From NCBI GenBank assembly GCA_029862125.1, contig JAOTXY010000012.1, positions 1-61,697 on the forward strand: a DNA stretch of 61,697 nt, given 5' to 3'. The position numbers and the translations under genes were made by a program. A model generated the notes under the pieces. The model worked only from the letters and a program-made list of their open reading frames with translations, made no database searches and was not told the origin of the DNA. Positions 1 to 61,697 of the stretch are shown in pieces. The DNA is from Gammaproteobacteria bacterium (GTDB lineage: Bacteria > Pseudomonadota > Gammaproteobacteria > GCA-001735895). How positions within the stretch are numbered: the stretch's first letter is position 1; each line of letters begins with the position of its first letter.

Positions 1-347
1 ATGATGGTCGCACCGCGGCCCAGCGATTCCTTGGCTTGTGCGGACAGTGCGCCGAAGCTCATGCCAGCAATGGTGATCGGGATTTTAAGCTCGATCGGCT
101 TCTTCGCGAATCGGGTGCCAAGGGTTACGCTGGTCTCACACTTTTCACGATACCCCTCGAGCGCATAACGTGACACGCTCGCACCCAGGAACAGCAGGTC
201 GTCGAAAGTCGGAATGACACGCTTGGCGCCACCGCCACGAATGTCATAAATACCCTCTGCCGCGGCTCTTTGAATTTCGGCGACGACGTGGGGCGGAAAG
301 GTGTGTGACGGACGCAGGCGTTTTTTGAAATCGTCTTGATCGGACAT
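1..347 (-). CDS. Glutamate-synthase-like FMN subunit, N-terminal part (GlxD/MgsC family), cut by window edge
   Basis: Only the first 115 codons are inside the window; the gene runs off the left edge. The start is the ATG at 345-347. The visible part is clearly related to the gene at 11396-12736: both carry the segments 'PTFDDL'/'PTWDDL', 'EGYREKC' and 'ITIAGMSFGAL'/'VYITGMSFGAL', which belong to the FMN-binding central domain of glutamate synthase. In the N-methylglutamate synthase (MgsABC) and GlxBCD families this is a stand-alone subunit. It sits 2 bp downstream of the GXGXG subunit and is the last of three genes in the order amidotransferase, GXGXG, FMN subunit. Known of the family: it forms N-methylglutamate or glutamate with the other two subunits. 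Which substrate this copy uses cannot be told. Confidence 0.85.
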   Translation of the reverse strand, partial: MSDQDDFKKRLRPSHTFPPHVVAEIQRAAAEGIYDIRGGGAKRVIPTFDDLLFLGASVSRYALEGYREKCETSVTLGTRFAKKPIELKIPITIAGMSFGALSAQAKESLGRGATI

Positions 348-349
348 GA

Positions 350-1030
350 CTAGTATTCTCCCGCATTGTCAATATTGAAGTTATAAAGCCTGCGCGCCGA
401 ACCATAACGCTTGAATCCGGAGGTATCGACATCGCCCATCCCCGCGGCTTCCAGCAACTCTTTTAGTTGCGCCCGATGCTCGTCTTCCATGGGTTTTTCG
501 ATGCAATCCGCACCCAGGCTGGCGACCTTGCCACCAACATAGAAACGAGCCTCGTAAGCCGAGTCGCCGAGTGCTTCGCCGGCGTCGCCGCAAACAACCA
601 GGCAACCGCTTTGCGCCATGAATGCGCTTAGATTACCGATGGATCCGCCAACCACGATGTCGACACCTTTCATGGAAATACCGCAACGTGAGGAGGTGTC
701 ACCCTCGACTATGACAAGGCCACCCTGGCCGGTCGCCGCGCAATACTGCGAAGCATTGCCCTTGACCCGCACGGTGCCGGACATGATATTTTCGGCGCAA
801 CCCGAGCCGGCGTTGCCGTTAATGGTGATGTTGGCATTCTGATTCATGCCACCACAGTAATAGCCTGCATGACCGTCAACCGTCACGGTCGAGTCATACA
901 TTGCGCCCACCGCAATCGAGTGTTTGCCGTTCGAATTACTTACGACGAATTCGGCCTTGTCCGCTGAATCCTGGTGCAGTGCCTGGTTCAGGTCGCGCAC
1001 GGTGTTGTCTTTGAGATCGAAATTTGTCAT
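350..1030 (-). CDS. GXGXG-domain glutamate synthase-like subunit (GlxC/MgsB family)
   Basis: The protein of about 226 residues has the repeating glycine-rich beta-helix pattern of the C-terminal (alpha-3) domain of glutamate synthase, e.g. 'GYYCGGMNQNANITI', 'GCAENIMSG' and 'FYVGGKVASLGADC'. This domain is structural and carries no active site. A GTG at 1031-1033 directly follows the upstream stop codon and is followed by ATG at 1028-1030; I prefer the ATG because a run of G lies 6 nt upstream. It is sandwiched between the amidotransferase and FMN subunits with almost no spacing, so the three are surely co-transcribed. A paralogue of 278 residues lies at 12766-13602, and this copy lacks that one's longer N-terminal extension. 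Confidence 0.88.
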   Translation of the reverse strand: MTNFDLKDNTVRDLNQALHQDSADKAEFVVSNSNGKHSIAVGAMYDSTVTVDGHAGYYCGGMNQNANITINGNAGSGCAENIMSGTVRVKGNASQYCAATGQGGLVIVEGDTSSRCGISMKGVDIVVGGSIGNLSAFMAQSGCLVVCGDAGEALGDSAYEARFYVGGKVASLGADCIEKPMEDEHRAQLKELLEAAGMGDVDTSGFKRYGSARRLYNFNIDNAGEY

Positions 1031-1033
1031 CAC

Positions 1034-1933
1034 TTACCCCCGATGCCAGCTATAGATCCGGGTCGGCACAGGCTCCCAGATGCGTGCATTCTCGACTCCT
1101 GGTAATGTTGCTATCGCGCGAAACTCCGAAGCCATCGCTGCCCAGTCATCGGTTTCAGCCATAACCGCAGGTTTACATCCGATGGGATCGACAACTACCG
1201 CGAAACCATCGTCCGTACCGACGGCAAAGGTATAAAAGCCGTCCAGATCTTTGAGGCCATTTTGCAGGGCTTCATCGAGGCTGTCTCCTTCCTGCATTCT
1301 CCAGGCCAGGTAACCCGCGGCCACTTCGCTGTCATTATCAGTTTCAAAGCTGATACCCTTCTTACGAAGCTCCTGGCGCAAACGGTTGTGATTGGACAGG
1401 GAACCGTTGTGGACAAGGCACAGGTCGAGCCCGGTAGAAAACGGGTGTGAATGTTCGGTGGTGATTGCCGACTCGGTCGCCATGCGGGTGTGGCCGAGCG
1501 CATGCGTACCGCTATAGTCCTCGAGACCGAAGTTGTCGATAAAATCAGCCGGTGAACCCTTGTCCTTAAAAATTTCAATTACTTCGCCCGCACCATTGAC
1601 GCGCAGTTCGGGATGGCTTTCCTGGATCCAGTTCTGTGCCAATGCCGGACTGGCGGCAACCTTGATGACGGCCTGGTCACGATGGTGGATGACTTCGGCG
1701 TCATCACCGAAGACATGCTTCAATCCATCGTGCAGCTCGTGCCAGGAATAGTCTTCATCGGGCGCCAGAACTGTCAGTTTTGCACTGCCTGCCGGCACTG
1801 GATCATGATAGATCGCTACTCCGGCGCTGTCGGGGCCGCGTTCCGACATTTCGATGAGCATACCCGACAGGTGCTTTCCCAGGTCTTTCTCCATTTCCGG
1901 GTTTTTAATAAACAATCCGACGATTCCGCACAT
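1034..1933 (-). CDS. Class II glutamine amidotransferase subunit (GlxB/MgsA family)
   Basis: The start was set at the ATG at 1931-1933 because it gives the N-terminal 'MCGIVG' with Cys as residue 2. That Cys becomes the Ntn nucleophile of class II glutamine amidotransferases after Met removal; longer starts would block it. Further family marks are 'RGPDSAG', 'GHTRMATES' and 'LVHNGSLSNHNRLR'. The length of 299 residues fits stand-alone GlxB/MgsA subunits, which hydrolyse glutamine (or, for MgsA, gamma-glutamylmethylamide) and pass ammonia or methylamine to the FMN subunit. It is the first gene of a compact three-gene set and has a paralogue at 13590-14528. Confidence 0.88.
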   Translation of the reverse strand: MCGIVGLFIKNPEMEKDLGKHLSGMLIEMSERGPDSAGVAIYHDPVPAGSAKLTVLAPDEDYSWHELHDGLKHVFGDDAEVIHHRDQAVIKVAASPALAQNWIQESHPELRVNGAGEVIEIFKDKGSPADFIDNFGLEDYSGTHALGHTRMATESAITTEHSHPFSTGLDLCLVHNGSLSNHNRLRQELRKKGISFETDNDSEVAAGYLAWRMQEGDSLDEALQNGLKDLDGFYTFAVGTDDGFAVVVDPIGCKPAVMAETDDWAAMASEFRAIATLPGVENARIWEPVPTRIYSWHRG

Positions 1934-1977
1934 AGCGACCTCTACACAGTTCGTTAAGTCCGCGCAGCGTAGTACAG

Positions 1978-2028
1978 ACAAAATTCACTGTCAACTGAAG
2001 TGAAATTTTGTTTCCTTACAGGAAACAA
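1978..2028. promoter_or_regulatory. Two overlapping dyads upstream of the left glutamate-synthase-like trio
   Basis: The 97-bp gap between the XRE-cupin regulator and the trio contains a near-perfect inverted repeat with arms ACAAAATTCACT (1978-1989) and AGTGAAATTTTGT (1999-2011). It overlaps a second perfect one, TTGTTTCC (2008-2015) and GGAAACAA (2021-2028). Neither is followed by a T-run on the gene-carrying strand, so they look like operator sites rather than a terminator. The adjacent XRE-cupin protein is the obvious candidate ligand; this is inference. Confidence 0.5.
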
Positions 2029-2029
2029 T

Positions 2030-2668
2030 CTAAGAGGTTGTTGCCTCTGAAATGATGATCGAAAGGTAACGACAGGGCAGTTTTTGTATTTCGTCCGGGC
2101 CATGCGACGCATCGGCATCGAAGAAAAGTGTGTCACCCGGCTCCAGGGTATAGGTTTTGTTTGCGTGTCGGTAAGTCACGCGTCCTTCCAGCATATAAAT
2201 CAGCTCGGTACCCGCATGTTGAAACACAGGAAACACTTCGGACTGATCGTCGATCGTGATCAGGTAGGGTTCGATATTATACGGCTTACCAATGGTGTGC
2301 CCAAGTAACTGGTATTGATGCCCGGCACCCGAACCGCGGCGCTCTATCGGCAACCCCTCACCCGCCTTGATATAGGTGACGTCACGTTGTTCCTCGTAGC
2401 CGCGAAAAAATGATGTCACCGGAACCTGCAATGCATTTGCGAGCGAGGTTAGCGTCGCCAGTGATGGCGAAGTCTGCCCGTTCTCGATTTTCGACAACAT
2501 GCCGGTCGACAACTGCGCCTGCTTGGCAAGCGCGGCGACGGTCAAATTCAGGCGCTTGCGTGACGTACGCACCTGCTTGCCAATCGCGATTTCGAGCGCC
2601 TCCACGCTATGCTGTTGGGACATCAAATCGTTATCGGCTGGCTGGTTATCAGGATCGGGCATCGGCAC
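2030..2668 (-). CDS. XRE-family transcriptional regulator with C-terminal cupin domain
   Basis: An N-terminal Cro/C1-type helix-turn-helix spans about residues 28-85 ('LAKQAQLSTGMLSKIENGQTSP'-like core, of which 'STGMLSKIENG' is diagnostic). A flexible link and a cupin_2 sensor domain follow (residues about 135-205, with 'HAGTELIYMLEG' and 'LEPGDTLFFDADASHG'). This architecture is common in regulators of amine and polyamine catabolism. The gene is divergent from tmm and lies directly upstream of the left glutamate-synthase-like trio, so it probably controls one or both. Perfect dyads lie on both of its flanks. The exact start is uncertain: GTG at 2668, ATG at 2662 and ATG at 2623 are all possible, and none has a good ribosome binding site. 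Confidence 0.85.
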   Translation of the reverse strand: MPMPDPDNQPADNDLMSQQHSVEALEIAIGKQVRTSRKRLNLTVAALAKQAQLSTGMLSKIENGQTSPSLATLTSLANALQVPVTSFFRGYEEQRDVTYIKAGEGLPIERRGSGAGHQYQLLGHTIGKPYNIEPYLITIDDQSEVFPVFQHAGTELIYMLEGRVTYRHANKTYTLEPGDTLFFDADASHGPDEIQKLPCRYLSIIISEATTS

Positions 2669-2729
2669 TTGTTGCGGTCTTTGACTGGTGGCCTATCAAA
2701 CCTCAGCGCGCTTTCGATTGCAAATCTGC

Positions 2730-2750
2730 TTTTACCGGAACCCGGTAAAA
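2730..2750. promoter_or_regulatory. Perfect 9-bp inverted repeat between regulator and tmm
   Basis: TTTTACCGG (2730-2738), a 3-bp spacer and CCGGTAAAA (2742-2750) form a perfect dyad in the divergent promoter region of the XRE-cupin regulator and tmm. A further half site, TACCGGG, follows near 2763. The position and symmetry suit an operator for a dimeric helix-turn-helix protein. It is not a terminator because no T-run or coding end is near. Confidence 0.55.
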
Positions 2751-2873
2751 ATATATACAGATACCGGGCCATGTGGTTGACCATCGCGGTGATATTCCCT
2801 AACCTTGACGGCTCACAATTAAAACCATTTTCAAATAAAAATACCGATCAAAATCAGTTAGTTGGAGGATATG

Positions 2874-4214
2874 ATGAGCAAGCGTGTCGCAGTAATTGGA
2901 GCCGGCCCCAGCGGTCTGGCACAGTTGAGAGCCTTTCAGTCGGCTAAGGAAAAGGGTGCGGAAATCCCCGATATCGTCTGTTTTGAGAAGCAGGAGAACT
3001 GGGGTGGATTGTGGAATTACACCTGGCGTACCGGCCTCGATCAGCATGGCGAACCGGTTCACGGCAGCATGTACCGATACCTCTGGTCTAACGGCCCGAA
3101 AGAAGGCCTGGAATTTGCCGACTATTCATTCGAAGAACATTTCGGTCGTCCCATCGCATCTTACCCACCACGTGCCGTGTTGTTCGATTATATCGAGGGA
3201 CGCGTCAAACAGGCCGGCGTACGAGACTGGATTAGATTCAACTCATCCGTGCGTCACGTGCATTACGACGAACATGAAGGCATGTTTCATGTCACCGCGC
3301 AGGACCATGAAAAAGACGTCGAGTACACCGAGGAATTCGATCACGTTATCGTTGCTAGCGGTCACTTTTCAACTCCAAACGTACCGGAATATCCCGGCTT
3401 CGACACCTTCAAGGGACGTGTTTTGCACGCCCATGATTTTCGTGACGCGATGGAATTTTACGCCAAGGATATTCTGATCATCGGCACCTCTTACTCAGCC
3501 GAGGACATCGGCTCGCAGTGCTGGAAGTATGGCTGTAAATCCGTCACCGTTTCCCACCGCACTGCACCGATGGGATACAAGTGGCCGGACAACTGGAAAG
3601 AAGTTCCGCTGCTGGAAAAGGTCGAGGGCAATACCGCCACCTTTAAGGACGGCTCCACCAAGGATGTCGACGCGATCATCCTCTGTACCGGCTATCTGCA
3701 CCACTTTCCATTCATGGCTGAAAATCTTAAGCTCAAGACCAACAACCGCCTGTACCCGGTTAACTTGTACAACGGCGTGGTCTGGGAGCACAACCCCAAG
3801 CTGATGTACCTCGGCATGCAGGATCAGTGGTACACCTTTAACATGTTCGACGCCCAGGCCTGGTACGCGCGCGACGTAATCCTGGGCCGACTAGACGTTC
3901 CGTCTCAGGCCGAAATGCACGCGGATATCGATAAATGGCGCGAGGAAGAAGATAACCTTCCCGACGATTACGCCTGTATCGAATTCCAGGGCAAGTACAC
4001 CATGGACCTGATGGCGCTAACCGATTATCCCGAGTTTGATTGTGCCGGTGCGAACGAGGCTTTTTTCCAGTGGAAGAAGCACAAGAAGGAAAACATCATG
4101 ACCTTCCGTAACCACGGTTACAAGTCTGCACTAACCGGCACCATGGCTCCGGAACATCACACGCCGTGGCGCGATGCACTCGACGATTCGCTGGAAGCAT
4201 ACCTGCAAACCTGA
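2874..4214 (+). CDS. tmm: Trimethylamine monooxygenase (flavin-containing monooxygenase family)
   Basis: This soluble FMO oxidises trimethylamine to TMAO with NADPH and O2, the first step of aerobic TMA use in marine bacteria. The protein of 446 residues has the FAD site 'GAGPSG' (residues about 9-14), the FMO-type signature around '[11 protein letters not shown]', and the NADP site '[10 protein letters not shown]' (about residues 205-214). It shows the hallmark Tmm segments '[16 protein letters not shown]', '[16 protein letters not shown]' and '[12 protein letters not shown]'. The start is ATG 2874 (giving MSKRVAVIG as in known Tmm), 6 nt after GGAG; an ATG 3 nt earlier is less well placed. 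It is divergent from an XRE-cupin regulator and followed by a terminator hairpin. The match to bacterial Tmm is along the full length, so I am confident. Generic FMO or Baeyer-Villiger activity is much less likely. Confidence 0.95.
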
Positions 4215-4244
4215 CGATACTCTTTGCGAAGTCGAGTAAAACCG

Positions 4245-4273
4245 AAGCGTGGTCCATCGGGGCCGCGCTTTTT
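4245..4273 (+). terminator. Rho-independent terminator after tmm
   Basis: An 11-bp stem (4245-4255 with 4260-4270, including G-U pairs) with a 4-nt loop is followed by TTTTT. It lies 31 bp after the tmm stop codon and separates tmm from the cupin gene. Confidence 0.65.
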
Positions 4274-4297
4274 CATATTCCGGGATACCAAAACACC

Positions 4298-4675
4298 ATG
4301 TTAGATACCAGCCTGCGAAAAATCATCAGCACACGAGATGATGAATTCAAGCCATACGACCGTTACGGCGAGCCGATCCCCGGAATGTCATGGATTGCAC
4401 TGAGCGGTGACTTGTTAAATGGCGAGTTCGAGTGTTTCCTGCTGCGCATGGACCCCGGTGCGCAATCCAGGCCGCATGAGCACATGGGCTTCGAAGAATT
4501 CCTGGTCATGGAAGGCGAGCTGATCGACTGCGACGGGAGCGTTTACCGAAACGGTGATTTCGTGCGCCTGCTACCGGGCTCGAAACACAGTTCACATACG
4601 CCAAACGGCTGTGTTCTGCTGGTCATGCTGCGGGGTAACAACCGTCCACTGTCCGCAGACGAACTTAAACCCTGA
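4298..4675 (+). CDS. Small ChrR-type cupin protein
   Basis: A single cupin domain of 125 residues. The metal-binding region reads 'RPHEHMGFEEFLVMEGE' and a second motif is 'GDFVRLLPGSKHSSHTPNG'. These give the His, His, Glu and His ligands expected for the anti-sigma ChrR/cupin_7-like fold. There is no DNA-binding domain. I chose the ATG at 4298 because it begins the recognisable domain; upstream codons overlap the tmm end and terminator. Function is unknown. Its place behind tmm suggests a role linked to amine oxidation (metal sensor or small dioxygenase-like enzyme), but this is inference. Confidence 0.75.
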   Translation: MLDTSLRKIISTRDDEFKPYDRYGEPIPGMSWIALSGDLLNGEFECFLLRMDPGAQSRPHEHMGFEEFLVMEGELIDCDGSVYRNGDFVRLLPGSKHSSHTPNGCVLLVMLRGNNRPLSADELKP

Positions 4676-4735
4676 CGACACCCCCGCGGATGCGGAGTTG
4701 CGCGAAAGCGGTGGTGCGACAATTCGGATTCTTGC

Positions 4736-4768
4736 AAAAAAAAGCTCCACCTGTTTCCAGGTGGAGCC
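4736..4768 (-). terminator. Terminator of the left amt operon
   Basis: Perfect 10-bp stem (4744-4753 with 4758-4767), loop of 4, with eight A at 4736-4743 giving a T-run on the minus strand. It stands just beyond the stop of the small membrane protein gene at 4791. Confidence 0.8.
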
Positions 4769-4790
4769 GTAACGCTACTACCCGCTCGCG

Positions 4791-5000
4791 CTATCTTTCG
4801 ACGCCGTGGGTGCTGTCGCTATCGTCACTCCTGAACTTGTGCTGATTTTCGTGATGGTTTTCGGTTCGCAACGCAAAGTACAGTGGCACGATGCAGCATA
4901 TGACCGCAATCCAGAACCAGAAATCGGTTATGCCCGAACCGGCAAAGGAGTAAATAACGCCCGCGCCTTCCCAACTATCGATTGGACTTGAATTAAACAT
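4791..5000 (-). CDS. Small single-pass membrane protein linked to ammonium transporter
   Basis: 69 residues starting at ATG 4998-5000, 7 nt after GAGGAG; a longer start is possible but has no binding site. There is one hydrophobic helix at about residues 25-46 ('DFWFWIAVICCIVPLYFAL') followed by a polar His/Asp-rich tail. The segment 'GAGVIYSFAGSGITDF' resembles 'TFGAIYPFVGSEGFLTI' in the small protein at 9039-9287, which also follows an amt gene. No known family was recognised. Conserved pairing with the transporter suggests an accessory subunit or assembly factor; this is inference. Confidence 0.75.
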   Translation of the reverse strand: MFNSSPIDSWEGAGVIYSFAGSGITDFWFWIAVICCIVPLYFALRTENHHENQHKFRSDDSDSTHGVER

Positions 5001-5011
5001 ATTGATACTCC

Positions 5012-6316
5012 TCAATTAGTCTTGATGTCTTCAGGATAAGCCATGGCTTCGACCTCGACGTCCATGCCAACCTCCTGTACGCCATCGCTGGCGCGCAGTA
5101 TTCCGAGCACCTTGAACAGCCAGCCGAAGACAAAACCGGGCACGAAGCCGAGCAAGAACATTACGATCATACCCTTGAACTGGCCACCGAAGGTTATTGT
5201 CGGAATGCTGTCCGAAAACTGCGGGTACCCGCCAAGGAAGATTCCGGCAAACAGCACGCCGAGAATACCGCAGGTGCCATGTACCGAAACCGCGCCAACC
5301 GCGTCGTCGATGCCAAACTTTTCGAATAACTGGGCCGAAATTGGGCCGACAATACCACCGACGAATGCCAGAACGAAGGTCAGACCCGGATAGTACAGGT
5401 CCATACCCGAAGCCACCGAAATAATGCCGCAAAGCGCGCCGGACATCATCCAGAACGGATCGCGGGTCTTCATGTAGGCGCCGATCATACCGCCAGCCAC
5501 GCCCATCAACGTGTTGAAACAAATCGTCGATAGCGTTGTCGGCATGCCGTAAATATTGGCCCATTCGGTTGCATACCAGCTTACGCTGGTTCCCGGAAAG
5601 ATAAGACAGCCGCCGAGGAAGCCAAAGAAGCCAACAACAATCAGCATCAGACCGACCATGGTCATCGGCAGGCTGTGCCCGCGAATCACGTTGGCGGAAC
5701 CATCCGCATTAAACTTGCCGATCCGCGGCCCGAGATGAATTAGTACGCCGAGTGCAAAAAAGCCAGAGACCATATGTACCAACCCGGAGGCGCCAAAATC
5801 ATGGTAACCCCACTCGGTAACCATCCAACCGGCATAATGCCAACTCCAAGAAGCGGCCAGAATCCAAACTACTGAACCCAGAATCACGGCGAGAATAATA
5901 AACGCGGTCATGCGAATGCGCTCGATTACCGCACCGGACATGATCGACGCCGTGGTACAGGCAAACAGCGTGAATGCGCCCCAGAATACGCCGGACGCGT
6001 TATCCTGCATGTTCGGTCCCATATTTTCGCCCCAGGGTACACCGGCGGCACCCGCTTCGAAATCAGGAACAAAGCCGTTGGTCATCGCCAGGTAGATCCA
6101 CCATCCGAACATCCAGAAGGTAGGAATCATATAGGCAAATGCGAGGATATTTTTGGTTCCCGCCGCAAGCGTATGCTTGACTCGTGAAGCCCCCATTTCA
6201 TACATCATGAAGCCTGCATGAATCAGGATCATAACAGCCGTACACCAATAGTAATAAACCTCGAGGTTTATCTCATTGGCCACCGCAATTGCGGCTTGTA
6301 GTTCTTCAGGTGACAT
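5012..6316 (-). CDS. amt: Ammonium/methylammonium transporter family protein (Amt), copy 1
   Basis: Polytopic Amt/Mep/Rh-family channel of 434 residues with about 11 membrane helices. The twin-His pore residues are seen in 'SGLVHMVSG' and 'VSVHGTCGILG'. The family Asp ahead of the first His is kept ('YHDFGASGLVH'), but the usual Ala-Gly-Gly after it is altered. At the position of E. coli AmtB Ser219 the segment 'GFFGFLGGC' gives Cys. These changes are shared with the second copy at 9339 and define an unusual subfamily. The gene is followed 11 bp on by a small membrane protein gene and then a terminator. A good NtrC-type site lies about 235 bp upstream, suggesting nitrogen control. Given the neighbouring methylamine genes, methylammonium may be a substrate (inference). 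Confidence 0.92.
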   Translation of the reverse strand: MSPEELQAAIAVANEINLEVYYYWCTAVMILIHAGFMMYEMGASRVKHTLAAGTKNILAFAYMIPTFWMFGWWIYLAMTNGFVPDFEAGAAGVPWGENMGPNMQDNASGVFWGAFTLFACTTASIMSGAVIERIRMTAFIILAVILGSVVWILAASWSWHYAGWMVTEWGYHDFGASGLVHMVSGFFALGVLIHLGPRIGKFNADGSANVIRGHSLPMTMVGLMLIVVGFFGFLGGCLIFPGTSVSWYATEWANIYGMPTTLSTICFNTLMGVAGGMIGAYMKTRDPFWMMSGALCGIISVASGMDLYYPGLTFVLAFVGGIVGPISAQLFEKFGIDDAVGAVSVHGTCGILGVLFAGIFLGGYPQFSDSIPTITFGGQFKGMIVMFLLGFVPGFVFGWLFKVLGILRASDGVQEVGMDVEVEAMAYPEDIKTN

Positions 6317-6795
6317 TATTGACCTCCCCCTTTGAGTTAGTTATAAAACGCCTGTTTCTCCAACAGTATTTTCAACTGCATCCCTGCCATTGTGATTCTG
6401 TTTCCTTGACTCAATCCCATGTTTTTGGGAACCGCGGTTAGTCCCTGGTTCGCGTTTTTATTATTTGATTTCATCCGCAAACGGACAAAACTGACGTCAT
6501 CATAACGAATCTCTAAAACGATATCTATGTTCCTGTTTTTTTAGAAATTTTGCACCAGCCTGGTGCCTCTTGAAGGTTACCACGGCGACTTACCGTGGTT
6601 ATCGGGCCATTGAAACGAAGTTAGCCGTTGACTTTATAAGCCTGAATTTCGTGATAATTGCTATATAAATCAATGCAATACTACTCGATATCAGTTGATC
6701 GATAAATCTTGATCAAGCCCGCTAATACCCCGGCCACCGTGGAAACTGGTTAGCCCGGATTTTAACGACTTTGGACGGCTTTAATTGGTTGTCTG
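6317..6795. other. 479-bp intergenic region upstream of amt copy 1
   Basis: No gene was recognised. The region is A/T-rich and holds an NtrC-type site (6551-6567) and a further dyad, ACCACGG (6579-6585) with CCGTGGT (6593-6599). I searched the minus strand for a sigma-54 -24/-12 element between the NtrC site and the amt start and did not find a convincing one. Confidence 0.6.
6551..6567. promoter_or_regulatory. NtrC-type binding site
   Basis: TGCACC, five bases, then GGTGCC matches the enhancer consensus TGCACC-N5-GGTGCA at all but the last base. The larger dyad is GCACCAG/CTGGTGC. It is 235 bp upstream of amt copy 1, a normal enhancer distance. Confidence 0.6.
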
Positions 6796-7251
6796 TCAGT
6801 CGGCGAAAACTTCGGAGTGAATACCGAAATGCTGGATATAGTATGACCTTCCGTCGGCAACGAGATTTATCTTGATAGTCGCGGGACCAGAATCGAATTC
6901 CAACGGCACCTGGTAACCGATAATCTCGATATCTCCCAAGGACTTGCTGGTGTCGGAACGATCCCACAGATATGTTGGTTTGCCGGTCGATTTCAAGTGC
7001 CCGAGTCGACTGAAAGACTGGTAGGCCTGCTGGACCTTTTCGTTTTCAAATTCGAGCCGCGCTGTAGGCGATAACAATGGCTTGAGCTGCTCGAATTGCC
7101 AGCTGGTCAAGATCGGCAGGGTCGATTCCAGATAGGGAATAGCGGTATCGTCGTAACGATCCGCTTTCATGCCGAACCACAGCGTATAAATTAACAACCC
7201 GGCCGCCAACAGGGTGATAAATATCAGGCTTCGTCGCAGAATCAAGGACAT
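6796..7251 (-). CDS. Membrane-anchored protein of unknown function
   Basis: 151 residues with an N-terminal anchor (about residues 7-27, 'SLIFITLLAAGLLIYTLWF'). An outward-facing domain follows, of the kind seen in small DUF4019/DUF4878-like proteins: a helix with 'PILTSWQFEQLKPLLSP', then beta strands with 'QVPLEFDSGPATIKINLV'. No catalytic motif is seen. It may share a transcript with folD, which lies just upstream on the same strand. Not recognised further. Confidence 0.7.
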   Translation of the reverse strand: MSLILRRSLIFITLLAAGLLIYTLWFGMKADRYDDTAIPYLESTLPILTSWQFEQLKPLLSPTARLEFENEKVQQAYQSFSRLGHLKSTGKPTYLWDRSDTSKSLGDIEIIGYQVPLEFDSGPATIKINLVADGRSYYIQHFGIHSEVFAD

Positions 7252-7332
7252 AATCGGCCTGGCTCGAGTCAGACAGGCGACGAAATTATCACGTTCACCA
7301 CCTCAAACAAACTCGAATGGGTGTAACCCGCT

Positions 7333-8211
7333 TTATTCCGGAATCTCGACATGGTTAAGGCGACAGGCTTGCTGCAAGGTGTTATGCAACAGGCAAGCGA
7401 TTGTCATCGGCCCTACGCCTCCCGGCACCGGTGTGATGGCACCGGCCACGTCGGCCGCGGTACCAAATTCAACATCGCCCACCAGTCGCGTGGTGCCATC
7501 TTCATTCTCAATACGATTAATACCGACATCGATGACGGTGGCGCCCGGCTTGATCCAGTCGCCCTTGACCATTTCAGGGCGCCCTACCGCCGCGACCACG
7601 ATATCCGCCTGGCGGCATTCACCCGGCAGGTCGCGGGTGCGCGAATGCGCGATAGTAACGGTGCAACTCTCCTTGAGTAGCAGTGCAGCCATCGGCTTGC
7701 CAACAATATTAGAACGTCCGACTACGATGGCTTTCATACCGGAAAGATCGCCGAGCTGATCCTTGAGCATCATCAGTGAACCCAGCGGTGTGCAGGGTAC
7801 GATACCGTCAGCACCGATCGAGAGGCGACCGACATTGGACAGGTGAAAACCATCGACGTCCTTATCGACCGAAATAGAGTTGATCACCGCTTCTTCGTCG
7901 ATGTGATCCGGCAAGGGCAATTGCACCAGGATACCGTGAACATCGGGATCATTATTTAACTGGTCGATCAGTGCCAGCAAGTCATCCTGGCTGGTACTCG
8001 CGTCGAGTTTATGCTCGTAGGAATTCATGCCCGCTTCCTGGGTTTGCTTGCCCTTGCTACGCACGTATACCTGGCTCGCAGGATCCTCGCCCACCAGCAC
8101 CACGGCAAGCCCCGGTGTCAGGGAATGATTCTGTTTTATAATTTCGACCTTGCGTGCGATTTCTCCGCGCAGGTTCGCCGAAAACGCCTTACCATCAATT
8201 ATCGTGGCCAC
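7333..8211 (-). CDS. folD: Bifunctional methylene-THF dehydrogenase / methenyl-THF cyclohydrolase
   Basis: Interconverts 5,10-methylene-THF and 10-formyl-THF with NADP. 292 residues, the usual FolD length. Seen motifs are the catalytic '[14 protein letters not shown]' (Tyr/Lys), '[13 protein letters not shown]', '[11 protein letters not shown]', the nucleotide loop '[17 protein letters not shown]' and the C-terminal '[10 protein letters not shown]'. The start is GTG at 8209-8211, which yields the normal N-terminus. FolD is a housekeeping enzyme. Here it also fits the local pathway: TMAO demethylase releases C1 as methylene-THF, and FolD is the next step to formyl-THF. Confidence 0.97.
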
Positions 8212-8420
8212 GTTATATATACCCTCAACACTGTGTTAACAAGACCGGCCGCTCCCCCGGAGGTCGTGGCTGGTTTACCCAAATTACGACATTTTACAAA
8301 TAACCGGACTGCGATATATCAGTAATACGACACCCATTTACCCGCTCGCCAGGACCAGTCGCAAGTCCCGGGTGAACCATCGTTACGGATGCGATTGATT
8401 TACCGCATCCCCATACTCGA

Positions 8421-8921
8421 CTATTCCGGATTGTTCAAAGTCAGCTTAACACCACCGCTATGGTCGGGATTCGCACCGATACCAAACACTGCAGCATGCG
8501 GGGATAAACTGGAATCCGCGCCGTGAAATGCGACTTCGTCATGACGCAATTCGAGGTAATTGACAATCGCACCCCTGCGCACAAATACCAGTACCGTCAA
8601 TAGTCCGGAAGCGATCAGCGAATCGCGTTCACCGCTAGGCCAGTTCCAGTCGAAGGGACATTCGCTGCCGCTCGCCTCGGGTTTGAATTCGGTGACCACT
8701 CTGACCCTGTCCCAGCCAAAATCCGTAACATCGGTCAACCGAAATTTCCCGGAAGCATCCGTTGTAGCCAATAACTCGTTTAGTGAGGTGCGAAACTGCT
8801 TGTTGCCCTGGCATTTGGCGTACAAATCTCCGTAGTAAAACGACATCACCAGTATCACGATCGCGGGCACGATATACACGATCGGCCGTGTCGGCATAAC
8901 CGAGAGTGCATTTTTAATCAT
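8421..8921 (-). CDS. Membrane-anchored hypothetical protein
   Basis: 166 residues with one N-terminal membrane helix (about residues 14-30, 'IVYIVPAIVILVMSFYYGD') and a soluble domain containing two Cys ('AKCQGNK' and 'GSECPFDW'), which could form a disulfide outside the cytoplasm. The start at 8921 is supported by AGGAG 6 nt upstream. No family was recognised. It lies between folD and the terminator of the second amt operon, on the same strand, and looks like an independent unit. Confidence 0.65.
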   Translation of the reverse strand: MIKNALSVMPTRPIVYIVPAIVILVMSFYYGDLYAKCQGNKQFRTSLNELLATTDASGKFRLTDVTDFGWDRVRVVTEFKPEASGSECPFDWNWPSGERDSLIASGLLTVLVFVRRGAIVNYLELRHDEVAFHGADSSLSPHAAVFGIGANPDHSGGVKLTLNNPE

Positions 8922-8972
8922 CGCAAACTCCTGTCGGAAATCGTCGGCATACGCACATTCGGCGGTAGCAAT

Positions 8973-9006
8973 GAAAAACCCCTTCGATCAGGAATCGAAG
9001 GGGTTT
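8973..9006 (-). terminator. Terminator of the second amt operon
   Basis: Strong perfect stem of 12 bp (AACCCCTTCGAT with ATCGAAGGGGTT) and 5-nt loop. The A-run at 8973-8978 gives a T-run on the minus strand. It lies 33 bp beyond the small membrane protein gene. Confidence 0.85.
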
Positions 9007-9038
9007 CCACAACATCCTGCCATGAATACTACCGGCAA

Positions 9039-9287
9039 TTAGCGCCCGATAGAATCCTTCGCTTCCCTGCTTCCTTCATCATCGAGGACCTTTCCGGGGC
9101 CTCCCTGCTTATTGATGTTTTCGATATCACCCTTGAATTCGGTGGATTCCTTCTGGTGTTGCCAGACGTGCCAGCCAAACCAGAAAATCAATCCCAGGAT
9201 TGTCAGAAATCCTTCTGATCCAACGAAAGGATAGATCGCACCGAAGGTATCAAGATTGAGCCAGTTATCAACTAGACCTGTAGACAT
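9039..9287 (-). CDS. Small single-pass membrane protein linked to second ammonium transporter
   Basis: 82 residues with one membrane helix (about residues 24-42, 'EGFLTILGLIFWFGWHVW') and a charged cytoplasmic tail. GGAG lies 7 nt ahead of the ATG. It is the counterpart of the protein at 4791-5000: both directly follow an amt gene, begin with a short polar segment and share a 'GAIYPFVGS'/'GVIYSFAGS' motif before the helix. Function unknown; transporter accessory subunit is an inference from the repeated pairing. Confidence 0.75.
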   Translation of the reverse strand: MSTGLVDNWLNLDTFGAIYPFVGSEGFLTILGLIFWFGWHVWQHQKESTEFKGDIENINKQGGPGKVLDDEGSREAKDSIGR

Positions 9288-9338
9288 AATATTTTCTCCA
9301 AATGTAATTCAGTTAACGACGTATGGAATCGGCAGCCG

Positions 9339-10745
9339 TTACCCGGCTTCTTCACGAATCGCGCGCGCTACTTCCGCGGCATCCTCTGCTCTCTGCGTTT
9401 CGAAGTTGATATCCAGACCAACCATTTCGATTTCACGCGGGATACGCAGCTTGCCCATGCCGTGCAGGATCTTCGACACAATCAGTGCCGGAAAGAAACC
9501 CAGTACGAAGAACATGATCAAGGCACCCAGGAAGTTGCCCCATGGGGAAATGGGTGCATAGCCTTCGAACGGAGAGGACGGATAACCCCACAGCATGAAA
9601 CCAGCCACGACAATACCGTAAAAACCGGCATAACCATGCACCGCAACCGCACCGACGGCGTCGTCGATCTTGAACTTGCGCTCTACCCAGAAATGCATCT
9701 TGTAAGCGAGAATTGCACCGCCGGCACCAATCAGCATGGCCTGGATCGGGTGGTACAGGTCGTTACCCGACGAGGCGCCGATGATACCCGCCAGACCACC
9801 GGAGTAGGTCCAGAACGCGTCACCATCCGAAATCAGGTAGGCCGCCATCAGACCGCCCGATAGCGACATCAGGAAGTTAAAGGTAATCGCTGACAGAGTG
9901 GTTGGCTGCAGATATATGTTGGTGGCACTGAAGAAGGTCTTGTCCGGCACATCCAGCATCGCGGGACCATAGACATCGATAATCGGGATATTACAGGCCA
10001 CGTAGAAGCCCCAGAAACCGGTATAGATGAGGAACAGCCCAATCGTTACCAGCCAGGGATTATGCGGATTAATATTCCGTGGCGTACCGTCAGCAGCGAA
10101 TTTACCGATACGTGGACCCAGCACCAGTAGTACGCCCAGCGCGAAACCGCCGGCTATCGCGTGGATTACACCGGACGCGTAGGCATCGTGATAACCCAGT
10201 TTTTGCACCATCCAGCCATTCCAGGACCAGCCCCAGGAAGCGTCGATGATCCAGGTAAAGGAACCGATGACCACAGCCAGTACCCAGAAAGCGCTGGGGC
10301 GGATACGCTCGATGACCGCACCGGAGACGATGGAAGCGGCAGTCCAGGAGAACAGCAGGAAAGCAGCCCAGAACACGCCGTTAATACGCGCCCAGAAGGC
10401 GGTATCGTCCGCGGTCAGGACACCGCCTTCTTGCGGTGCACCACCCATATGCGTGCCCATCAGCTCGCTCCACGGCGTCGCAAAGGGCGCGTCTACCAGG
10501 GGACCGATGATCCACGGACCATTGACAAAGGCAAAATAAATCCACCAGCCGAAGAAAAAGAAGGTGACAGTTACCAGCGGGATAACCATGGTGTTCTTCA
10601 TCAGGGTGTGCGTGTGGTTCTTGTAGCGTGAGGCGCCAACCTCATAAACGCAGAAACCGACGTGAATCAGGAACATGAACACGACGGTGACCCAATAATA
10701 AAACTCGGTAAATATTATCCCGAGCGCGGTTAGCTCGTTATCCAT
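9339..10745 (-). CDS. amt: Ammonium/methylammonium transporter family protein (Amt), copy 2
   Basis: 468 residues from ATG 10743-10745, 4 nt after GGGGGAG; 30 further upstream codons lack a binding site and were excluded. Amt-family helices and the twin-His residues are visible ('SGVIHAIAGGFALG' and 'VAVHGYAGFYG'), with the paired Asp in 'YHDAYASG'. The AmtB Ser219 position reads Cys ('GFWGFYVAC'), as in copy 1. Compared with copy 1 there is a longer external loop after helix 3 and a longer C-terminal tail. It lies downstream of the glutamine-synthetase-like operon on the same strand but 248 bp away, so it probably has its own promoter. Confidence 0.92.
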   Translation of the reverse strand: MDNELTALGIIFTEFYYWVTVVFMFLIHVGFCVYEVGASRYKNHTHTLMKNTMVIPLVTVTFFFFGWWIYFAFVNGPWIIGPLVDAPFATPWSELMGTHMGGAPQEGGVLTADDTAFWARINGVFWAAFLLFSWTAASIVSGAVIERIRPSAFWVLAVVIGSFTWIIDASWGWSWNGWMVQKLGYHDAYASGVIHAIAGGFALGVLLVLGPRIGKFAADGTPRNINPHNPWLVTIGLFLIYTGFWGFYVACNIPIIDVYGPAMLDVPDKTFFSATNIYLQPTTLSAITFNFLMSLSGGLMAAYLISDGDAFWTYSGGLAGIIGASSGNDLYHPIQAMLIGAGGAILAYKMHFWVERKFKIDDAVGAVAVHGYAGFYGIVVAGFMLWGYPSSPFEGYAPISPWGNFLGALIMFFVLGFFPALIVSKILHGMGKLRIPREIEMVGLDINFETQRAEDAAEVARAIREEAG

Positions 10746-10993
10746 TTTTCTCCCCCTTATAGTTATGAGAATTGTTAAATTTAAACCGGCATCCTGCTGG
10801 CATACCACGCAATGATTTTCAAACAGCCTGCTCACTCACAGGAAAATTTAACTACTCGAATGAAAACCCCCACCCTTTATATTTATTAAAGATCCGTATA
10901 AATAACATATAAAGACTTCGTGATCAAAATAGCGAAAAGGATCATCGGTAACTCCAGATAATACTTTTCGCCCGCTAATTGCTCGTACCCTCT

Positions 10994-11383
10994 TCAGGTG
11001 AATTTTTCGTACGCTTTGCGAAGATCAACCATCGGGTGACCGCTTGCCATCTGGAATTTTACCAGTAGCTCACGCGCGATCATGTCCCGGTCCTGCTGGT
11101 TATCCGGCAATTCGATATCGTCGGGAATGGTGACCCAGCCGTTGATGTTGCGATCGAATACCGCGGGATTGCCTTCCTCGTAGCCCATGTGCACGTCTTC
11201 AAGCCAGTTCAGATCGCTCCAGCCCATGACTTCCATATACTTATGCAAAAACGGCGTGCAGCGCTCCATATCGGGCACCAGGTTTACATCGTAACGATAG
11301 CCGATGTGTTGACCGATGATCTTCTCACGCTCGGTATCAACGCCGTCGCCTTCGAGGAATTGGTTAATATCTTGTTCAGCCAT
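10994..11383 (-). CDS. Conserved small protein at the end of the glutamate-synthase-like operon
   Basis: 129 residues, acidic, no membrane segment, no Cys cluster apart from 'MERCTPF'. A perfect AGGAGG lies 8 nt ahead of the ATG. It begins 12 bp after the FMN subunit gene, so it belongs to the same transcript. Aromatic and acidic patches ('GWSDLNWLEDVHMGYEE', 'PDDIELPDNQQDRDMIA') suggest a soluble partner protein. I do not recognise the family. The left-edge copy of the operon is cut before this position, so it cannot be seen whether it has one too. Confidence 0.8.
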   Translation of the reverse strand: MAEQDINQFLEGDGVDTEREKIIGQHIGYRYDVNLVPDMERCTPFLHKYMEVMGWSDLNWLEDVHMGYEEGNPAVFDRNINGWVTIPDDIELPDNQQDRDMIARELLVKFQMASGHPMVDLRKAYEKFT

Positions 11384-11395
11384 TACTGGTTCCTC

Positions 11396-12736
11396 CTAGA
11401 AACGTGTCATGTCGGGACGACCGACAGTGTGTTGAGTACCCGCCATCGGTACCTGCGCACAGGCCGAGGCTTCCATGGTCAGCGCCGCCAGGTCTTCCGG
11501 CTCGAGCGAATGGATGTTGGTCTTGCCACAAGCGCGCGCGAACAACTGCGCCTCGATGGTGAGCGTATGCAGAAAGTTGTAAACCCGCTCCGCCGCTGAA
11601 TCAGGATCGAGACGCTGACGCAGGATCGGATCCTGGGTAGCAACGCCGACAGGGCAACGACCGGTGTGGCAGTGATAGCAGTAGCCGGCTTCGACACCCA
11701 TCTCGTTCGGAAAATCAGCTTCCGGAATATCCTTGTTACAGTTCAACGCGATCAGCGCAGAGTGACCGATTGCAACCGCGTCTGCACCCAGCGCAATCGC
11801 TTTTGCCAGGTCAGCGCCATTACGGATTCCGCCAGCGTAAACCAGCGTAATTTCACCCGACATGCCGACATCGTCGAGGGCCTGGCGCGCCTGGCGAATC
11901 GCCGCGATGCCGGGAACACCGGTATCTTCGGTTGCAAGGTGAGGTCCGGCACCGGTACCCCCTTCCATACCGTCGATGTAGATCGAATCGGGTCCGGTCT
12001 TGGCGGCCATGCGCACGTCGTCATAGACGCGTGCCGCACCCAGCTTCAACTGAATCGGAATCTGCCCATCGGTGGCTTCGCGAACTTCCTGGATCTTCAG
12101 TGCCAGGTCATCCGGTCCCATCCAGTCAGGATGACGCGCCGGCGAACGCTGATCGATACCAGCAGGGAGTGAACGCATTTCGGCCACCTGGTCGGTTACT
12201 TTCTGACCCATCAGGTGTCCGCCGAGACCCACCTTACAGCCTTGACCAATAAAGAACTCGACTGCATCAGCAAGGCGCAAGTGATTTGGGTTAAAGCCGT
12301 AACGCGACTGGATACACTGGTAAAACCACTTGGACGAGTAACGACGCTCGTCGGGAATCATGCCGCCTTCACCGGAACAGGTCGCGGTGCCCGCCATGGT
12401 GGCACCGCGTGCCAACGCGGTCTTGGCCTCGTAGCTCAAGGCACCAAAAGACATCCCGGTGATATAAACCGGAATATCAAGCTCCAGCGGAACCTTGGCA
12501 TTGGGACCAATGACGGTTTTGGTCAGGCACTTTTCACGATAACCCTCGATAACGAAACGCGTCAGGGTACCCGGCATGAAAGTCAGGTCGTCCCAGGTCG
12601 GAATCTTCTTGAACAGCGAAAAACCGCGCATGCGGTAACGACCGAGCTCAGCCTTGATGTGAATATCATTCATCACCTCGGGTGGGAAGATGAAACTGTT
12701 CCCCAGGTGGTATGGATCTATTTTTTTATCAGACAT
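11396..12736 (-). CDS. mgsC: FMN-binding glutamate synthase-like subunit (MgsC/GlxD family)
   Basis: 446 residues from ATG 12734-12736 (GGAG about 9 nt upstream). The TIM-barrel FMN domain shows 'ITGMSFGALS', 'IPIQLKLGAARV', 'DGMEGGTGAGP', 'YAGGIRNGADLAKAIALGAD' and the [3Fe-4S] motif 'CYHCHTGRCPVGVATQ'. In N-methylglutamate synthase this subunit adds methylamine (delivered from gamma-glutamylmethylamide) to 2-oxoglutarate; in glutamate-synthase-like relatives it adds ammonia. The gene order glutamine-synthetase-like, amidotransferase, GXGXG, FMN subunit matches methylamine-use clusters. The same order is also known from glnT-glx loci of rhizobia, so the substrate is inferred rather than seen. 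It has a paralogue at the left window edge. Confidence 0.85.
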   Translation of the reverse strand: MSDKKIDPYHLGNSFIFPPEVMNDIHIKAELGRYRMRGFSLFKKIPTWDDLTFMPGTLTRFVIEGYREKCLTKTVIGPNAKVPLELDIPVYITGMSFGALSYEAKTALARGATMAGTATCSGEGGMIPDERRYSSKWFYQCIQSRYGFNPNHLRLADAVEFFIGQGCKVGLGGHLMGQKVTDQVAEMRSLPAGIDQRSPARHPDWMGPDDLALKIQEVREATDGQIPIQLKLGAARVYDDVRMAAKTGPDSIYIDGMEGGTGAGPHLATEDTGVPGIAAIRQARQALDDVGMSGEITLVYAGGIRNGADLAKAIALGADAVAIGHSALIALNCNKDIPEADFPNEMGVEAGYCYHCHTGRCPVGVATQDPILRQRLDPDSAAERVYNFLHTLTIEAQLFARACGKTNIHSLEPEDLAALTMEASACAQVPMAGTQHTVGRPDMTRF

Positions 12737-12765
12737 CTTACATTTCTCCAAGATAAAGCTCGTGC

Positions 12766-13602
12766 CTAGAGCACCAGTTTCTTCTCTGTAGGTTCGAGGT
12801 TATCGTAGTTCCACAATTGCTTGCCGGAAGTCAGTTTGATCATGCTGTCGATGCCGTTTGGCGCCGACATGTCATATTGAGACAGCTTGCCTTCGAGGTA
12901 ACGCTTGTCGAGGTCGGTCATTTCGGTCTCGACGCAATCCACACCCAGGCTGGCAATCTTGCCACCCACGTAAATGGTACCGTCATACATCGAATCGCCG
13001 AGATTATCGCCGGCGTCACCGAGGATAATCATGCGACCACGTTGCATCATGAAGCCGGTAAAGGCTCCAACGCTGTCACCCACAATAATGGTGCCACCCT
13101 TTTGATCGATACCGACACGCGCACCTGCCTGCCCCTTACAAACCAGGTCGCCACCGCGAATCGCGGCGCCGAACAGCGAACCCGCATTTTTTTCGATCAC
13201 CACCTTGCCCGCCATCATGTTTTCTGCACATGACCAACCGACTCGACCACTGATGTGGATATTGGGACCATCGATCAGACCGCAGCCAAAGTAGCCGAGA
13301 CTGCCTTCGAAATTCAGATTCAAACGATTCAGAATCCCTACTCCGAGAGAGTGTTTGGCGCGCGGATTTTTCACGGTGATCGTACCGTGCCCAGATTTCA
13401 TCAAGTCACGAATCGCGATATTGATTTCGGCAATTTCCATATCTGCGGCGTCGAACTCGGCCGATTTTTCAAAATCAACTTCGTAGCCCCATGGATAGGT
13501 GAAATTCTCTTCCTCGGTCGCCGAGAAGAACATTTGCTGGGTACGACCCGCGAGCTGCTCTTCATGCAGCCCCATGTCATGGGATGTGGTTACGCTGCCC
13601 AT
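12766..13602 (-). CDS. mgsB: GXGXG-domain glutamate synthase-like subunit (MgsB/GlxC family)
   Basis: 278 residues with a right-handed beta-helix of repeated glycines ('GYFGCGLIDGPNIHI', 'GWSCAENMMAG', 'TIYVGGKIASLGVDC'), homologous to the C-terminal domain of glutamate synthase. It has an N-terminal extension of about 50 residues not present in the copy at 350-1030. The ATG at 13600-13602 is 7 nt after GGGGAGG and overlaps the end of the amidotransferase gene by 13 bp, indicating translational coupling. It provides a structural interface between amidotransferase and FMN subunits. Confidence 0.86.
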   Translation of the reverse strand: MGSVTTSHDMGLHEEQLAGRTQQMFFSATEEENFTYPWGYEVDFEKSAEFDAADMEIAEINIAIRDLMKSGHGTITVKNPRAKHSLGVGILNRLNLNFEGSLGYFGCGLIDGPNIHISGRVGWSCAENMMAGKVVIEKNAGSLFGAAIRGGDLVCKGQAGARVGIDQKGGTIIVGDSVGAFTGFMMQRGRMIILGDAGDNLGDSMYDGTIYVGGKIASLGVDCVETEMTDLDKRYLEGKLSQYDMSAPNGIDSMIKLTSGKQLWNYDNLEPTEKKLVL

Positions 13603-14528
13603 ACTTTGACCTCCCCTTGATAAGGATCCCAGGTGTCGATTTCACGTGGGAAAATACTGCGGATAGCGACTTCTTCCGAAGCCAGCCCGACAAATTCATC
13701 GCTCTCGTAGAGCACCATGGGTTTGGCACCCATCACATCCTTGGCCATACCCAGCTGGTTACCGGTTGCCACCAGGTAGGTGAACACGCCGTCGATGACA
13801 TCAATCGTCCTCTGCATCGCACCTTCGAGCTCATCACCACGGTCGATTTGATCGGCGATATAAACCGCGATCAGTTCCGAGTCACAGTTCGACATGAAAC
13901 GATGGCCACGACGTTCGAGATCGCGGCGCATGGTCCAGTAATTGGTCAACTGACCATTGTGAACCACCGACACATCGTTGAAGGGATAAGCCCAGTAAGG
14001 GTGCGCGGAACGAATATCGACGTCCGACTCGGTTGCCATCCGGGTGTGACCGATCGCATGGGTACCGACAAAGCCTTTCAAGCCGTACTGATCGGAAACC
14101 ACGGTCGCATCGCCGAGGTCCTTGATCAATTCCAGTGCTTTTCCGACGGACAGGATTTCAACACCATCGAGGTCTTCGATGAAATCGATCAAGCGTTTCA
14201 GATCACCGTCGAATTTAAAGTGATAACGAAACGCATACTCGGTAGCATCTTCTCTCTCGATGACCTCGGCGCCCATTTCCGCCAGGCGAACATCAACCGC
14301 GGCCTTGCGTTCTACCACCAGGCGATGAATATCGAAACCCGTTTTCATTTCTTCCTGCTCGGCAACTTTAAAGCGCAACACGTGCACGCCTTCATCACCC
14401 TTGCCATAGAGTGCAAAACCGGTAGAGTCCGGCCCGCGGTGCTTCAACGCCTGAAGCATCTGGGTCATCTCGCTACCGATATCGCTGGTGACACCACCTT
14501 TCCAGATTAGTCCAGCAATACCACACAT
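13590..14528 (-). CDS. mgsA: Class II glutamine amidotransferase subunit (MgsA/GlxB family)
   Basis: 312 residues beginning 'MCGIAGLIWK', so Cys2 becomes the catalytic N-terminal nucleophile. Family motifs are 'HRGPDSTGFAL', 'GHTRMATESDVDIRSAHPYW' and 'VVHNGQLTNYWTMR'. It splits glutamine or gamma-glutamylmethylamide and feeds ammonia or methylamine to the FMN subunit. It overlaps the following GXGXG gene by 13 bp and follows the glutamine-synthetase-like gene by 100 bp. Confidence 0.88.
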   Translation of the reverse strand: MCGIAGLIWKGGVTSDIGSEMTQMLQALKHRGPDSTGFALYGKGDEGVHVLRFKVAEQEEMKTGFDIHRLVVERKAAVDVRLAEMGAEVIEREDATEYAFRYHFKFDGDLKRLIDFIEDLDGVEILSVGKALELIKDLGDATVVSDQYGLKGFVGTHAIGHTRMATESDVDIRSAHPYWAYPFNDVSVVHNGQLTNYWTMRRDLERRGHRFMSNCDSELIAVYIADQIDRGDELEGAMQRTIDVIDGVFTYLVATGNQLGMAKDVMGAKPMVLYESDEFVGLASEEVAIRSIFPREIDTWDPYQGEVKVWAA

Positions 14529-14628
14529 AAGATTATCCTCTCGAAATTAAAACTAGCTGCCAGAGCAGCAGAAATTTGTGCCGAAACCCGGCGCGGGCAA
14601 TGCCGACGCCGGGCAGGAACAAGCTTTG

Positions 14629-16098
14629 TTAGGGTAAGCAGTCGAGGTAGGTTTCGACGTCCCAATCCGTAACGGTATGATTAAATCGCTCCCACTCGTC
14701 GCGTTTGTAATGCTCGAAAACTTTGAACATCTCACCCGGCATGGCCGACTTGATAACTTCATCGGCGCGCAGCTCATCGAGTGCTTCGCCCAGCGACATC
14801 GGTAACTTCTTGACATCCTTACCCGCATCGATCGCTTCGTAAATATTACGCTCTTCGGCTTCGCCCGGATCGAGGTTATTGTCGATACCATCGTCGAAAG
14901 CTTTCAATAGCGCTGAACCCATCAGGTAAGGATTCACCATCGAATCGACCGAACGGTACTCGAAGCGACCCGGTGCCGAGACACGCAGCGCGCAGGTACG
15001 GTTCTGGTACCCCCAGTCGGCGAAGATCGGCGCCCAGAAACCGGTATCCCACAAGCGGCGATAAGAGTTAACCGTGGACGAACCGATTGAGGTTAACGCC
15101 CCGAGATGCTTGATAACACCACCGATAGATTGCAACCCGATTGGACCCGGTGCACGCTCATCGATCGAGGGATCAGGCATGAAAGTATTTTCACCACCGA
15201 CCCGGTAGCTGAAAGCGCCGTCCATTCCGGCCAGGGATTCCATACCAAGTTTATTAACCACGTCTTCACCACCACGCCACAGCGACATGTTGTGGTGACA
15301 GCCTGATGCTGATACGCCCATGAATGGCTTGGACATGAAGCAGGCAATGAGGTTGTCTTCGCGCGCGACCTGGGCGCAGATCTGGCGATAGGTGGTCAAA
15401 CGATCCGCATTACGCAATACATCGTCGAACTGGGTATTCAGCTCGAGCTGACCGGGTGCGTCCTCATGGTCACCCTGGATGATATCGAGACCCATTTGAA
15501 TGGAGTACTCGATAACTTTCATGAATGAAGGGCGCAGTTCTTCGAACTGGTCAATATGGTAGCAGTTTGGCTTGGTAACACCACCGCTCATCTTGCCGTC
15601 TTCACCGCGCTTCAACCACATCATTTCCGGCTCGGTGCCACAGCGCATGTCGAGGCCGTGTTTGTCCTGGAATTCATTGTGGATACGGCGCAGATTACCG
15701 CGGCAATCTGACGTCAACGCACCACCCGGATTCTCGCGTTCTTCGCGATTACGGAACAGGGTGCAGAATACGCGACCAATGCGTTTGTCCCAGGGCAATT
15801 GGCAAAAAGTCTCGGGATCGGGGATGCCAACCAGTTCCGATGATTCAGGGCCGTATCCGATATAATCACCGTGTCGGTCGACGAACAGGTTAGCCGTCGA
15901 ACCGTATACCAGCTGGAAACCTTTCTCGGCGAGGCGTTCCCAGTGCATGGCGGGAATACCCTTACCGACAATCCGTCCGGTTACAGAAATAAACTGGTAG
16001 TAAATGTAGTCGACACCAGTTTCCTTGATTTTTTCGCTTACCTGCTTTACCAGTTCCGCGCGTCCCGGCGCTTCCACGTGTGCTTGTAAATCGGTCAT
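14629..16098 (-). CDS. Glutamine synthetase-family enzyme (GlnT/GmaS-like)
   Basis: 489 residues from ATG 16096-16098, 5 nt after GGAGGG. Glutamine synthetase catalytic features are visible: 'GTEPEMMW' and 'HEDAPGQLELN' (metal-binding Glu), 'GCHHNMSLW' (the His near glutamate), and 'NRTCALRVSAPGRFEYRS' (Arg and Glu of the active site). It belongs to the beta-grasp/catalytic two-domain class but is not classical GlnA: the N-terminus 'DYIYYQFISVTGRIVGKGIP' is of the catabolic GS-like type. The tie to an MgsABC-like trio and to tmm/tdm suggests gamma-glutamylmethylamide synthetase activity. It also differs from the GmaS N-termini I know, so ordinary or novel gamma-glutamylation of another amine remains open. 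First gene of the operon; the upstream region carries repeated ACCAATTT motifs. Confidence 0.8.
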   Translation of the reverse strand: MTDLQAHVEAPGRAELVKQVSEKIKETGVDYIYYQFISVTGRIVGKGIPAMHWERLAEKGFQLVYGSTANLFVDRHGDYIGYGPESSELVGIPDPETFCQLPWDKRIGRVFCTLFRNREERENPGGALTSDCRGNLRRIHNEFQDKHGLDMRCGTEPEMMWLKRGEDGKMSGGVTKPNCYHIDQFEELRPSFMKVIEYSIQMGLDIIQGDHEDAPGQLELNTQFDDVLRNADRLTTYRQICAQVAREDNLIACFMSKPFMGVSASGCHHNMSLWRGGEDVVNKLGMESLAGMDGAFSYRVGGENTFMPDPSIDERAPGPIGLQSIGGVIKHLGALTSIGSSTVNSYRRLWDTGFWAPIFADWGYQNRTCALRVSAPGRFEYRSVDSMVNPYLMGSALLKAFDDGIDNNLDPGEAEERNIYEAIDAGKDVKKLPMSLGEALDELRADEVIKSAMPGEMFKVFEHYKRDEWERFNHTVTDWDVETYLDCLP

Positions 16099-16328
16099 AT
16101 TACCCTCCAACGGTTAAAGACTTAAACGCTTCAATTCTTCGGTTCTACAGATGGATTAATCCGACTTTTATAACTATGTTTTTCATCGGAAAACGCATCG
16201 TAGCGTTGCCCAGCCTGCGATTTGGGCGCAACAAACAGGCCGTCATGTTATACCCATCAGGTTGCACAAAACAAGACCCAAAGTACGTTTTTTTGGACAA
16301 TTCCTGAAAGAAATAGTGAAATGAGTGG

Positions 16329-16610
16329 ACCAATTTGATTGTATAGGTCTAAATTGGTAATAGAAATCAGTTCTTCAAACCACGAGCAACAAGTAAAAAT
16401 TTTATTTACATTATTAATTTAACTTAATTAATTCAATTAGTTATAATTAAACTGTATTATAAATCCTGGCTTATTCTATATCGATGCGGGCGCTAACGGG
16501 ACTTATCATGTTTGGGGCCAATTTTGGCATCCCAACCCTAAGTATGATCAATTCAAGGCCCAAATAGCGCTTGATTTAGGCCTTTATTTGGAGCATTATT
16601 GTACCAATTT
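16329..16610. promoter_or_regulatory. Repeated ACCAATTT operator-like motifs in divergent promoter region
   Basis: The 553-bp, very A/T-rich gap between the glutamine-synthetase-like operon and gntR-tdm contains no gene. It holds ACCAATTT at 16329-16336, its inverse AAATTGGT at 16351-16358 (a 14-bp-spaced dyad), and a third copy at 16603-16610. That copy is part of ATTG-TAC-CAAT at 16598-16608, resembling FadR/FCD-type half sites. The adjacent GntR protein is the likely ligand (inference). Copies lie near both divergent transcripts. Confidence 0.45.
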
Positions 16611-16651
16611 AGAGTACCATAAAATTACTGGGTCTTGAGGAGCCACGGGAC

Positions 16652-17395
16652 GTGAAATCGGTCGACAACAGCATGCAAATCGCAACGGATCTCGATTCCG
16701 GGCCATCCCGTAAAATGGGCAGCAATCGCATTGGCGTTACCACCAGCGGTGTCGCCGCCCAGCTTCGACGCCGCATTCTCGAGGGCGAATTTGCTTACGA
16801 GGAACGTCTGCCGGCGGAACGTAACCTTGCCGAGGAATTTGGCGTGTCACGCGGCACGATTCGCTCGGTCCTGCAGATACTCGAAGAACAGCACCTGGTC
16901 ACGCGCCAGATTGGCAGCGGAACCTATGTATCGCATAAGGAAACCACCAATCAGCAGGAAATCTCCAAGCTAACCAGCCCCGTGGAAATGAACGAAGTCC
17001 GGATTGCAATCGAGCCACAGATGGTCAGGCTGGCAATTGCCAACGCCAGTTCCCAGGACCTCGAGGAATTACGTAATGCGCTGCGACTTTGCGAAGATTG
17101 CGGTGGGGACCCGGAGAAATTTGCGCGTGCGGATACCGCATTTCACATGGCGTTGGCGCATTGCTCCAGGAACAAGCTGATGTATTGGCTTTACGAGCGG
17201 ATCAGCGAGGTACGACGAAATTCGCAATGGCGCACGATGAAGGCGAAACTGTTAACCCCCGATCGCATTAATTACTACAACAGCCAGCATCGCGCTCTGT
17301 ACGAAGCAATCGCGGCGCGCGATACCCCCGCGGCGACAAAACTCATCAAGCAACATCTATACGGTGTCCACGACGACCTGCTCGCAACTGATTAA
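16652..17395 (+). CDS. GntR-family regulator, FadR/FCD subfamily
   Basis: 247 residues. A winged HTH at about residues 30-95 has 'LRRRILEGEFAYEERLPAER' and 'FGVSRGTIRSVLQILEEQHLV'. A C-terminal FCD ligand-binding domain follows, with metal-binding His residues in 'DTAFHMALAHCSRNK', 'SQHRALYEAI' and 'LIKQHLYGVHDDL'. The start is GTG 16652, with GGGA close upstream. It ends 10 bp before tdm, so it is co-transcribed with it, and is divergent from the glutamine-synthetase-like operon. Such arrangements are usual for substrate-induced repressors; the effector may be TMAO or a demethylation product (inference). Confidence 0.9.
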   Translation: MKSVDNSMQIATDLDSGPSRKMGSNRIGVTTSGVAAQLRRRILEGEFAYEERLPAERNLAEEFGVSRGTIRSVLQILEEQHLVTRQIGSGTYVSHKETTNQQEISKLTSPVEMNEVRIAIEPQMVRLAIANASSQDLEELRNALRLCEDCGGDPEKFARADTAFHMALAHCSRNKLMYWLYERISEVRRNSQWRTMKAKLLTPDRINYYNSQHRALYEAIAARDTPAATKLIKQHLYGVHDDLLATD

Positions 17396-17405
17396 GGTTT
17401 AATCT

Positions 17406-19772
17406 ATGAACGCACCTTCATTCGTCTCCCCGGTTCGCGTTCTGGAACCCGGGTTGAACACCCTGCCCCCCGATACCGAACGCTACGTTGTCAGGGCGGG
17501 CGGGATCACCGCCCTCGAACTATTCGGCGGCGACCGCATCGAGGTGGTCAATCCCGAAGGTATGCAGCTTGGCGAGATCACGATCTTCGACGCTCGCGGT
17601 AACAGCGATATGCAGTTGATCGGTGCGCAAGCCGATGGTAAGGCCGGGGGTTTCAAGACTATCCTGGGCGGTAGCGATGCAAGTGCAATCAAACTCGCCC
17701 GCACCCTGAAGTTTCGCGGTATCTCGCTCGACGGCGCGCACAGCACCAGCATCTTCAGCAAGGAGTCACGCGCGGGTGATTCGATCAGCTTCACCGCAAA
17801 CGAAGCCGTGACCTGTATCGTCGCCGCACCCGGTGAACCGATGCTGGTCGACCAACAAGACACCATTACCGACTTGACCATATTCGTTCACCGCCAGGCA
17901 CTCGATTCCGCGGAACGCCGGGTCCACCTGCCGGATCCGCTTGCCGATCCTTTGCAGGATCAACGCATCGAGGCTCGCACCGCGTACGCCTACGAAGTCA
18001 AGGCGGGTCAATATATCCAGATCATTGACGTCGAGGGCCGCGAGTGTTCCGATTTTCAGTGTTTCGATATCGCTGCGCTGGACAAGGGGCTTGAGCGTTG
18101 CATCGACGCCACCAGTACCCGTCATGTGGTCGGCGCATCCTACCCGGCACCGGGATTGCTGGCCAAGTTTTACACCCAGGATTTTGAACCGATGATTGAA
18201 CTGGTGCGTGATACCTGTGGGCGTCACGACAGTTTCGGTACCGCCTGCACTGCGAAGTACTACGAAGATCTCGGCTACCCCGGACATGTCAATTGCTCGG
18301 ACAACTTCAACCGTGGACTCGCACCATTCGGCATTCAGCCGCGGCCCGGCTGGATGGCGATCAACCTGTTTTTTAACACCAACATCGATGACACCAACCA
18401 GATGTATTTCGATGAACCCTGGTCACGTCCCGGTGACTACGTTCTAATGCGCGCGCTCAAGGATATGATATGCGTAACATCCGCCTGTCCCTGCGATGTC
18501 GATCCCGCCAACGGTTGGAACCCGACCGATATCCACATGCGCATTTACCCGGATACCAATACATTTACCAAAGCGATGGCTTACAGAATGACTACTGACG
18601 CAGAGAAACAACTCACCAAAGAAACCGGGTTTCATTCACGAACCCTGGAACATACCCGCAATTTCACCGAGTATGCGGGCTACTGGCTCGCCAACAGTTA
18701 CACAAAGTATGGCGCCATTGACGAATACTGGGCCTGCCGCGAGGGTGCGGTGGTCATTGACCTGTCGCCGTTGCGCAAATACGAGGTGCTCGGACCCGAC
18801 GCCGAGCTGCTGATGCAAACCTGCGTCACCCGCAACATCCGCCGCCTCGCGGTCGGACAGGTAGTTTACACCGCCATGTGTTACGAAAACGGCGGCATGA
18901 TCGATGACGGCACCGTGTTCCGCCTCGGCCAGGATAATTTCCGCTGGATCGGCGGTAGCGACGAGAGCGGCATCTGGTTGCGCGAACAGGCGCAGAAACT
19001 CGGCCTCGAAGCCTGGGTGCGTAACTCGACCGATCAACTGCATAACCTGCAGGTACAAGGGCCCAAAAGCCGTGATGTTTTAAAACAGATTATCTGGACC
19101 CGACCGGACCAGGCCACGCTCGAAGAGCTCGAATGGTTTCGCTTCTCGATTGCGCGCATTGGCGATGAACACGGCATTCCGTTAGTGGTTTCGCGCACCG
19201 GGTATACCGGGGAGCTCGGCTACGAAGTGTTTTGCCATCCGAAGGACGCGCCTGCCGTATGGGACGCGATCTGGGAAGCAGGAAAAGCCCATGACCTGAC
19301 GCCGCTCGGGCTCGAAGCCCTCGACATGCTGCGCGTGGAAGCGGGGCTCATTTTTGCCGGTTACGAATTCAGCGATCAGACCGATCCGTTTGAAGCTGGA
19401 ATTCCTTTTACCGTGCCGCTGAAAACCAAGCAAGACGATTTCATCGGCAAGGCATCGCTAATCAAGCGCAAGGAAAATCCACAGCGTGTACTGGTCGGGC
19501 TTGAACTCAGCGGCGATGAACTGGCAGCCAATGGCGATTGCGTCAATATCGGGCGTAACCAGGTTGGCGAAATCACCAGCGCGGTGCGTTCACCGATCCT
19601 GCGTAAAAACTTCGCCTTGTGTCGAATGCAGGTGGAACACAGCGAACTCGGCACCGAGGTCGAAGTCGGTAAGCTCGATGGTAAGCAGAAGCGTTTGCCT
19701 GCAAAAGTGGTTGGCTTTCCGTTCTATGACCCGACCAAGTCCAGGGTGCGCGACGTCCCTCCGCCTGAATAA
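17406..19772 (+). CDS. tdm: Trimethylamine N-oxide demethylase (DUF1989-GcvT fusion)
   Basis: 788 residues. N-terminal half: two consecutive DUF1989-like (urea-carboxylase-associated) units, the second (about residues 195-385) rich in conserved Cys/Asp ('RECSDFQCF', 'DSFGTACTAKYY', 'SACPCDVDPANGW') that can bind zinc. C-terminal half (about residues 410-780): folate-binding GcvT/aminomethyltransferase domain with 'DLSPLRKYEVLGP', 'LQVQGPKSRDVL', 'SRTGYTGELGYEVF' and 'GLEALDMLRVEAGLIFAGYE'. This architecture and length match Tdm, which splits TMAO into dimethylamine and formaldehyde and captures the latter as methylene-THF. Other DUF1989-GcvT proteins exist, but tmm in the same window strongly supports this call. 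It directly follows a GntR regulator gene. Confidence 0.88.
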   Translation: MNAPSFVSPVRVLEPGLNTLPPDTERYVVRAGGITALELFGGDRIEVVNPEGMQLGEITIFDARGNSDMQLIGAQADGKAGGFKTILGGSDASAIKLARTLKFRGISLDGAHSTSIFSKESRAGDSISFTANEAVTCIVAAPGEPMLVDQQDTITDLTIFVHRQALDSAERRVHLPDPLADPLQDQRIEARTAYAYEVKAGQYIQIIDVEGRECSDFQCFDIAALDKGLERCIDATSTRHVVGASYPAPGLLAKFYTQDFEPMIELVRDTCGRHDSFGTACTAKYYEDLGYPGHVNCSDNFNRGLAPFGIQPRPGWMAINLFFNTNIDDTNQMYFDEPWSRPGDYVLMRALKDMICVTSACPCDVDPANGWNPTDIHMRIYPDTNTFTKAMAYRMTTDAEKQLTKETGFHSRTLEHTRNFTEYAGYWLANSYTKYGAIDEYWACREGAVVIDLSPLRKYEVLGPDAELLMQTCVTRNIRRLAVGQVVYTAMCYENGGMIDDGTVFRLGQDNFRWIGGSDESGIWLREQAQKLGLEAWVRNSTDQLHNLQVQGPKSRDVLKQIIWTRPDQATLEELEWFRFSIARIGDEHGIPLVVSRTGYTGELGYEVFCHPKDAPAVWDAIWEAGKAHDLTPLGLEALDMLRVEAGLIFAGYEFSDQTDPFEAGIPFTVPLKTKQDDFIGKASLIKRKENPQRVLVGLELSGDELAANGDCVNIGRNQVGEITSAVRSPILRKNFALCRMQVEHSELGTEVEVGKLDGKQKRLPAKVVGFPFYDPTKSRVRDVPPPE

Positions 19773-19811
19773 CTCAGAAGCAGGTTCTCGCAAAGCTTCG
19801 AAGGACATTTT

Positions 19812-19962
19812 GAATCATCATCCCGTGGTATTTCAGCTTGTCATCCCGTGGCTTGACCACGGGATCCATTGTGACAGATTGATATCAATTAGTGCTGGAT
19901 CCCGCGACCTACGCGGCCCGATCAAGCCGCGGGATGACAGTGTGTTAACGGGATGATGGCCT
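19812..19962. repeat. Palindromic intergenic repeat with GTCATCCCG ends
   Basis: The gap after tdm contains an imperfect inverted repeat: a left arm around 19838-19870 (TGTCATCCCGTGGCTTGACC then ACGGGATCC) and its mirror around 19891-19942 (GGATCCCGCG ... AGCCGCGGGATGACAG). Partial further copies of CATCCCGT flank it (19815 and 19950). The layout is that of a dispersed MITE/REP-like element; it also falls between convergent genes and could act as a transcript end. Confidence 0.6.
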
Positions 19963-19976
19963 GTAACCAGGAAGGT

Positions 19977-20420
19977 TTACCTTATAACCAGGCAGTTGAC
20001 GTCGGTAAGATCCAGTAATTTTCGTGATACGCTACCCATAGAAGCGGCCTTTATTTTACTGAGACCGCGAGTACCGACGACGATCAAATCGACATTGCGA
20101 CGCCTGGCAAATCCGGCCACGCTGGTGGCCGGATCGCCGCTGCCGATGGCGGTTTGAATGTTTTTGGCGCCGTCCTTTTTAGCTTTTTGTTTGGCGTTCT
20201 TGAGGATTTGGTCCGCCGCCTGGCGCATCAGGCCATCGCGAGCATTGAGGAAGTCTTCGAACTCGGGTGCCTCCTTGAGTTCTTCCGGTAATTGCATTTC
20301 GCGAATCACGTTCAAAATCAGCATTTCTGCTTCGTGTTGTACCGATAATCGAGCGGCGAAACTGACCGCGCGACTCGACGCGGCGGACGCGTCAGTAGCA
20401 ACCAGAATCTTCTTAATCAT
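19977..20420 (-). CDS. Universal stress protein, UspA family
   Basis: 147 residues from ATG 20418-20420, where the conserved domain begins ('IKKILVATDASAASSRAV'). The C-terminal ATP-binding motif reads 'VVGTRGLSKIKAASMGSVS', matching G-2x-G-9x-G(S/T). Single-domain Usp. Upstream codons extend the frame but carry no binding site or domain similarity. It stands alone between the tdm transcript and a divergent cyclase gene. Confidence 0.9.
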   Translation of the reverse strand: MIKKILVATDASAASSRAVSFAARLSVQHEAEMLILNVIREMQLPEELKEAPEFEDFLNARDGLMRQAADQILKNAKQKAKKDGAKNIQTAIGSGDPATSVAGFARRRNVDLIVVGTRGLSKIKAASMGSVSRKLLDLTDVNCLVIR

Positions 20421-20588
20421 GTATGAAAGGCACCACGTTAGCCCTGAAAGGTGCGTATTAAGCCTACAACTTATGCATTTCGCAAGCATTTGTAACACCA
20501 CTGTAATAAATCTTCAGTCCTTGACTCACCAGTGTGAAAAGCTCTAACTTGGAGCCTTTCCGGATTCAGCAGTTACCAGCCCACAACG

Positions 20589-22385
20589 ATGACAGCAGGA
20601 TATCGAATTCCGATCACCGCGATCACCGTGTTCGGCGCCAGCATCCTGCTTGCGCTGAGCGTGGGTATCGTGCTTTATCTCGGCTTCAGCCAGGCCGCGG
20701 AAAGCACTCGCCAGCTGTGGGCCGACCAGGGTAAAACGCTGATCGACACGATGGAGCAAACCCTGGATCAACGCCTTAAGCCGATTGCCGAGCAGGCGCG
20801 CTGGGTTGCCCGTGACGTCAAGGATCTGCAAGATCTGTCTTCCTTCGATGACTATATTTACGGTTCGCTCGCGGCAACGCCACAGGTGGCGGGAGTTGCA
20901 CTTATCCTGGTTAATGGCAAGGGACGACGCTGGCATCGCGAGGAGCGGGTAGCGATAACCGGAGACTGGTCGCAAAAGCCCTGGTTCCAGGATTACCTGG
21001 ACCAGGTAAAAGCGGCAGGTTCGGCTGCCTGGCGAGAACCGATTTTTACCGATACGATCGACTCGTCGACCCTGTTGCACGACATCCCCCTGTATAACAT
21101 CGATGGCGAATTCATCGGTATTTTTGCGCAGATCGTTACCGTACAGGAACTCTCCGCTATTCTCGCGCGGGATCATACCGATACGGGTGTAACCCCGTTC
21201 GTGCTGTATAACCGTGACTACGTTCTTGCTCATCCATCCATTATTAGCGGCAGCGAACAACAGCCGCTGCCGCAGCTCGAAGAATTGGGTGACCTGATAT
21301 TAAAACGCATCTGGTCGCCCGATGAGGAAGCATCATTTATCTCGGCCGCGCTCGAGGACACCGAGGCCAGCGGCATATTCTGGGGCGATGCCTTCATTCT
21401 TTATCTTTATCGCGATATCAAGCGTTACGGCCCTGCTCCCTGGACCATCGGCGTCTATCTGAACACCAGTCTGCGCAGCGGTGACCAGAGAACCAATATA
21501 CTCAGGTCGCTGGTCGCCGGCCTCGCGGTTCTGCTGCTCGGGATCATTGCATCGGTCATCGTCGGCCACCAGGTGAGCAGGCCGGTCAAGGAAATTGTAA
21601 ACGCCGCGAATACAGTCGACGCGGGCAGTCTCGACGACGTCGAGCCGCTTGAGGGCAGCCGTATCCGGGAACTCGACGATGCCAGCAGGGCCTTCAACAA
21701 CATGGTCAAGGGGTTACGCGAGCGCCAGGTGATTCGCGATACGCTGGGACGTTTCGTGCCGGAAAAGGTGGCCAGTTCACTACTGGCCGGCGGCGGCGCG
21801 ATTCCGGTGCAGCAAACCGAGGCCACGATCCTGTTTTGCGATATCGAATCCTTCACCCGGCTCACCGAAGTGCTGGGGCCAGTCAAAATAGTCGATGTTC
21901 TCAACGCTTATTTTTCGGCCATGGTCGAGATACTCGAACAAAAGGGAGGCGTGGTCACCCAGTTCCAGGGTGACGCGATCCTGGCGACTTTCAACGTCCC
22001 GATTGCCGACGACAACCATGCCCGCAACGCGGTTCACGCCGCACTGGAAATGTTGAACACGGTAGCCACCAACGAGTATGAAGGCGAAAAGTTAAACATT
22101 CGTATCGGCATCAATACCGGCAAGGTGGTTGCCGGTGCCATCGGCGCTAAAGGACGCCTGAACTACACGGTTCACGGCGACGCGGTTAATCTTGCAGCCC
22201 GCCTCGAGGCGTTGAACAAGGAATACGGAACCCGTTTAATGATCTCGGAGTCGAGCGCCGCCTCGATCGATGATGTCGAGTTGTCCAGGATCGGTGAAGC
22301 CACGGCGAGGGGTCAGACCCAATCGATCGATCTTTACACTATCGACTCGGACACCACTAAAATTAAATCCAGGTCGCAGCCATGA
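20589..22385 (+). CDS. Membrane sensor class III adenylate/guanylate cyclase
   Basis: 598 residues. A TM helix (about 8-30), an extracytoplasmic dCache-like sensor (about 35-290), a second TM helix (about 303-327), a HAMP linker ('VSRPVKEIVNAANTVDAGSLDD') and a C-terminal cyclase domain from about residue 410. The catalytic domain shows the metal-binding Asp in 'LFCDIESFTRL' and second Asp in 'FQGDAILATF', and the transition-state region 'YTVHGDAVNLAARLE'. It should make cAMP (or cGMP) in response to an external signal. The next gene starts inside its last codons (4-bp overlap), so the ureohydrolase-like enzyme is translationally coupled. A cNMP-binding EAL protein at 40403 is a possible downstream reader (inference). 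Confidence 0.92.
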   Translation: MTAGYRIPITAITVFGASILLALSVGIVLYLGFSQAAESTRQLWADQGKTLIDTMEQTLDQRLKPIAEQARWVARDVKDLQDLSSFDDYIYGSLAATPQVAGVALILVNGKGRRWHREERVAITGDWSQKPWFQDYLDQVKAAGSAAWREPIFTDTIDSSTLLHDIPLYNIDGEFIGIFAQIVTVQELSAILARDHTDTGVTPFVLYNRDYVLAHPSIISGSEQQPLPQLEELGDLILKRIWSPDEEASFISAALEDTEASGIFWGDAFILYLYRDIKRYGPAPWTIGVYLNTSLRSGDQRTNILRSLVAGLAVLLLGIIASVIVGHQVSRPVKEIVNAANTVDAGSLDDVEPLEGSRIRELDDASRAFNNMVKGLRERQVIRDTLGRFVPEKVASSLLAGGGAIPVQQTEATILFCDIESFTRLTEVLGPVKIVDVLNAYFSAMVEILEQKGGVVTQFQGDAILATFNVPIADDNHARNAVHAALEMLNTVATNEYEGEKLNIRIGINTGKVVAGAIGAKGRLNYTVHGDAVNLAARLEALNKEYGTRLMISESSAASIDDVELSRIGEATARGQTQSIDLYTIDSDTTKIKSRSQP

Positions 22386-23338
22386 GTAAGCAGTCACCCA
22401 GGATGAAATCCATGTTTGGCGGCACTCCGAGTGGCGGATTTTTTGATCTGCCGCTGCAAAGTCCCGGCGATACCGGGGATGCCGATATCGTCCTGTTGGG
22501 TGCACCTGCCGCAACCCCCTATGCAAGTGTCGGCAATTACTGCGCCGAGGCTGCGGATGCGATTCGCGGCGCCTTCGGCTGGCCCGGGGTGCTGGGACAT
22601 CATGATTTCGACATCGACGGTTATCTGCTGCCTGATGGTATCAGGGCCATCGACTGGGGAAATCTCGACTACAGCGAAACTGACTTCGCCGCCAATCGCG
22701 CTACGATTCGCGATTGCGTCAGCAAGATTCTCGCCGCAAAGGCGATACCACTGGTTCTGGGTGGAGACGATTCGGTTCCTATTCCGGTGCTCGAGGCATA
22801 CCGCGAACACGGCCCGCTGACCATTTTGCAGCTTGATGCGCATATCGATTGGCGGGATGATGTCAACGGTGAAACCATGGGGCTATCGAGTAATATGCGT
22901 CGCGCCTCCGAGATGGACTGGATCGAGAATATCATCCAGGTCGGCGCACGCGGTATCGGTAGCGCTCGCCCGCAGGACCGGCAGGACGCGCTCGACTGGG
23001 GAGTACAGTTTTTTCCGATGCGTGACGTGGTACAGAACGGAATCGACGCCATCATCGATTCGATTCCTGAAAATTCGAATCTCTATATCGCACTCGATAT
23101 CGATGTTATGGATCCTGCGGTAGTGCCCGCGGTAATCGGTCCGGCGCCAGGTGGATTTTCATACTGGCAAATTCTCGAAATTTTTGAGGCCGTAACAAAA
23201 CGCGCACGGATTGCAGGCTTTAACCTGGTCGAATTGATGCCGAGCGCCGATGTCGGTGGTCGTGGCGCTCTAGTCGCGGCACGCTTGGTCGCTATGATCA
23301 TGGGCCTGGCGGCGCGGCAAAGGCATCACCTGGTATAG
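22382..23338 (+). CDS. Ureohydrolase (arginase/agmatinase) family protein with altered metal motif
   Basis: 318 residues. Metal-binding motifs in order: 'VLGGDDSVPIP' (about residue 126, where the family normally has GGDHS), 'LQLDAHIDWRDD' (about 150), 'ALDIDVMDPAVVPA' (about 238). All Asp ligands are present, but the His of the first motif is Asp. The family hydrolyses guanidino compounds to urea plus an amine (agmatine, guanidinobutyrate, guanidine and others). An N-terminal segment 'GAPAATPYASVGNYCAEAADAIR' corresponds to the substrate-side loop of agmatinase relatives. Substrate is unknown; with methylamine genes nearby a methylated guanidine is a possibility only. The 4-bp overlap with the cyclase gene implies coupled expression. 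Confidence 0.85.
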   Translation: MSKQSPRMKSMFGGTPSGGFFDLPLQSPGDTGDADIVLLGAPAATPYASVGNYCAEAADAIRGAFGWPGVLGHHDFDIDGYLLPDGIRAIDWGNLDYSETDFAANRATIRDCVSKILAAKAIPLVLGGDDSVPIPVLEAYREHGPLTILQLDAHIDWRDDVNGETMGLSSNMRRASEMDWIENIIQVGARGIGSARPQDRQDALDWGVQFFPMRDVVQNGIDAIIDSIPENSNLYIALDIDVMDPAVVPAVIGPAPGGFSYWQILEIFEAVTKRARIAGFNLVELMPSADVGGRGALVAARLVAMIMGLAARQRHHLV

Positions 23339-23658
23339 TCGCGTGCCTGCAGCATCACCATGCCGATGATACCAACGATGAATCCTCCGTAAGCGCCGAT
23401 AGCATGCGCCATCCCGTGATCGTAACCTGCCGTAATATGGGTCAAGATCGGCATCACTGCCGAGCCGATGCCGACTAGCAGGCAGGTACGCGCAATCAGG
23501 CGTCTGAGTCCGTCCTTGTCCGTAACCCGGTCAGCGCTGTGTTTGTTGTAGCCTGCGATTAATTCCATTTTGCCCTTGATACCGATTTGATACGCAAATA
23601 CAAACAGCAAAATCGCTATCCCCTCCATCACCAGAATTTCTATTAATTTGCCCGTCAT
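23326..23658 (-). CDS. Small membrane protein, DUF3784-like
   Basis: 110 residues with three hydrophobic helices (about 8-27, 55-72, 83-102) and a cytosolic loop 'LIAGYNKHSADRVTDKDG' typical of DUF3784 proteins. Its 3-prime end overlaps the ureohydrolase-like gene by 13 bp on the opposite strand. Function unknown for the family. Confidence 0.75.
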   Translation of the reverse strand: MTGKLIEILVMEGIAILLFVFAYQIGIKGKMELIAGYNKHSADRVTDKDGLRRLIARTCLLVGIGSAVMPILTHITAGYDHGMAHAIGAYGGFIVGIIGMVMLQARDYTR

Positions 23659-23679
23659 GGAATGCCCTCCTCGTTTGAT

Positions 23680-24354
23680 TCAATCAGCGACCGTGGCCAG
23701 CAATTCTGCCCACTGCCCGGGCTCGACACGACCAACCAGAATAAAACTGCCGTCGTCTTCAGGTTTGAAAACAAGTCCTTCACCTTCGGCCGGATAAGCT
23801 GGCGTGGCCGCACTCGCCACGTTACCGTGCGCAACGATTACACGGTTGGTACCGGGCCTGGGTGACGTAGCAAGCAGCGCCCGTGCCGTGGCGACAATGG
23901 CCGCGCGGCCACCGAAATATTCCGCGGCACGCAGATTCATTACCGCGGTCGAAGTAGTAACCTCGCCGAGTTTCATCAAACGAGCGGTTTCGACGGTGCG
24001 GCAATAGGGACTCGCCAGGATTTCACCGACCGGTATTTCGAGAGTGCGAATGGCGTCACCAATTGCCACCGCATCGGCACGCCCCGGTTCCGAGAGTTGA
24101 CGCATCTGCGCCGGGTCACAGCTCAACCAGTCGTCAACCTGATGCAAGCCATCGGATTGTGACCAGTCAGTAGAGACATGTCGGAAGTAAATATTGTATC
24201 CCCCGTTGCGCAACGCCTCGACCAACGCAAGATCGGTTAACAGGGTCGGAGTCGCGGCCGTTACAGGTCTGATGACTAATAGCAATAAGCCGAGCGACAA
24301 TACGAGCACAGAGTTGAGTGCACTGCTTGTCAACTCCATGGAAATACGCGGCAT
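23680..24354 (-). CDS. Exported histidine phosphatase superfamily protein
   Basis: 224 residues with an N-terminal signal/anchor (about residues 12-33). The phosphatase core keeps the catalytic Arg-His in 'IYFRHVSTDW', the second Arg in 'SPYCRTVETA' and the C-terminal His in 'IVAHGNVAS'. The first motif reads R-H-V rather than R-H-G. It probably acts in the periplasm on a small phosphate ester or polyphosphate; substrate unknown. An internal ATG six codons in is an alternative start. It lies 6 bp from a HAD gene upstream, likely one transcript. Confidence 0.82.
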   Translation of the reverse strand: MPRISMELTSSALNSVLVLSLGLLLLVIRPVTAATPTLLTDLALVEALRNGGYNIYFRHVSTDWSQSDGLHQVDDWLSCDPAQMRQLSEPGRADAVAIGDAIRTLEIPVGEILASPYCRTVETARLMKLGEVTTSTAVMNLRAAEYFGGRAAIVATARALLATSPRPGTNRVIVAHGNVASAATPAYPAEGEGLVFKPEDDGSFILVGRVEPGQWAELLATVAD

Positions 24355-24360
24355 GACGGC

Positions 24361-25083
24361 CTATGCCAACTCCTGTTGGTGCGCTTTGACGAAATCGGCC
24401 ATGCTGTTGAACTCCCACTCGATCGTGTATTCACCCTCGGGCGGCGCTGTCGCGCCGTAACCCTCTGCATCATGGCGACGGTTGATCCAGACCTTGGTCA
24501 TGCCCATGCTGGTAGCGGGCACCATGTCGTGGGTCAGCGATTGTGCAACGTGCAGGATCTGGTGTGGCAGAATTCCGAGATCGCGCCTGGCCTGTTCAAA
24601 CATATAATCGAAGTTACGCAGGTTGGGCTTGTAACAGCCGACATCCTGTGCGGTGTAAATTGCATCCCATTCGATTGCTAATCGTGCATTACTGCCCATG
24701 TAACTGATGCGATCACAATTGGTCAAGGTCGCCATCAGGTAATGCTGACGTAAATAATTCAGGCTTGCAGCCGAATCTTCAAATTCGGGCCAGTGCTTTA
24801 CCGAACGACCAAAAGTCACGGCTTCTTCATCGCTGATCTTGATCTGCCATTTTTTTGCGATCGCGCGGCTCACCTCATCGAGCAGCGAACTGTAAACCTG
24901 GGTTGGGTTACTGGCTTGCTGCTGCATTTCGCACTCTGCAAACAGTTCCAGCACTTCATCACGACTCAACCTGAGCGGCAATTTATCGAGCAGGGGCTCG
25001 AGCGCATTGTAAATTCCGCTTTCCCAGTCGATCAAGGTACCGTAGGTATCGAAAGTCAGCATTTTAAAATCGGTTAACTTCAT
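24361..25083 (-). CDS. Haloacid dehalogenase type II-like HAD hydrolase
   Basis: 240 residues. Motif I is 'LTFDTYGTLIDW' (nucleophile Asp), motif II 'MATLTNCDR', motif III Lys in 'QDVGCYKPN', and motif IV is the 'HVAQSLTHDMVPATSMGM' region. This is the L-2-haloacid dehalogenase-like subgroup; members also act as phosphatases, so actual dehalogenase activity is not assured. It sits 6 bp upstream of the histidine phosphatase gene on the same strand. Confidence 0.88.
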   Translation of the reverse strand: MKLTDFKMLTFDTYGTLIDWESGIYNALEPLLDKLPLRLSRDEVLELFAECEMQQQASNPTQVYSSLLDEVSRAIAKKWQIKISDEEAVTFGRSVKHWPEFEDSAASLNYLRQHYLMATLTNCDRISYMGSNARLAIEWDAIYTAQDVGCYKPNLRNFDYMFEQARRDLGILPHQILHVAQSLTHDMVPATSMGMTKVWINRRHDAEGYGATAPPEGEYTIEWEFNSMADFVKAHQQELA

Positions 25084-25202
25084 GGTTGCTCCAGTTTTCT
25101 CGCAGGTCTCACTTGATTCAGCGGTAAAATTTCTTTCACATAAAACAGCGACTATGTTAAATAATATGCTCCCGATCGGCTAGCGAAACTGGCACTTATA
25201 CA

Positions 25203-25718
25203 TTGAGTGATACCCTTCCAAAAATACGGGCCTTTCTCGAACAGGCCGGCTACCCATTCGAGGTCTTGCCCTGCGATCCGGAGCTTGCCGATACGGCCGT
25301 GTTTTGCGAGCACTACGGCGTGGCACTTGAAAATTCCGCCAATGCCATCCTGGTGCGCTCCAAAACCGGGGATAAAAAATTCGTGGTTTGCGTACTGCTC
25401 GCCACCGATCGCCTGAACACCAATCACACGGTGCGTAAAAAAATTGGCGCGCGCAAGGTGTCCTTTGCCTCGACCGACGAAACCCGCGAGATGACCGGCA
25501 TGGAAATCGGTGGTGTAACCCCGTTATGCCTCCCCGCCGACCTGCCGATCTGGATCGATGACGCGGTGATGCAATGTGAATATGTCGTGCTTGGTGGTGG
25601 CAACCGCAGTTCGAAGCTCAAGGTCGACCCGCAGGTTTTGCTGCTGCAACCGGCGGCCGAAGTAGTCGCAGCGCTCGCAAGGCGGGATTCATTCAAGCCG
25701 GCGGAAGATGCCTCCTAG
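25203..25718 (+). CDS. YbaK/EbsC-type aminoacyl-tRNA deacylase
   Basis: 171 residues starting at a TTG, with no clear ribosome binding site. The YbaK/ProX domain is complete: 'CEHYGVALENSANAILVRS', 'VVCVLLATDRLNTNHTVRK', 'ASTDETREMTGMEIGGVTP' and the Gly-rich end 'YVVLGGGNRSSKLKVDP'. The family removes wrongly attached amino acids from tRNA (for example Cys or Ala from tRNA-Pro). Stand-alone monocistronic gene, divergent from the HAD gene. Confidence 0.9.
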   Translation: MSDTLPKIRAFLEQAGYPFEVLPCDPELADTAVFCEHYGVALENSANAILVRSKTGDKKFVVCVLLATDRLNTNHTVRKKIGARKVSFASTDETREMTGMEIGGVTPLCLPADLPIWIDDAVMQCEYVVLGGGNRSSKLKVDPQVLLLQPAAEVVAALARRDSFKPAEDAS

Positions 25719-25799
25719 CAAAAAATATACAACCCGAATCAGAGGCCTGCCATAAGCTTCGGTTATACTTTCGACATTTTATAAGCTGCTACTGAATTG

Positions 25800-27116
25800 A
25801 TGTCCGGGCCATTTCAAATCCTCGTTAACCGGTTACTCAAGGTTGAGCCCGAAGAAATCCGTTCGGCGGCGCTGTCGTTCCTGTTTGTTTTCATGTTAAT
25901 GACTGCTTACTACGTGCTAAGACCAGTACGTGACGCGATGTCAAGCGACTGGACCGATGCCGAGTTGAGCTGGCTGTGGACGCTGAACTTTTTCATTAGC
26001 GCCGGTGCCGTGTTGTTATATGGATTTGTCGTATCAAGGGTCAACCTGAAGCGGCTGGTACCGGGTGTTTACATCTTTTTTGCCGGATCTTTCCTGCTGT
26101 TCTATCTCGGTACCCGATGGTTTGATGACACCGGATTAATCGACAAAGCCTTCTACATATGGGTCAGTTTTTTCGCCCTGTTTCATGTCTCGGTTTTCTG
26201 GAGCTTCATGTCCGATATCTATTCCAGGTCGCAATCGAAAAGGCTGTTCGGTTTTTTCGGCGCGGGCGCAAGTATCGGCGCGGTAGTGGGCCCGTCTATT
26301 CCCGTTCTGCTGGGTGATATCGTTGGCGTTTATAACCTGTTATTCATCGCCGCACTGATACTTTTGCTGATAGTTCCAATCGTTTTGTTGCTTGATAAAA
26401 CGAGGAACGCTGAGCATCGCAATAAGGTCGCTGACACGGTCCCGGTTAAATCAATCGGTGAAGATTTCCTGGGCGGCTTCGTCGATTTTCTCAATCATCG
26501 CTTCCTGCTCGGGATCGGGCTGTTTATCCTGCTGTATACGATGATGAGCAGTTTCGTCTACTTCGAGTTGAAGAACGTCATGGTCGAGTACGATCGCGCA
26601 ACCCGCTCGCAGTACTGGGGAATGATGGACCTTGCTGTCAACTCGCTGGCCATATTAACCGCCCTGTTCGCCACCAGCCGCCTGGCGACCAAATTCGGGC
26701 TGGCCGTAACCCTGGCGCTGGTGCCGGTTATCATGATTTTTGGCTGGATTGCGGTCGCAATCGCCCCGGGACTGGCACTATTAATCGGCTTGCAGATCGT
26801 CCGCCGCGCTGGTAATTATGCAGTTACGCGGCCGGGGCGGGAAATGTTATTCACCGGGGTAGGCCGCGAAACCCGTTTTAAGACCAAACCGGTGATTGAT
26901 ATCGTGGTCTATCGAGGTGGCGACGTGTTGGCCGGATGGACTTATACCGGACTCGCCCAGGGTATCGGGCTTGGCCTCGGCGCAATCGCATTCATCGCCG
27001 CCCTGATAGCTCTGTGCTGGACCCTGGTTGCGATTTTTCTCGGTACCCGTTTTGAAAGAAAAAGTAACAGCACGGAGCCTTTGGACGAAGTGCTTGTGGA
27101 GACATCAAATGAGTAA
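25800..27116 (+). CDS. NTP/NDP-exchange-transporter-like MFS membrane protein
   Basis: 438 residues from ATG 25800, about 12 membrane helices. The N-terminal part 'AYYVLRPVRDAM' and 'SRVNLKRLVPGVYIFF' and the loop 'DIYSRSQSKRLFGFFGAGASIGAVVGP' are typical of the bacterial members related to ATP/ADP translocases (TlcC-like). These are widespread in free-living bacteria, with unknown solute. It overlaps the following aldo/keto reductase gene by 8 bp. Confidence 0.82.
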   Translation: MSGPFQILVNRLLKVEPEEIRSAALSFLFVFMLMTAYYVLRPVRDAMSSDWTDAELSWLWTLNFFISAGAVLLYGFVVSRVNLKRLVPGVYIFFAGSFLLFYLGTRWFDDTGLIDKAFYIWVSFFALFHVSVFWSFMSDIYSRSQSKRLFGFFGAGASIGAVVGPSIPVLLGDIVGVYNLLFIAALILLLIVPIVLLLDKTRNAEHRNKVADTVPVKSIGEDFLGGFVDFLNHRFLLGIGLFILLYTMMSSFVYFELKNVMVEYDRATRSQYWGMMDLAVNSLAILTALFATSRLATKFGLAVTLALVPVIMIFGWIAVAIAPGLALLIGLQIVRRAGNYAVTRPGREMLFTGVGRETRFKTKPVIDIVVYRGGDVLAGWTYTGLAQGIGLGLGAIAFIAALIALCWTLVAIFLGTRFERKSNSTEPLDEVLVETSNE

Positions 27117-28044
27117 AATCAAACACGGCTTAACTCGCCGCCATTTTCTAAAATCAACCGGCGCCGCATCGCTGCTGTGCTCGCTCGTACCCGGATACCT
27201 TGTCGCCGCAGATTCCGATGTCATCAAGAAAACGATCCCGTCCACCGGCGAACCTTTATCCGTGATCGGCGTGGGAACTTCGCGTACCTTTAACGTTGAC
27301 AGCAGTACTGCTGCGAATTCACCCCTGCTCGAGGTCATGCAGGCGTTTTTCGACAACGACGGCCAATTAATTGATTCGTCGCCGATGTATGGCAGTGCCG
27401 AAGCGGTAACCGGCGCGTTGTTAGATCGGATAAGCAATAAGCAGAACCTCTTCACCGCGACCAAGGTATGGACCAACGGTAAACGCGAGGGCATCGACCA
27501 GATGGAGCAGTCGATGCGGCGACTGGGCGTCGATAGAATTGACCTGATGCAGATACACAACCTGCGCGACTGGAAAACCCACATCGAAACATTGATCGAA
27601 TGGAAAGCCGAAGGCAAGATACGCTATATCGGCATTACGACCTCCCATGGTCGTGACCACAATGAACTTGAACAGGTCTTGCAGCAGTTACCGCTCGATT
27701 TTGTTCAATTCAGTTACAACATACTGGATCGGGAAGTCGAAAAGCGTTTGCTGCCGATTGCCTCTGAAAAGGGAATCGCAACCCTGATCAACCGTCCTTA
27801 TCAACGCGGCGGGCTGTTCCGTAAAGTTCGTGGTAAATCCTTACCCGAGTGGGCATCCGAGTTCGATTGCGCCAGTTGGGGCCAGTTTTTCCTGAAATTT
27901 ATAGTCTCGCATCCCGACGTTAGCTGCGTTATTCCGGCCACCTCGAAACTCAAGCACATGGCCGACAACATGGCTGCGGGATACGGGCGCCTGCCCGACG
28001 AGGCAACAAGAATGCGTATGATAAAAACTATCGAATCGATTTGA
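27109..28044 (+). CDS. Aldo/keto reductase with Tat signal peptide
   Basis: 311 residues from ATG 27109 (GGAG 8 nt upstream). The N-terminus has a twin-arginine signal 'LTRRHFLKSTGAASLLC' followed by a hydrophobic stretch, so the enzyme is exported folded, probably with bound NADP. The AKR core shows 'DSSPMYGSAE' (Asp and Tyr of the tetrad), 'TATKVW' (Lys), 'DLMQIHNL' (His) and 'GKIRYIGITTS'. Exported AKRs are found in bacteria but substrates are mostly unknown. It overlaps the transporter gene and is followed by a methyltransferase gene 23 bp on, forming a three-gene unit. Confidence 0.88.
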   Translation: MSKIKHGLTRRHFLKSTGAASLLCSLVPGYLVAADSDVIKKTIPSTGEPLSVIGVGTSRTFNVDSSTAANSPLLEVMQAFFDNDGQLIDSSPMYGSAEAVTGALLDRISNKQNLFTATKVWTNGKREGIDQMEQSMRRLGVDRIDLMQIHNLRDWKTHIETLIEWKAEGKIRYIGITTSHGRDHNELEQVLQQLPLDFVQFSYNILDREVEKRLLPIASEKGIATLINRPYQRGGLFRKVRGKSLPEWASEFDCASWGQFFLKFIVSHPDVSCVIPATSKLKHMADNMAAGYGRLPDEATRMRMIKTIESI

Positions 28045-28067
28045 TTGTTGCGGCAACGGAACAAAGA

Positions 28068-28733
28068 ATGAGTACAACAGGAGGCTGGGACTGGGACAAG
28101 GCATTGCAGGAGATGCCCGGGCGATGGACGCAGGTGGCGGACGAACTTTTCTCGTTCAGTCGTGAAATGCGCAATGGCGGTTGCCATTCGGTTTTCGATC
28201 TCGGATGCGGCGCAGGACGACACAGTGTATTTCTGGCGCAACAGGGGTTCGCGGTTAGCGCTGCCGATGTTTCACCCAGCGCGATCGAAAAAACGCGTTT
28301 AAACCTGCAACAGACGGGAACTGATGCAACCCTGTATCAGATCGACATGACCGAGTGGCCATTTAACGATGGGCAATTCGATGCGGTGGTCGCGTTTAAT
28401 ATCGTCTATCACGCACAGCGAGCTGAAGTCGAAACCGTACTCGAACAGATCAATCGAGTACTGAGTCCAGGGGGGCTAATTTTCATCACTTTCAAATCAA
28501 TCCTGGACGCTCAATGCGGCTATGGGGAACAGCTGGCACCATTCACCTGGGCACCGACCTCGGGTCTCGAGAAAGGCATTGCTCACTATTACGTCGATGA
28601 AGCCGAGGCCAGACGATTAATGCAGGACTTTGATTTGATTTCGATGGTACACAAACAGGAGCTGCCGGTACCTGGCCAAAGCGAAAGGCACCGGGCACAC
28701 TGGGTAATCCGGGCTAGAAAAAGCTTTGAATGA
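28068..28733 (+). CDS. SAM-dependent class I methyltransferase
   Basis: 221 residues from ATG 28068; a TTG start 9 codons earlier is also possible. The SAM-binding motif I is 'VFDLGCGAGRHSVFLAQQG', motif II 'AADVSPSAIEKTR', then 'FDAVVAFNIVYH' and 'VLSPGGLIFITFKS'. Methyltransf_11/25-like, similar to proteins annotated as tellurite-resistance TehB or small-molecule methyltransferases; substrate unknown. Last gene of the three-gene unit with the transporter and exported AKR. Confidence 0.85.
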   Translation: MSTTGGWDWDKALQEMPGRWTQVADELFSFSREMRNGGCHSVFDLGCGAGRHSVFLAQQGFAVSAADVSPSAIEKTRLNLQQTGTDATLYQIDMTEWPFNDGQFDAVVAFNIVYHAQRAEVETVLEQINRVLSPGGLIFITFKSILDAQCGYGEQLAPFTWAPTSGLEKGIAHYYVDEAEARRLMQDFDLISMVHKQELPVPGQSERHRAHWVIRARKSFE

Positions 28734-28804
28734 GGATACTAGAGCGTTACTTTGGCGAGAGATCGAAACTCATTTCGGGTGATCACTCCCTGTTTTCCCT
28801 GTGG

Positions 28805-29425
28805 CTATTTGCGCAGTGTGATCGGCGTGTTCGCCCAGACCACCACGGCTTCTTCGGTCGACGAAGGATTGGCATAACGATGCTGTAGATTGCTTTTGAA
28901 AGAGAAGCTGTCCCCGGCATCGAGCAGAAACTGCTGGCGGTCAATGGTGAGTTCGAGCGTGCCGGACAACACTAGCCCAGCTTCTTCACCGTCATGATCA
29001 TAGCTGTCATCGCCGGTCGATGCACCAGGTTCGTAGCGCGATATACCAAGCGCAAGCTCGCCGTTCAGATTGGCCGATAGCAACGAGTCATGCAGGCCGA
29101 GATACTCGGTACCACTGATTTCCGAATAGGTTAGCCGACGCCGGTTCTGCTGACGCACGATATATTCCCGCTCTTTCGAAGAACCCGCTGGATCATCCGG
29201 GAAAAACCAGCCGATATGGATCGACAAAGCTTCGGAAATGTCTTGCAGGGCCGCTACCGATGGTTTGGTCAGGTTGCGCTCGACCTGGCTCAGAAATCCA
29301 ACTGATTTGCCGGTTGCCAGCGCCAGTTGCTGCAGCGTAATGCCGCGTACTTTACGTAACTGCCTGATTTCACTACCGAGGTCTGATAAAACATGGTCCT
29401 GCGTAAGTGCCTTATTTGCCGCCAT
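28805..29425 (-). CDS. XRE-family regulator with cupin domain (second copy type)
   Basis: 206 residues: HTH at about residues 16-72 ('GKSVGFLSQVERNLTKPS') and a cupin sensor at about 125-203 ('DHDGEEAGLVLSGTLEL', 'LDAGDSFSFKSNLQHRYANP'). It starts directly at the end of the flavin oxidoreductase gene upstream on the same strand, so both are one transcript. Regulators of this build often control amine or betaine catabolism. The likely target is the divergent promoter at 31376-31466 (inference). Confidence 0.87.
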   Translation of the reverse strand: MAANKALTQDHVLSDLGSEIRQLRKVRGITLQQLALATGKSVGFLSQVERNLTKPSVAALQDISEALSIHIGWFFPDDPAGSSKEREYIVRQQNRRRLTYSEISGTEYLGLHDSLLSANLNGELALGISRYEPGASTGDDSYDHDGEEAGLVLSGTLELTIDRQQFLLDAGDSFSFKSNLQHRYANPSSTEEAVVVWANTPITLRK

Positions 29426-31375
29426 TTAAATGCTCCATCCCAGTTGCAGGCCTTCGAGTACGGCCTCTTCAACGGTGCGCGGTGAGACCGCGTCACCAAC
29501 ACGCCATACCGTCAAACCCTCGATTGCTTCAATCCAGTCACAGTCGCGGTTGGCCTGTGACGCATAACAACTGACGATCGTATCGACACCCTCGCAGACG
29601 ATGGCTTCGCCGCCGGTCATATGCTGGAAAAAAACGCTGCCGTCTACGCCACCATAAAATCGCGCATAGGGGATCATCTCTACTCCGAGCTGGTGTAATA
29701 CGCCGATCCACTGATCACGCACGATCGCTTGGATCGATTCACCAGCAACACAGCCACTCGATAGCAGGCGTACGTAATGCCCCGCACGCGCGAGTTTTTC
29801 TGCGACGCCGAGCCCTGCCCAGTCACAGGACCAGTCCGCGATTACCACGTTATTGCCGGGTTTCACGTCCCCGCGAATGACCGACCAGGCGTCGATAATT
29901 TCGATGCCCTCCACTTCGACCTCGGGTAACCGGGTATCGGCGCCGGTCGCAATAACGACATGATCCGGCGCGATGTCACGTAGCGCGGAATCATCGATCT
30001 GCGAATTCAATACCACACTAACTCTCGCTTGCCTGAGCTCCTGCTCCAGGTTGGTGGTGACACCGCCGAACTCGGCACGACCGGGTAAAGCCTCGGCGAG
30101 GTTTACCTGCCCGCCCAGGCGCGCGTTTTTTTCATGCAGCTCGACCTGGTGGCCGCGCTCGGCCGCAGTCACTGCAGCTTTCATACCTGCCGGGCCACCA
30201 CCGATCACGAGAATTTTTTTGGTAACCCCAGCCTGCTCCATTTCCCCCAGTTTCCGTTCACGACCGCTCACCGGATTCTGGATACAGGACACCGGGAAAT
30301 GCGCCAGGCGATGGCCCACACAGGCCTGGTTACAGCCGACGCAGGCACGGATGTCGTCGGCATTGCCGGTTGCCATCTTGTTGACGAATTCGGGATCGGC
30401 GATTAAGGCCCGCGCGAGGCCGACCATGTCCGCCTTGCCCGTGGTTAGAACTTCATCGGCCAGTTGAGGCTGGTTAATCCTGCCAGCCACCAGTACCGGT
30501 TTGGTTACCGCCTGTTTCAGTTGAGCAGCGTCGTCGGCGACAAATCCCTGCGCCACGGACATCGGCGGGAATACGTGAATCCAGCCATCGGGTGCGGCGG
30601 ATGAACCGGATATCACGCTGAAATAATCGACATGCCCATCGGCTTCCAGGATTTGACAAATCTCGATCATATCCAGGGCGGGCAACCCCTTGTCAGTTTT
30701 CTCATCGAGGGTTACGCGCACCCCCAGTGTCTTGCCCGGGCCGATTCGGGCACGGCTATGGGAAATGATCTCACGTAGAAATCGCATGCGACCCTCGGCA
30801 TCGCCGCCGAATTCATCGTCGCGGCGATTGGTCTCGGGATTAAGAAATTGCGGAATCAGGTAACCCATGCTGGCGAGTATCTCGACTCCGTCCAGGTCTG
30901 CCTGAGCAAGACGTTCGGCGGCATCGGCATAACTCTCGATAAATTCCCACACCATTTCGTTGGACATCGGCACCGGCACCACGCGGTAGCGTTCGTCGGG
31001 CACATCGGAGGCCGAATAACTCAGGGGTCTCGAGCCATCATGGCTGAGTCGAACTCCTCGCCCGGCATGGAACAGTTGCCCGAATACCGGTGTTCCTTCG
31101 GCGCGGCAACTCTGCGCAAGTCGGTTCAATCCTTCGATGATTCGATCGCTGCCGGCATAAAGAAACGACTCTTCAAATCCATAACTCGGATGCACCGTCA
31201 TCCCTTCCATAATGATCAACCCGACGCCACCACGCGCGCGACTCCTGTGGTAGGCAATCAGGTCATCGGTAACGACACCCTGGTGACTCAACGAGGTCCC
31301 ATGAGGCGGGTTGAAAATTCGGTTGCGAACCCGGATCGGGCCCAGGTCCAGCGGCTGCAGCAGTTGCTCGTACAT
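29426..31375 (-). CDS. Old-yellow-enzyme / NAD(P)-FAD flavoprotein, N-methylproline demethylase (StcD)-like
   Basis: 649 residues in three parts. An FMN TIM barrel spans about 1-340 ('RVRNRIFNPPHGTSLS', 'QLFHAGRGVRLSH', 'EILASMGYLIPQFLNPETN'). A [4Fe-4S] Cys cluster is 'CVGCNQACVGH' with a later Cys in 'VSCIQNP'. An FAD/NAD domain starts at about 378 ('ILVIGGGPAGMKAAVTAAERGH'). This is the 2,4-dienoyl-CoA reductase / TMA dehydrogenase architecture. The divergent partner is a Rieske oxygenase of the quaternary-amine demethylase type. In stachydrine (proline betaine) use, a Rieske enzyme removes the first methyl group and an enzyme of this type the second. That pairing is the main reason for the call; other N-methyl amino acids are equally possible. 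Confidence 0.75.
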   Translation of the reverse strand: MYEQLLQPLDLGPIRVRNRIFNPPHGTSLSHQGVVTDDLIAYHRSRARGGVGLIIMEGMTVHPSYGFEESFLYAGSDRIIEGLNRLAQSCRAEGTPVFGQLFHAGRGVRLSHDGSRPLSYSASDVPDERYRVVPVPMSNEMVWEFIESYADAAERLAQADLDGVEILASMGYLIPQFLNPETNRRDDEFGGDAEGRMRFLREIISHSRARIGPGKTLGVRVTLDEKTDKGLPALDMIEICQILEADGHVDYFSVISGSSAAPDGWIHVFPPMSVAQGFVADDAAQLKQAVTKPVLVAGRINQPQLADEVLTTGKADMVGLARALIADPEFVNKMATGNADDIRACVGCNQACVGHRLAHFPVSCIQNPVSGRERKLGEMEQAGVTKKILVIGGGPAGMKAAVTAAERGHQVELHEKNARLGGQVNLAEALPGRAEFGGVTTNLEQELRQARVSVVLNSQIDDSALRDIAPDHVVIATGADTRLPEVEVEGIEIIDAWSVIRGDVKPGNNVVIADWSCDWAGLGVAEKLARAGHYVRLLSSGCVAGESIQAIVRDQWIGVLHQLGVEMIPYARFYGGVDGSVFFQHMTGGEAIVCEGVDTIVSCYASQANRDCDWIEAIEGLTVWRVGDAVSPRTVEEAVLEGLQLGWSI

Positions 31376-31406
31376 AAACCGGTTCGGGTAGAAAACGCTT
31401 GATAAA

Positions 31407-31432
31407 ATGAAAAATTATCATTAAATTTTCAT
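31407..31432. promoter_or_regulatory. Inverted repeat in the Rieske/flavoprotein divergent promoter
   Basis: ATGAAAA (31407-31413) and TTTTCAT (31426-31432) form a dyad with extra partial symmetry between them, in a 91-bp A/T-rich gap. A regulator-binding site for the co-located XRE-cupin protein is plausible. Confidence 0.35.
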
Positions 31433-31466
31433 AGATGCAAAATTACTGCTTATATTTTTCACTTCT

Positions 31467-32642
31467 ATGCCCAGATTGAGCGCCGCGCAACAACAGGTTC
31501 AGAACAATTTTCTGCAACAGGTGCACGATGGGCGCCTCGACAAATCGGTCGCCGAAGGCTCGGGATTGCCCAACCTCGCCTATACCTGCCCTGACTTCTA
31601 CGCACTGGAACAACAGACCGTGTTTCGCGATAACTGGGTATTTGCCGGGTTCGCACACCAGCTTGCCCGGGTTGGCGATATGCTGCCGGTCGAGGTCGCC
31701 GGGCAACCGGTGGTGCTGGTGATGACCGAGGACAACGGTATTCTCGCTTTTCATAACGTCTGTCGTCATCGCGGCGCCAAGCTGGTTACCGAAACCCGTA
31801 ACAGCAAGAAATTTGTATGCCCTAATCACTCCTGGAGTTACAGTCTTTGCGGCAAGTTGATCGCGCGCCCGCATTTTCTCGGCGGCGAACAGCACGATAT
31901 CAATAAGTCGGAATGTCACCGCGCCGACCTGGTCGAAATTCGGTGCGTTACCTGGCATGACTGGGTTTTTGTCAACTTGAGTGGCGATGCAGGCGATTTT
32001 GCTACCCGTATCGAACCCATCACCCGAAAACTCGAAGGCTATGACCTGAGTGACATGGTTTTCAGTGAATCACTGGAGTTTGAAATCAATGCCAACTGGA
32101 AACTACCGATCGAGAATTTCATCGAGCCCTACCACGTATTCTCCTGTCACCCCTGGTTAAACGATTTCGTCGGTATGGATGAGCGCGAGGCACCGACTTT
32201 CGATAAAAAAGTGTTGTTATGCGGTTACCAGTTTCAAAATACCGATCCCGCCCGCGGCGGCGAATTACCCTGGTTTCCGAACCTGCCCGCCGAGAAGCAA
32301 AATCGTGGCGACTGGTTCGTGCTGTTCCCGAACTTTGCCTTCGAAATATTCCCGGATCAGGTTGACGTGTTTATTGCCTGGCCGCAGGCAGCTGAAAAAT
32401 GCCGCGAGACGATCGCGCTATATTTTGTCGGCGAAGCTGCGACGGCCGACAAATACAGTGCTGCCCGGGCACACGTCGTCAACAACTGGAATGATCTCAA
32501 CCACGAAGACATCGGCATTATCGAGCGCATGCAAAAAGGCCGCCGCTCTGAAGGATTTGACGGCGGCGTACTGTCCCCTTACTGGGATCCGGTGCAGCAG
32601 CATTACGCGAAACTGGTTGCCGAGTCTATTGGCGCACCCTGA
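31467..32642 (+). CDS. Rieske non-heme iron oxygenase, quaternary-amine demethylase type (GbcA/Stc2-like)
   Basis: 391 residues. Rieske [2Fe-2S] ligands: 'CRHRG' and 'CPNHSWSY' (about residues 99-120). Mononuclear iron site: 'NWKLPIENFIEPYHVFSCHPW' region (two His at about 218 and 223) and the later Asp in 'NDLNHEDIGIIERMQKG'. The 'E-D-x-x-x-x-E-x-x-Q-x-G' end is typical of the glycine betaine, carnitine and stachydrine monooxygenase group, which removes an N-methyl group as formaldehyde. A reductase partner gene is not next to it. The divergent StcD-like flavoprotein gene makes a two-step betaine demethylation path likely. Substrate is inferred, not proven. Confidence 0.85.
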   Translation: MPRLSAAQQQVQNNFLQQVHDGRLDKSVAEGSGLPNLAYTCPDFYALEQQTVFRDNWVFAGFAHQLARVGDMLPVEVAGQPVVLVMTEDNGILAFHNVCRHRGAKLVTETRNSKKFVCPNHSWSYSLCGKLIARPHFLGGEQHDINKSECHRADLVEIRCVTWHDWVFVNLSGDAGDFATRIEPITRKLEGYDLSDMVFSESLEFEINANWKLPIENFIEPYHVFSCHPWLNDFVGMDEREAPTFDKKVLLCGYQFQNTDPARGGELPWFPNLPAEKQNRGDWFVLFPNFAFEIFPDQVDVFIAWPQAAEKCRETIALYFVGEAATADKYSAARAHVVNNWNDLNHEDIGIIERMQKGRRSEGFDGGVLSPYWDPVQQHYAKLVAESIGAP

Positions 32643-32728
32643 GAATTCTGGAAATTGGACGTGGCCACTCTTCAAACCTCTTCACGTTTCCTAATGAAAC
32701 TATGCTCGGAGAGCTTAGGTTCGCTGGG

Positions 32729-33511
32729 CTAGAATCTCAGGGAAAGGCACGACATCCCGCCATCCAGCCTGGCGCACTCGCTATTGTTTATTTCGCGCAC
32801 CTCGTAACCCGCCTCAAGCAGACGATCTCGAGTTCCGGTGAACCCGGCCGGCATCAGCACAAGACGGTTGTAGCGGATCGTATTTGCGGCGGCTTCCTCG
32901 CCTTCACAGGTATGGATCACATGATAATTCTCAAAGCAGCCTGAGGCATCCAGGCGCCTGGTCGACAGAATCGTTTCCGCATCCAGCAGCGAGCAATCCG
33001 TTTTGAAATGCAACACACCCTCGGGCGTCATCACTTCGCGCAGCTGGTAACCGAACTGACCGACAATTTCCGCAAGCTCCGTGACGCCGGCTTTATCGGT
33101 TCGGGCAGAGCGCCCCACCAGGATTTCTGTTGAAGTGGTGAGAATATCACCCCCTTCGATAAAACCGGGCCCTTTAATTTCAAGCACCTGGTCGTACACA
33201 TCGCGCAATACCGGGGCTATTTCGCCGACTTCCCCGAGGCGAGACAGTGCGCCCGGGCGCATCAGGATGGCGACTTCAGGCAGGCAAAGCGCGACGTCCT
33301 CGACAAAAACGGAATCCGGATAGGCCTCGACTGCGGGCAATTCAGTCACACTGGCACCTGCCTCTTTCAGAGTCGCAACATAGTGCGCGTGATCCCTGAG
33401 CATTTGAGCATGATCCGGGTTGCCAAGATCCTCCGCCCTTAAACCATTGACAATACTGTGTGCGGGCAGCCGGGTGATGGCACGAGTAAATTCGTACGAA
33501 AATTCGGTCAA
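32729..33511 (-). CDS. Dimethylarginine dimethylaminohydrolase (DDAH)
   Basis: 260 residues, TTG start 9 nt after GGAG. Full-length similarity in pattern to bacterial DDAH: 'AHSIVNGLRAEDLGNPDHAQ', 'FPDSVFVED'-type 'YPDSVFVEDVALC', catalytic Glu in 'GFIEGGDIL', His in 'LHFKTDCSLLD' and the nucleophile Cys in the C-terminal 'GGMSCLSLRF'. DDAH turns asymmetric dimethylarginine into citrulline and dimethylamine; relatives include arginine deiminase. Release of dimethylamine fits the surrounding amine-oxidation genes. It is followed in the same direction as the PanB-like gene upstream (41 bp), so probably one transcript. Confidence 0.92.
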   Translation of the reverse strand: MTEFSYEFTRAITRLPAHSIVNGLRAEDLGNPDHAQMLRDHAHYVATLKEAGASVTELPAVEAYPDSVFVEDVALCLPEVAILMRPGALSRLGEVGEIAPVLRDVYDQVLEIKGPGFIEGGDILTTSTEILVGRSARTDKAGVTELAEIVGQFGYQLREVMTPEGVLHFKTDCSLLDAETILSTRRLDASGCFENYHVIHTCEGEEAAANTIRYNRLVLMPAGFTGTRDRLLEAGYEVREINNSECARLDGGMSCLSLRF

Positions 33512-33552
33512 AATTTAGTTCTCCGTTCTGGTCAGCTAAAAACTTGCAGGGA

Positions 33553-34377
33553 CTAGAGCTTGTCGAGCGCTTCGAGTAATTTCTCTTCCTCACCCGCGTG
33601 CATCATGATCGATTGCTCGGGATAGGGAAAGCGCATCGCGGTCGATTCGGCGTGAAACTTTTTCAATGCCGCCACGCGTTCGTCGTATAGTTTCTGGTGC
33701 AGCGGCGTTAGATCACCAAACGCATGCGCGTGTTTGGGTGGGGATTCGGACTCGCCGCAAATATCCGACATGAAAAGAAAAATGGCATCGCCGGCATTGC
33801 CGGAGCCCAGCGAGAAGGTAACGATCGATGTTTTCTCATTCAAATGTCGCAGCGTCTCCTCGGCAACACATTCGATTTCAACCGCGAAGCACCCGGCATC
33901 CTCGTAGCGTTTGAAAGTTCGATAAATCTGCATCGCTTCTTCAGCGGTGCGCCCGTAGGCCCGCAGTCCACCCGACCAGACGCTAAAGGTTGGCACCAGC
34001 CCCATGTGGCCCTGCACCGGAATGCCCTCTTTGGCCAGCATCTCGACGATATCGTAACTGCGCAGGGTGTAGTACATGTCAGCACCCTGCTCCATGCAGC
34101 GAATCGCTGCGCGCAGAATTTCATCGGGGGTTGCATACTGCGACCAGGTCATCGCGGTTCCCATGAAATGAGTCGGCGCAAGCTCGCGAGCAACCTCCAT
34201 CTGGCTGTCCCAAACGGTCAGCAAATCGATACCTGCATCAACGCAGGCCCTGATTTCAACCTCGTTACCGGGATTACACATGGTCAATCGTCTGCCTGAA
34301 CCCTTCAGCGCACGCAGGTCGTCGATGGTGTAGTTTCGCTGTGCCGGTTTACGACCAAAGGTATAAGTGTCCTTCAT
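33553..34377 (-). CDS. Divergent ketopantoate hydroxymethyltransferase (PanB)-like protein
   Basis: 274 residues. The order of conserved blocks is that of PanB/PEP-mutase-like barrels: 'LTMCNPGNEVEIRACVDAGIDLLTVWDSQ' region (metal Asp), 'TPDEILRAAIRCMEQGAD', 'GIPVQGHMGLVPTFSVWSGG', 'RYEDAGCFAVEIECV' and 'FSLGSGNAGDAIFLFMSDICG'. Several PanB hallmarks are altered (for example the usual G-I-G-A-G becomes G-S-G-N-A), so it is likely a paralogue with another substrate. PanB uses methylene-THF as hydroxymethyl donor. Together with DDAH on the same strand this could handle a C1 unit from amine breakdown, but that is inference. Confidence 0.7.
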   Translation of the reverse strand: MKDTYTFGRKPAQRNYTIDDLRALKGSGRRLTMCNPGNEVEIRACVDAGIDLLTVWDSQMEVARELAPTHFMGTAMTWSQYATPDEILRAAIRCMEQGADMYYTLRSYDIVEMLAKEGIPVQGHMGLVPTFSVWSGGLRAYGRTAEEAMQIYRTFKRYEDAGCFAVEIECVAEETLRHLNEKTSIVTFSLGSGNAGDAIFLFMSDICGESESPPKHAHAFGDLTPLHQKLYDERVAALKKFHAESTAMRFPYPEQSIMMHAGEEEKLLEALDKL

Positions 34378-34593
34378 TTACTAAGCCACCCTGGTTATCG
34401 ACAAATTTAGCCAGTGCCGCCTTTAGAGGCATACAATTGGCACTTGAATGAGAAACCCTCGATCGAGATTGTAACGACAAAGTCACTATCATCAAGTTGA
34501 ATTAGTTAGGGCTAAGCATAGTCACTTCCCGCTAGTCGTCGCTTTTTGTGAGGTATGAGTGATAGTCTAGCGGCTAGAATCAGGAGTCTTCAC

Positions 34594-36660
34594 ATGTCAC
34601 GAGATCCCCGTTACGACGTACTGTTCGAGCCGGTTAAAATCGGGCCCGTAACCGCTAGAAACCGTTTCTACCAGGTCCCTCACTGCACCGGCCTGGGCTG
34701 GCTCCGACCACGCATGGTCGCCGCCTTACGCGGCATGAAGGCCGAGGGCGGTTGGGGCGTGGTTTGCACCGAATTCTGCTCGATCCATCCCGCGTCGGAC
34801 GACCTGCCCCACCCTTACGCGTCGCTCTGGGACCAGGGCGATATCAGGGCGCACTCGATCATGACCGAGCAAGTGCATGAGCACGGCTCGCTCGCGGGCG
34901 CAGAACTCTGGTTCGGTGGCTCGCGTACCACCAACCTGTTTAGCAACGAAGTCGCGATGGACGTGGCTAACCTGCCGAACGCCATCGGCATACCTTACCA
35001 GGCACGCGCAATGGACAAATCCGATATCCGTGAACTCAGGCGCTGGCACCGAAACGCCGCACTGCGTGCGCGCGATGCCGGCTTCGATATCGTCTACGTC
35101 TATGCCACCCATGGCTACCTGCTGTCGCATTTCCTGTCGTCGAAAACCAACACCCGTAGCGACGAGTACGGGGGATCACTTGAAAACCGGGTGCGATTGG
35201 TGCGCGAGTTGATCGAGGAAACAAAAGATGCCGTCGGTGATCGCTGCGCGGTTGCGGTGCGCTTTTCTGCCGACGAGGGCGGTGACGACGATGGCGATCC
35301 AGTAATCGGTGAGCACCGCGACATGATCGAAATGCTGGCCGAACTGCCGGATCTATGGGACATCAATATCAACGACTATTCCCGCGAAATGGGGGTATCG
35401 CGCTTCATCAAGGAAGGCTCGCTGGAAGCCTACATGTCATACGTTAAATCGATCACCAGCAAACCCGTGGTGACAGTGGGCCGCTTCACCTCGCCCGACA
35501 CCATGGTGTCACAGGTCAAGCGCGGTATCGTCGATTTTATCGGCGCCGCCCGGCCATCCATCGCCGATCCTTTCCTGCCGAAGAAAATAGAGGAAGGTCG
35601 CATCGATGAAATCCGCGAATGCATCGGCTGCAACATCTGTTACACCGGCGATGGCACCTCCACGCCGATCCGCTGCACCCAGAATCCCACCATCAGCGAG
35701 GAGTGGCGGCGCGGCTGGCACCCTGAAAAAATCGCACCAAAGGGTTCAGATTCAAATGTTCTGGTCATCGGCGGCGGCCCCGCCGGGCTCGAAGCAACGC
35801 GGGCACTCGGGCGCCGGGGTTACCATGTGATGCTGGCCGAGGCTCAACATACTCTCGGTGGGCGGGTCAATCAGGAATCCGAACTTCCCGGGCTTGGCGA
35901 ATGGGCGCGCGTGCGCAACTACCGGGTACACGAAATCCAGAATATGCATAACGTCGATGTCTACTTCGATAACCTGATGGATGCCGAGCATGTACTCGCG
36001 GTCGAGGCAAATCATATTGTCATCGCCACCGGTGCCAGCTGGCTTGCGAATGGGCGCGGTTTGTACAACCAGACGCCGCTCGATGAACTGGGACCGGCCG
36101 AACAGGTATTTACGCCGGACGACATCATGGCCGGACGATTGCCCGAGAGCCCTACCCTGATTTACGACGACGATCATTACTACATGGGCAACGTGATCGC
36201 CGAGTTACTGCGCTCGAGGGGTATTCCGGTGACGCTGGTGACACCGGAGGTCATGGTATCAAACTGGGGCGATTACACCGGTGAACAGGGCCGCATACAG
36301 CGACGCATGATGGAACTGGAGGTCGATATTATCACCTCGCATGCCCTGGTTGCCTTCAACGGCAACACAGCTGAACTAGAATGCACTTACACCGGTAATC
36401 GCAGCAATATCGACGTCGGTGCGGTGGTGACCGTGACCATCCGCTCCCCCAACGACACACTGTTTCACGAACTGCAACAGGGCCTCGAAGCCGGAACCGG
36501 CTATAAACCGGACTCGCTGACCCGGATCGGAGACTGCCTGACGCCAACCATCATTGCCGGGGCCGTGTTCTCTGGCCATCGTTACGCGCGCGAACTCGAC
36601 ACCGAGGTAGATCCCGACAATCGCATGAAATACGACCGTGTTTTTTTCGACGATGAGTAA
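34594..36660 (+). CDS. Trimethylamine/dimethylamine dehydrogenase-family flavoprotein with altered substrate pocket
   Basis: 688 residues from ATG 34594 (AGGAG 7 nt upstream; this start matches the known mature N-terminus, and a GTG/ATG 13 codons earlier does not). The protein matches TMADH over its whole length: 'FYQVPHC' with the Cys (residue 31) that carries covalent FMN, 'FDIVYVYATHGYL', 'GAARPSIADPFLP', the [4Fe-4S] motif 'CIGCNICYTGD' plus a later Cys, and the ADP/FAD-binding 'VLVIGGGPAGLEATRALG'. The three aromatic residues that bind trimethylamine in TMADH are not kept: Tyr60 becomes Phe ('TEFCSIHP'), the 'AEW' Trp264 segment is shortened to 'SREMG', and Trp355 becomes Asp. So a dimethylamine, histamine-like or other amine substrate is likelier than TMA. 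Electrons would go to an ETF not seen here. Confidence 0.88.
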   Translation: MSRDPRYDVLFEPVKIGPVTARNRFYQVPHCTGLGWLRPRMVAALRGMKAEGGWGVVCTEFCSIHPASDDLPHPYASLWDQGDIRAHSIMTEQVHEHGSLAGAELWFGGSRTTNLFSNEVAMDVANLPNAIGIPYQARAMDKSDIRELRRWHRNAALRARDAGFDIVYVYATHGYLLSHFLSSKTNTRSDEYGGSLENRVRLVRELIEETKDAVGDRCAVAVRFSADEGGDDDGDPVIGEHRDMIEMLAELPDLWDININDYSREMGVSRFIKEGSLEAYMSYVKSITSKPVVTVGRFTSPDTMVSQVKRGIVDFIGAARPSIADPFLPKKIEEGRIDEIRECIGCNICYTGDGTSTPIRCTQNPTISEEWRRGWHPEKIAPKGSDSNVLVIGGGPAGLEATRALGRRGYHVMLAEAQHTLGGRVNQESELPGLGEWARVRNYRVHEIQNMHNVDVYFDNLMDAEHVLAVEANHIVIATGASWLANGRGLYNQTPLDELGPAEQVFTPDDIMAGRLPESPTLIYDDDHYYMGNVIAELLRSRGIPVTLVTPEVMVSNWGDYTGEQGRIQRRMMELEVDIITSHALVAFNGNTAELECTYTGNRSNIDVGAVVTVTIRSPNDTLFHELQQGLEAGTGYKPDSLTRIGDCLTPTIIAGAVFSGHRYARELDTEVDPDNRMKYDRVFFDDE

Positions 36661-36895
36661 TCCAGGACCTTACTCGGGGTCAGTTATCGAAATCCATGCA
36701 GACATCATTCGATATAACTAGTCGGAATTAGCTGCTGAGAATAAAGCCGCCGGCACCAGGGAACTAACCCCAATGCCCGTGGTGCCTGGGCTACGATTGC
36801 TATGAATTTGATTTGCACGCCGGGGTGGCTATTCCGATAAACTGCCCCATATAAAGGTTTATTGATCGTATGACCGTTGCTATCGAGACATACCA

Positions 36896-38350
36896 TTGAA
36901 ATTCGACAATTCGTTCGCCAGGTTGCCGGAACGCTTTTACGTGCGGCAGGCTCCCGTTCCGGTCGCCGATCCCGGGCTGGTCAGGGTTAACCAGGCGTTG
37001 GCCGGGTTCCTCGGAATCGATCCCGCCTGGCTGGAGTCCGAGACGGGCGTTCACGTGATCGCCGGTAACCAGGTGCCTGACGGCGCCGACCCCATCGCCA
37101 CCGTTTACGCGGGACACCAGTTTGGCAGCTGGAATCCCCGCCTCGGTGACGGGCGCGCAATATTGCTGGGAGAGGTAATCGGCGAGGATGGCGAACGTTA
37201 CGATATTCAACTCAAGGGATCCGGCCTGACCCCTTTCTCACGCGGTGGGGATGGCAGGGCACCGCTGGGTCCCATATTGCGAGAATACATCGTCAGCGAA
37301 GCGATGGCCGCGCTCGGCATTCCAACCAGTCGAACGCTGGCGGCCGTTACCACCGGTGAATTCGTTTACCGCGAACAAAAACTCGACGGTGGCGTCCTGG
37401 CCCGCGTTGCCAGGAGCCATATCCGCATCGGTACGCTGCAGTTCTTTGCCTCGGTAAACGATATGGACGGCTTGAAGCTGCTGGTTGATCATGTCATCGC
37501 CCGACATTACCCGGATCAAATAGGCTCGGAGAATCCCGCGTTATCCCTGCTGGAACAGGTCATTCGCGGCCAGGCATCGCTGGTTGCCCGCTGGCAGGGT
37601 GTGGGCTTTATCCACGGTGTCATGAATACCGATAATATGCTGCTTTCCGGGGAGACCATCGACTACGGCCCTTGCGCTTTCATGGACAGCTATGATTCCG
37701 CCGCCGTCTATAGCTCCATCGACCATGGTGGACGCTACTCTTATCGTAATCAACCCGCCGTAGCGCACTGGAACCTGGCCTGCCTCGCGCAGACGCTGAT
37801 GCCGCTGTTTGCAACCGATGAAGACAGTGCAAGCGAGATTGCACAGCAGGCGCTGGACACTTTTCCAGACCTATTCCTGCAGGAATATTTTGCCGCGCTG
37901 GGCGCCAAGCTTGGGTTTGCGACATCCCAGCCGGATGACGAAACCCTGGTACAGGATTTTCTCGATTTACTCGAAAGCAATCGTTGCGATTTTACCCTGG
38001 CCTTCCGCCGCCTTAGTGAACTAGCCGCTAACGCCGCGATCATTCAGCCGCTGTTCGATTTTCCCGAGTCATTCACAGACTGGTTAACGCGCTGGCGGGA
38101 ACGTTGTGCACAGGAGCCGATCAGCGAGGCAGAACGGCATGATCAAATGATGACCACTAACCCGGCACTGATCCCGCGCAACCACCTGGTCGAAGCGGCC
38201 ATTGCACAGGCCTATGACAAAGATTTCTCGCTATTTCATCAGTTGACCGAGCGGCTGTCGCAGCCTTTCGAATATTCCCCTGCCGACGAGTATCTCGCAA
38301 CCCCACCAAGGCCCGATCAAATCGTACAGCAGACCTTTTGCGGCACCTGA
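36896..38350 (+). CDS. selO: Protein adenylyltransferase SelO (YdiU family)
   Basis: 484 residues, the family's usual length, starting at TTG. SelO pseudokinase transfers AMP to Ser/Thr/Tyr of redox proteins. Visible motifs: 'VYAGHQFGSWNPRLGDGRA' (nucleotide loop), 'DIQLKGSGLTPFSRGGDGRA' (catalytic Lys), 'FIHGVMNTDNM' (HGVMNTDN catalytic Asn/Asp region) and 'YGPCAFMDSYD' (metal Asp). The C-terminus 'QTFCGT' keeps the Cys at the place where animal SelO has selenocysteine. No obvious operon partners. Confidence 0.96.
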   Translation: MKFDNSFARLPERFYVRQAPVPVADPGLVRVNQALAGFLGIDPAWLESETGVHVIAGNQVPDGADPIATVYAGHQFGSWNPRLGDGRAILLGEVIGEDGERYDIQLKGSGLTPFSRGGDGRAPLGPILREYIVSEAMAALGIPTSRTLAAVTTGEFVYREQKLDGGVLARVARSHIRIGTLQFFASVNDMDGLKLLVDHVIARHYPDQIGSENPALSLLEQVIRGQASLVARWQGVGFIHGVMNTDNMLLSGETIDYGPCAFMDSYDSAAVYSSIDHGGRYSYRNQPAVAHWNLACLAQTLMPLFATDEDSASEIAQQALDTFPDLFLQEYFAALGAKLGFATSQPDDETLVQDFLDLLESNRCDFTLAFRRLSELAANAAIIQPLFDFPESFTDWLTRWRERCAQEPISEAERHDQMMTTNPALIPRNHLVEAAIAQAYDKDFSLFHQLTERLSQPFEYSPADEYLATPPRPDQIVQQTFCGT

Positions 38351-38428
38351 ATATCGAATCATCTCGATAGTTCATTCAACCCGTTAAAGGATGTTCGCAA
38401 TCAAGCGCTAGCACCGACCTGGATGCAT

Positions 38429-38863
38429 TCACCTGCGGTATTTCGCTTTGTCTGGAAAAATTTTACGCACGCCGCCCTGCGGATCTTGCTGGTCGCCATC
38501 GCGTCGTGGAATGAAATGTATATGCGCATGGAACACCGATTGACCGGCGCTTTTGCCGGCATTGGTGCCGATGTTAAATCCGGTGATGCTCGGGTCATCG
38601 GCCTGCAAGCGCTTGCGCGCACGATGCATGAGCCCATTGGCGGCTTCGATTTCTGCCGGGTTCATATCGAAATAATCGCGCGCGTGTCGTCTCGTGACAA
38701 TCAGGCAGTGGCCTTCGGAAACAGGATAACTGTCCTGTAAGGTCATACACAGCTCATTTTCGTCGAGCACTTCGAATTTATCTGCCGGCAGTTCACAGAA
38801 CAGGCAACCCGGTTGGTAACTCGATGTTGTCCGCTCGTCTTCATGGATATTGGCTTGTTGCAT
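38429..38863 (-). CDS. HIT-family (histidine triad) hydrolase
   Basis: 144 residues. N-terminal zinc-type pair 'CLFCELP', core 'YPVSEGHCLIVTRRHARDYF' and the histidine triad 'GQSVFHAHIHFIPR' (H-x-H-x-H). Nucleotide hydrolase of the Hint/Fhit-like group. The C-terminal tail 'DPQGGVRKIFPDKAKY' is common in bacterial HIT proteins acting on diadenosine polyphosphates. Confidence 0.92.
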   Translation of the reverse strand: MQQANIHEDERTTSSYQPGCLFCELPADKFEVLDENELCMTLQDSYPVSEGHCLIVTRRHARDYFDMNPAEIEAANGLMHRARKRLQADDPSITGFNIGTNAGKSAGQSVFHAHIHFIPRRDGDQQDPQGGVRKIFPDKAKYRR

Positions 38864-39100
38864 ATCTCTTTGATCCCGTCAAAAAATACGTCTCGACAAA
38901 CAGTCAGGTCAGAATCCGAACACTGGGTAAAACGAAAGCGCGGATTCTAGCCAATTTTCCCCGAGCAGGTCAAAGGGTTGCCGGCCAGTCGAAATCAGCA
39001 TGGTGATTTCTGAATCGGGATACCCGGTACATATAAAGTGAACGAAGGAATCCCGGCTAATACCTCAGCCAGATATTTTTTGATTGTTTTAAACGCGGCT

Positions 39101-39724
39101 CTAGGAGAACAGAGAAAGGTAATTCATCCAGGCAGACATACGCAACAGGGTCTTGCGCACCACCGCAAGGTGTTGGAACTCTTCGCCGTAAATAGTGGCC
39201 TGTGCGGGGGAACCACCTGGAACCTGCGATGAGTAGGATGAGTAACGGGGATCGGTAATATTAATCAGCACTGGAATACGAGGCTGGCTGGCTTCAGGGG
39301 GCGGATCGAAGATGCTACTCTGGGCCAGGGCCTGACCATCATTCGATGTCGGCATCACCTTGCGCACGCTGCCTGAGAAAACCTGGCCTGGAATACTATC
39401 GAAAGTCACCTCGACCAAGCTACCATTATTGAGACGTAACAGGTTGTTCTGGTGAAACCAGGCAACCAGGTTATGTTCCTCGGCCGTCATCGGCACTTCT
39501 GCCACCAACTCGGTAATACTGGGTGCGGTCGGCGCGCTGGTCACATATGGACGACTCGTATCCGAGTAAGGATGGTAGTAATTCAACAACTGGATCAATG
39601 CGAAGGTCAGCACCAACCCTCCGACTGAAGCCGTGGGGACGGTCCATCGGTTGAGGGGAATTCTCAATATCGTAAAAACCGCAATACAGATGGCGGTGTA
39701 GCCCGAGATCAGCAACAATTCCAT
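39101..39724 (-). CDS. YiaV/HlyD-type membrane fusion protein lacking its lipoyl-hairpin middle
   Basis: 207 residues, against about 370 in YiaV relatives. The N-terminal membrane part is complete (two helices: 'LLLISGYTAICIAVFTIL' and 'PTASVGGLVLTFALIQLLN', with 'WTVPTAS' as in YiaV). The C-terminal beta part is also present ('AWFHQNNLLRLNNGSLVEVTF', 'GQVFSGSVRKVMP'). The biotinyl-lipoyl domain and alpha-helical hairpin that normally lie between them are missing: the sequence jumps from 'SAPTAPSITELVAEVP' straight to the second half. The frame is intact, so this is an in-frame internal deletion or a genuine short variant. The partner DUF3302 gene is 22 bp upstream, as in yiaVW. Confidence 0.75.
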   Translation of the reverse strand: MELLLISGYTAICIAVFTILRIPLNRWTVPTASVGGLVLTFALIQLLNYYHPYSDTSRPYVTSAPTAPSITELVAEVPMTAEEHNLVAWFHQNNLLRLNNGSLVEVTFDSIPGQVFSGSVRKVMPTSNDGQALAQSSIFDPPPEASQPRIPVLINITDPRYSSYSSQVPGGSPAQATIYGEEFQHLAVVRKTLLRMSAWMNYLSLFS

Positions 39725-39746
39725 GAGCCTGTTTCAACCTCAGCGG

Positions 39747-40166
39747 CTAGGCCGCTTCGGTTGCCCCCAGGATTGCCCTTTCTATACGCTTGATTCTGTC
39801 GTCGAGCGCTTCGAGCCTGTGCCGCAGTAAGGTAACCGAGTCGGTAATATCCTCATCCGGCTGCCCGGCATCTGAATCTGCGTCGCTCGACTTTGCAACC
39901 TCTTTGTCATTGATTGCGGTATCTTCGTTAATCTGACTGAACCTCAATCCAGGTTCTTCACGATAACCCGCGGACCAGATCCACAACAGAGGCCAGATCG
40001 CGTGCAGCGTGAACAGGCTAACCCATCCAGCATAATAGATTGCATCCTGGTGGGGATGATTGCGGTCTACGGCAATTTTATGGGGAATTCCCAGGATCGC
40101 GATAGCGCCAAATAGCAGGCTTGTCGCGATAAAAATAAGGATTCCGAGGGCAATGTAATCGAGCAT
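39747..40166 (-). CDS. DUF3302 inner-membrane protein (YiaW-like)
   Basis: 139 residues. Two membrane helices with the family signature 'RNHPHQDAIYYAGWVSLFTLHAIWPLLWIW' region (Asn-His-Pro-His-Gln in the loop). A C-terminal tail ends in a predicted coiled coil ('LLRHRLEALDDRIKRIERAI'). In enterobacteria this gene always pairs with a HlyD-like gene (yiaV), as here. The coiled-coil tail is longer than in YiaW. Function of the pair is unknown. Confidence 0.85.
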   Translation of the reverse strand: MLDYIALGILIFIATSLLFGAIAILGIPHKIAVDRNHPHQDAIYYAGWVSLFTLHAIWPLLWIWSAGYREEPGLRFSQINEDTAINDKEVAKSSDADSDAGQPDEDITDSVTLLRHRLEALDDRIKRIERAILGATEAA

Positions 40167-40402
40167 ATCGATCCGTCAATTCAGCATCGTCGTTGGAGTG
40201 TAGTTCAAAAATCGGGGTATTCTATTGAGACCTAGTTCTCACTTTGACTGCGATTCCACAGCGTAAACACGCTATCTTCGAAAAAATTCTGCATACGAAA
40301 CAAGCAGTTATCGAAATTCAGATATTTTAGTTAGCGATCCACAGCGAAGTGGTAGCGATCGATCAGGTATGCGCGAACCTGCGGCCCGACTCCTGATACC
40401 AG

Positions 40403-41728
40403 CTAACCCGCAAGTTCTATTTTCGACTGTCGCAGCAGCTTCACGAACTCTGTTTCATTGACGGGTCGGGAAAAATAAAAACCCTGCCCTAATGCGGCCT
40501 TGAAATTACGCATCAGTTGAGCCTCCTGCTCGGTTTCGATACCCTCGGCGACCACGTCCATACCCAGGTCGTGCGACAGGTTAACCAGGGACTTGACGAT
40601 GCGATTACTCTTCTCACTGCGCGACATCGCGCTAACGAATACCCGGTCTATTTTCAGGGTATCGAAGGGGAAACGGTGCAGGTAACTAAAGCTCGAATAG
40701 CCAGTGCCAAAATCGTCGATGGCCAGTTTTGCGCCGGTCTCCTTCAACTGGTGTAGCGACTGGGTCGCAAGTTCCGGATTATCGATCAACAGACTCTCGG
40801 TGATTTCGAATTTGATCTGCTCGCGCCTGGCGCCCGTCCTGTCCATGATGTCGGCCAGGCTCGGGATCAGGAATTGATCTTCGAATTGCTTGCCGGACAG
40901 GTTGATGGCAACAAACAGATCATGCTGGAAATCATTGAAAAGGCGACTTTGAAAACTGCAGGCCTCCTCTGCTATCCAGTATCCCAGGTCTATGATCAAG
41001 CCGCTGTCTTCAACCTGGTTGATAAAACGAGAAGGCAGTAACTGCTCACCGGATGGATGATTCCAGCGCACCAGCGCCTCGCAACCGACAATCCGATTGT
41101 TCGCCAGATCGACAATCGGCTGGTAATGCAGGCGGAATTCCTTTTTCGTCATGGCTGCTTTGAGCAACTTTTCCTCGGTGACCAGCAGTTTCGTAATCTC
41201 CAGTGTTTCTTCACCGAATAATGAACCGACCTCGGCGGGCGTAGATTTTGTAACGGCAGAATCAATGCGCTTTTGCATTTCCGCAAACTGCGAGACTACG
41301 TTTTTCAGTTCCATAGTAGATTCGCATGCATCGCTCGATGCGTCGCCCTGGCCCAGGGAAAGACCTTCGAAAACCTGTCCCAGGCGAGAATTCAGATCGC
41401 GGTAACGCGCCATGGCAAGTCGCAGGAACATACGCACCGTGGGATCGGACTGTTCGATTTTCTGACTGACGTAGTCGAGCGGAATCGCCGTTACCTCGGT
41501 GGGGACGACCGCGCGTGCCGAGGCCGAGCGCGGAAGCCGGTCGATGATCGCCATCTCACCGAGTATTTCTCCCTTGGTGAGCGTCGCCACGACGAGTTTG
41601 CGTCCATCCTTGTCGAGCGCTACTTCGACCATTCCGGAATCAATGATATAAGCGCAGTTCCCGGGGTCGCCCTCATTGAATATGTATTCGTCAGTATCGA
41701 ATGTTGTCTGAAAATCGATTGAATCCAT
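40403..41728 (-). CDS. Cyclic-nucleotide-binding EAL protein (c-di-GMP phosphodiesterase)
   Basis: 441 residues. N-terminal cNMP-binding domain (about 8-115) with the phosphate cassette region 'GEILGEMAIIDRLPRSASARA'. A helical linker follows. The EAL domain begins at about residue 195 ('LHYQPIVDLANNRIVGCEALVRW', 'INLSGKQF', 'FEITESLLI', 'AIDDFGTGYSSFSYL', 'KIDRVFV', 'VVAEGIETEQEAQ'). All catalytic Glu/Asp/Lys are present, so it should cleave c-di-GMP under cAMP or cGMP control. A cyclase is encoded at 20589. Monocistronic. Confidence 0.93.
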   Translation of the reverse strand: MDSIDFQTTFDTDEYIFNEGDPGNCAYIIDSGMVEVALDKDGRKLVVATLTKGEILGEMAIIDRLPRSASARAVVPTEVTAIPLDYVSQKIEQSDPTVRMFLRLAMARYRDLNSRLGQVFEGLSLGQGDASSDACESTMELKNVVSQFAEMQKRIDSAVTKSTPAEVGSLFGEETLEITKLLVTEEKLLKAAMTKKEFRLHYQPIVDLANNRIVGCEALVRWNHPSGEQLLPSRFINQVEDSGLIIDLGYWIAEEACSFQSRLFNDFQHDLFVAINLSGKQFEDQFLIPSLADIMDRTGARREQIKFEITESLLIDNPELATQSLHQLKETGAKLAIDDFGTGYSSFSYLHRFPFDTLKIDRVFVSAMSRSEKSNRIVKSLVNLSHDLGMDVVAEGIETEQEAQLMRNFKAALGQGFYFSRPVNETEFVKLLRQSKIELAG

Positions 41729-42273
41729 AAAATTATAATAACTGTCGAAACATTTGGCCTACAAATCCGCTTGGTAGACCTTTTCTAATACAAATCAAAG
41801 AAAAAGCTATTAAATAATAACTATCAATTGGCAATGCCTTTGCAACCGGTATCGCGGGTGAAATGGGGGAGCGATGAAAAATTGGAATGCAAATCATGAT
41901 TCACTGAAATGATGGCGACATGATACTTACATCGGCCGATATAACGGGTACTTGATTAATTCACAAGACAAACATCTTAAGGACAATTTCTGCTCGGGGA
42001 CCGATCAATTGCATACTCGCATACGGACGTTTGCTGGGAATATTGTGACCATAGTACCTGTAAAAAAACAGTAGACGACAGTGACGAGCCGTGTATGCTA
42101 TATAGCAGTCCGAGTGATATGACAAAGAACATCAAACCGGATCGTGATAAGAATTAAGAAACAACCGAATAAATGATGAAAACAAGCGCTTATGCTTCGC
42201 CAGGTCGTCGTGACCCACTGGCGTTATCGCCATCCCTGGTATTTGTGTAACCGGTTTTTAACCGGAATTGAAT
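41729..42273. other. 545-bp intergenic region without a recognised gene
   Basis: Divergent promoter space between the cNMP-EAL gene and the large gene at 42274. A/T-rich on the left. A short hairpin CCGGTT-TTT-AACCGG lies at 42251-42265, just upstream of the large gene. A 12-codon open frame at 41874 has GGGGGAG ahead of it but no other support. Nothing else seen. Confidence 0.6.
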
Positions 42274-45200
42274 ATGAATTCTGCCATCGAAAATTTTCAT
42301 ACTGTATCGGGTGAATTTATCAACCTGGCCGGCGAGCGTTATTACGCAATACGCAACGTTGACGAAATGGCGCCGTTTTTTATCAGCGTGGTGTCCAATA
42401 GTGATCACTGGCTGTTCGTATCATCGACCGGCGGGCTGACTGCCGGCCGGGTTTCGCCAGAAACCGCGCTCTTCCCTTACCTCACCGTTGACAAGATCCA
42501 TGGAAGCGGCACGCATACCGGCAGCAAAACGCTGCTACGCGTCGAGGTCGACGCTGAGAGTCACGAATGGGAGCCGTTCAACCAGGAGCATGACGGTCGC
42601 TATCGGACCAGTCGTAATCTGTACAAGAACACCCTGGGCAACAAGCTGTGCTTCGAAGAGATCAACCACGACTTACAGTTGGGGTTCATCTATACCTGGG
42701 CAACCAGTGAAACTTACGGTTTTGTGCGGCAATGCAAACTATCGAACCTCGCCGGGCGCAGCGTTCGGGTCGAACTGGTGGACGGTTTACAGAATATTCT
42801 GCCCGCCGGCACCCCGCTGCTGGCACAGACCACCAAAAGCAACCTGGTGGACGCCTACAAGTGGAGCGAACTGGATGAAGCCACGGGGCTCGCCTTCTTC
42901 ACGTTGTTTTCCGGCATCAGCGATCGCGCTGAGCCGTGCGAATCGCTGAAGGCAACCACTGTATTTGCACTGGGCCTCGACGATTCCAGGGTGTTACTTT
43001 CGTCCGAGCAGCTGGAACAATTCCGCCTGGGCAAACCGCTGACCCGGGAAATCCACACGCGTGGTATCCGCGGAGCCTACCTGGTAAATGTCGCGCTCGA
43101 GTTAGCGCCAGAGGCAACCCGGGAATGGCAGCTAATAGCAGACATAGAACGCAGCCAGAGCCAGGCCGTCGACCTGCGCAAACAGCTGCAAGATCCTGCC
43201 GCTGTGACTGCATCGATAGCCCTGTCGATTGACCAGGGATCGGATGAACTCGGCCGTATCATGGCGCGTGGAGATGGCTTCCAGGCCAGTGCCGAGGAAA
43301 CGGTTTCGGTTCACCATTACGCTAACGTGCTGTTCAATATCCTGCGCGGTGGTGCGTTTGACAACCAGTACCAGGTGTCCTCGCGGGATTTTTCAAATAC
43401 CGTCAAGATGTTCAACCGCGACGTCTTTCAGCACAACCGGGAAATGCTCGAATCATTACCGCAGCAGGTAGAGTTAACCCGACTCCTGTCGGCCATCAAG
43501 GGCCAGGACGACCGCCAGCTCGAGCGGCTTGGCTACGAATACCTGCCGATCACCTTCGGGCGTCGCCACGGCGACCCGAGCCGACCCTGGAACCAGTTCA
43601 CGATCAAGCTGAGGGATGCCTACGGCAACCGCTTGCTCTCCTACGAGGGCAACTGGCGCGATATTTTCCAGAACTGGGAGGCACTGGCAATGAGCTATCC
43701 GGAGTTCATCGAGAATATTATTACCAAGTTCGTCAATGCATCGACGCTGGATGGCTACAATCCCTACCGGATAACCAAGGAAGGGATCGACTGGGAAGTA
43801 GAAGAGCCGGACGATCCGTGGAGTTTCATCGGCTACTGGGGCGATCACCAGATTATCTATCTGCTCAAGTTGCTGGAAATATCCCGGCAATTCCATCCCG
43901 ACAGGCTCGGCGAGCTGCTGCACCAACCGATTTTCTCCTATGCCAACGTGCCCTATAAGATCAAACCGTTCGCTGCCCTGCTGGAGGATGCAAAAAGTAC
44001 CGTGATCTATGACGAGGTACTCGCGAAACAGATCGAGCAGCGAGTTGAGCACCTCGGTGCCGACGGCAAATTGCTCCAGGACAGCGAAGGCCAGGTATAC
44101 CAGGTCACGTTGCTGGAAAAACTGCTGGTGCCGTTATTGTCCAAACTGGGAAACCTGGTTCTCGACGGCGGCATCTGGCTCAATACCCAGCGCCCCGAAT
44201 GGAACGATGCCAACAACGCGCTGGTCGGCCAGGGACTGTCCATGGTGACGCTTTATTACATGCGCCGTTATATCGCTTTCCTGCAGCAATTGCTGGCACA
44301 GGAGTCCGGCACGATAAACATTTCCGCGGAAGTCAGCCGCTGGCTCGTCGAAACGGCGGCGCCGTTGAAACAGGTGCGCCCGGACCTGGGTACTGGCCCG
44401 GTAAGCGCCGGGCTCCGCTTTCAATTGCTCGAAGCCCTTGGACAGGCGGCAAGTCGCTATCGCGACACCGTGTATCAACAAGGGACCTTCACCGGCACGG
44501 TGTCGCAGGATCTGGACCCGATTCTCGGCATGCTCGACGACGCCCAGGCGGCAATCGACCATTGCATTTCCACCAACCAGCGAGAAGACGGCCTCTACCA
44601 TGCCTATAATCTCTTGGCCCTGTCCTCCGGGGGCGCAGAGGTTAATACGCTGTATCCCATGCTGGAAGGCCAGGTTGCCGCACTCAGCGCCGGCGCCATA
44701 GGACCTGAAAACGTAATCGTGGTCCTCGAGGCCCTGTTTGCAAGCGATGTGTACCGTCCCGATCAGCACAGTTTTATGCTCTATCCAGATCGTGAATTAC
44801 CAGGCTTTCTCGATAAGAACCGCATCCCTGCCGAACAAGTCGAGGCGAACCCGCTGCTCAAGTTGCAACTGGAGCGAGGTGACCGACGCATTGTCGAACG
44901 CGACGCCGATGGCTGCTATCGCTTCAACAGCAGGTTCACCAATGTTGGCGACCTGAACGCACAACTGGACGCCATTGCCGCGGAGTACAAAGAACAGGGT
45001 GAAGCCGAATTCGAGCAAGCGCGACAATCGCTAAACGTGCTTTTCGAGCAGGTGTTCAACCACCAGGCGTTTACCGGCCGCTCCGGTGGCATGTTCGGCT
45101 TCGAGGGGCTGGGTTGTATCTACTGGCACATGGTGTCCAAGCTACTGCTGGCGGTCGAAGAGAACTTCTTTGCAGCGCTGCAACAGGATGCGGATGCGGA

Positions 45201-45735
45201 CGTGATTCAGCAACTGGGCAATCTCTATTATCGCGTTCGCAAAGGCATCGGCTTTAACAAAACCCCGGACGAATTCGGTGCCTTCCCGACAGATCCCTAC
45301 TCGCATACACCGGGTCATGCCGGCGCTCAGCAGCCCGGCATGACCGGCCAGGTCAAGGAAGAGGTGTTAACACGTTTTCGAGAGTTGGGCATATGCGTTA
45401 ACGCCGGCGCAGTAAATTTCGTGCCGCGATTATTACGCGAACGCGAGTTCGTGGCAGAACCCCGAAACTTCCGCTACCTGGACGTGGACGACCAATGGCA
45501 GGAGTTATCCGTTCCCGCAGCGGGCCTGGCATTTACCTGGTGCCAGGTGCCGTTGGTTTACACGCTGGATGATACTGCCGAGCCGTCGGTAACTATCACG
45601 CTAGACGATGGCACACTGCAAAGCCTGTCTGGTCTGGCATTGCCCGCGGAACAGAGCGCGGAGATTTTTCTGCGCAGTGGGCGCATTCGGCAATTGAACC
45701 TGGTGTTTGGAAGAAGCGAATTGTTTTCCGAATAG
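42274..45735 (+). CDS. Very large protein of unknown function, possibly a six-hairpin glycosidase/phosphorylase relative
   Basis: 1153 residues from ATG 42274, no signal peptide and no membrane helix, so cytoplasmic. The N-terminal region is beta-rich with 'SVVSNSDHWLFVSSTGGLTA' and 'ALFPYLTVDKIHGSGTHTG'. The middle has 'EWNDANNALVGQGLSMVTLY' and 'PEFIENIITKFVNASTLDGY'; the C-terminal part has 'FGFEGLGCIYWHMVSKLLLA' and 'SHTPGHAGAQQPGMTGQVKEE'. A beta-sandwich followed by an alpha barrel with an acidic 'WND' motif recalls GH94-type phosphorylases and related clan members, but I could not assign a family and this link is weak. It stands alone, ahead of the apr operon. Confidence 0.6.
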   Translation: MNSAIENFHTVSGEFINLAGERYYAIRNVDEMAPFFISVVSNSDHWLFVSSTGGLTAGRVSPETALFPYLTVDKIHGSGTHTGSKTLLRVEVDAESHEWEPFNQEHDGRYRTSRNLYKNTLGNKLCFEEINHDLQLGFIYTWATSETYGFVRQCKLSNLAGRSVRVELVDGLQNILPAGTPLLAQTTKSNLVDAYKWSELDEATGLAFFTLFSGISDRAEPCESLKATTVFALGLDDSRVLLSSEQLEQFRLGKPLTREIHTRGIRGAYLVNVALELAPEATREWQLIADIERSQSQAVDLRKQLQDPAAVTASIALSIDQGSDELGRIMARGDGFQASAEETVSVHHYANVLFNILRGGAFDNQYQVSSRDFSNTVKMFNRDVFQHNREMLESLPQQVELTRLLSAIKGQDDRQLERLGYEYLPITFGRRHGDPSRPWNQFTIKLRDAYGNRLLSYEGNWRDIFQNWEALAMSYPEFIENIITKFVNASTLDGYNPYRITKEGIDWEVEEPDDPWSFIGYWGDHQIIYLLKLLEISRQFHPDRLGELLHQPIFSYANVPYKIKPFAALLEDAKSTVIYDEVLAKQIEQRVEHLGADGKLLQDSEGQVYQVTLLEKLLVPLLSKLGNLVLDGGIWLNTQRPEWNDANNALVGQGLSMVTLYYMRRYIAFLQQLLAQESGTINISAEVSRWLVETAAPLKQVRPDLGTGPVSAGLRFQLLEALGQAASRYRDTVYQQGTFTGTVSQDLDPILGMLDDAQAAIDHCISTNQREDGLYHAYNLLALSSGGAEVNTLYPMLEGQVAALSAGAIGPENVIVVLEALFASDVYRPDQHSFMLYPDRELPGFLDKNRIPAEQVEANPLLKLQLERGDRRIVERDADGCYRFNSRFTNVGDLNAQLDAIAAEYKEQGEAEFEQARQSLNVLFEQVFNHQAFTGRSGGMFGFEGLGCIYWHMVSKLLLAVEENFFAALQQDADADVIQQLGNLYYRVRKGIGFNKTPDEFGAFPTDPYSHTPGHAGAQQPGMTGQVKEEVLTRFRELGICVNAGAVNFVPRLLREREFVAEPRNFRYLDVDDQWQELSVPAAGLAFTWCQVPLVYTLDDTAEPSVTITLDDGTLQSLSGLALPAEQSAEIFLRSGRIRQLNLVFGRSELFSE

Positions 45736-45852
45736 CCTGACGTTACTGGGTATTTTGGCCCGTTTCGTGGGTATTTGTCGGGTATTCAAGCGATTATTTT
45801 TGCATGCCCTGGTATCGATTCAGTAAAAACTGTCCATAAAAAAAATTTTTTA

Positions 45853-45873
45853 GTGATTAAATTGATTAATCAC
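45853..45873. promoter_or_regulatory. 8-bp dyad upstream of aprM
   Basis: GTGATTAA (45853-45860), 5-bp spacer, TTAATCAC (45866-45873), in an A/T-rich stretch 80 bp upstream of aprM. Also weakly hairpin-forming after the large gene, but with no T-run; an operator seems likelier. Confidence 0.4.
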
Positions 45874-45952
45874 CCAAGGAAAAAATTTGATTTGTTATTC
45901 TAGCGCGCATCATTAGCATAGGCCCGCTGAAGTTAAACATACCGGAGCTGCC

Positions 45953-46795
45953 ATGTTTACCAACCCGTTTTACGATTTGTCGGGATTCCTGACACCTGCC
46001 GTCATGCAGTTTTATGTCATTGCCATGGTCGTGGCAGTGATTGCCGGGGTGATCATCGACGTGATTCATAAAAAGAGTGCGCAATACTTCTTTGAAAACT
46101 CGCAAAAGGCGCAAAAATCCGCCACACGTACTGTTTCTGGCGGTGAAAAGATGTCACTGGCTGTTTCTCTCGTGGCCAACGAGATTTTAACTTCTTCCGA
46201 GTTCGCCAATCCACAACGTCGTATATCACACCTGTTGACGATGTACGGTTTTATCATTTTCATCGTCACCACGGCGATGCTGATTTTCGGGTACCCGACA
46301 CCTGCAGAAGGCGCTCCCGGGCTGCTCGTGGCCCTGTGGCATATCGGTGCCCTGATGGTCTGTGGCGGCGGTTACTGGTTCTGGTTCTTCATCCGTTGCG
46401 ATGTGAACTCCGAAGGCAACCCCTGGTATCGCCTGGTGCGCGCCGACCTGTTCATCCTGTCGCTGCTGATGACCACCACCTTCGCCCTGATCTGGTCGGT
46501 CACGCGTGGCGCCGGCGCATTGAACATCCTGTTCTTCTTAATTTTTATCGCGGCCTCCACTACCCTGTTTTGCACCGTGCTTTGGTCCAAGTTTGCCCAC
46601 ATGTTCTTCAAGCCGGCGGCGGCTTTCCAGAAAAAAATCATCATGGCAGATGGTTCGCAAGAAAATCTGCCCGATGTGGGCGAGTTGACTGACCCTGATG
46701 TTCAGGCCAGGTATCCGGATATCCCGGAATACATGGGTGACAAGCCAGCCTACATGGGGCTTGGTATCAAGCGTGAATCTCCGAACCATTTTTAG
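45953..46795 (+). CDS. aprM: Adenylylsulfate reductase membrane anchor
   Basis: 280 residues with about five membrane helices (around residues 18-38, 98-116, 127-147, 166-186, 191-212) and conserved His residues suited to quinone or heme contact. The C-terminal tail is cytosolic and ends near 'PEYMGDKPAYMGLGIKRES'. AprM replaces the Qmo complex in many sulfur-oxidising bacteria and passes electrons from AprBA to the quinone pool. The position directly upstream of aprB and aprA fixes the call. Confidence 0.92.
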   Translation: MFTNPFYDLSGFLTPAVMQFYVIAMVVAVIAGVIIDVIHKKSAQYFFENSQKAQKSATRTVSGGEKMSLAVSLVANEILTSSEFANPQRRISHLLTMYGFIIFIVTTAMLIFGYPTPAEGAPGLLVALWHIGALMVCGGGYWFWFFIRCDVNSEGNPWYRLVRADLFILSLLMTTTFALIWSVTRGAGALNILFFLIFIAASTTLFCTVLWSKFAHMFFKPAAAFQKKIIMADGSQENLPDVGELTDPDVQARYPDIPEYMGDKPAYMGLGIKRESPNHF

Positions 46796-46832
46796 AACCG
46801 TATTAACCGAATATTAAGTAGAGAGAAATATT

Positions 46833-47315
46833 ATGCCTACATTTGTATACATGACTCGCTGCGATGGTTGTGGACATTGCGTTGATATCTGCCCTTCGGA
46901 CATCATGCACATCGACCCTACCCTGCGCCGCGCATACAACATCGAGCCAAACATGTGCTGGGAATGTTACTCCTGCGTTAAGGCCTGCCCGCACAATGCG
47001 ATTGACGTTCGCGGTTATGCAGATTTCGCCCCGCTCGGCCACTCGGTACGGGTAATCCGTGACGAGGAAAAAGGCGTCATTGCGTGGCGGATCAAATCCC
47101 GCAACGGTGAAACCGATATGAATCTGCTGGCGCCTATCACCACAAAACCATGGGGTACGGCCATTCCCCAACTGGCTGACGCAACTGAGCCCTCCCAGGA
47201 AATGCGCGACAGTCAATTGTTATATAGCGAGCCGAAGTATATCCGCATGGATGACGGTGGTATTCATACCCTGGAATCCAACGGACTTACCATGAAATCA
47301 GGGGTGTACTACTAA
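46833..47315 (+). CDS. aprB: Adenylylsulfate reductase beta subunit
   Basis: 160 residues. Two [4Fe-4S] ferredoxin motifs at the N-terminus: 'CDGCGHCVDICPSDI' and 'CWECYSCVKACPHNAI'. The C-terminal tail ('SQLLYSEPKYIRMDDGG') wraps around the alpha subunit in known structures. It transfers electrons between the AprA FAD and the membrane anchor. The stop codon overlaps the aprA start by 1 bp. Confidence 0.97.
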   Translation: MPTFVYMTRCDGCGHCVDICPSDIMHIDPTLRRAYNIEPNMCWECYSCVKACPHNAIDVRGYADFAPLGHSVRVIRDEEKGVIAWRIKSRNGETDMNLLAPITTKPWGTAIPQLADATEPSQEMRDSQLLYSEPKYIRMDDGGIHTLESNGLTMKSGVYY

Positions 47316-49228
47316 TGCCTAAAACTATCGTAGAAGACAATATCGATATCCTGGTGGCAGGTGCCGGGCTCGGTGGAACCGGTGCTGCTTTCGAAGCGCG
47401 CTACTGGGGCAAGAACAAGAAGATCATTATCGCTGAAAAAGCCAACATCGACCGTTCCGGCGCCGTGGCACAGGGGCTGTACGCAATCAACTGCTACATG
47501 GGAACCCGTTTCGGTGAAAACAATCCCGAGGATCACGTCCGTTATGCGCGTATCGACCTGATGGGCATGGTGCGCGAGGACCTGTTGTTCGATATGGCGC
47601 GTCACGTCGACTCGACGGTGCACCAGTTTGAAGAATGGGGTCTGCCGATTATGCGTGACCCCAAGTCCGGCTCCTATTTGCGCGAGGGACGCTGGCAGAT
47701 CATGATTCACGGTGAGTCCTACAAGCCTATCGTGGCCGAAGCCGCAAAGAAATCGGCTGACCAGGTATTCAACCGTATCTGCGTCACCCATCTGCTGATG
47801 GACGATTCCAAGGAAAACCGCGTCGCCGGTGCCGTCGGTTTCAGCGTGCGTACCGGTGACTACCACGTGTTCAAATCTAAAACCGTTATCGTAGCAGCCG
47901 GTGGCGCGTCCAACATCTTCAGGCCGAACTCGGTTGGTGAAGGGGCGGGGCGTGTCTGGTATGCGCCGTGGTCATCGGGTTCAGCCTATGGCCTGATGAT
48001 CAATGCTGGCGCGAAGATGACCCAGATGGAAAACCGTATCGTACTGGCCCGATTCAAGGACGGTTACGGCCCGGTCGGCGCCTACTTCCTGCACCTTAAG
48101 ACTTACACTCAGAACTGTAATGGCGAAGAGTACGAGTCAAAATGGTTCCCTGACCTGCAGAAAATGGTCGGCAAGGAATACCTGGATCCGGAACTTTCAC
48201 ATGCGACCCACCGACCCATCCCGACCTGTCTGCGCAACCACGCGCTGATCAACGAGGTGAATGCCGGTCGCGGTCCTATCCACATGGTTACCATGGAAGC
48301 CTTCCAGGATCCGCACCTGGAAGAGATCGGCTGGCACAACTTCCTCGGCATGACCGTTGGCCAGGCCGTATTGTGGGCGGCAACCGATGTCAATCCGAAG
48401 TACGAGAACCCGGAATTGACAACCTCCGAGCCCTATGTCATGGGTTCGCATGCAACCGGTAGTGGTGCCTGGTGTTCCGGGCCCGAAGATGTATCTCCTG
48501 ACGAGTACTTCTGGGGCTACAACCGTATGACCACGGTCGAAGGCCTGTTCGGCGCCGGTGACGCTGTCGGCGGCACGCCGCATGCTTTCTCTTCAGGTTC
48601 GTTTACCGAAGGGCGCCTGGCTGCCAAGGCCGCCTGCAAATACATCGACGATGGCAAGGCCGACGGTATTCGTGTTTCAGAGGAACAGATCGAGGGCCGC
48701 AAGGCAGAGATCTTCAAGCCGATGGAACATTACAAGGTTTACCGCAATGAAATCGTTGCCGGTGATGTTAACCCCAGTTACATCAACCCACGCCAGGGCC
48801 TGGATCGCTTGCAAAAGCTGATGGATGAGTATGCCGGTGGTTCAACGGTTAACTACATGACCAACGACAAGCTTTTGAGTATCGGGCTGAAGAAACTGAA
48901 GCTGCTGGAAGAGGACCTCGAGAAGATTGCTGCAAAGGACATTCACGAACTGCTGCGCGCATGGGAACTGAAGCATCGTACGCTTGCTTCCGAGTCCGTG
49001 GTGCAGCACACGCTGTTCCGCAAGGAAACCCGCTGGCCGGGTTACTACTACCGTGGCGATGCCATGAAACTGGATGACGAAAACTGGCACGTACTGACCG
49101 TTTCGCGTCGTGATCCAAAGACTGGCGAATACACCATGGAAAAAGCGCCTTGCTACCACCTCGTGGGCGAGGAGGAGCTATCCGCTAACGCGCAGGACGA
49201 GAAATCTTCCGACGCAGAGGTTGCATAA
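47315..49228 (+). CDS. aprA: Adenylylsulfate reductase alpha subunit (FAD)
   Basis: 637 residues. FAD-binding 'ILVAGAGLGGTGAAFEARYW', the substrate region 'RSGAVAQGLYAINCYMG', 'HGESYKPIVAEAAK' and 'YGPVGAYFLHLK', and the second FAD segment 'GLFGAGDAVGGTPHAFSSGS'. In sulfur oxidisers it works in the direction sulfite plus AMP to APS. Lineage cannot be fixed by eye. No sat or dsr gene is in the window. Followed by a strong terminator. Confidence 0.97.
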   Translation: MPKTIVEDNIDILVAGAGLGGTGAAFEARYWGKNKKIIIAEKANIDRSGAVAQGLYAINCYMGTRFGENNPEDHVRYARIDLMGMVREDLLFDMARHVDSTVHQFEEWGLPIMRDPKSGSYLREGRWQIMIHGESYKPIVAEAAKKSADQVFNRICVTHLLMDDSKENRVAGAVGFSVRTGDYHVFKSKTVIVAAGGASNIFRPNSVGEGAGRVWYAPWSSGSAYGLMINAGAKMTQMENRIVLARFKDGYGPVGAYFLHLKTYTQNCNGEEYESKWFPDLQKMVGKEYLDPELSHATHRPIPTCLRNHALINEVNAGRGPIHMVTMEAFQDPHLEEIGWHNFLGMTVGQAVLWAATDVNPKYENPELTTSEPYVMGSHATGSGAWCSGPEDVSPDEYFWGYNRMTTVEGLFGAGDAVGGTPHAFSSGSFTEGRLAAKAACKYIDDGKADGIRVSEEQIEGRKAEIFKPMEHYKVYRNEIVAGDVNPSYINPRQGLDRLQKLMDEYAGGSTVNYMTNDKLLSIGLKKLKLLEEDLEKIAAKDIHELLRAWELKHRTLASESVVQHTLFRKETRWPGYYYRGDAMKLDDENWHVLTVSRRDPKTGEYTMEKAPCYHLVGEEELSANAQDEKSSDAEVA

Positions 49229-49335
49229 GCATCCCGTGTGATAGCACCGGGACAGTCTGGCTAAACGCCAGGCTGGGCCTAAAGCAATATTCGCGCTAAG
49301 TCACCCGGGGCGGGGTCATCGACTTCTCCCCGAGC

Positions 49336-49370
49336 GAAAAAAAGATCAACATGCTGTTGATCTTTTTTGT
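49336..49370 (+). terminator. Terminator of the apr operon
   Basis: Stem AAAAAAGATCAAC with GTTGATCTTTTTT around a 5-nt loop, ending in a T-run. It is 108 bp after aprA and works on either strand. Confidence 0.85.
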
Positions 49371-49455
49371 TTGTAGCATTGCTGTCTAGTAAAATCCCTT
49401 CTCCCGGGAGGCAGGGATATCGGCAACTGACGGTAGTTTGTTGTAGAGAGTTTGT

Positions 49456-49806
49456 ATGAATATTATTGACAAGACCGATGAAGAGCTTGAAGCAGTCGCT
49501 TTTCCCATGTGGGATGACCTGATCAAGTACTCCAACAAGGGGCAGTACGGAAAATTCATTTTGAACTTTTCCTATGACCTGCTGCTCGGTCTGAATGAAG
49601 TTGAGTTGGGCAAACAATTTGCCAAAAGCGAACTGACTCGAAACCTTATGCCGGAATACGATTTTCTTGGCTTTATCCGCAGAGGTGAACACGTGACCTG
49701 CCTGTTCCGGGTGCGCAGTACCAAGAAAGAAGGTGAATGGCTGGGACGTATGGTCATTGGCTATGAAAGAGGCGATATCAAGATTTTTGCGGCTTCCATT
49801 TTCTGA
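49456..49806 (+). CDS. Conserved small protein downstream of apr, function unknown
   Basis: 116 residues, soluble, alpha-helical start ('TDEELEAVAFPMWDDLIKY') and a beta-rich end ('HVTCLFRVRSTKKEGEW', 'MVIGYERGDIKIFAASIF'). Looks like a compact one-domain protein. It lies 13 bp before an FKBP-type isomerase gene, which suggests co-expression. No family recognised. Confidence 0.75.
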   Translation: MNIIDKTDEELEAVAFPMWDDLIKYSNKGQYGKFILNFSYDLLLGLNEVELGKQFAKSELTRNLMPEYDFLGFIRRGEHVTCLFRVRSTKKEGEWLGRMVIGYERGDIKIFAASIF

Positions 49807-49819
49807 AGGTACGGCGAAT

Positions 49820-50335
49820 ATGAGTAACGAGACAATTGCAGACGGCAAGTATGTCGAGTTGACCTACAAGGTCATCGACCAGAAATCCGGCGGGGTACTG
49901 ACACAGGTGGAATACCCCCTGGGATACGTACACGGCACCAACGAGGTGCTGGCGCCGGCAGTCATGGTGGAACTGGAAGGCAAATCAGCCGGTGAAGTGA
50001 TTGAAGTACCCATCGACTGCAACCAGCTATATGGACCGCGTGACGAATCCCTGGTGATTACCGAACGCATCCAAGATGTTCCTGAAGAATATCATCAGGT
50101 TGGCATGTCTATCCTGATGGAAAACGAGAACGGACAGACCAAAACTTTCCTGGTTACCCGCGTCGATAAAAGGTCGGTGACTATCGACGGCAACAATCCA
50201 CTGTGCGGACGTGAAGTCATTTTCCGCTTGGAGATATTACTGGTTCGTGACGCGACGGATGAAGAAATTCAATATGGCGGCAAGGTGGAAGAAGGGCCTG
50301 ATCTCGAAGGCGTCACCCAGGTGCCGATTAACTAG
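49820..50335 (+). CDS. FKBP-type peptidyl-prolyl isomerase, SlyD-like
   Basis: 171 residues from ATG 49820; codons further upstream overlap the previous gene. The SlyD arrangement is seen: FKBP half ('VELTYKVIDQKSG', 'PLGYVHGTNEVL'), then the inserted flap ('EVPIDCNQLYGPRDESLVIT'), then 'IDGNNPLCGREVIFRLEIL', which corresponds to 'DxNHPLAGxxLxFxvxv' of SlyD. The usual His of 'NHPL' is Asn. No His-rich tail, so metal binding is unlikely. Folding helper possibly linked to the sulfur enzymes by location. Confidence 0.85.
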   Translation: MSNETIADGKYVELTYKVIDQKSGGVLTQVEYPLGYVHGTNEVLAPAVMVELEGKSAGEVIEVPIDCNQLYGPRDESLVITERIQDVPEEYHQVGMSILMENENGQTKTFLVTRVDKRSVTIDGNNPLCGREVIFRLEILLVRDATDEEIQYGGKVEEGPDLEGVTQVPIN

Positions 50336-50427
50336 TCAACCGGGTCTCGCGAGTTAAGCCCTGTCTGAACAAAGACAGTACGAGAGCGGTTCGCCAAATG
50401 ATTCCAACGCCGCAATCGCAGCAGGCC

Positions 50428-50465
50428 AAAAAAAACCGGTGAGAATTTATTCCTCACCGGTTTTG
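50428..50465. terminator. Bidirectional terminator
   Basis: Perfect 12-bp stem AAAACCGGTGAG / CTCACCGGTTTT around a 9-nt A/T-rich loop, flanked by A-run and T-run. It serves the isomerase gene on the plus strand and the small gene at 50530 on the minus strand. Confidence 0.85.
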
Positions 50466-50529
50466 GTGAAACTCTTCCTTTACTTACCGGATTGCACTCA
50501 ACCTTGCGGGTTAGCACGACCGGGTAGAA

Positions 50530-50691
50530 TCAAGGGCGTTTAGGCTTTTCGTATTTGACCTCTTTATGAAATGGCTCCCAGATGGTTTCATAACCGACGA
50601 AGCCCTTTTCATTGGCTTCCATCTGGCGGGTAACGAGATAGCGTGCCTTGCCATCTGGAACCTTGGGTCTCTCTTTCTTTTGTTCGCTCAC
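50530..50691 (-). CDS. 53-residue basic protein, unknown
   Basis: GTG start (50689-50691) with AGGTGA 5 nt upstream, 53 codons, stop TGA at 50530-50532, then the bidirectional terminator. The protein is Lys/Glu-rich ('SEQKKERPKVPDGKARYL', 'ETIWEPFHKEVKYEKPKRP') without Cys or membrane segment. A good binding site and terminator on both ends make it a probable gene, although it is short. No family recognised. Confidence 0.65.
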   Translation of the reverse strand: MSEQKKERPKVPDGKARYLVTRQMEANEKGFVGYETIWEPFHKEVKYEKPKRP

Positions 50692-50926
50692 AAATCACCT
50701 TTATAAATCTATAACGTTGAAATTCATCCAGGATGGTCAGCACTGAATTTTGCTAATTCACAATCTATCCAGGATCAATAATAAGCTTTCTAAGGGCTGG
50801 CATTATATCAATAACAGCTTAGAAATCCCATCAGTCCTCTTTATGCACTGAACATCGTATTGAATGGGATTTCCGATCAGTGCATTATGTCTGACCGCCG
50901 AAACCAAATGTAAAGCCCCGGGAACC

Positions 50927-51556
50927 ATGAAACTCGTACAAAAACAATTTTTAAAAGGCAGCAGGGAATTCGAAATTGAAGATGACGTGGTTAATTTTCG
51001 AATCAAATCACCATTAAAAGAAGAAAAAATGACCGTGGACCTGTCAATACTCAATCCCGAACCCTCGGTGAATGAGCCGTTCCTCGAGTTTCACAGCCGT
51101 GTTAAATGCGGCCCGTTACTGTCGTTGTTGATAGACAAACCCAATGCGCAAGAATTCAATGCCTTTGTAGAGGAACTCAAGCGGCGAGCCCGTCAGGAAT
51201 ACAATTCGTTTGCCGGGCTCAAGGCCGGCTCTCTGCCCGAGGGCATGGCTGCCAATGTCTTTGAAGGGCCGCCGGAATTTGATGAATCTGAGCAAGTTCG
51301 AATTGAAACAAAGGTAAAACCGGTTAGAGTCGCGGATATCGACATTGCAATTCAGATGTTAGAGCGACACCTGGATGCTGAAGAGATCAAACCTTTGCTC
51401 ACTGCCCTGGAAGCATTAAAAGCGGAACCCGAAAACGAGTCGTGTTTTGCTCAGCTGGTAAAGGCATTCGACGACCTGGGACCACGGCAAGGCGCCGTTT
51501 TAACCTACGCACCTTATGTCAGTATTCTGCTGTCTGATGACCCGTTCGGATTTTAA
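50927..51556 (+). CDS. Hypothetical protein
   Basis: 209 residues from ATG 50927 (start uncertain; a frame 21 codons longer exists). N-terminal beta-rich part ('VKQFLKG'-like start 'LVQKQFLKGSREFEIEDD') and C-terminal helices ('IDIAIQMLERHLDAEEIKPL', 'LTALEALKAEPENESC'). No membrane segment or catalytic motif seen. Ends with the frequent 'YVSILLSDDPFGF'. Not recognised. Confidence 0.65.
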   Translation: MKLVQKQFLKGSREFEIEDDVVNFRIKSPLKEEKMTVDLSILNPEPSVNEPFLEFHSRVKCGPLLSLLIDKPNAQEFNAFVEELKRRARQEYNSFAGLKAGSLPEGMAANVFEGPPEFDESEQVRIETKVKPVRVADIDIAIQMLERHLDAEEIKPLLTALEALKAEPENESCFAQLVKAFDDLGPRQGAVLTYAPYVSILLSDDPFGF

Positions 51557-51598
51557 TAACTTTAAACCTTTATCCGGATATCCTTCACATTCTCCGAA

Positions 51599-51817
51599 TT
51601 AGTGTCTATTCAGATCTTCCTCGGGAATTAAATCAAAGCCAATTGGTATCTCGGCAATCTCCCTGTCAATCACGATGTGTTGCTGTTCCAGGTCTTGTAT
51701 TCGACCTCTCAAGGCTTGTACGATTGTTTTTAGACGCCGGTTCTCGCTTTCAAATTCCTTGATTAGTTCCCGTTGTTTTTGCACAAGCGCTTCCAGGCGC
51801 TTTACTGGCTCGTTCAT
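51599..51817 (-). CDS. Small coiled-coil protein
   Basis: 72 residues from ATG 51815-51817, GGAGAG 5 nt upstream. Nearly the first 50 residues form a heptad-pattern coiled coil ('LEALVQKQRELIKEFESENR', 'LKTIVQALRGRIQDLEQQ'), then a short acidic tail. ZapB-like or other division or scaffolding role is possible from shape alone; no assignment made. Confidence 0.6.
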   Translation of the reverse strand: MNEPVKRLEALVQKQRELIKEFESENRRLKTIVQALRGRIQDLEQQHIVIDREIAEIPIGFDLIPEEDLNRH

Positions 51818-52018
51818 CACTGCTCTCCGAATCGTTATAATAGTTATTCACCAAATGTTACATAGAGTTCTGGTCCTGTTCAATCCGGACTTCCCCATTG
51901 CCCAAAGATTCAAACACCAGGGATAGACGTTAACATTCAGGTCAAGCGAAATACAAAACCAGGATCTGCTCATTACTTATCCTTGTCAAGGCAGCCATTA
52001 CTAATGGGCGGGGGACAG

Positions 52019-53113
52019 CTAATTCAAAACTGCGGGGAAAATATGTTCGCGCAGCAGCTTAAAAAAAAGGGCTTCGTCAGAACCGAAATTGGCTGCGGTT
52101 GATACCACAACCATATTAAGGTGAGGTACTACAAATATAAACTGGCCTCCCAGTCCCAGGGCGAAGTAGGCATCGTTAACCGCAAGCATGCCCACGGTGG
52201 GCTCCTGGTTCTGCAGGCGCCACCATTGATAACCATAGGCGTAGGGGAAGTAGTCGCCTTTACCGAGCACTTGTACGCTGGTTGATTTCCTGACCCATTC
52301 TTCCGGCACGATTTGCTTGCCCTGCCAGCGGCCGTCATTCAAAAACAAAACGCCGAAGCGTGCCATGTCGCGTCGACTCATCTTGAGTCCGCTAACGGTG
52401 TTGGTCACGTTCCCAATGATAAGCGACCAGTTCCAGTTTTCGATGCCAATCGGGTCAAGCAGATACTTCCTGGCGTAATCGTCCACTTCAGATCCAGTAG
52501 CGTTTTTCAGGATATCGGATAACAAAATCGAGCAGCCACCGTTGTAGATCCATTTCTCGCCAGGCGTATGGCTCATCGGCTGATCCAGGGTGAATTTGAG
52601 CCAGTCCTTGCTGCGCATCATCTTGAACTCACTAGTATCGCCGACAACAAATTCATCCCATTCAAAGCCCGCCGTCATCGACAAAACGTGGTCCAGCGTA
52701 ATTTGCTGTTTGCGCGAATCCATGTTGGCAATGTCCGGATACTGCGGGAAGAGCCCAAGCAGATTGCTATCCAGATCGGGCATCTTACCCTGGCCGCGCG
52801 CAATGCCCACCAGTGCTGACGTTACGCTTTTGGTGATGGACTTGGCCGGATGGCGGTAGTCACGACCGTGATACAGGGGTGAAGTGTAGTGTTCGAGCAC
52901 CAGATAATTGTTACGCAGCACCAGCAGCGCATTCATGTCGCCGTATTCCCCTTCATCGATTTTCGCAACCACCCGCTTGAAGTGGGTACTGTCCAGGTTT
53001 TGCGATTCCGGTGTCGCCTCGGTTAACGGAACTTTCGCATTTTCAGCAGCGATCAAGCCTGATTGCCAGCCGATAAAAATCAGTGCAAGCGTACCATTGA
53101 GAAAAATGGTCAT
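52019..53113 (-). CDS. Exported serine hydrolase, class C beta-lactamase family
   Basis: 364 residues from ATG 53111-53113 with a signal peptide (about residues 1-23). Beta-lactamase/D-Ala-D-Ala-peptidase fold: nucleophile motif 'AKSITKSV' (S-x-x-K), Tyr motif 'WIYNGGCSILLSDIL', and C-terminal 'ALGLGGQFIFVVPHLNMVVV' in place of the K-T-G strand. Such proteins are often esterases or 6-aminohexanoate-dimer-hydrolase-like, so antibiotic resistance should not be assumed. A start 10 codons earlier is possible but makes a poorer signal peptide. Confidence 0.85.
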   Translation of the reverse strand: MTIFLNGTLALIFIGWQSGLIAAENAKVPLTEATPESQNLDSTHFKRVVAKIDEGEYGDMNALLVLRNNYLVLEHYTSPLYHGRDYRHPAKSITKSVTSALVGIARGQGKMPDLDSNLLGLFPQYPDIANMDSRKQQITLDHVLSMTAGFEWDEFVVGDTSEFKMMRSKDWLKFTLDQPMSHTPGEKWIYNGGCSILLSDILKNATGSEVDDYARKYLLDPIGIENWNWSLIIGNVTNTVSGLKMSRRDMARFGVLFLNDGRWQGKQIVPEEWVRKSTSVQVLGKGDYFPYAYGYQWWRLQNQEPTVGMLAVNDAYFALGLGGQFIFVVPHLNMVVVSTAANFGSDEALFFKLLREHIFPAVLN

Positions 53114-53211
53114 GGGTAGTCCAGTTTGATAGTTATTATCCAAATGCTATCACAACCCTATTTACCTTTATTGCCGGGGCAATAACGGAAATAATGGTCT
53201 AACCTTATTAA

Positions 53212-53853
53212 ATGCGAATATGTTCCCGTCAAACATTGGCGTTTGCCCTTATGTTGTCGATTGGCTGCGTGGCTAGCGAGCCGAGTGAGGCTGTCGAGAT
53301 CTACAGGTACGTTGACAGCAAGGGCCGGGTTCACCTGACCGACAGGCCGCCGCACAACGGATACCGATTGATGCAGAATGTCGGAAAAAAGTTACGCATG
53401 CCGCGGATCAATTTCCGGGACAAAGACGCTAACCGGAAACGCTTCGCCGGTAAGATTGCCGAGGTTGCGAGACAATACAGGGTCCCGGAGGAGCTGATTC
53501 ATGCGGTTATCACCGTCGAGTCCGCCTACGACCCAAACGCGGTATCTCGTGCCGGCGCGGTTGGACTGATGCAGCTGATGCCGGCAACAGCCAAACGCTA
53601 CGGGGTCGCCAACCGGCGAGACCCATCTGCGAATCTGACTGGCGGCATACGTTATCTCAAAGACCTGTTGTTACGTTTTGATAGCAATCTCGAGCTGGCG
53701 CTCGCCGGCTACAATGCGGGTGAAAACGCGGTCGAAAAATTCGGTAACCGAGTTCCACCGTTTGCCGAAACGCAAAGTTACGTGCGTAAAGTTCTGGAAC
53801 TCTATTCGCAGCAGTTCGCTGAGCCCTCCGACCGCGAACAGGCCGATACCTGA
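53212..53853 (+). CDS. Lytic transglycosylase with DUF4124 domain
   Basis: 213 residues. Signal peptide (about 1-27), DUF4124 ('VEIYRYVDSKGRVHLTDRPP', about 28-50), then the SLT domain from about residue 85. The catalytic Glu is in 'AVITVESAYDPNAVS', followed by 'GAVGLMQLMPATAKRYGV' and 'ALAGYNAGENAVEKFG'. It cleaves peptidoglycan glycan strands in the periplasm. It is followed by a terminator and then by the tRNA fragment. Confidence 0.93.
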   Translation: MRICSRQTLAFALMLSIGCVASEPSEAVEIYRYVDSKGRVHLTDRPPHNGYRLMQNVGKKLRMPRINFRDKDANRKRFAGKIAEVARQYRVPEELIHAVITVESAYDPNAVSRAGAVGLMQLMPATAKRYGVANRRDPSANLTGGIRYLKDLLLRFDSNLELALAGYNAGENAVEKFGNRVPPFAETQSYVRKVLELYSQQFAEPSDREQADT

Positions 53854-53893
53854 CCGAGCCGCCGGTAGTCTGGGTATAGCTGAGGTAGAGAAA

Positions 53894-53919
53894 GAAAAGC
53901 CCCTTCGTCAGGGGCTTTG
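53894..53919 (+). terminator. Terminator after lytic transglycosylase gene
   Basis: AAAGCCCCT with AGGGGCTTT and a 5-nt loop, about 45 bp after the stop codon. The following T-run is short. Confidence 0.7.
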
Positions 53920-53922
53920 AAT

Positions 53923-53970
53923 TGGTGCCGGCACCACGAATCGAACGCGGGACCTACTGATTACAAGTCA
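53923..53970 (-). pseudogene. 3-prime fragment of tRNA-Thr(UGU), probable attachment-site remnant
   Basis: Read on the minus strand, the 48 nt carry the anticodon loop CTTGTAA, the 3-prime half of the anticodon stem, variable loop, a complete T-arm with GTTCGATTC, the 3-prime acceptor strand and CCA. This matches the usual bacterial tRNA-Thr(UGU) 3-prime part. Upstream of the anticodon the match stops, so D-arm and 5-prime acceptor are absent. The T-stem differs from the common form by paired changes that still allow base pairing. Integrases commonly use exactly this section of tRNA genes, so it is best read as an att scar left by an island. Confidence 0.75.
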
Positions 53971-54242
53971 CAGGCCTTCAACGCACCACAACACGCAACT
54001 AGCTAAAAATCATTAACTTACAGGCAACCAAGTAATGTTGTTATGTTGCTGTTTGTTGGGATTTACTGCCCCTTGGTGGACTAAATTTGGTACCCGTTTT
54101 AGAGGAGCTACTCGATGACAATGAGGCAGAAGGCCCGTTTGCACGGCTACGCGATGAAATTATACCTGTAGGAAACGAGAGAAAAGATTAACTATGCAAC
54201 GAACTTCACAGACCACGCCTATCACTCGAAATAGTATGGATT

Positions 54243-54277
54243 TAGCCTTGTCGAGGCTAGTCAACTTAGAAGTTGAC
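54243..54277. promoter_or_regulatory. Two adjacent dyads upstream of metF-like gene
   Basis: TAGCCT-N5-AGGCTA (54243-54259) is followed at once by GTCAACTT-AG-AAGTTGAC (54260-54277). The pair ends 25 bp before the start codon of the metF-like gene. It could be an operator pair or a leader hairpin; no T-run follows. Confidence 0.45.
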
Positions 54278-54302
54278 CTATAAGTAATTTTACGAGGTGC
54301 CG

Positions 54303-55181
54303 GTGTCAGCTTCACAACCTTTAAGTTTCTCCTATGAGTTCTTCCCACCTCGCTCTAAAAAAATGGAACGACGTTTGTGGAGATCGATTGGACAGCTAGA
54401 ACGCCTTAATGCAAGGTTCTTTTCTATGACCTATGGTGCGCTTGGCAGCGCACAACAAATTAGTATTGAGTCGGCAATATCGATGCATCAGGAATCACCG
54501 GTTGCGGTCGCCGCACATTTAACGTGTGCCAACGCAACGGCCAAAGAAATCGATTTGGTCGCGCAAGGTTTTTATGATGCTGGGATAAGGCGCATCGTCG
54601 CTCTACGGGGTGATGCCGTCGAATCCAATGCTTCGGGAAGTGCTATGTACGGTTACCCTTCGGCGGCAGAACTGGTTGGCTCATTGTTAAAAATTGGTGA
54701 TTTCGATATAAGCGTGGCTGCATATCCAGAGGTGCATCCACAGGCAACAAGTGCAAAATCCGACTTATTGCATTTGAAAAGAAAACTCGATGCTGGTGCG
54801 GAACGAGCCATTACCCAGTATTTTTTCGATGCCGATAAATTTTTGAGATTTCGAGATAATGCGCAGCGAATAGGTATCGACAAACCTATTATCCCTGGAA
54901 TATTGCCGATACACGATTTGGAAATGGTGAAAAATTTCAGCCAGCGTTGTGGGGCATCGGTGCCTCCTTCCTATGATGCACTGTTCGCAAGTTTTAAAAA
55001 TAAGCCAGAGGCGCAATATCAACTATCACTGGATTTGTCAGTGGAATTGTGTCAACGCCTCAGCCAGGAAGGTGTCGAACATTTTCATTTATATACACTG
55101 AATAAAACCGACATGTGCTTGGATATTGGACTAGCTTTAGGCGCTTCAATAAGTACGCCTCCGTTTTCATCTGTGGCCTAA
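54303..55181 (+). CDS. Methylenetetrahydrofolate reductase (MetF)-like protein
   Basis: 292 residues from GTG 54303 (GAGG 5 nt upstream; a GTG two codons earlier is possible). MetF barrel motifs: 'SYEFFPPRS' (catalytic Glu), 'SMTYGALGSAQQIS', 'AHLTCANATAKEI', 'GIRRIVALRGD', 'ITQYFFDADKFLRF', 'IIPGILPI' and 'HLYTLNKTDM'. It reduces methylene-THF to methyl-THF for methionine synthesis. Compared with E. coli MetF 'TYGAGGS' reads 'TYGALGS'. It lies just inside the tRNA-scar boundary, and the DNA is more A/T-rich than the left part of the window, suggesting transfer. Confidence 0.88.
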   Translation: MSASQPLSFSYEFFPPRSKKMERRLWRSIGQLERLNARFFSMTYGALGSAQQISIESAISMHQESPVAVAAHLTCANATAKEIDLVAQGFYDAGIRRIVALRGDAVESNASGSAMYGYPSAAELVGSLLKIGDFDISVAAYPEVHPQATSAKSDLLHLKRKLDAGAERAITQYFFDADKFLRFRDNAQRIGIDKPIIPGILPIHDLEMVKNFSQRCGASVPPSYDALFASFKNKPEAQYQLSLDLSVELCQRLSQEGVEHFHLYTLNKTDMCLDIGLALGASISTPPFSSVA

Positions 55182-55273
55182 TAGCGCCCCTTTATGCCGT
55201 AGACACATTCAATAATAAATTAACGTTCTACCCTGCCTCCCTTGACGGTGCTAGTAATAGAATGACGATATAT

Positions 55274-55442
55274 TTATTCTGGTTCCCAAATCTGTTCATA
55301 AATCTCCTCCCGCCATATCTCGACATCATCAGGTGCTTCAATCCCTAGCCTGACTTGGCCGTTGGGGGTCATTCAGAACTGTGATTTTAATATCGTCACC
55401 GATAATGATGGATTCGTGTTGCTTTCGGGTGACTTGTAGCAT
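55274..55442 (-). pseudogene. csrA: Frameshifted csrA (carbon storage regulator)
   Basis: On the minus strand the ATG at 55440-55442, 7 nt after AAGGAG, begins 'MLQVTRKQHESIIIGDD', then 'IKITVLNDP', the N-terminal half of CsrA. After a run of five C (55364-55368 on the plus strand as G) the frame is lost. One nucleotide fewer restores 'GQVRLGIEAPDDVEIWREE' and 'IYEQIWEPE' with a stop at 55274-55276. The repaired protein would be 55 residues with the essential 'R-E-E-I-Y' Arg. So this is csrA with a +1 change in a homopolymer: decay, slippage-based switching, or a sequencing error. Confidence 0.82.
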
Positions 55443-55578
55443 CCTGCTGCTCCTTGTCCGTTGATTGAAGTCAATATACTGCGTTTGAACTTCCGAAACT
55501 GCAAAAAAATACTTTAGGTAGCCTATATTTATTGAATATCTAAATAGATTCGGGCTTGAATGAATCTAGGAAAAAGTA

Positions 55579-55895
55579 ATGAATCGATTAATTTATGTAT
55601 TTGTTTTCCTCTCACTGAAAGTGGGTACCCTTCGGGGGGAAGGTCACTTTTCCTCTACCTTATCCCAGGACTCTCACTTGCCGATTACCTCAACTGCCCC
55701 TGTAAAGTCGTCAAGGTAACTGACGGTGATACCGTTAACGTCCTCGACCAAACCAAAACACTTCATAAAGTCCGATTACAAGGGATAGACGCACCTGAAC
55801 GGAAGCAGGATTTCGGAATGAAGTCAACTCAGAATCTAGCTAAATATGTTGCTGGTCAAAAAGTCAAAGTCGAATACAACAAGCGCGATAACTAG
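55579..55895 (+). pseudogene. Truncated staphylococcal-nuclease-like gene with inserted hairpin
   Basis: From about 55680 the frame reads an SNase-type domain: 'KVVKVTDGDTVNVLD', 'HKVRLQGIDAPERKQDFG', 'KYVAGQKVKVEYNKRD', then a stop at 55893. About half the usual domain (the later catalytic Glu/Arg part) is missing. The signal-peptide-like start 'MNRLIYVFVFLSL' (ATG 55579) is in another frame. Between the two lies an imperfect palindrome (55616-55651, arms GAAAGTG.. / ..CACTTTT). So the gene is broken at both ends. Confidence 0.65.
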
Positions 55896-55904
55896 CGGTG
55901 CTAC

Positions 55905-56076
55905 CTGTACAGGTGCCGAAGGTGACATCTTGAATAATCCCACCCGGCCCTTGCAGTACTCGAATCCAGCACTCCAGTATTTTCTCGCTTCCGGCCGGTC
56001 TAATCCAATTCCGCTTATCCTTTTGATAAATCGCCATTTTATAGGCCGCTTGCAAGTAACCATAAATTAGCGGTGA
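55905..56076 (-). pseudogene. TolA/TonB-type C-terminal domain fragment
   Basis: The minus strand reads 'LIYGYLQAAYKMAIYQKDK', 'RNWIRPAGSEKILECWIRV' and 'GPGGIIQDVTFGTCTGSTA'. This follows the pattern of the TolA C-terminal domain (helix, R-N-W-x-x-P, beta strand with Cys, P-G-G-x-x, 'CTGS'). The end of the domain and everything upstream are missing, and the fragment abuts the truncated nuclease in head-on orientation. Likely a leftover of recombination. Similarity was judged by eye only. Confidence 0.45.
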
Positions 56077-56242
56077 TTGAATTGTATCAAATTGGTTGAT
56101 GGGCGCATTCCGAGACGAGCATCACTCTCGACCAAAAGGGTATCGAGGACGAGTAAGCAATTGACCTCGGTCACTAAACCGCCCACTACCTTTTGCTGTT
56201 TCAAGGAAATGATTGCAACATGGCTAATATGGAGAATGAACA

Positions 56243-56497
56243 ATGAACAAATACATCGCCATTCTATTACTAGCCTTCATAACGTTCTCATCGGCTGTCA
56301 ATGCGGCAGACTTCTTTCTGGAATTTGAACAGGAATGTACAGCAACGGGAAATACTCTCGATTTCAAGTGCAAGAAAAGCACAGAAGAAAGAGCTTTAAT
56401 ATTCTTTCAGGATAAAAAGTGGTATGGAAAGAACCCAGAAAGTGGCACTGTTAGGGAGTTAGGTATTGTAAAAGCGGACCAATTATACTTGTTTTAA
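56243..56497 (+). CDS. Small secreted orphan protein
   Basis: 84 residues with a clear signal peptide ('YIAILLLAFITFSSAVNAA', cleavage after about residue 22) and a 62-residue mature part with two Cys ('QECTATG', 'DFKCKKS'). GGAG about 10 nt upstream of the ATG. The stretch coding for 'IAILLLAF' is identical over more than 20 nt to that of the gene at 57035. No family recognised. Confidence 0.6.
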   Translation: MNKYIAILLLAFITFSSAVNAADFFLEFEQECTATGNTLDFKCKKSTEERALIFFQDKKWYGKNPESGTVRELGIVKADQLYLF

Positions 56498-56661
56498 ATA
56501 ATCCAGTCCTTTTTAGTGGGACGAGTGTCATCCATATACTGAAAGCCACGGGGAAGTTTTATATGTCTGAGTTCGCATACTCAAGTATTCTTGAAGAAAA
56601 TGAAGCAACCGTACGATATGGATCGATCAGAAAAGTTAATAAGTAATACTCGCCTAACAAG

Positions 56662-57045
56662 ATGCTCAAGCTAAGAATAATGACAAGATTCAGGGATCAA
56701 AGAGGATTTAAGAAATACATTACCCTACTTCTATTGGCTGCATTTATTTCATAGGCTTCGGTTGTGCATGGAATCGAGCTTGAAAAAAAGGATTACTTAA
56801 CTCTTATCGTTGGCAATTATATTCACGGCTTCAAGGAGTTTGAAACATCAGTCCTCACTTTTGAAGACTCAGTGAGTGTTGGCATCTATTACGACCTCTC
56901 GACACAAGACGAAAAACGAGCAGTCCAACTTGCGAATAGGTTTCGAGAAAATATACCAAAAATGCTTAAAAAATATCCTTGGGCTACAGATGTACAGTTT
57001 ACAGTCAATGTTTATTCAGAGGATCGCACCAACCGTGGGTATTGA
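56662..57045 (+). pseudogene. Small secreted protein gene with amber codon in the signal peptide
   Basis: Starting at ATG 56662 the frame gives a signal peptide ending 'YITLLLLAAFIS', then TAG at 56752-56754, then in the same frame 'ASVVHGIELEKKDYLTLI' and on to a stop at 57045. The part after the stop could start on GTG 56764 (93 residues) but would have no signal peptide. One in-frame nonsense change in an otherwise intact gene suggests recent decay. Function unknown. Confidence 0.55.
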
Positions 57046-57448
57046 TATACCTAAAAGACCGTTAATCGCCATTCTATTACTAGCCTTTTCAGGTTCGCTT
57101 TTTGCGGAATCTTATCTTTGTATTGGTGAGAAAGGTGCGGGGGTTAATTTTGGAAACGGCATTACTATATCGAGCACGGAATACGATATGTCTAATCAGA
57201 AATATATATTGTCAAATAGAACCGGGGAATGGCGATTATATCGATTTGGCAGTGAAGTGAGCGTATTTAGAGAATGCATTGAATCTACGACTGTAATGAC
57301 ATGCAGAGTCCCAAACGATCCTGACGTCGGATTCTTTACCCGCCATGATTATGGGACATTTAGGATGCTTTATTATACGGGGAAAAATGACGACCCTGAG
57401 CAGGGTATTGTGATGACAATCATGGCGGGAAAGTGTTCCAAAATCTAA
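57035..57448 (+). CDS. Small secreted orphan protein
   Basis: 137 residues if started at GTG 57035 (weak ribosome binding site). Signal peptide 'PLIAILLLAFSGSLFA', mature part with four Cys ('SYLCIGEKG', 'FRECIES', 'MTCRVPN', 'AGKCSKI') that could form two disulfides. Overlaps the previous broken gene by 11 bp. The signal-peptide DNA is shared with the gene at 56243. No known family. Confidence 0.5.
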   Translation: MGIDIPKRPLIAILLLAFSGSLFAESYLCIGEKGAGVNFGNGITISSTEYDMSNQKYILSNRTGEWRLYRFGSEVSVFRECIESTTVMTCRVPNDPDVGFFTRHDYGTFRMLYYTGKNDDPEQGIVMTIMAGKCSKI

Positions 57449-57499
57449 CAGGTTAAGAAGCAACCTCTCCAACCTGATATCACTAGCGCAAGCATCCAA

Positions 57500-57590
57500 T
57501 TTGAGTGGCAGCTTTCTCAATAGCGGACCCCTGTAAAGCCTTGGCAGGAGGCAATCTTCGGCCATTTGCAGACATTCGCAAAATACCGCA
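57500..57590. repeat. Dispersed island repeat, copy A (partial)
   Basis: Carries GGCAGCTTTCTC (57507-57518), TAGCGGAC (57521-57528) and GGAGGCAATCTTCGGCCA (57547-57564), which recur in the same order in the copies near 60.9 and 61.5 kb. It lies in the gap between the secreted-protein gene and the tandem repeat. No coding function seen. Confidence 0.65.
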
Positions 57591-57663
57591 GTCGATGACA
57601 ACAAACCGGCGCATGACTGAATGAAGGGCTGCAAGGCCGCAGAGGGAATTTAGTCTGCTCTTG

Positions 57664-57738
57664 CTTGAGGCTTGAGGCTTGAGGCTTGAGGCTTGAGGCT
57701 TGAGGCTTGAGGCTTGAGGCTTGAGGCTTGAGGCTTGA
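57664..57738. repeat. Heptanucleotide tandem repeat, about 10.7 copies
   Basis: CTTGAGG repeated 10 times without a mismatch plus a 5-nt partial copy, running to within a few bases of the possible TTG start of the globin-like gene. On the plus strand every frame meets TGA, so it is not coding there; the minus strand is free of stops but no gene is evident. Perfect repeats of this kind change length easily. Confidence 0.97.
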
Positions 57739-58196
57739 TCAATAATAGTGTTAGTCTGTTATCGTTGGTATGCAGATATTTCTGTCACAAAGGAGAATTT
57801 TCTATCGAAGACATCTTCAAACACAGTCTTCACAAATGTGAGGAGAACGAGAAGTTTCTAGCTCGATTCTACGAGCATTTTCTCGCCTCGTCACCGCGTG
57901 TGGGGAAAAAATTTGCTGACACCAACTTCGAACGGCAAAAAGAAGCGCTGCGGTTATCGTTGCGCATGATGGCAATGGCCAGCGTAGAGAGCGATGCAGC
58001 GGACCTGTATCTTGAATATATCGCCAAGCGACACGATCGCCATCATTTGAATATCGAGCCCGATCTATATGATCTTTGGCTCGAGGCCTTAATCGATACC
58101 GTGCGCGAATGCGACGACGAGTTTGATGCAGAAGTCGAGCAGGCCTGGCGTTCCGTACTGCGCTACGGTATCGATTACATGATTTCTCACTACTGA
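57735..58196 (+). CDS. Globin-like protein
   Basis: Up to 153 residues. From about residue 24 on the helices fit a bacterial globin or sensor-globin fold: 'ARFYEHFLASSPRVGKKFAD' (helices A-C), 'KEALRLSLRMMAMAS' (E), 'AKRHDRHHLNIEPDLYDLW' (F region with the candidate proximal His), 'LIDTVRECDDEF' (G) and 'VEQAWRSVLRYGIDYMI' (H). The start is odd: an AGGAG at 57791-57795 stands 8 nt before ATC (57804), where an ATG would be expected, while the only canonical-type start is a TTG at the end of the tandem repeat. Translation may use a rare start or the gene may be silenced. Confidence 0.65.
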   Translation: MINNSVSLLSLVCRYFCHKGEFSIEDIFKHSLHKCEENEKFLARFYEHFLASSPRVGKKFADTNFERQKEALRLSLRMMAMASVESDAADLYLEYIAKRHDRHHLNIEPDLYDLWLEALIDTVRECDDEFDAEVEQAWRSVLRYGIDYMISHY

Positions 58197-58312
58197 GACC
58201 TAGACTCTCTAAAGCAGACACCCACCTCACGGTTGCGAGTTTCGATTTGCGGCCAATCGGACGTTCAGTTACTAGATGGGATCAATCGACACTGCCCCTT
58301 TTTTCCCAGGTT

Positions 58313-59671
58313 TTAGGCGTTTTCTAGACCGGTATCCTCACTAATTTGGTCGATGACAGCCTCTACGTTTTCAGCCGCATTCCCTGCATCGCTGGGCGCT
58401 ACCGTATGCATCACGGCTTTCAGCAAATTGAACTTGAAAGACTCGGAATAGTGATAGCTGTACGATGCGCTGGTAGATCCAACCGCAAACCCCTCACCGA
58501 CTGTGCGTATGAAAGCAGTCAGTTGCTCAAAGAAGATGGAAAGTGCATCAGCAAATGGCGCGGCAGTTTCGACTGATTCGGCCGGTGTGATTGTTTCAGC
58601 AACATTCTCCCCGTCGAATGTCACGGGTTGTTCTACGACCGGCGCTGCAGCAGTTGTGGGCGTCGTGACGGGTTCAAGCGCTGCGGTTGCCGGCGCCACC
58701 GGCGCTGATGGTACTTGTTCTACAGCTGGTTCAAGAGTCGGCGTAAGCGCGGTTGGACGGGTTGCCTCTGCATAAGAGACGTTCGAAACCTGGCTCATCC
58801 TGAATCCTATTTTCACGCGGGCCAACTGCCCGGTATCGAACTCGAAACCCTGCGCGATATTGAAGGCAGCGCCGATTTCGCCACTAAAGAACTCATCGGC
58901 GATCGACTCTGCCTGGGCGAAGACGTTCTGGATCGCAGCCAACTCAGATTCGTTCAAGTCGCCCTCGACTTTTAACATCATGCGTGATCGGCTCGACACG
59001 GCGACTTCAGTCGAAGTAAGCGATATCTCATTGTTGGAGTAGGCAACGTCAGAAGCAGAAGTGCTGTCAATGCGCTTCAGGCTAAGTCTGACGATATCGC
59101 CTTCCTGGGTGCGGATCTGGATTGTCGAGCGCTGCTTGCTGCGTGTATCCACCGCCAGTACGGATGCTGAGGATTCGCGATTGGCAGCGACTTCGTCCTC
59201 CAGTTTTGAGAGACCCTGGTCGACCTTGGCCACGGCATCATCGACTTCCGCAACGTCATCATAATCACCGACCGTCTCTCGCACGTAACTCGCCGTCTCT
59301 TCTACCTTCGCGCGGAACGAGATCAGTGATTTCGCAGCCTTTGTCGGCTCCTCTGCTACAAGCTGCTTCGCTGTGCCCAGGGTTTCTTCTGCGACATCAT
59401 CGGACGTAACCGGTTCCTGCTGACGGGCGTAGCTCTGTTGCATTACAGAGAACTTCGCATGGAAATGCGCTTTGAGCACTATGTGGAGTTCTTGCTTGAA
59501 TACGCCGAGCGCGAGTCCTTTCCGACTTTTGCCGTGGTGACCATTTTCGTGGTCGTGTCGCGGGTCCCGAGTCCCCTCCATTCGCTCTGAGCGATGAAAG
59601 TCGGTGCCTGCCGTTGATGACGAGGCGAATCTACTCGCACTCACTGACGTATAAATACCTGAAATATCCAT
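58313..59671 (-). CDS. Large hypothetical protein, DUF5610-like
   Basis: 452 residues, no signal peptide or membrane helix. An N-terminal part with 'LGVFKQELHIVLKAHFHAKF' recalls DUF5610 proteins of gammaproteobacteria. The middle has beta strands and the helix 'DLNESELAAIQNVFAQAESI', then a Pro/Ala/Val/Thr-rich linker (about residues 310-365) and a C-terminal helical part. Function unknown. Base composition is closer to the left part of the window than its neighbours are. Confidence 0.7.
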   Translation of the reverse strand: MDISGIYTSVSASRFASSSTAGTDFHRSERMEGTRDPRHDHENGHHGKSRKGLALGVFKQELHIVLKAHFHAKFSVMQQSYARQQEPVTSDDVAEETLGTAKQLVAEEPTKAAKSLISFRAKVEETASYVRETVGDYDDVAEVDDAVAKVDQGLSKLEDEVAANRESSASVLAVDTRSKQRSTIQIRTQEGDIVRLSLKRIDSTSASDVAYSNNEISLTSTEVAVSSRSRMMLKVEGDLNESELAAIQNVFAQAESIADEFFSGEIGAAFNIAQGFEFDTGQLARVKIGFRMSQVSNVSYAEATRPTALTPTLEPAVEQVPSAPVAPATAALEPVTTPTTAAAPVVEQPVTFDGENVAETITPAESVETAAPFADALSIFFEQLTAFIRTVGEGFAVGSTSASYSYHYSESFKFNLLKAVMHTVAPSDAGNAAENVEAVIDQISEDTGLENA

Positions 59672-60064
59672 GACTACCTGTTTGTGTAAACTGGTCCTAG
59701 GCAGGGTATCGACAGACGATTAGAGTTCTTTAGTTAAATACGCTCATTCAAATGCGTCGATCCCAACGTGGGCGACTTCCATCGTCTGCGGGATGCTACG
59801 GGAAAGGACCGGCAAACGACTAAACAGTTCAGCAATACCCCAGGCAGGATAACATTTGTCCCCGATAGCGGACGCTCAGATTAGCGTCTCCAAAGACTGA
59901 GATCGACCAGGAGCGGACGCCTGATGCGTTTGTTTATAGCTATAAATTACCGGATTTTTCTCAATATACGAAGATCAAATAATACTATCGTCTTACCAGG
60001 TAAATATTTTTAATTGATTGGCCCGGAGATGAACATAAGAGTACCCTGAGATAGGAGGGCGTAA
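59672..60064. other. 393-bp gap with short dyads related to the island repeat
   Basis: No gene recognised. GACGCT-N6-AGCGTC (59871-59888) forms a small hairpin, and AGCGGACG occurs twice (59867 and 59932), as in the dispersed repeats A to C. The right part is very A/T-rich and probably holds the promoter of the lipoprotein gene. Confidence 0.5.
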
Positions 60065-60811
60065 ATGTTTATCATCAATTGGCCATATTTATCCCGTAAT
60101 AAAATAGTAAAAAAAATCTGTATAGTATCCGCACTGATTTTGCTCAGTGCCTGCGGTGGCGGAGGCAGTGGGGGCGATGATGATGAAGCTGCCGGTTCTG
60201 CGGTGCCATTCTTCGATAAGCCATTCGACGCCAATTTCCCCGTATCCAATCTATTCGATCACGACGTTCCATTACAATTTGTCGACATCAATGGGTACAC
60301 CGTCGATCATAACGGTATTCAGCGCAACATCGGTGTCCCGGGGGCGTACGTTGATGGACACTCCGGGCATGACTGGCTACTACCGACAGGCACAGCACTG
60401 AAGTCGGTCGCCGACGGGGAGGTTGTCTTCGCTGGCATTGAGATGTTCGTCTGCCCGGCATTACCGGGGTCACCCGTTGTAAATCAGAAAGATGTGAGGG
60501 TCGAACATACCGCATCGAACGGCGATTTCTATCTCAGCCGATATACTCACGTTGATACCATTGCCGTTACGGTTGGCGACATGGTCAACTCAGGTCAAAA
60601 CCTCGCGACCTCGGGAAACACGGGTTGTTCAACCGCGCCGCACCTACATTTTCAGGTTTATCGCTGGTCGCCATCACACAATGCATGGATAACCGTTGAC
60701 CCTTACGGATGGGCGGCGGCGACACAAGACTCCTGGGCGCAGCATCCGAATGGCACGGCCAGTGTACCGCTATGGAAGGCAGGTCAGGCACCAACACTCG
60801 TACTTCAATAG
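60065..60811 (+). CDS. M23-family metallopeptidase lipoprotein
   Basis: 248 residues, AGGAGG 7 nt upstream. Lipoprotein signal with lipobox 'LLSAC' (Cys30), then a Gly/Asp-rich stretch and an M23 (LytM/NlpD-like) domain: 'DGHSGHDWLLPTGTALKSVA' (first zinc His), 'TGCSTAPHLHFQVY' (H-x-H), with a Cys pair. The Asp ligand in the usual 'H-x-x-x-D' spacing appears as 'HSGHDW'. It would cut or bind peptidoglycan from the membrane. The N-terminus has a positively charged extension before the hydrophobic core. Confidence 0.88.
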   Translation: MFIINWPYLSRNKIVKKICIVSALILLSACGGGGSGGDDDEAAGSAVPFFDKPFDANFPVSNLFDHDVPLQFVDINGYTVDHNGIQRNIGVPGAYVDGHSGHDWLLPTGTALKSVADGEVVFAGIEMFVCPALPGSPVVNQKDVRVEHTASNGDFYLSRYTHVDTIAVTVGDMVNSGQNLATSGNTGCSTAPHLHFQVYRWSPSHNAWITVDPYGWAAATQDSWAQHPNGTASVPLWKAGQAPTLVLQ

Positions 60812-60888
60812 TGTTGTTTACTAGAAATTAGTTACCCTGTAATCAATAGACCGGTTTCTCTTAGCCAATTGCACTCTGGCCGTAGGGT

Positions 60889-61053
60889 CCGTTCTGGGTC
60901 GGACTCTGCTGCTGATATTTTAGTTTTGAAGGCCAGCTTTCTCCAAAGGAGACCCTCAAAAGCCTAGTGTGGGAGGCAATCTTCGGCCAGTAACGGACTC
61001 CCAGCAACAAAGCAATAATATTGTATCAAGTCAAAAGCCTTATAATTATGCTT
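60889..61053. repeat. Dispersed island repeat, copy B
   Basis: About 165 bp shared with copy C: GGGTCG-ACTC-GCTGCTG at the left, CAGCTTTCTC-AAGGAGAC-CTCAA, then GGAG-CAATCTTCGGCCA, CGGAC-CCCAGCA, and a right end TCAAAA-CCTTATAATT. The right end lies about 30 bp before the following gene and resembles a -10 box (TATAAT). Confidence 0.75.
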
Positions 61054-61083
61054 TTAGATGTCTGACCCAAGCGGGAATTGAGC

Positions 61084-61410
61084 ATGGCAATTAAGCGGAT
61101 TTGGCATGGCTGGACCACCCCAGAAAATGCCGATAAATATAGGATGCTTCTTCACGATCAGGTATTCCCTGGTATCGAAGCAAAAAATATTCCTGGCTAT
61201 TTAGGAATTGAATTACTTCGTCGAGAGCACGATGATGAAGTTGAATTTATAACTATCATGACATTTGAATCGATTCAGAATGTTATCGACTTTCAGGGAG
61301 AAGATTACACGCGTTGCTATGTCCCCGACGAGGCGCAGAAAGTGCTCAAGCGCTGGGATCAAGTCTCGTCACACTATGAGACAGTAGAGTCAAGAGCCTA
61401 TGGAGAATAG
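61084..61410 (+). CDS. Small ABM/dimeric alpha-beta barrel-like protein
   Basis: 108 residues from ATG 61084. Pattern of antibiotic-biosynthesis-monooxygenase-like small proteins: strand 'IKRIWHGWTTPENADKYRML', 'IPGYLGIELLRRE', 'EVEFITIMTFESIQNVIDF' and 'HYETVESR'. Such proteins form dimeric beta-barrels; substrate unknown. The gene is enclosed by copies B and C of the dispersed repeat, like a cassette. Confidence 0.7.
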   Translation: MAIKRIWHGWTTPENADKYRMLLHDQVFPGIEAKNIPGYLGIELLRREHDDEVEFITIMTFESIQNVIDFQGEDYTRCYVPDEAQKVLKRWDQVSSHYETVESRAYGE

Positions 61411-61475
61411 GACACTAAGTAGGCTCATGCAGTCGGACAAAGTTCCCGCTACGAGGTGGTGTTAGGTGCCTATAT

Positions 61476-61637
61476 TGGGTCGAACTCGGCTGCTGGTGTA
61501 TATGATTTCAATGGCAGCTTTCTCGTAAGGAGACGCTCAATTGGCTGGGCCAGGAGTCAATCTTCGGCCATAAGCGGACGCCCAGCAGCTCGTCGATAAT
61601 ATGTTATTAAGGTCAAAAACCTTATAATTTAGCTATT
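61476..61637. repeat. Dispersed island repeat, copy C
   Basis: Same element as copy B, with GGCTGCTGG (61488-61496) and CCCAGCAGC (61581-61589) as inverted ends around the core AATCTTCGGCCATAAGCGGACG (its parts at 61559-61580). It again ends in TCAAAAACCTTATAATT just before a possible start codon at 61647. Confidence 0.75.
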
Positions 61638-61646
61638 CTGCGGCAC

Positions 61647-61697
61647 ATGAATCATGAGAGCGGAAAAAATGACAACACCTTGCCGATCATGGTGGCG
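61647..61697 (+). CDS. Possible start of a gene running off the right edge
   Basis: ATG at 61647 opens 17 codons without a stop to the window end; another ATG in a different frame lies at 61669. No clear ribosome binding site. The only support is the position after repeat C, matching the layout repeat B then gene. Low confidence. Confidence 0.25.
   Translation, partial: MNHESGKNDNTLPIMVA

Follow-up and report, generated by a model that had tools for sequence, protein, structure and literature searches.

We analysed a 61,697-nucleotide contig of an uncultured gammaproteobacterium (JAOTXY010000012.1), here called the window, whose left part carries a putative region for the catabolism of trimethylamine (TMA) and TMAO. 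The genes of this region are listed in Table 1.

Table 1. Genes of the methylated-amine region, with positions in the window and the basis of each assignment.
Gene	Assignment	Position	Strand	Basis
mgsC2	start of gene, canonical-type set; continues on contig C171 with GmaS	3..347	-	contig overlap, sequence
mgsB2	canonical-type set	350..1033	-	GXGXG 30.6 bits (Pfam cut-off 32.5), TIGR03122 similarity
mgsA2	canonical-type set, MCGI start near 1933	1034..1981	-	GATase
	PuuR-type HTH-cupin regulator, adjoins tmm	2030..2668	-	profile matches
tmm	trimethylamine monooxygenase	2862..4214	+	NCBIfam equivalog NF058570, 838.2 bits (cut-off 675)
amt 1	Amt-family transporter	5012..6316	-	PF00909, 205 bits
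folD	FolD	7333..8211	-	NF010785, 497 bits (cut-off 396)
amt 2	Amt-family transporter	9339..10835	-	PF00909, 185 bits
hypC	conserved 129-aa protein, fifth gene of gsl unit	10994..11383	-	alignment
mgsC1	glutamate-synthase-type FMN subunit, Fe-S cysteine motif	11396..12751	-	PF01645, 305 bits
mgsB1	GXGXG subunit	12766..13602	-	PF01493, 62 bits
mgsA1	class II glutamine-amidotransferase-type subunit, N-terminal MCGI	13590..14528	-	GATase_6/7
gsl	GS-like amine-glutamate ligase, proposed gamma-glutamyl-dimethylamide synthetase	14629..16110	-	TIGR03105, 298 bits
	GntR/FCD regulator, TmoR-like, between gsl and tdm	16652..17395	+	PF00392 and PF07729
tdm	TMAO demethylase, putative source of dimethylamine	17406..19772	+	NCBIfam equivalog NF053776, 1211.9 bits (cut-off 1100)
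	DDAH-like protein, possible second dimethylamine source	32729..33511	-	NF045658, 219 bits (cut-off 450)
	TMADH-family enzyme	34555..36660		histamine dehydrogenase 703 bits, TMADH 532 bits

The reading as a TMA/TMAO region is supported by Tmm and Tdm, which both exceed their curated equivalog cut-offs, used here in place of phylogenies, as a previous sequence-only reading of this DNA had proposed. Tdm contains a DUF1989 domain (PF09347) and two domains of the GcvT type (PF01571 and PF08669). The two Amt-family proteins, described earlier as unusual, lie above the Pfam cut-off and far below that of TIGR00836 (200 and 174 bits against 343), and folD was likewise confirmed. Blocks of the window are syntenic in stretches from nine genomes of the same genus, so the linkage of these genes is not due to chance. 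Scanning the window against Rfam and for tRNAs gave no match in either case.

Several other assignments held in part. Within the proposed aprMBA operon, aprB (202 bits, cut-off 135.65) and aprA (1094 bits, cut-off 641.75) are secure and in keeping with a sulfur oxidiser possessing a reverse-type APS reductase; the aprM-like gene is less secure, being placed by its position and a weak similarity to QmoC (31 bits against a cut-off of 300), with no match in a Pfam search. The gene read as a Rieske demethylase does encode a Rieske protein, and its demethylase identity is less certain; it reaches 135 bits with the GbcA model, against a cut-off of 670, and about 102 bits equally with the demethylase-type structures 4qup and 3vca (the latter we take to be Stc2) and with carnitine monooxygenase. 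A literature search for homarine-type clusters as an explanation of the Rieske block gave no lead. The PanB-like protein matches its family profile over roughly the final two thirds only. The DDAH-like protein falls below its NCBIfam cut-off, yet among proteins of solved structure it is closest to DDAHs (182 bits). The TMADH-family enzyme belongs to its family as claimed and is not TMADH itself, being nearer to histamine dehydrogenase; the aromatic amine bowl of TMADH, presumably Tyr60, Trp264 and Trp355, is missing, the aligned columns holding Phe, Tyr and a gap next to Asp. In the stretches compared from nine same-genus genomes, some of which do not span its place, its gene was found in only one genome. 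A role as the general dimethylamine dehydrogenase was rejected on the bowl residues and on this single occurrence.

The remainder of the genome was searched for the partners that the sequence-only reading had named. An ETF pair is present. For N-methylglutamate dehydrogenase there are two operons of the soxBDAG/mgdABCD type, on contigs C44 and C58, one of which leaves its contig within its last gene. Their SoxA proteins score 1475 and 1401 bits, respectively (cut-off 1164), with a model that cannot separate sarcosine oxidase from Mgd, and the C58 protein falls among SoxA-type proteins adjoining gmaS-mgs sets. The refuting condition set by the sequence-only reading, a genome devoid of N-methylglutamate dehydrogenase, was thus not borne out. 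The search for dmmABC was negative, as the HODM subunit (PF11927) is absent from this one genome, which is 91% complete. The description of the region as nearly complete passes over a gap: without an HODM subunit for Dmm, the known pathway is broken at dimethylamine. The best candidate for filling this hole is the set of genes previously read as an ordinary GmaS-MgsABC.

This set, gsl-mgsA1-mgsB1-mgsC1-hypC (10994–16110), is a distinct conserved subfamily and not the canonical methylamine set. A glutamine-synthetase-like gene and an MgsABC-like set are present as claimed. Gsl itself falls short of type III/GmaS membership, since its TIGR03105 score comes in two stretches and lies below the cut-off of 469.6 bits, and in the loci compared it shares approximately 24–29% identity with GmaS-type proteins. 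HypC gave no NCBIfam or Pfam match, and a fold search against the PDB found nothing at E ≤ 0.001. A true type III glutamine synthetase (GmaS; TIGR03105, 657 bits) is encoded on contig C171, whose last 174 bases match the first 174 of the window with 6 differences, and a second MgsABC set (3–1981) is cut by the contig end at the left edge of the window. The genome holds several further GS-family genes. Canonical GmaS and MgsABC2 are also present, so the genome does not depend on the gsl unit for methylamine. Identification of the window gene as canonical GmaS was rejected on the TIGR03105 score, the true GmaS elsewhere, the active-site residues and the MgsC clade.

To compare residues, we aligned 71 Gsl proteins, comprising that of the window and 70 of 80 gsl loci, with Gsl of at least 470 amino acids and 60% identity. 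In all 71 the Glu-flap position is occupied by Trp, and the Asp50′ column, which lies in the FDGSS motif, by Tyr, residue 65 of Gsl. RhGmaS is reported to have Trp300 and Ala48′ at these two positions (PMC7948447). Thus, both Gsl and GmaS lack the two residues specific for ammonia, and Gsl has Tyr where GmaS has Ala, with the Ala taken from that report since our aligner placed Gly at this column in 14 of 15 GmaS-type paralogues. The Glu-flap column of the same 15 paralogues contains Trp in 13 and Phe in two. Additionally, the MgsC proteins of gsl sets form one clade (64/64) that includes none of 13 GmaS-linked MgsC proteins. The reported Km of RhGmaS is 16 mM for dimethylamine and 27 µM for methylamine (PMC7948447), so use of dimethylamine by Gsl would need a changed pocket.

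SAR11, SUP05, Rhodospirillales and other proteobacteria carry the gsl unit, in many cases with tdm adjacent. Neighbourhoods were counted only where a locus had enough flank, and the 80 loci include those of the same genus. In 47 of the 51 loci long enough to show it, gsl is followed by mgsA1, and the same count holds for mgsB1, mgsC1 and hypC. Of the 31 loci flanked by 8 kb on either side, 18 include tdm; Amt genes occur in 20 of 31. Of 73 loci, 37 have a GntR gene upstream of gsl and only 29 have c7, an FAD oxidoreductase gene, ahead of it; in the present genome c7 does not adjoin gsl. The five cyanobacterial loci (L119, L123, L127, L136 and L140) have gsl without mgsABC1 nearby. Four SAR11 loci (L133, L135, L146 and L147) carry gsl, MgsABC1 and GmaS with no MgsABC2 within the stretch, and for this reason MgsABC1 may also serve methylamine.

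To relate gsl to Dmm, we used two sets of genomes. One comprised 26 tdm-positive genomes drawn from the phylum regardless of gsl (27 including this genome). The other comprised 50 of the 80 gsl loci; the remaining 30, consisting of same-genus contigs, short contigs, near-duplicate SUP05/SAR11 records and some others, were left out before their Dmm results were known. PF11927 alone was rejected as a sufficient sign of Dmm, because some members of the family form another class that has no dmmAB alongside; the best match in each phylum-drawn genome with one and the three matches in gsl-chosen genomes were therefore checked by their neighbours. dmmABC with dmmA and dmmB as neighbours was present in 24 of the 26 phylum-drawn genomes (8 plus 16 by neighbour inspection). 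In contrast, none of the 50 gsl-chosen genomes, including their 38 tdm-positive members, was found to have dmmABC, and the PF11927 matches in three of the 50 are all paralogues (27–29%) without dmmAB neighbours. G113, one of the two phylum-drawn genomes lacking dmmABC, carries gsl at 77% identity. Thus, the gsl unit and Dmm exclude each other among the tdm-positive genomes examined (Fisher p about 1e-15, uncorrected for phylogeny). G489, which has Dmm together with a Gsl relative at 54%, counts against exclusion, and G171, whose PF11927 match was discounted by its neighbours, has neither system. The gsl-chosen genomes are mostly draft MAGs and single-cell genomes, whereas the phylum-drawn genomes are near complete, and part of the absence of Dmm from the former could reflect missing sequence or lifestyle. 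tdm was detected in 38 of the 50 gsl-positive genomes, with 12 lacking it at E ≤ 1e-180, and 27 of the 50 pass the curated Tdm cut-off; in four of the 38 (G090, G092, G100 and G102) the Tdm match scores 813–838 bits and misses the first 120–150 positions.

Within the genus, PF11927 occurs in only one of 31 genomes, G014, where the order is dmmD-A-B-C. The DmmA-like Pfam domains of G014 exceed their cut-offs; its HODM protein received no NCBIfam name at E ≤ 1e-10 and is named by Pfam. G014 lacks gsl, and its tmm, folD, amt and tdm genes are arranged as in the window, amt and tdm being 1 kb apart. Thus, the one species with dmmDABC has no gsl unit at the syntenic locus, a swap within the genus that we count as support. 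Two further genomes of the genus, G011 and G024, have tdm sequence with neither gsl nor PF11927 (contig end, fragment).

Taken together, we consider gsl-mgsA1-mgsB1-mgsC1-hypC the probable, though far from certain, Dmm-independent route for dimethylamine. Tdm, and perhaps also DDAH, would release dimethylamine, which Gsl, as a relative of GmaS, would join to glutamate at the expense of ATP to give gamma-glutamyl-dimethylamide. MgsABC1 would then free dimethylamine from the amide, condense it with 2-oxoglutarate and reduce the product at FMN to N,N-dimethylglutamate, with the FMN electrons passing via its Fe-S cluster. An FAD oxidoreductase, either c7 or one of the SoxBDAG/MgdABCD type, could strip both methyl groups as C1-tetrahydrofolate, which FolD would oxidise. 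The link of the module as a whole to the dimethylamine step is well supported; from gene content we infer the chemistry, that is, dimethylamine as the substrate, all intermediates, the Fe-S role and the roles of hypC and the Amt proteins.

A second methylamine route, in which Gsl and MgsABC1 are diverged forms of GmaS and N-methylglutamate synthase, respectively, and bacteria without Dmm excrete the dimethylamine made by Tdm, would account for the architecture and Glu-flap Trp shared with GmaS-MgsABC. It would also fit the SAR11 loci in which MgsABC1 lacks MgsABC2 in the stretch, the preference of RhGmaS for methylamine (PMC7948447) and the methylamine role given to glnT-glxBCD of SAR11 strain HTCC1062 by Sun et al. 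in 2011 (PMC3160333). However, canonical GmaS and MgsABC2 accompany the unit in this genome as well as at several more loci, and exclusion of Dmm would not be expected, since Dmm-bearing clusters carry GmaS-MgsABC too. Moreover, HTCC1062 grows on TMAO as sole nitrogen source (PMC8918994), which requires the breakdown of dimethylamine. We therefore regard this route as unlikely.

Action of the unit on another amine, such as ethylamine, ethanolamine or another secondary amine, with the tdm link arising from shared ecology or regulation, predicts neither the Dmm exclusion nor the swap in G014 and is quite improbable, even though 12 of 50 gsl-positive genomes lack tdm by the search used. Distant gsl relatives (38–54%) on plasmids of Paracoccus, Ruegeria, Streptomyces, Rhodococcus and Gordonia also favour it, and those of Paracoccus and Ruegeria count against the dimethylamine reading. 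Family membership and the Amt genes in 20 of 31 loci could suggest an ordinary, Amt-fed glutamine synthetase with a glutamate-synthase-like set that assimilates ammonia. Replacement of both ammonia-specific residues in every Gsl aligned, and the other GS-family genes of the genome, make this hardly credible.

The proposed dimethylamine route resembles GmaS-MgsABC-MgdABCD in that the ligase adjoins MgsA-B-C, the Glu flap is replaced by Trp and SoxBDAG-type genes lie near some loci. It differs in the Tyr at Asp50′, the separate MgsC1 clade with Fe-S cysteines, the extra hypC and its coexistence with the canonical set in this genome. The TMA cluster of Ruegeria pomeroyi (SPO1548-1588) is similar to the window in having tmm, tdm, gmaS-mgsABC, mgd, amt and a GntR regulator (PMC5520151, PMC13390433). 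Compared by description only, that cluster has dmmDABC, and the gsl unit does not appear in the relevant passages of its published descriptions. Dimethylamine is reported as the main effector of the R. pomeroyi GntR regulator TmoR (PMC13390433), and the regulator of the window is 37–38% identical to GntR genes of two dmm-type clusters.

Lidbury et al. (2017) reported dmmDABC to be absent from all SAR11 representatives and described a "metabolic bottleneck" from which dimethylamine could reach the air and form aerosols (PMC5520151). A 2022 paper supposed an unknown Dmm isoenzyme in HTCC1062, which lacks dmmDABC (PMC8918994). The gsl unit is a concrete candidate for the missing step in SAR11, SUP05 and others, and could explain how SAR11, although lacking Dmm, obtains nitrogen for growth from TMAO. 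Judging from the gene order of other SAR11 loci, glnT-glxBCD of HTCC1062 (SAR11_1313-1316) is probably the same unit; it was published as a methylamine system, with no dimethylamine role proposed in the sections describing it (PMC3160333). Our search for a prior report of such a role covered open-access literature, with most subscription papers and preprints outside its scope, and found none. We give even chances to the broader proposal that an unrecognised, oxygenase-free pathway in SAR11, SUP05, this genus, Rhodospirillales and others closes the surface-ocean dimethylamine bottleneck. If so, estimates of dimethylamine consumers from dmm alone are too low. By the logic of gene content, DmmDABC and the gsl unit would serve the same step with different protein families. 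Dmm is an oxygenase, whereas the gsl route would cost ATP and no oxygen, which would suit sulfur oxidisers living at low oxygen.

The gene list of the sequence-only reading, which had assigned positions 1-36660 to methylated-amine catabolism, holds up with corrections. We scanned thirty ORFs in that range against NCBIfam and Pfam, and ten more ORFs, nine beyond it, against NCBIfam alone. Tmm and Tdm, which yield TMAO and dimethylamine (DMA), both scored clearly above the NCBIfam equivalog cut-offs, and AprB and AprA beside the region also exceeded theirs. The FolD, two Amt-family, DDAH-like, Rieske oxygenase and PanB-like genes lie where they had been placed, as do two members of the OYE/TMADH superfamily, one of which proved to be a histamine-dehydrogenase relative. 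A glutamine-synthetase-like gene with an MgsABC set does exist, but there are two Mgs sets, and the central one is unlike GmaS-MgsABC: its GS-like ligase gene (gsl) reaches 298 bits on the type III GS model against a cut-off of 470. HTH-cupin, OYE, Rieske, DDAH-like and PanB-like genes recur together near aprMBA in the same-genus genome G020; DDAH too releases DMA, so the DDAH-like gene is of interest here. Coordinates of these features are collected in the table. G+C content is lower (0.42-0.46) in three of the four 2-kb bins of 50001-58000 than in most of the window.

Features in the window and in related loci
Feature	Position	Strand	Remark
mgsA2, mgsB2, start of mgsC2	3-1981		at the left edge
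Central unit gsl-mgsA1-mgsB1-mgsC1-hypC	10994-16110	-
hypC	10994-11383	-	129 aa; after MgsC1 in 47/51 loci
gsl	14629-16110	-
Adenylate cyclase with HAMP domain	20589-23338	+	overlaps arginase-family gene; stays beside tdm in several relatives
HTH-cupin to PanB-like block	28805-34377
Histamine-dehydrogenase relative	34555-36660
GH149 1,3-beta-glucan phosphorylase	42268-45735	+	1721 bits, cut-off 1150; directly before apr genes
c7, directly upstream of gsl	L135:8574-9923, and 28 further loci		counted among 73 loci
gsl relative of G489	L179:7756-9201		G489 has Dmm

According to passages of PMC5520151, the enzyme that follows Tdm in the known pathway and acts on DMA is DmmDABC. The earlier reading had proposed looking for dmmABC elsewhere in the draft genome (188 contigs, 3.70 Mb, completeness 91%, contamination 3%); a profile search found PF11927, the HODM subunit, neither there nor in 30 of the 31 genomes from the genus. 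The one that has it is G014 (99% complete), whose contig C48 encodes GcvT, DmmA-like, ferredoxin-reductase-like and HODM proteins arranged as dmmD-A-B-C; the second of these exceeds both Pfam DmmA-like cut-offs (80.7 of 33 and 60.4 of 27.4 bits). No gsl was found in G014, and its tmm-folD-amt-tdm locus has just 1 kb from amt to tdm, an interval that in the window is filled by hypC, mgs, gsl and gntR genes. Within the genus gsl was found in 26 of 31 genomes. Besides G014, those lacking it are G016 and G026, also without tdm, G024, with a tdm fragment only, and G011, whose tdm contig stops beside gntR; G007 has gsl and no tdm match.

Across the phylum, 26 of 398 genomes drawn, besides our own, encode tdm (E <= 1e-180), and in 24 the match exceeds the curated cut-off. 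PF11927 matched in 25 of these 26, and dmmA-B-C neighbours, checked with the G014 proteins as queries, were present in 24. G171 has a PF11927 paralogue only (24%), with neither dmmAB neighbours nor gsl. G113 lacks a PF11927 match and is alone among the 26 in having a close gsl, at 77% identity; a relative in G489 reaches 54%. In G113 the c7, gntR, gsl, mgsABC1, hypC, tmm and tdm genes lie in ~17 kb of one contig. Conversely, among 50 genomes picked for having gsl, tdm occurred in 38 (E <= 1e-180; 27 above the curated cut-off) and PF11927 in three, none of which had dmmAB neighbours. Among tdm-positive genomes dmmABC was found in 0/38 gsl-picked versus 24/26 phylum-drawn, with a Fisher p of ~1e-15, uncorrected for kinship or for the lower completeness of the gsl-picked set. 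In favour of exclusion, the 24 dmmABC genomes represent nine families, the gsl-picked records come from several classes judging by their titles, and the swap is seen again within one genus. PF11927 alone overcounts Dmm. A second PF11927 class without dmmAB neighbours, 24-29% identical to the G014 HODM, occurs in loci L165, L166, L168, L169, L174, L175 and L176.

Searching the GTDB species set with nine aligned gsl proteins of the genus gave at least 560 encoding stretches. The best 80 of these were 74-96% identical and came, by title, from SUP05 or Thioglobus, Pelagibacteraceae, Rhodospirillales, Betaproteobacteria and cyanobacteria. Where at least 5.2 kb followed gsl, mgsA1, mgsB1, mgsC1 and hypC were each present in 47 of 51 loci. 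Upstream of gsl lay a GntR gene in 37 of 73 loci and c7 in 29; c7 encodes a 447-aa SoxB-like, DAO-family FAD oxidoreductase (TIGR01373 82 bits, cut-off 529; PF01266 110 bits) and is a candidate N,N-dimethylglutamate demethylase. SoxB-like and SoxA-like genes also lie near the unit or gsl in L092, L104 (opposite strand), L117, L118 and L129. Most SAR11 loci with enough flank read tdm-c7-gsl-mgsABC1-hypC-amt, followed by GmaS, which MgsABC2 accompanies in some of them. Relatives ~54% identical to gsl were also seen on Paracoccus and Ruegeria plasmids (NZ_CP098363.1, NZ_CP065360.1). HypC is 67-94% identical to 23 proteins from SAR11, SUP05 and other relatives, and 54 columns are invariant in the alignment of 24 sequences. 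It matched no NCBIfam or Pfam family, and its predicted model (mean pLDDT 78) no PDB fold at E <= 0.001.

The second Mgs set is of canonical type. Contig C171 continues mgsC2 and also has a type III GS gene (657 bits, cut-off 470), and puuR1-mgsA2-mgsB2-mgsC2-GS is contiguous in the near relative G030. The window is contig C52 in its entirety (61,697 bases), and its first 174 bases match the final 174 of C171 apart from 6 differences, as though variants from two strains had been assembled. Four genomes that carry dmm (L197, L198, L199, L201) have similar gmaS-mgsABC sets adjoining tmm and tdm; the GS there is 28-29% identical to gsl and the MgsB 55-59% identical to mgsB2. A third kind of set (mgsA ~43%, mgsC ~39% to the central one) occurs in L103, L116 and the same-genus stretches L034, L039 and L043, adjoining tmm in the latter three, with a further mgsC-like half gene near.

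As described in PMC7948447, Asp50' of glutamine synthetase captures ammonium and takes a proton from it, and the Glu flap then completes catalysis; in RhGmaS these positions are occupied by Ala48' and Trp300. All 71 aligned Gsl proteins carry Tyr at the Asp50' position and Trp at the Glu flap. Gsl thus resembles a ligase of amines that has given up ammonia, and its pocket differs from the GmaS one; two aromatic residues there would be well suited to methylated ammonium. The same source gives RhGmaS a Km of 16 mM for DMA versus 27 uM for methylamine, so DMA ligation has precedent, though not as a main activity. The gsl-linked MgsC proteins form one clade (64/64, support 0.92) that includes none of 13 GmaS-linked MgsC. 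All 64 share a C..C....C motif, absent from 14 proteins outside the clade, which by comparison with glutamate synthase we take to be an Fe-S ligand. MgsA1 and MgsA2 both start MCGI, presumably the expected N-terminal nucleophile.

PMC13390433 describes TmoR of R. pomeroyi as a GntR-family repressor of tmm with DMA as main effector. The window GntR is 37-38% identical to the GntR genes of two dmm-type clusters (L200, L198), and the L200 gene is 1.5 kb away from tmm, in line with the position reported for tmoR. A putative DMA-responsive promoter between gsl and tdm would fit. Genes of mgdABCD type and for ETF, also proposed as targets outside the window, were located: the genome has two soxBDAG-type operons (C44, C58) and one ETF pair, and many further GcvT-domain proteins were met in the soxA search. 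It is thus plausible that N-methyl- and N,N-dimethylglutamate could be demethylated, yielding C1-tetrahydrofolate. Among SoxA proteins, that of C58 falls with those adjoining gmaS-mgs sets (L198, L200, L201) and with one next to a gsl unit (L092), and that of C44 with the one next to the gsl unit of L104.

The open-access literature searched contained no proposal of the central unit as a DMA system. Sun et al. 2011 had remarked on the HTCC1062 genes glxBCD and glnT, which they attributed to methylamine use (PMC3160333), and growth of this strain on TMAO nitrogen was shown (PMC8918994). Lidbury et al. 2017 reported that dmmDABC is absent from SAR11 and abundant marine Gamma- and Deltaproteobacteria, and noted Thioglobus-related tmm and tdm sequences (PMC5520151). 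We consider it fairly probable that the central unit serves DMA catabolism without Dmm, and give even chances to the chemistry proposed for it, involving gamma-glutamyl-dimethylamide and N,N-dimethylglutamate. The important result is a conserved module, different from GmaS-MgsABC, in the place where Dmm would be expected.
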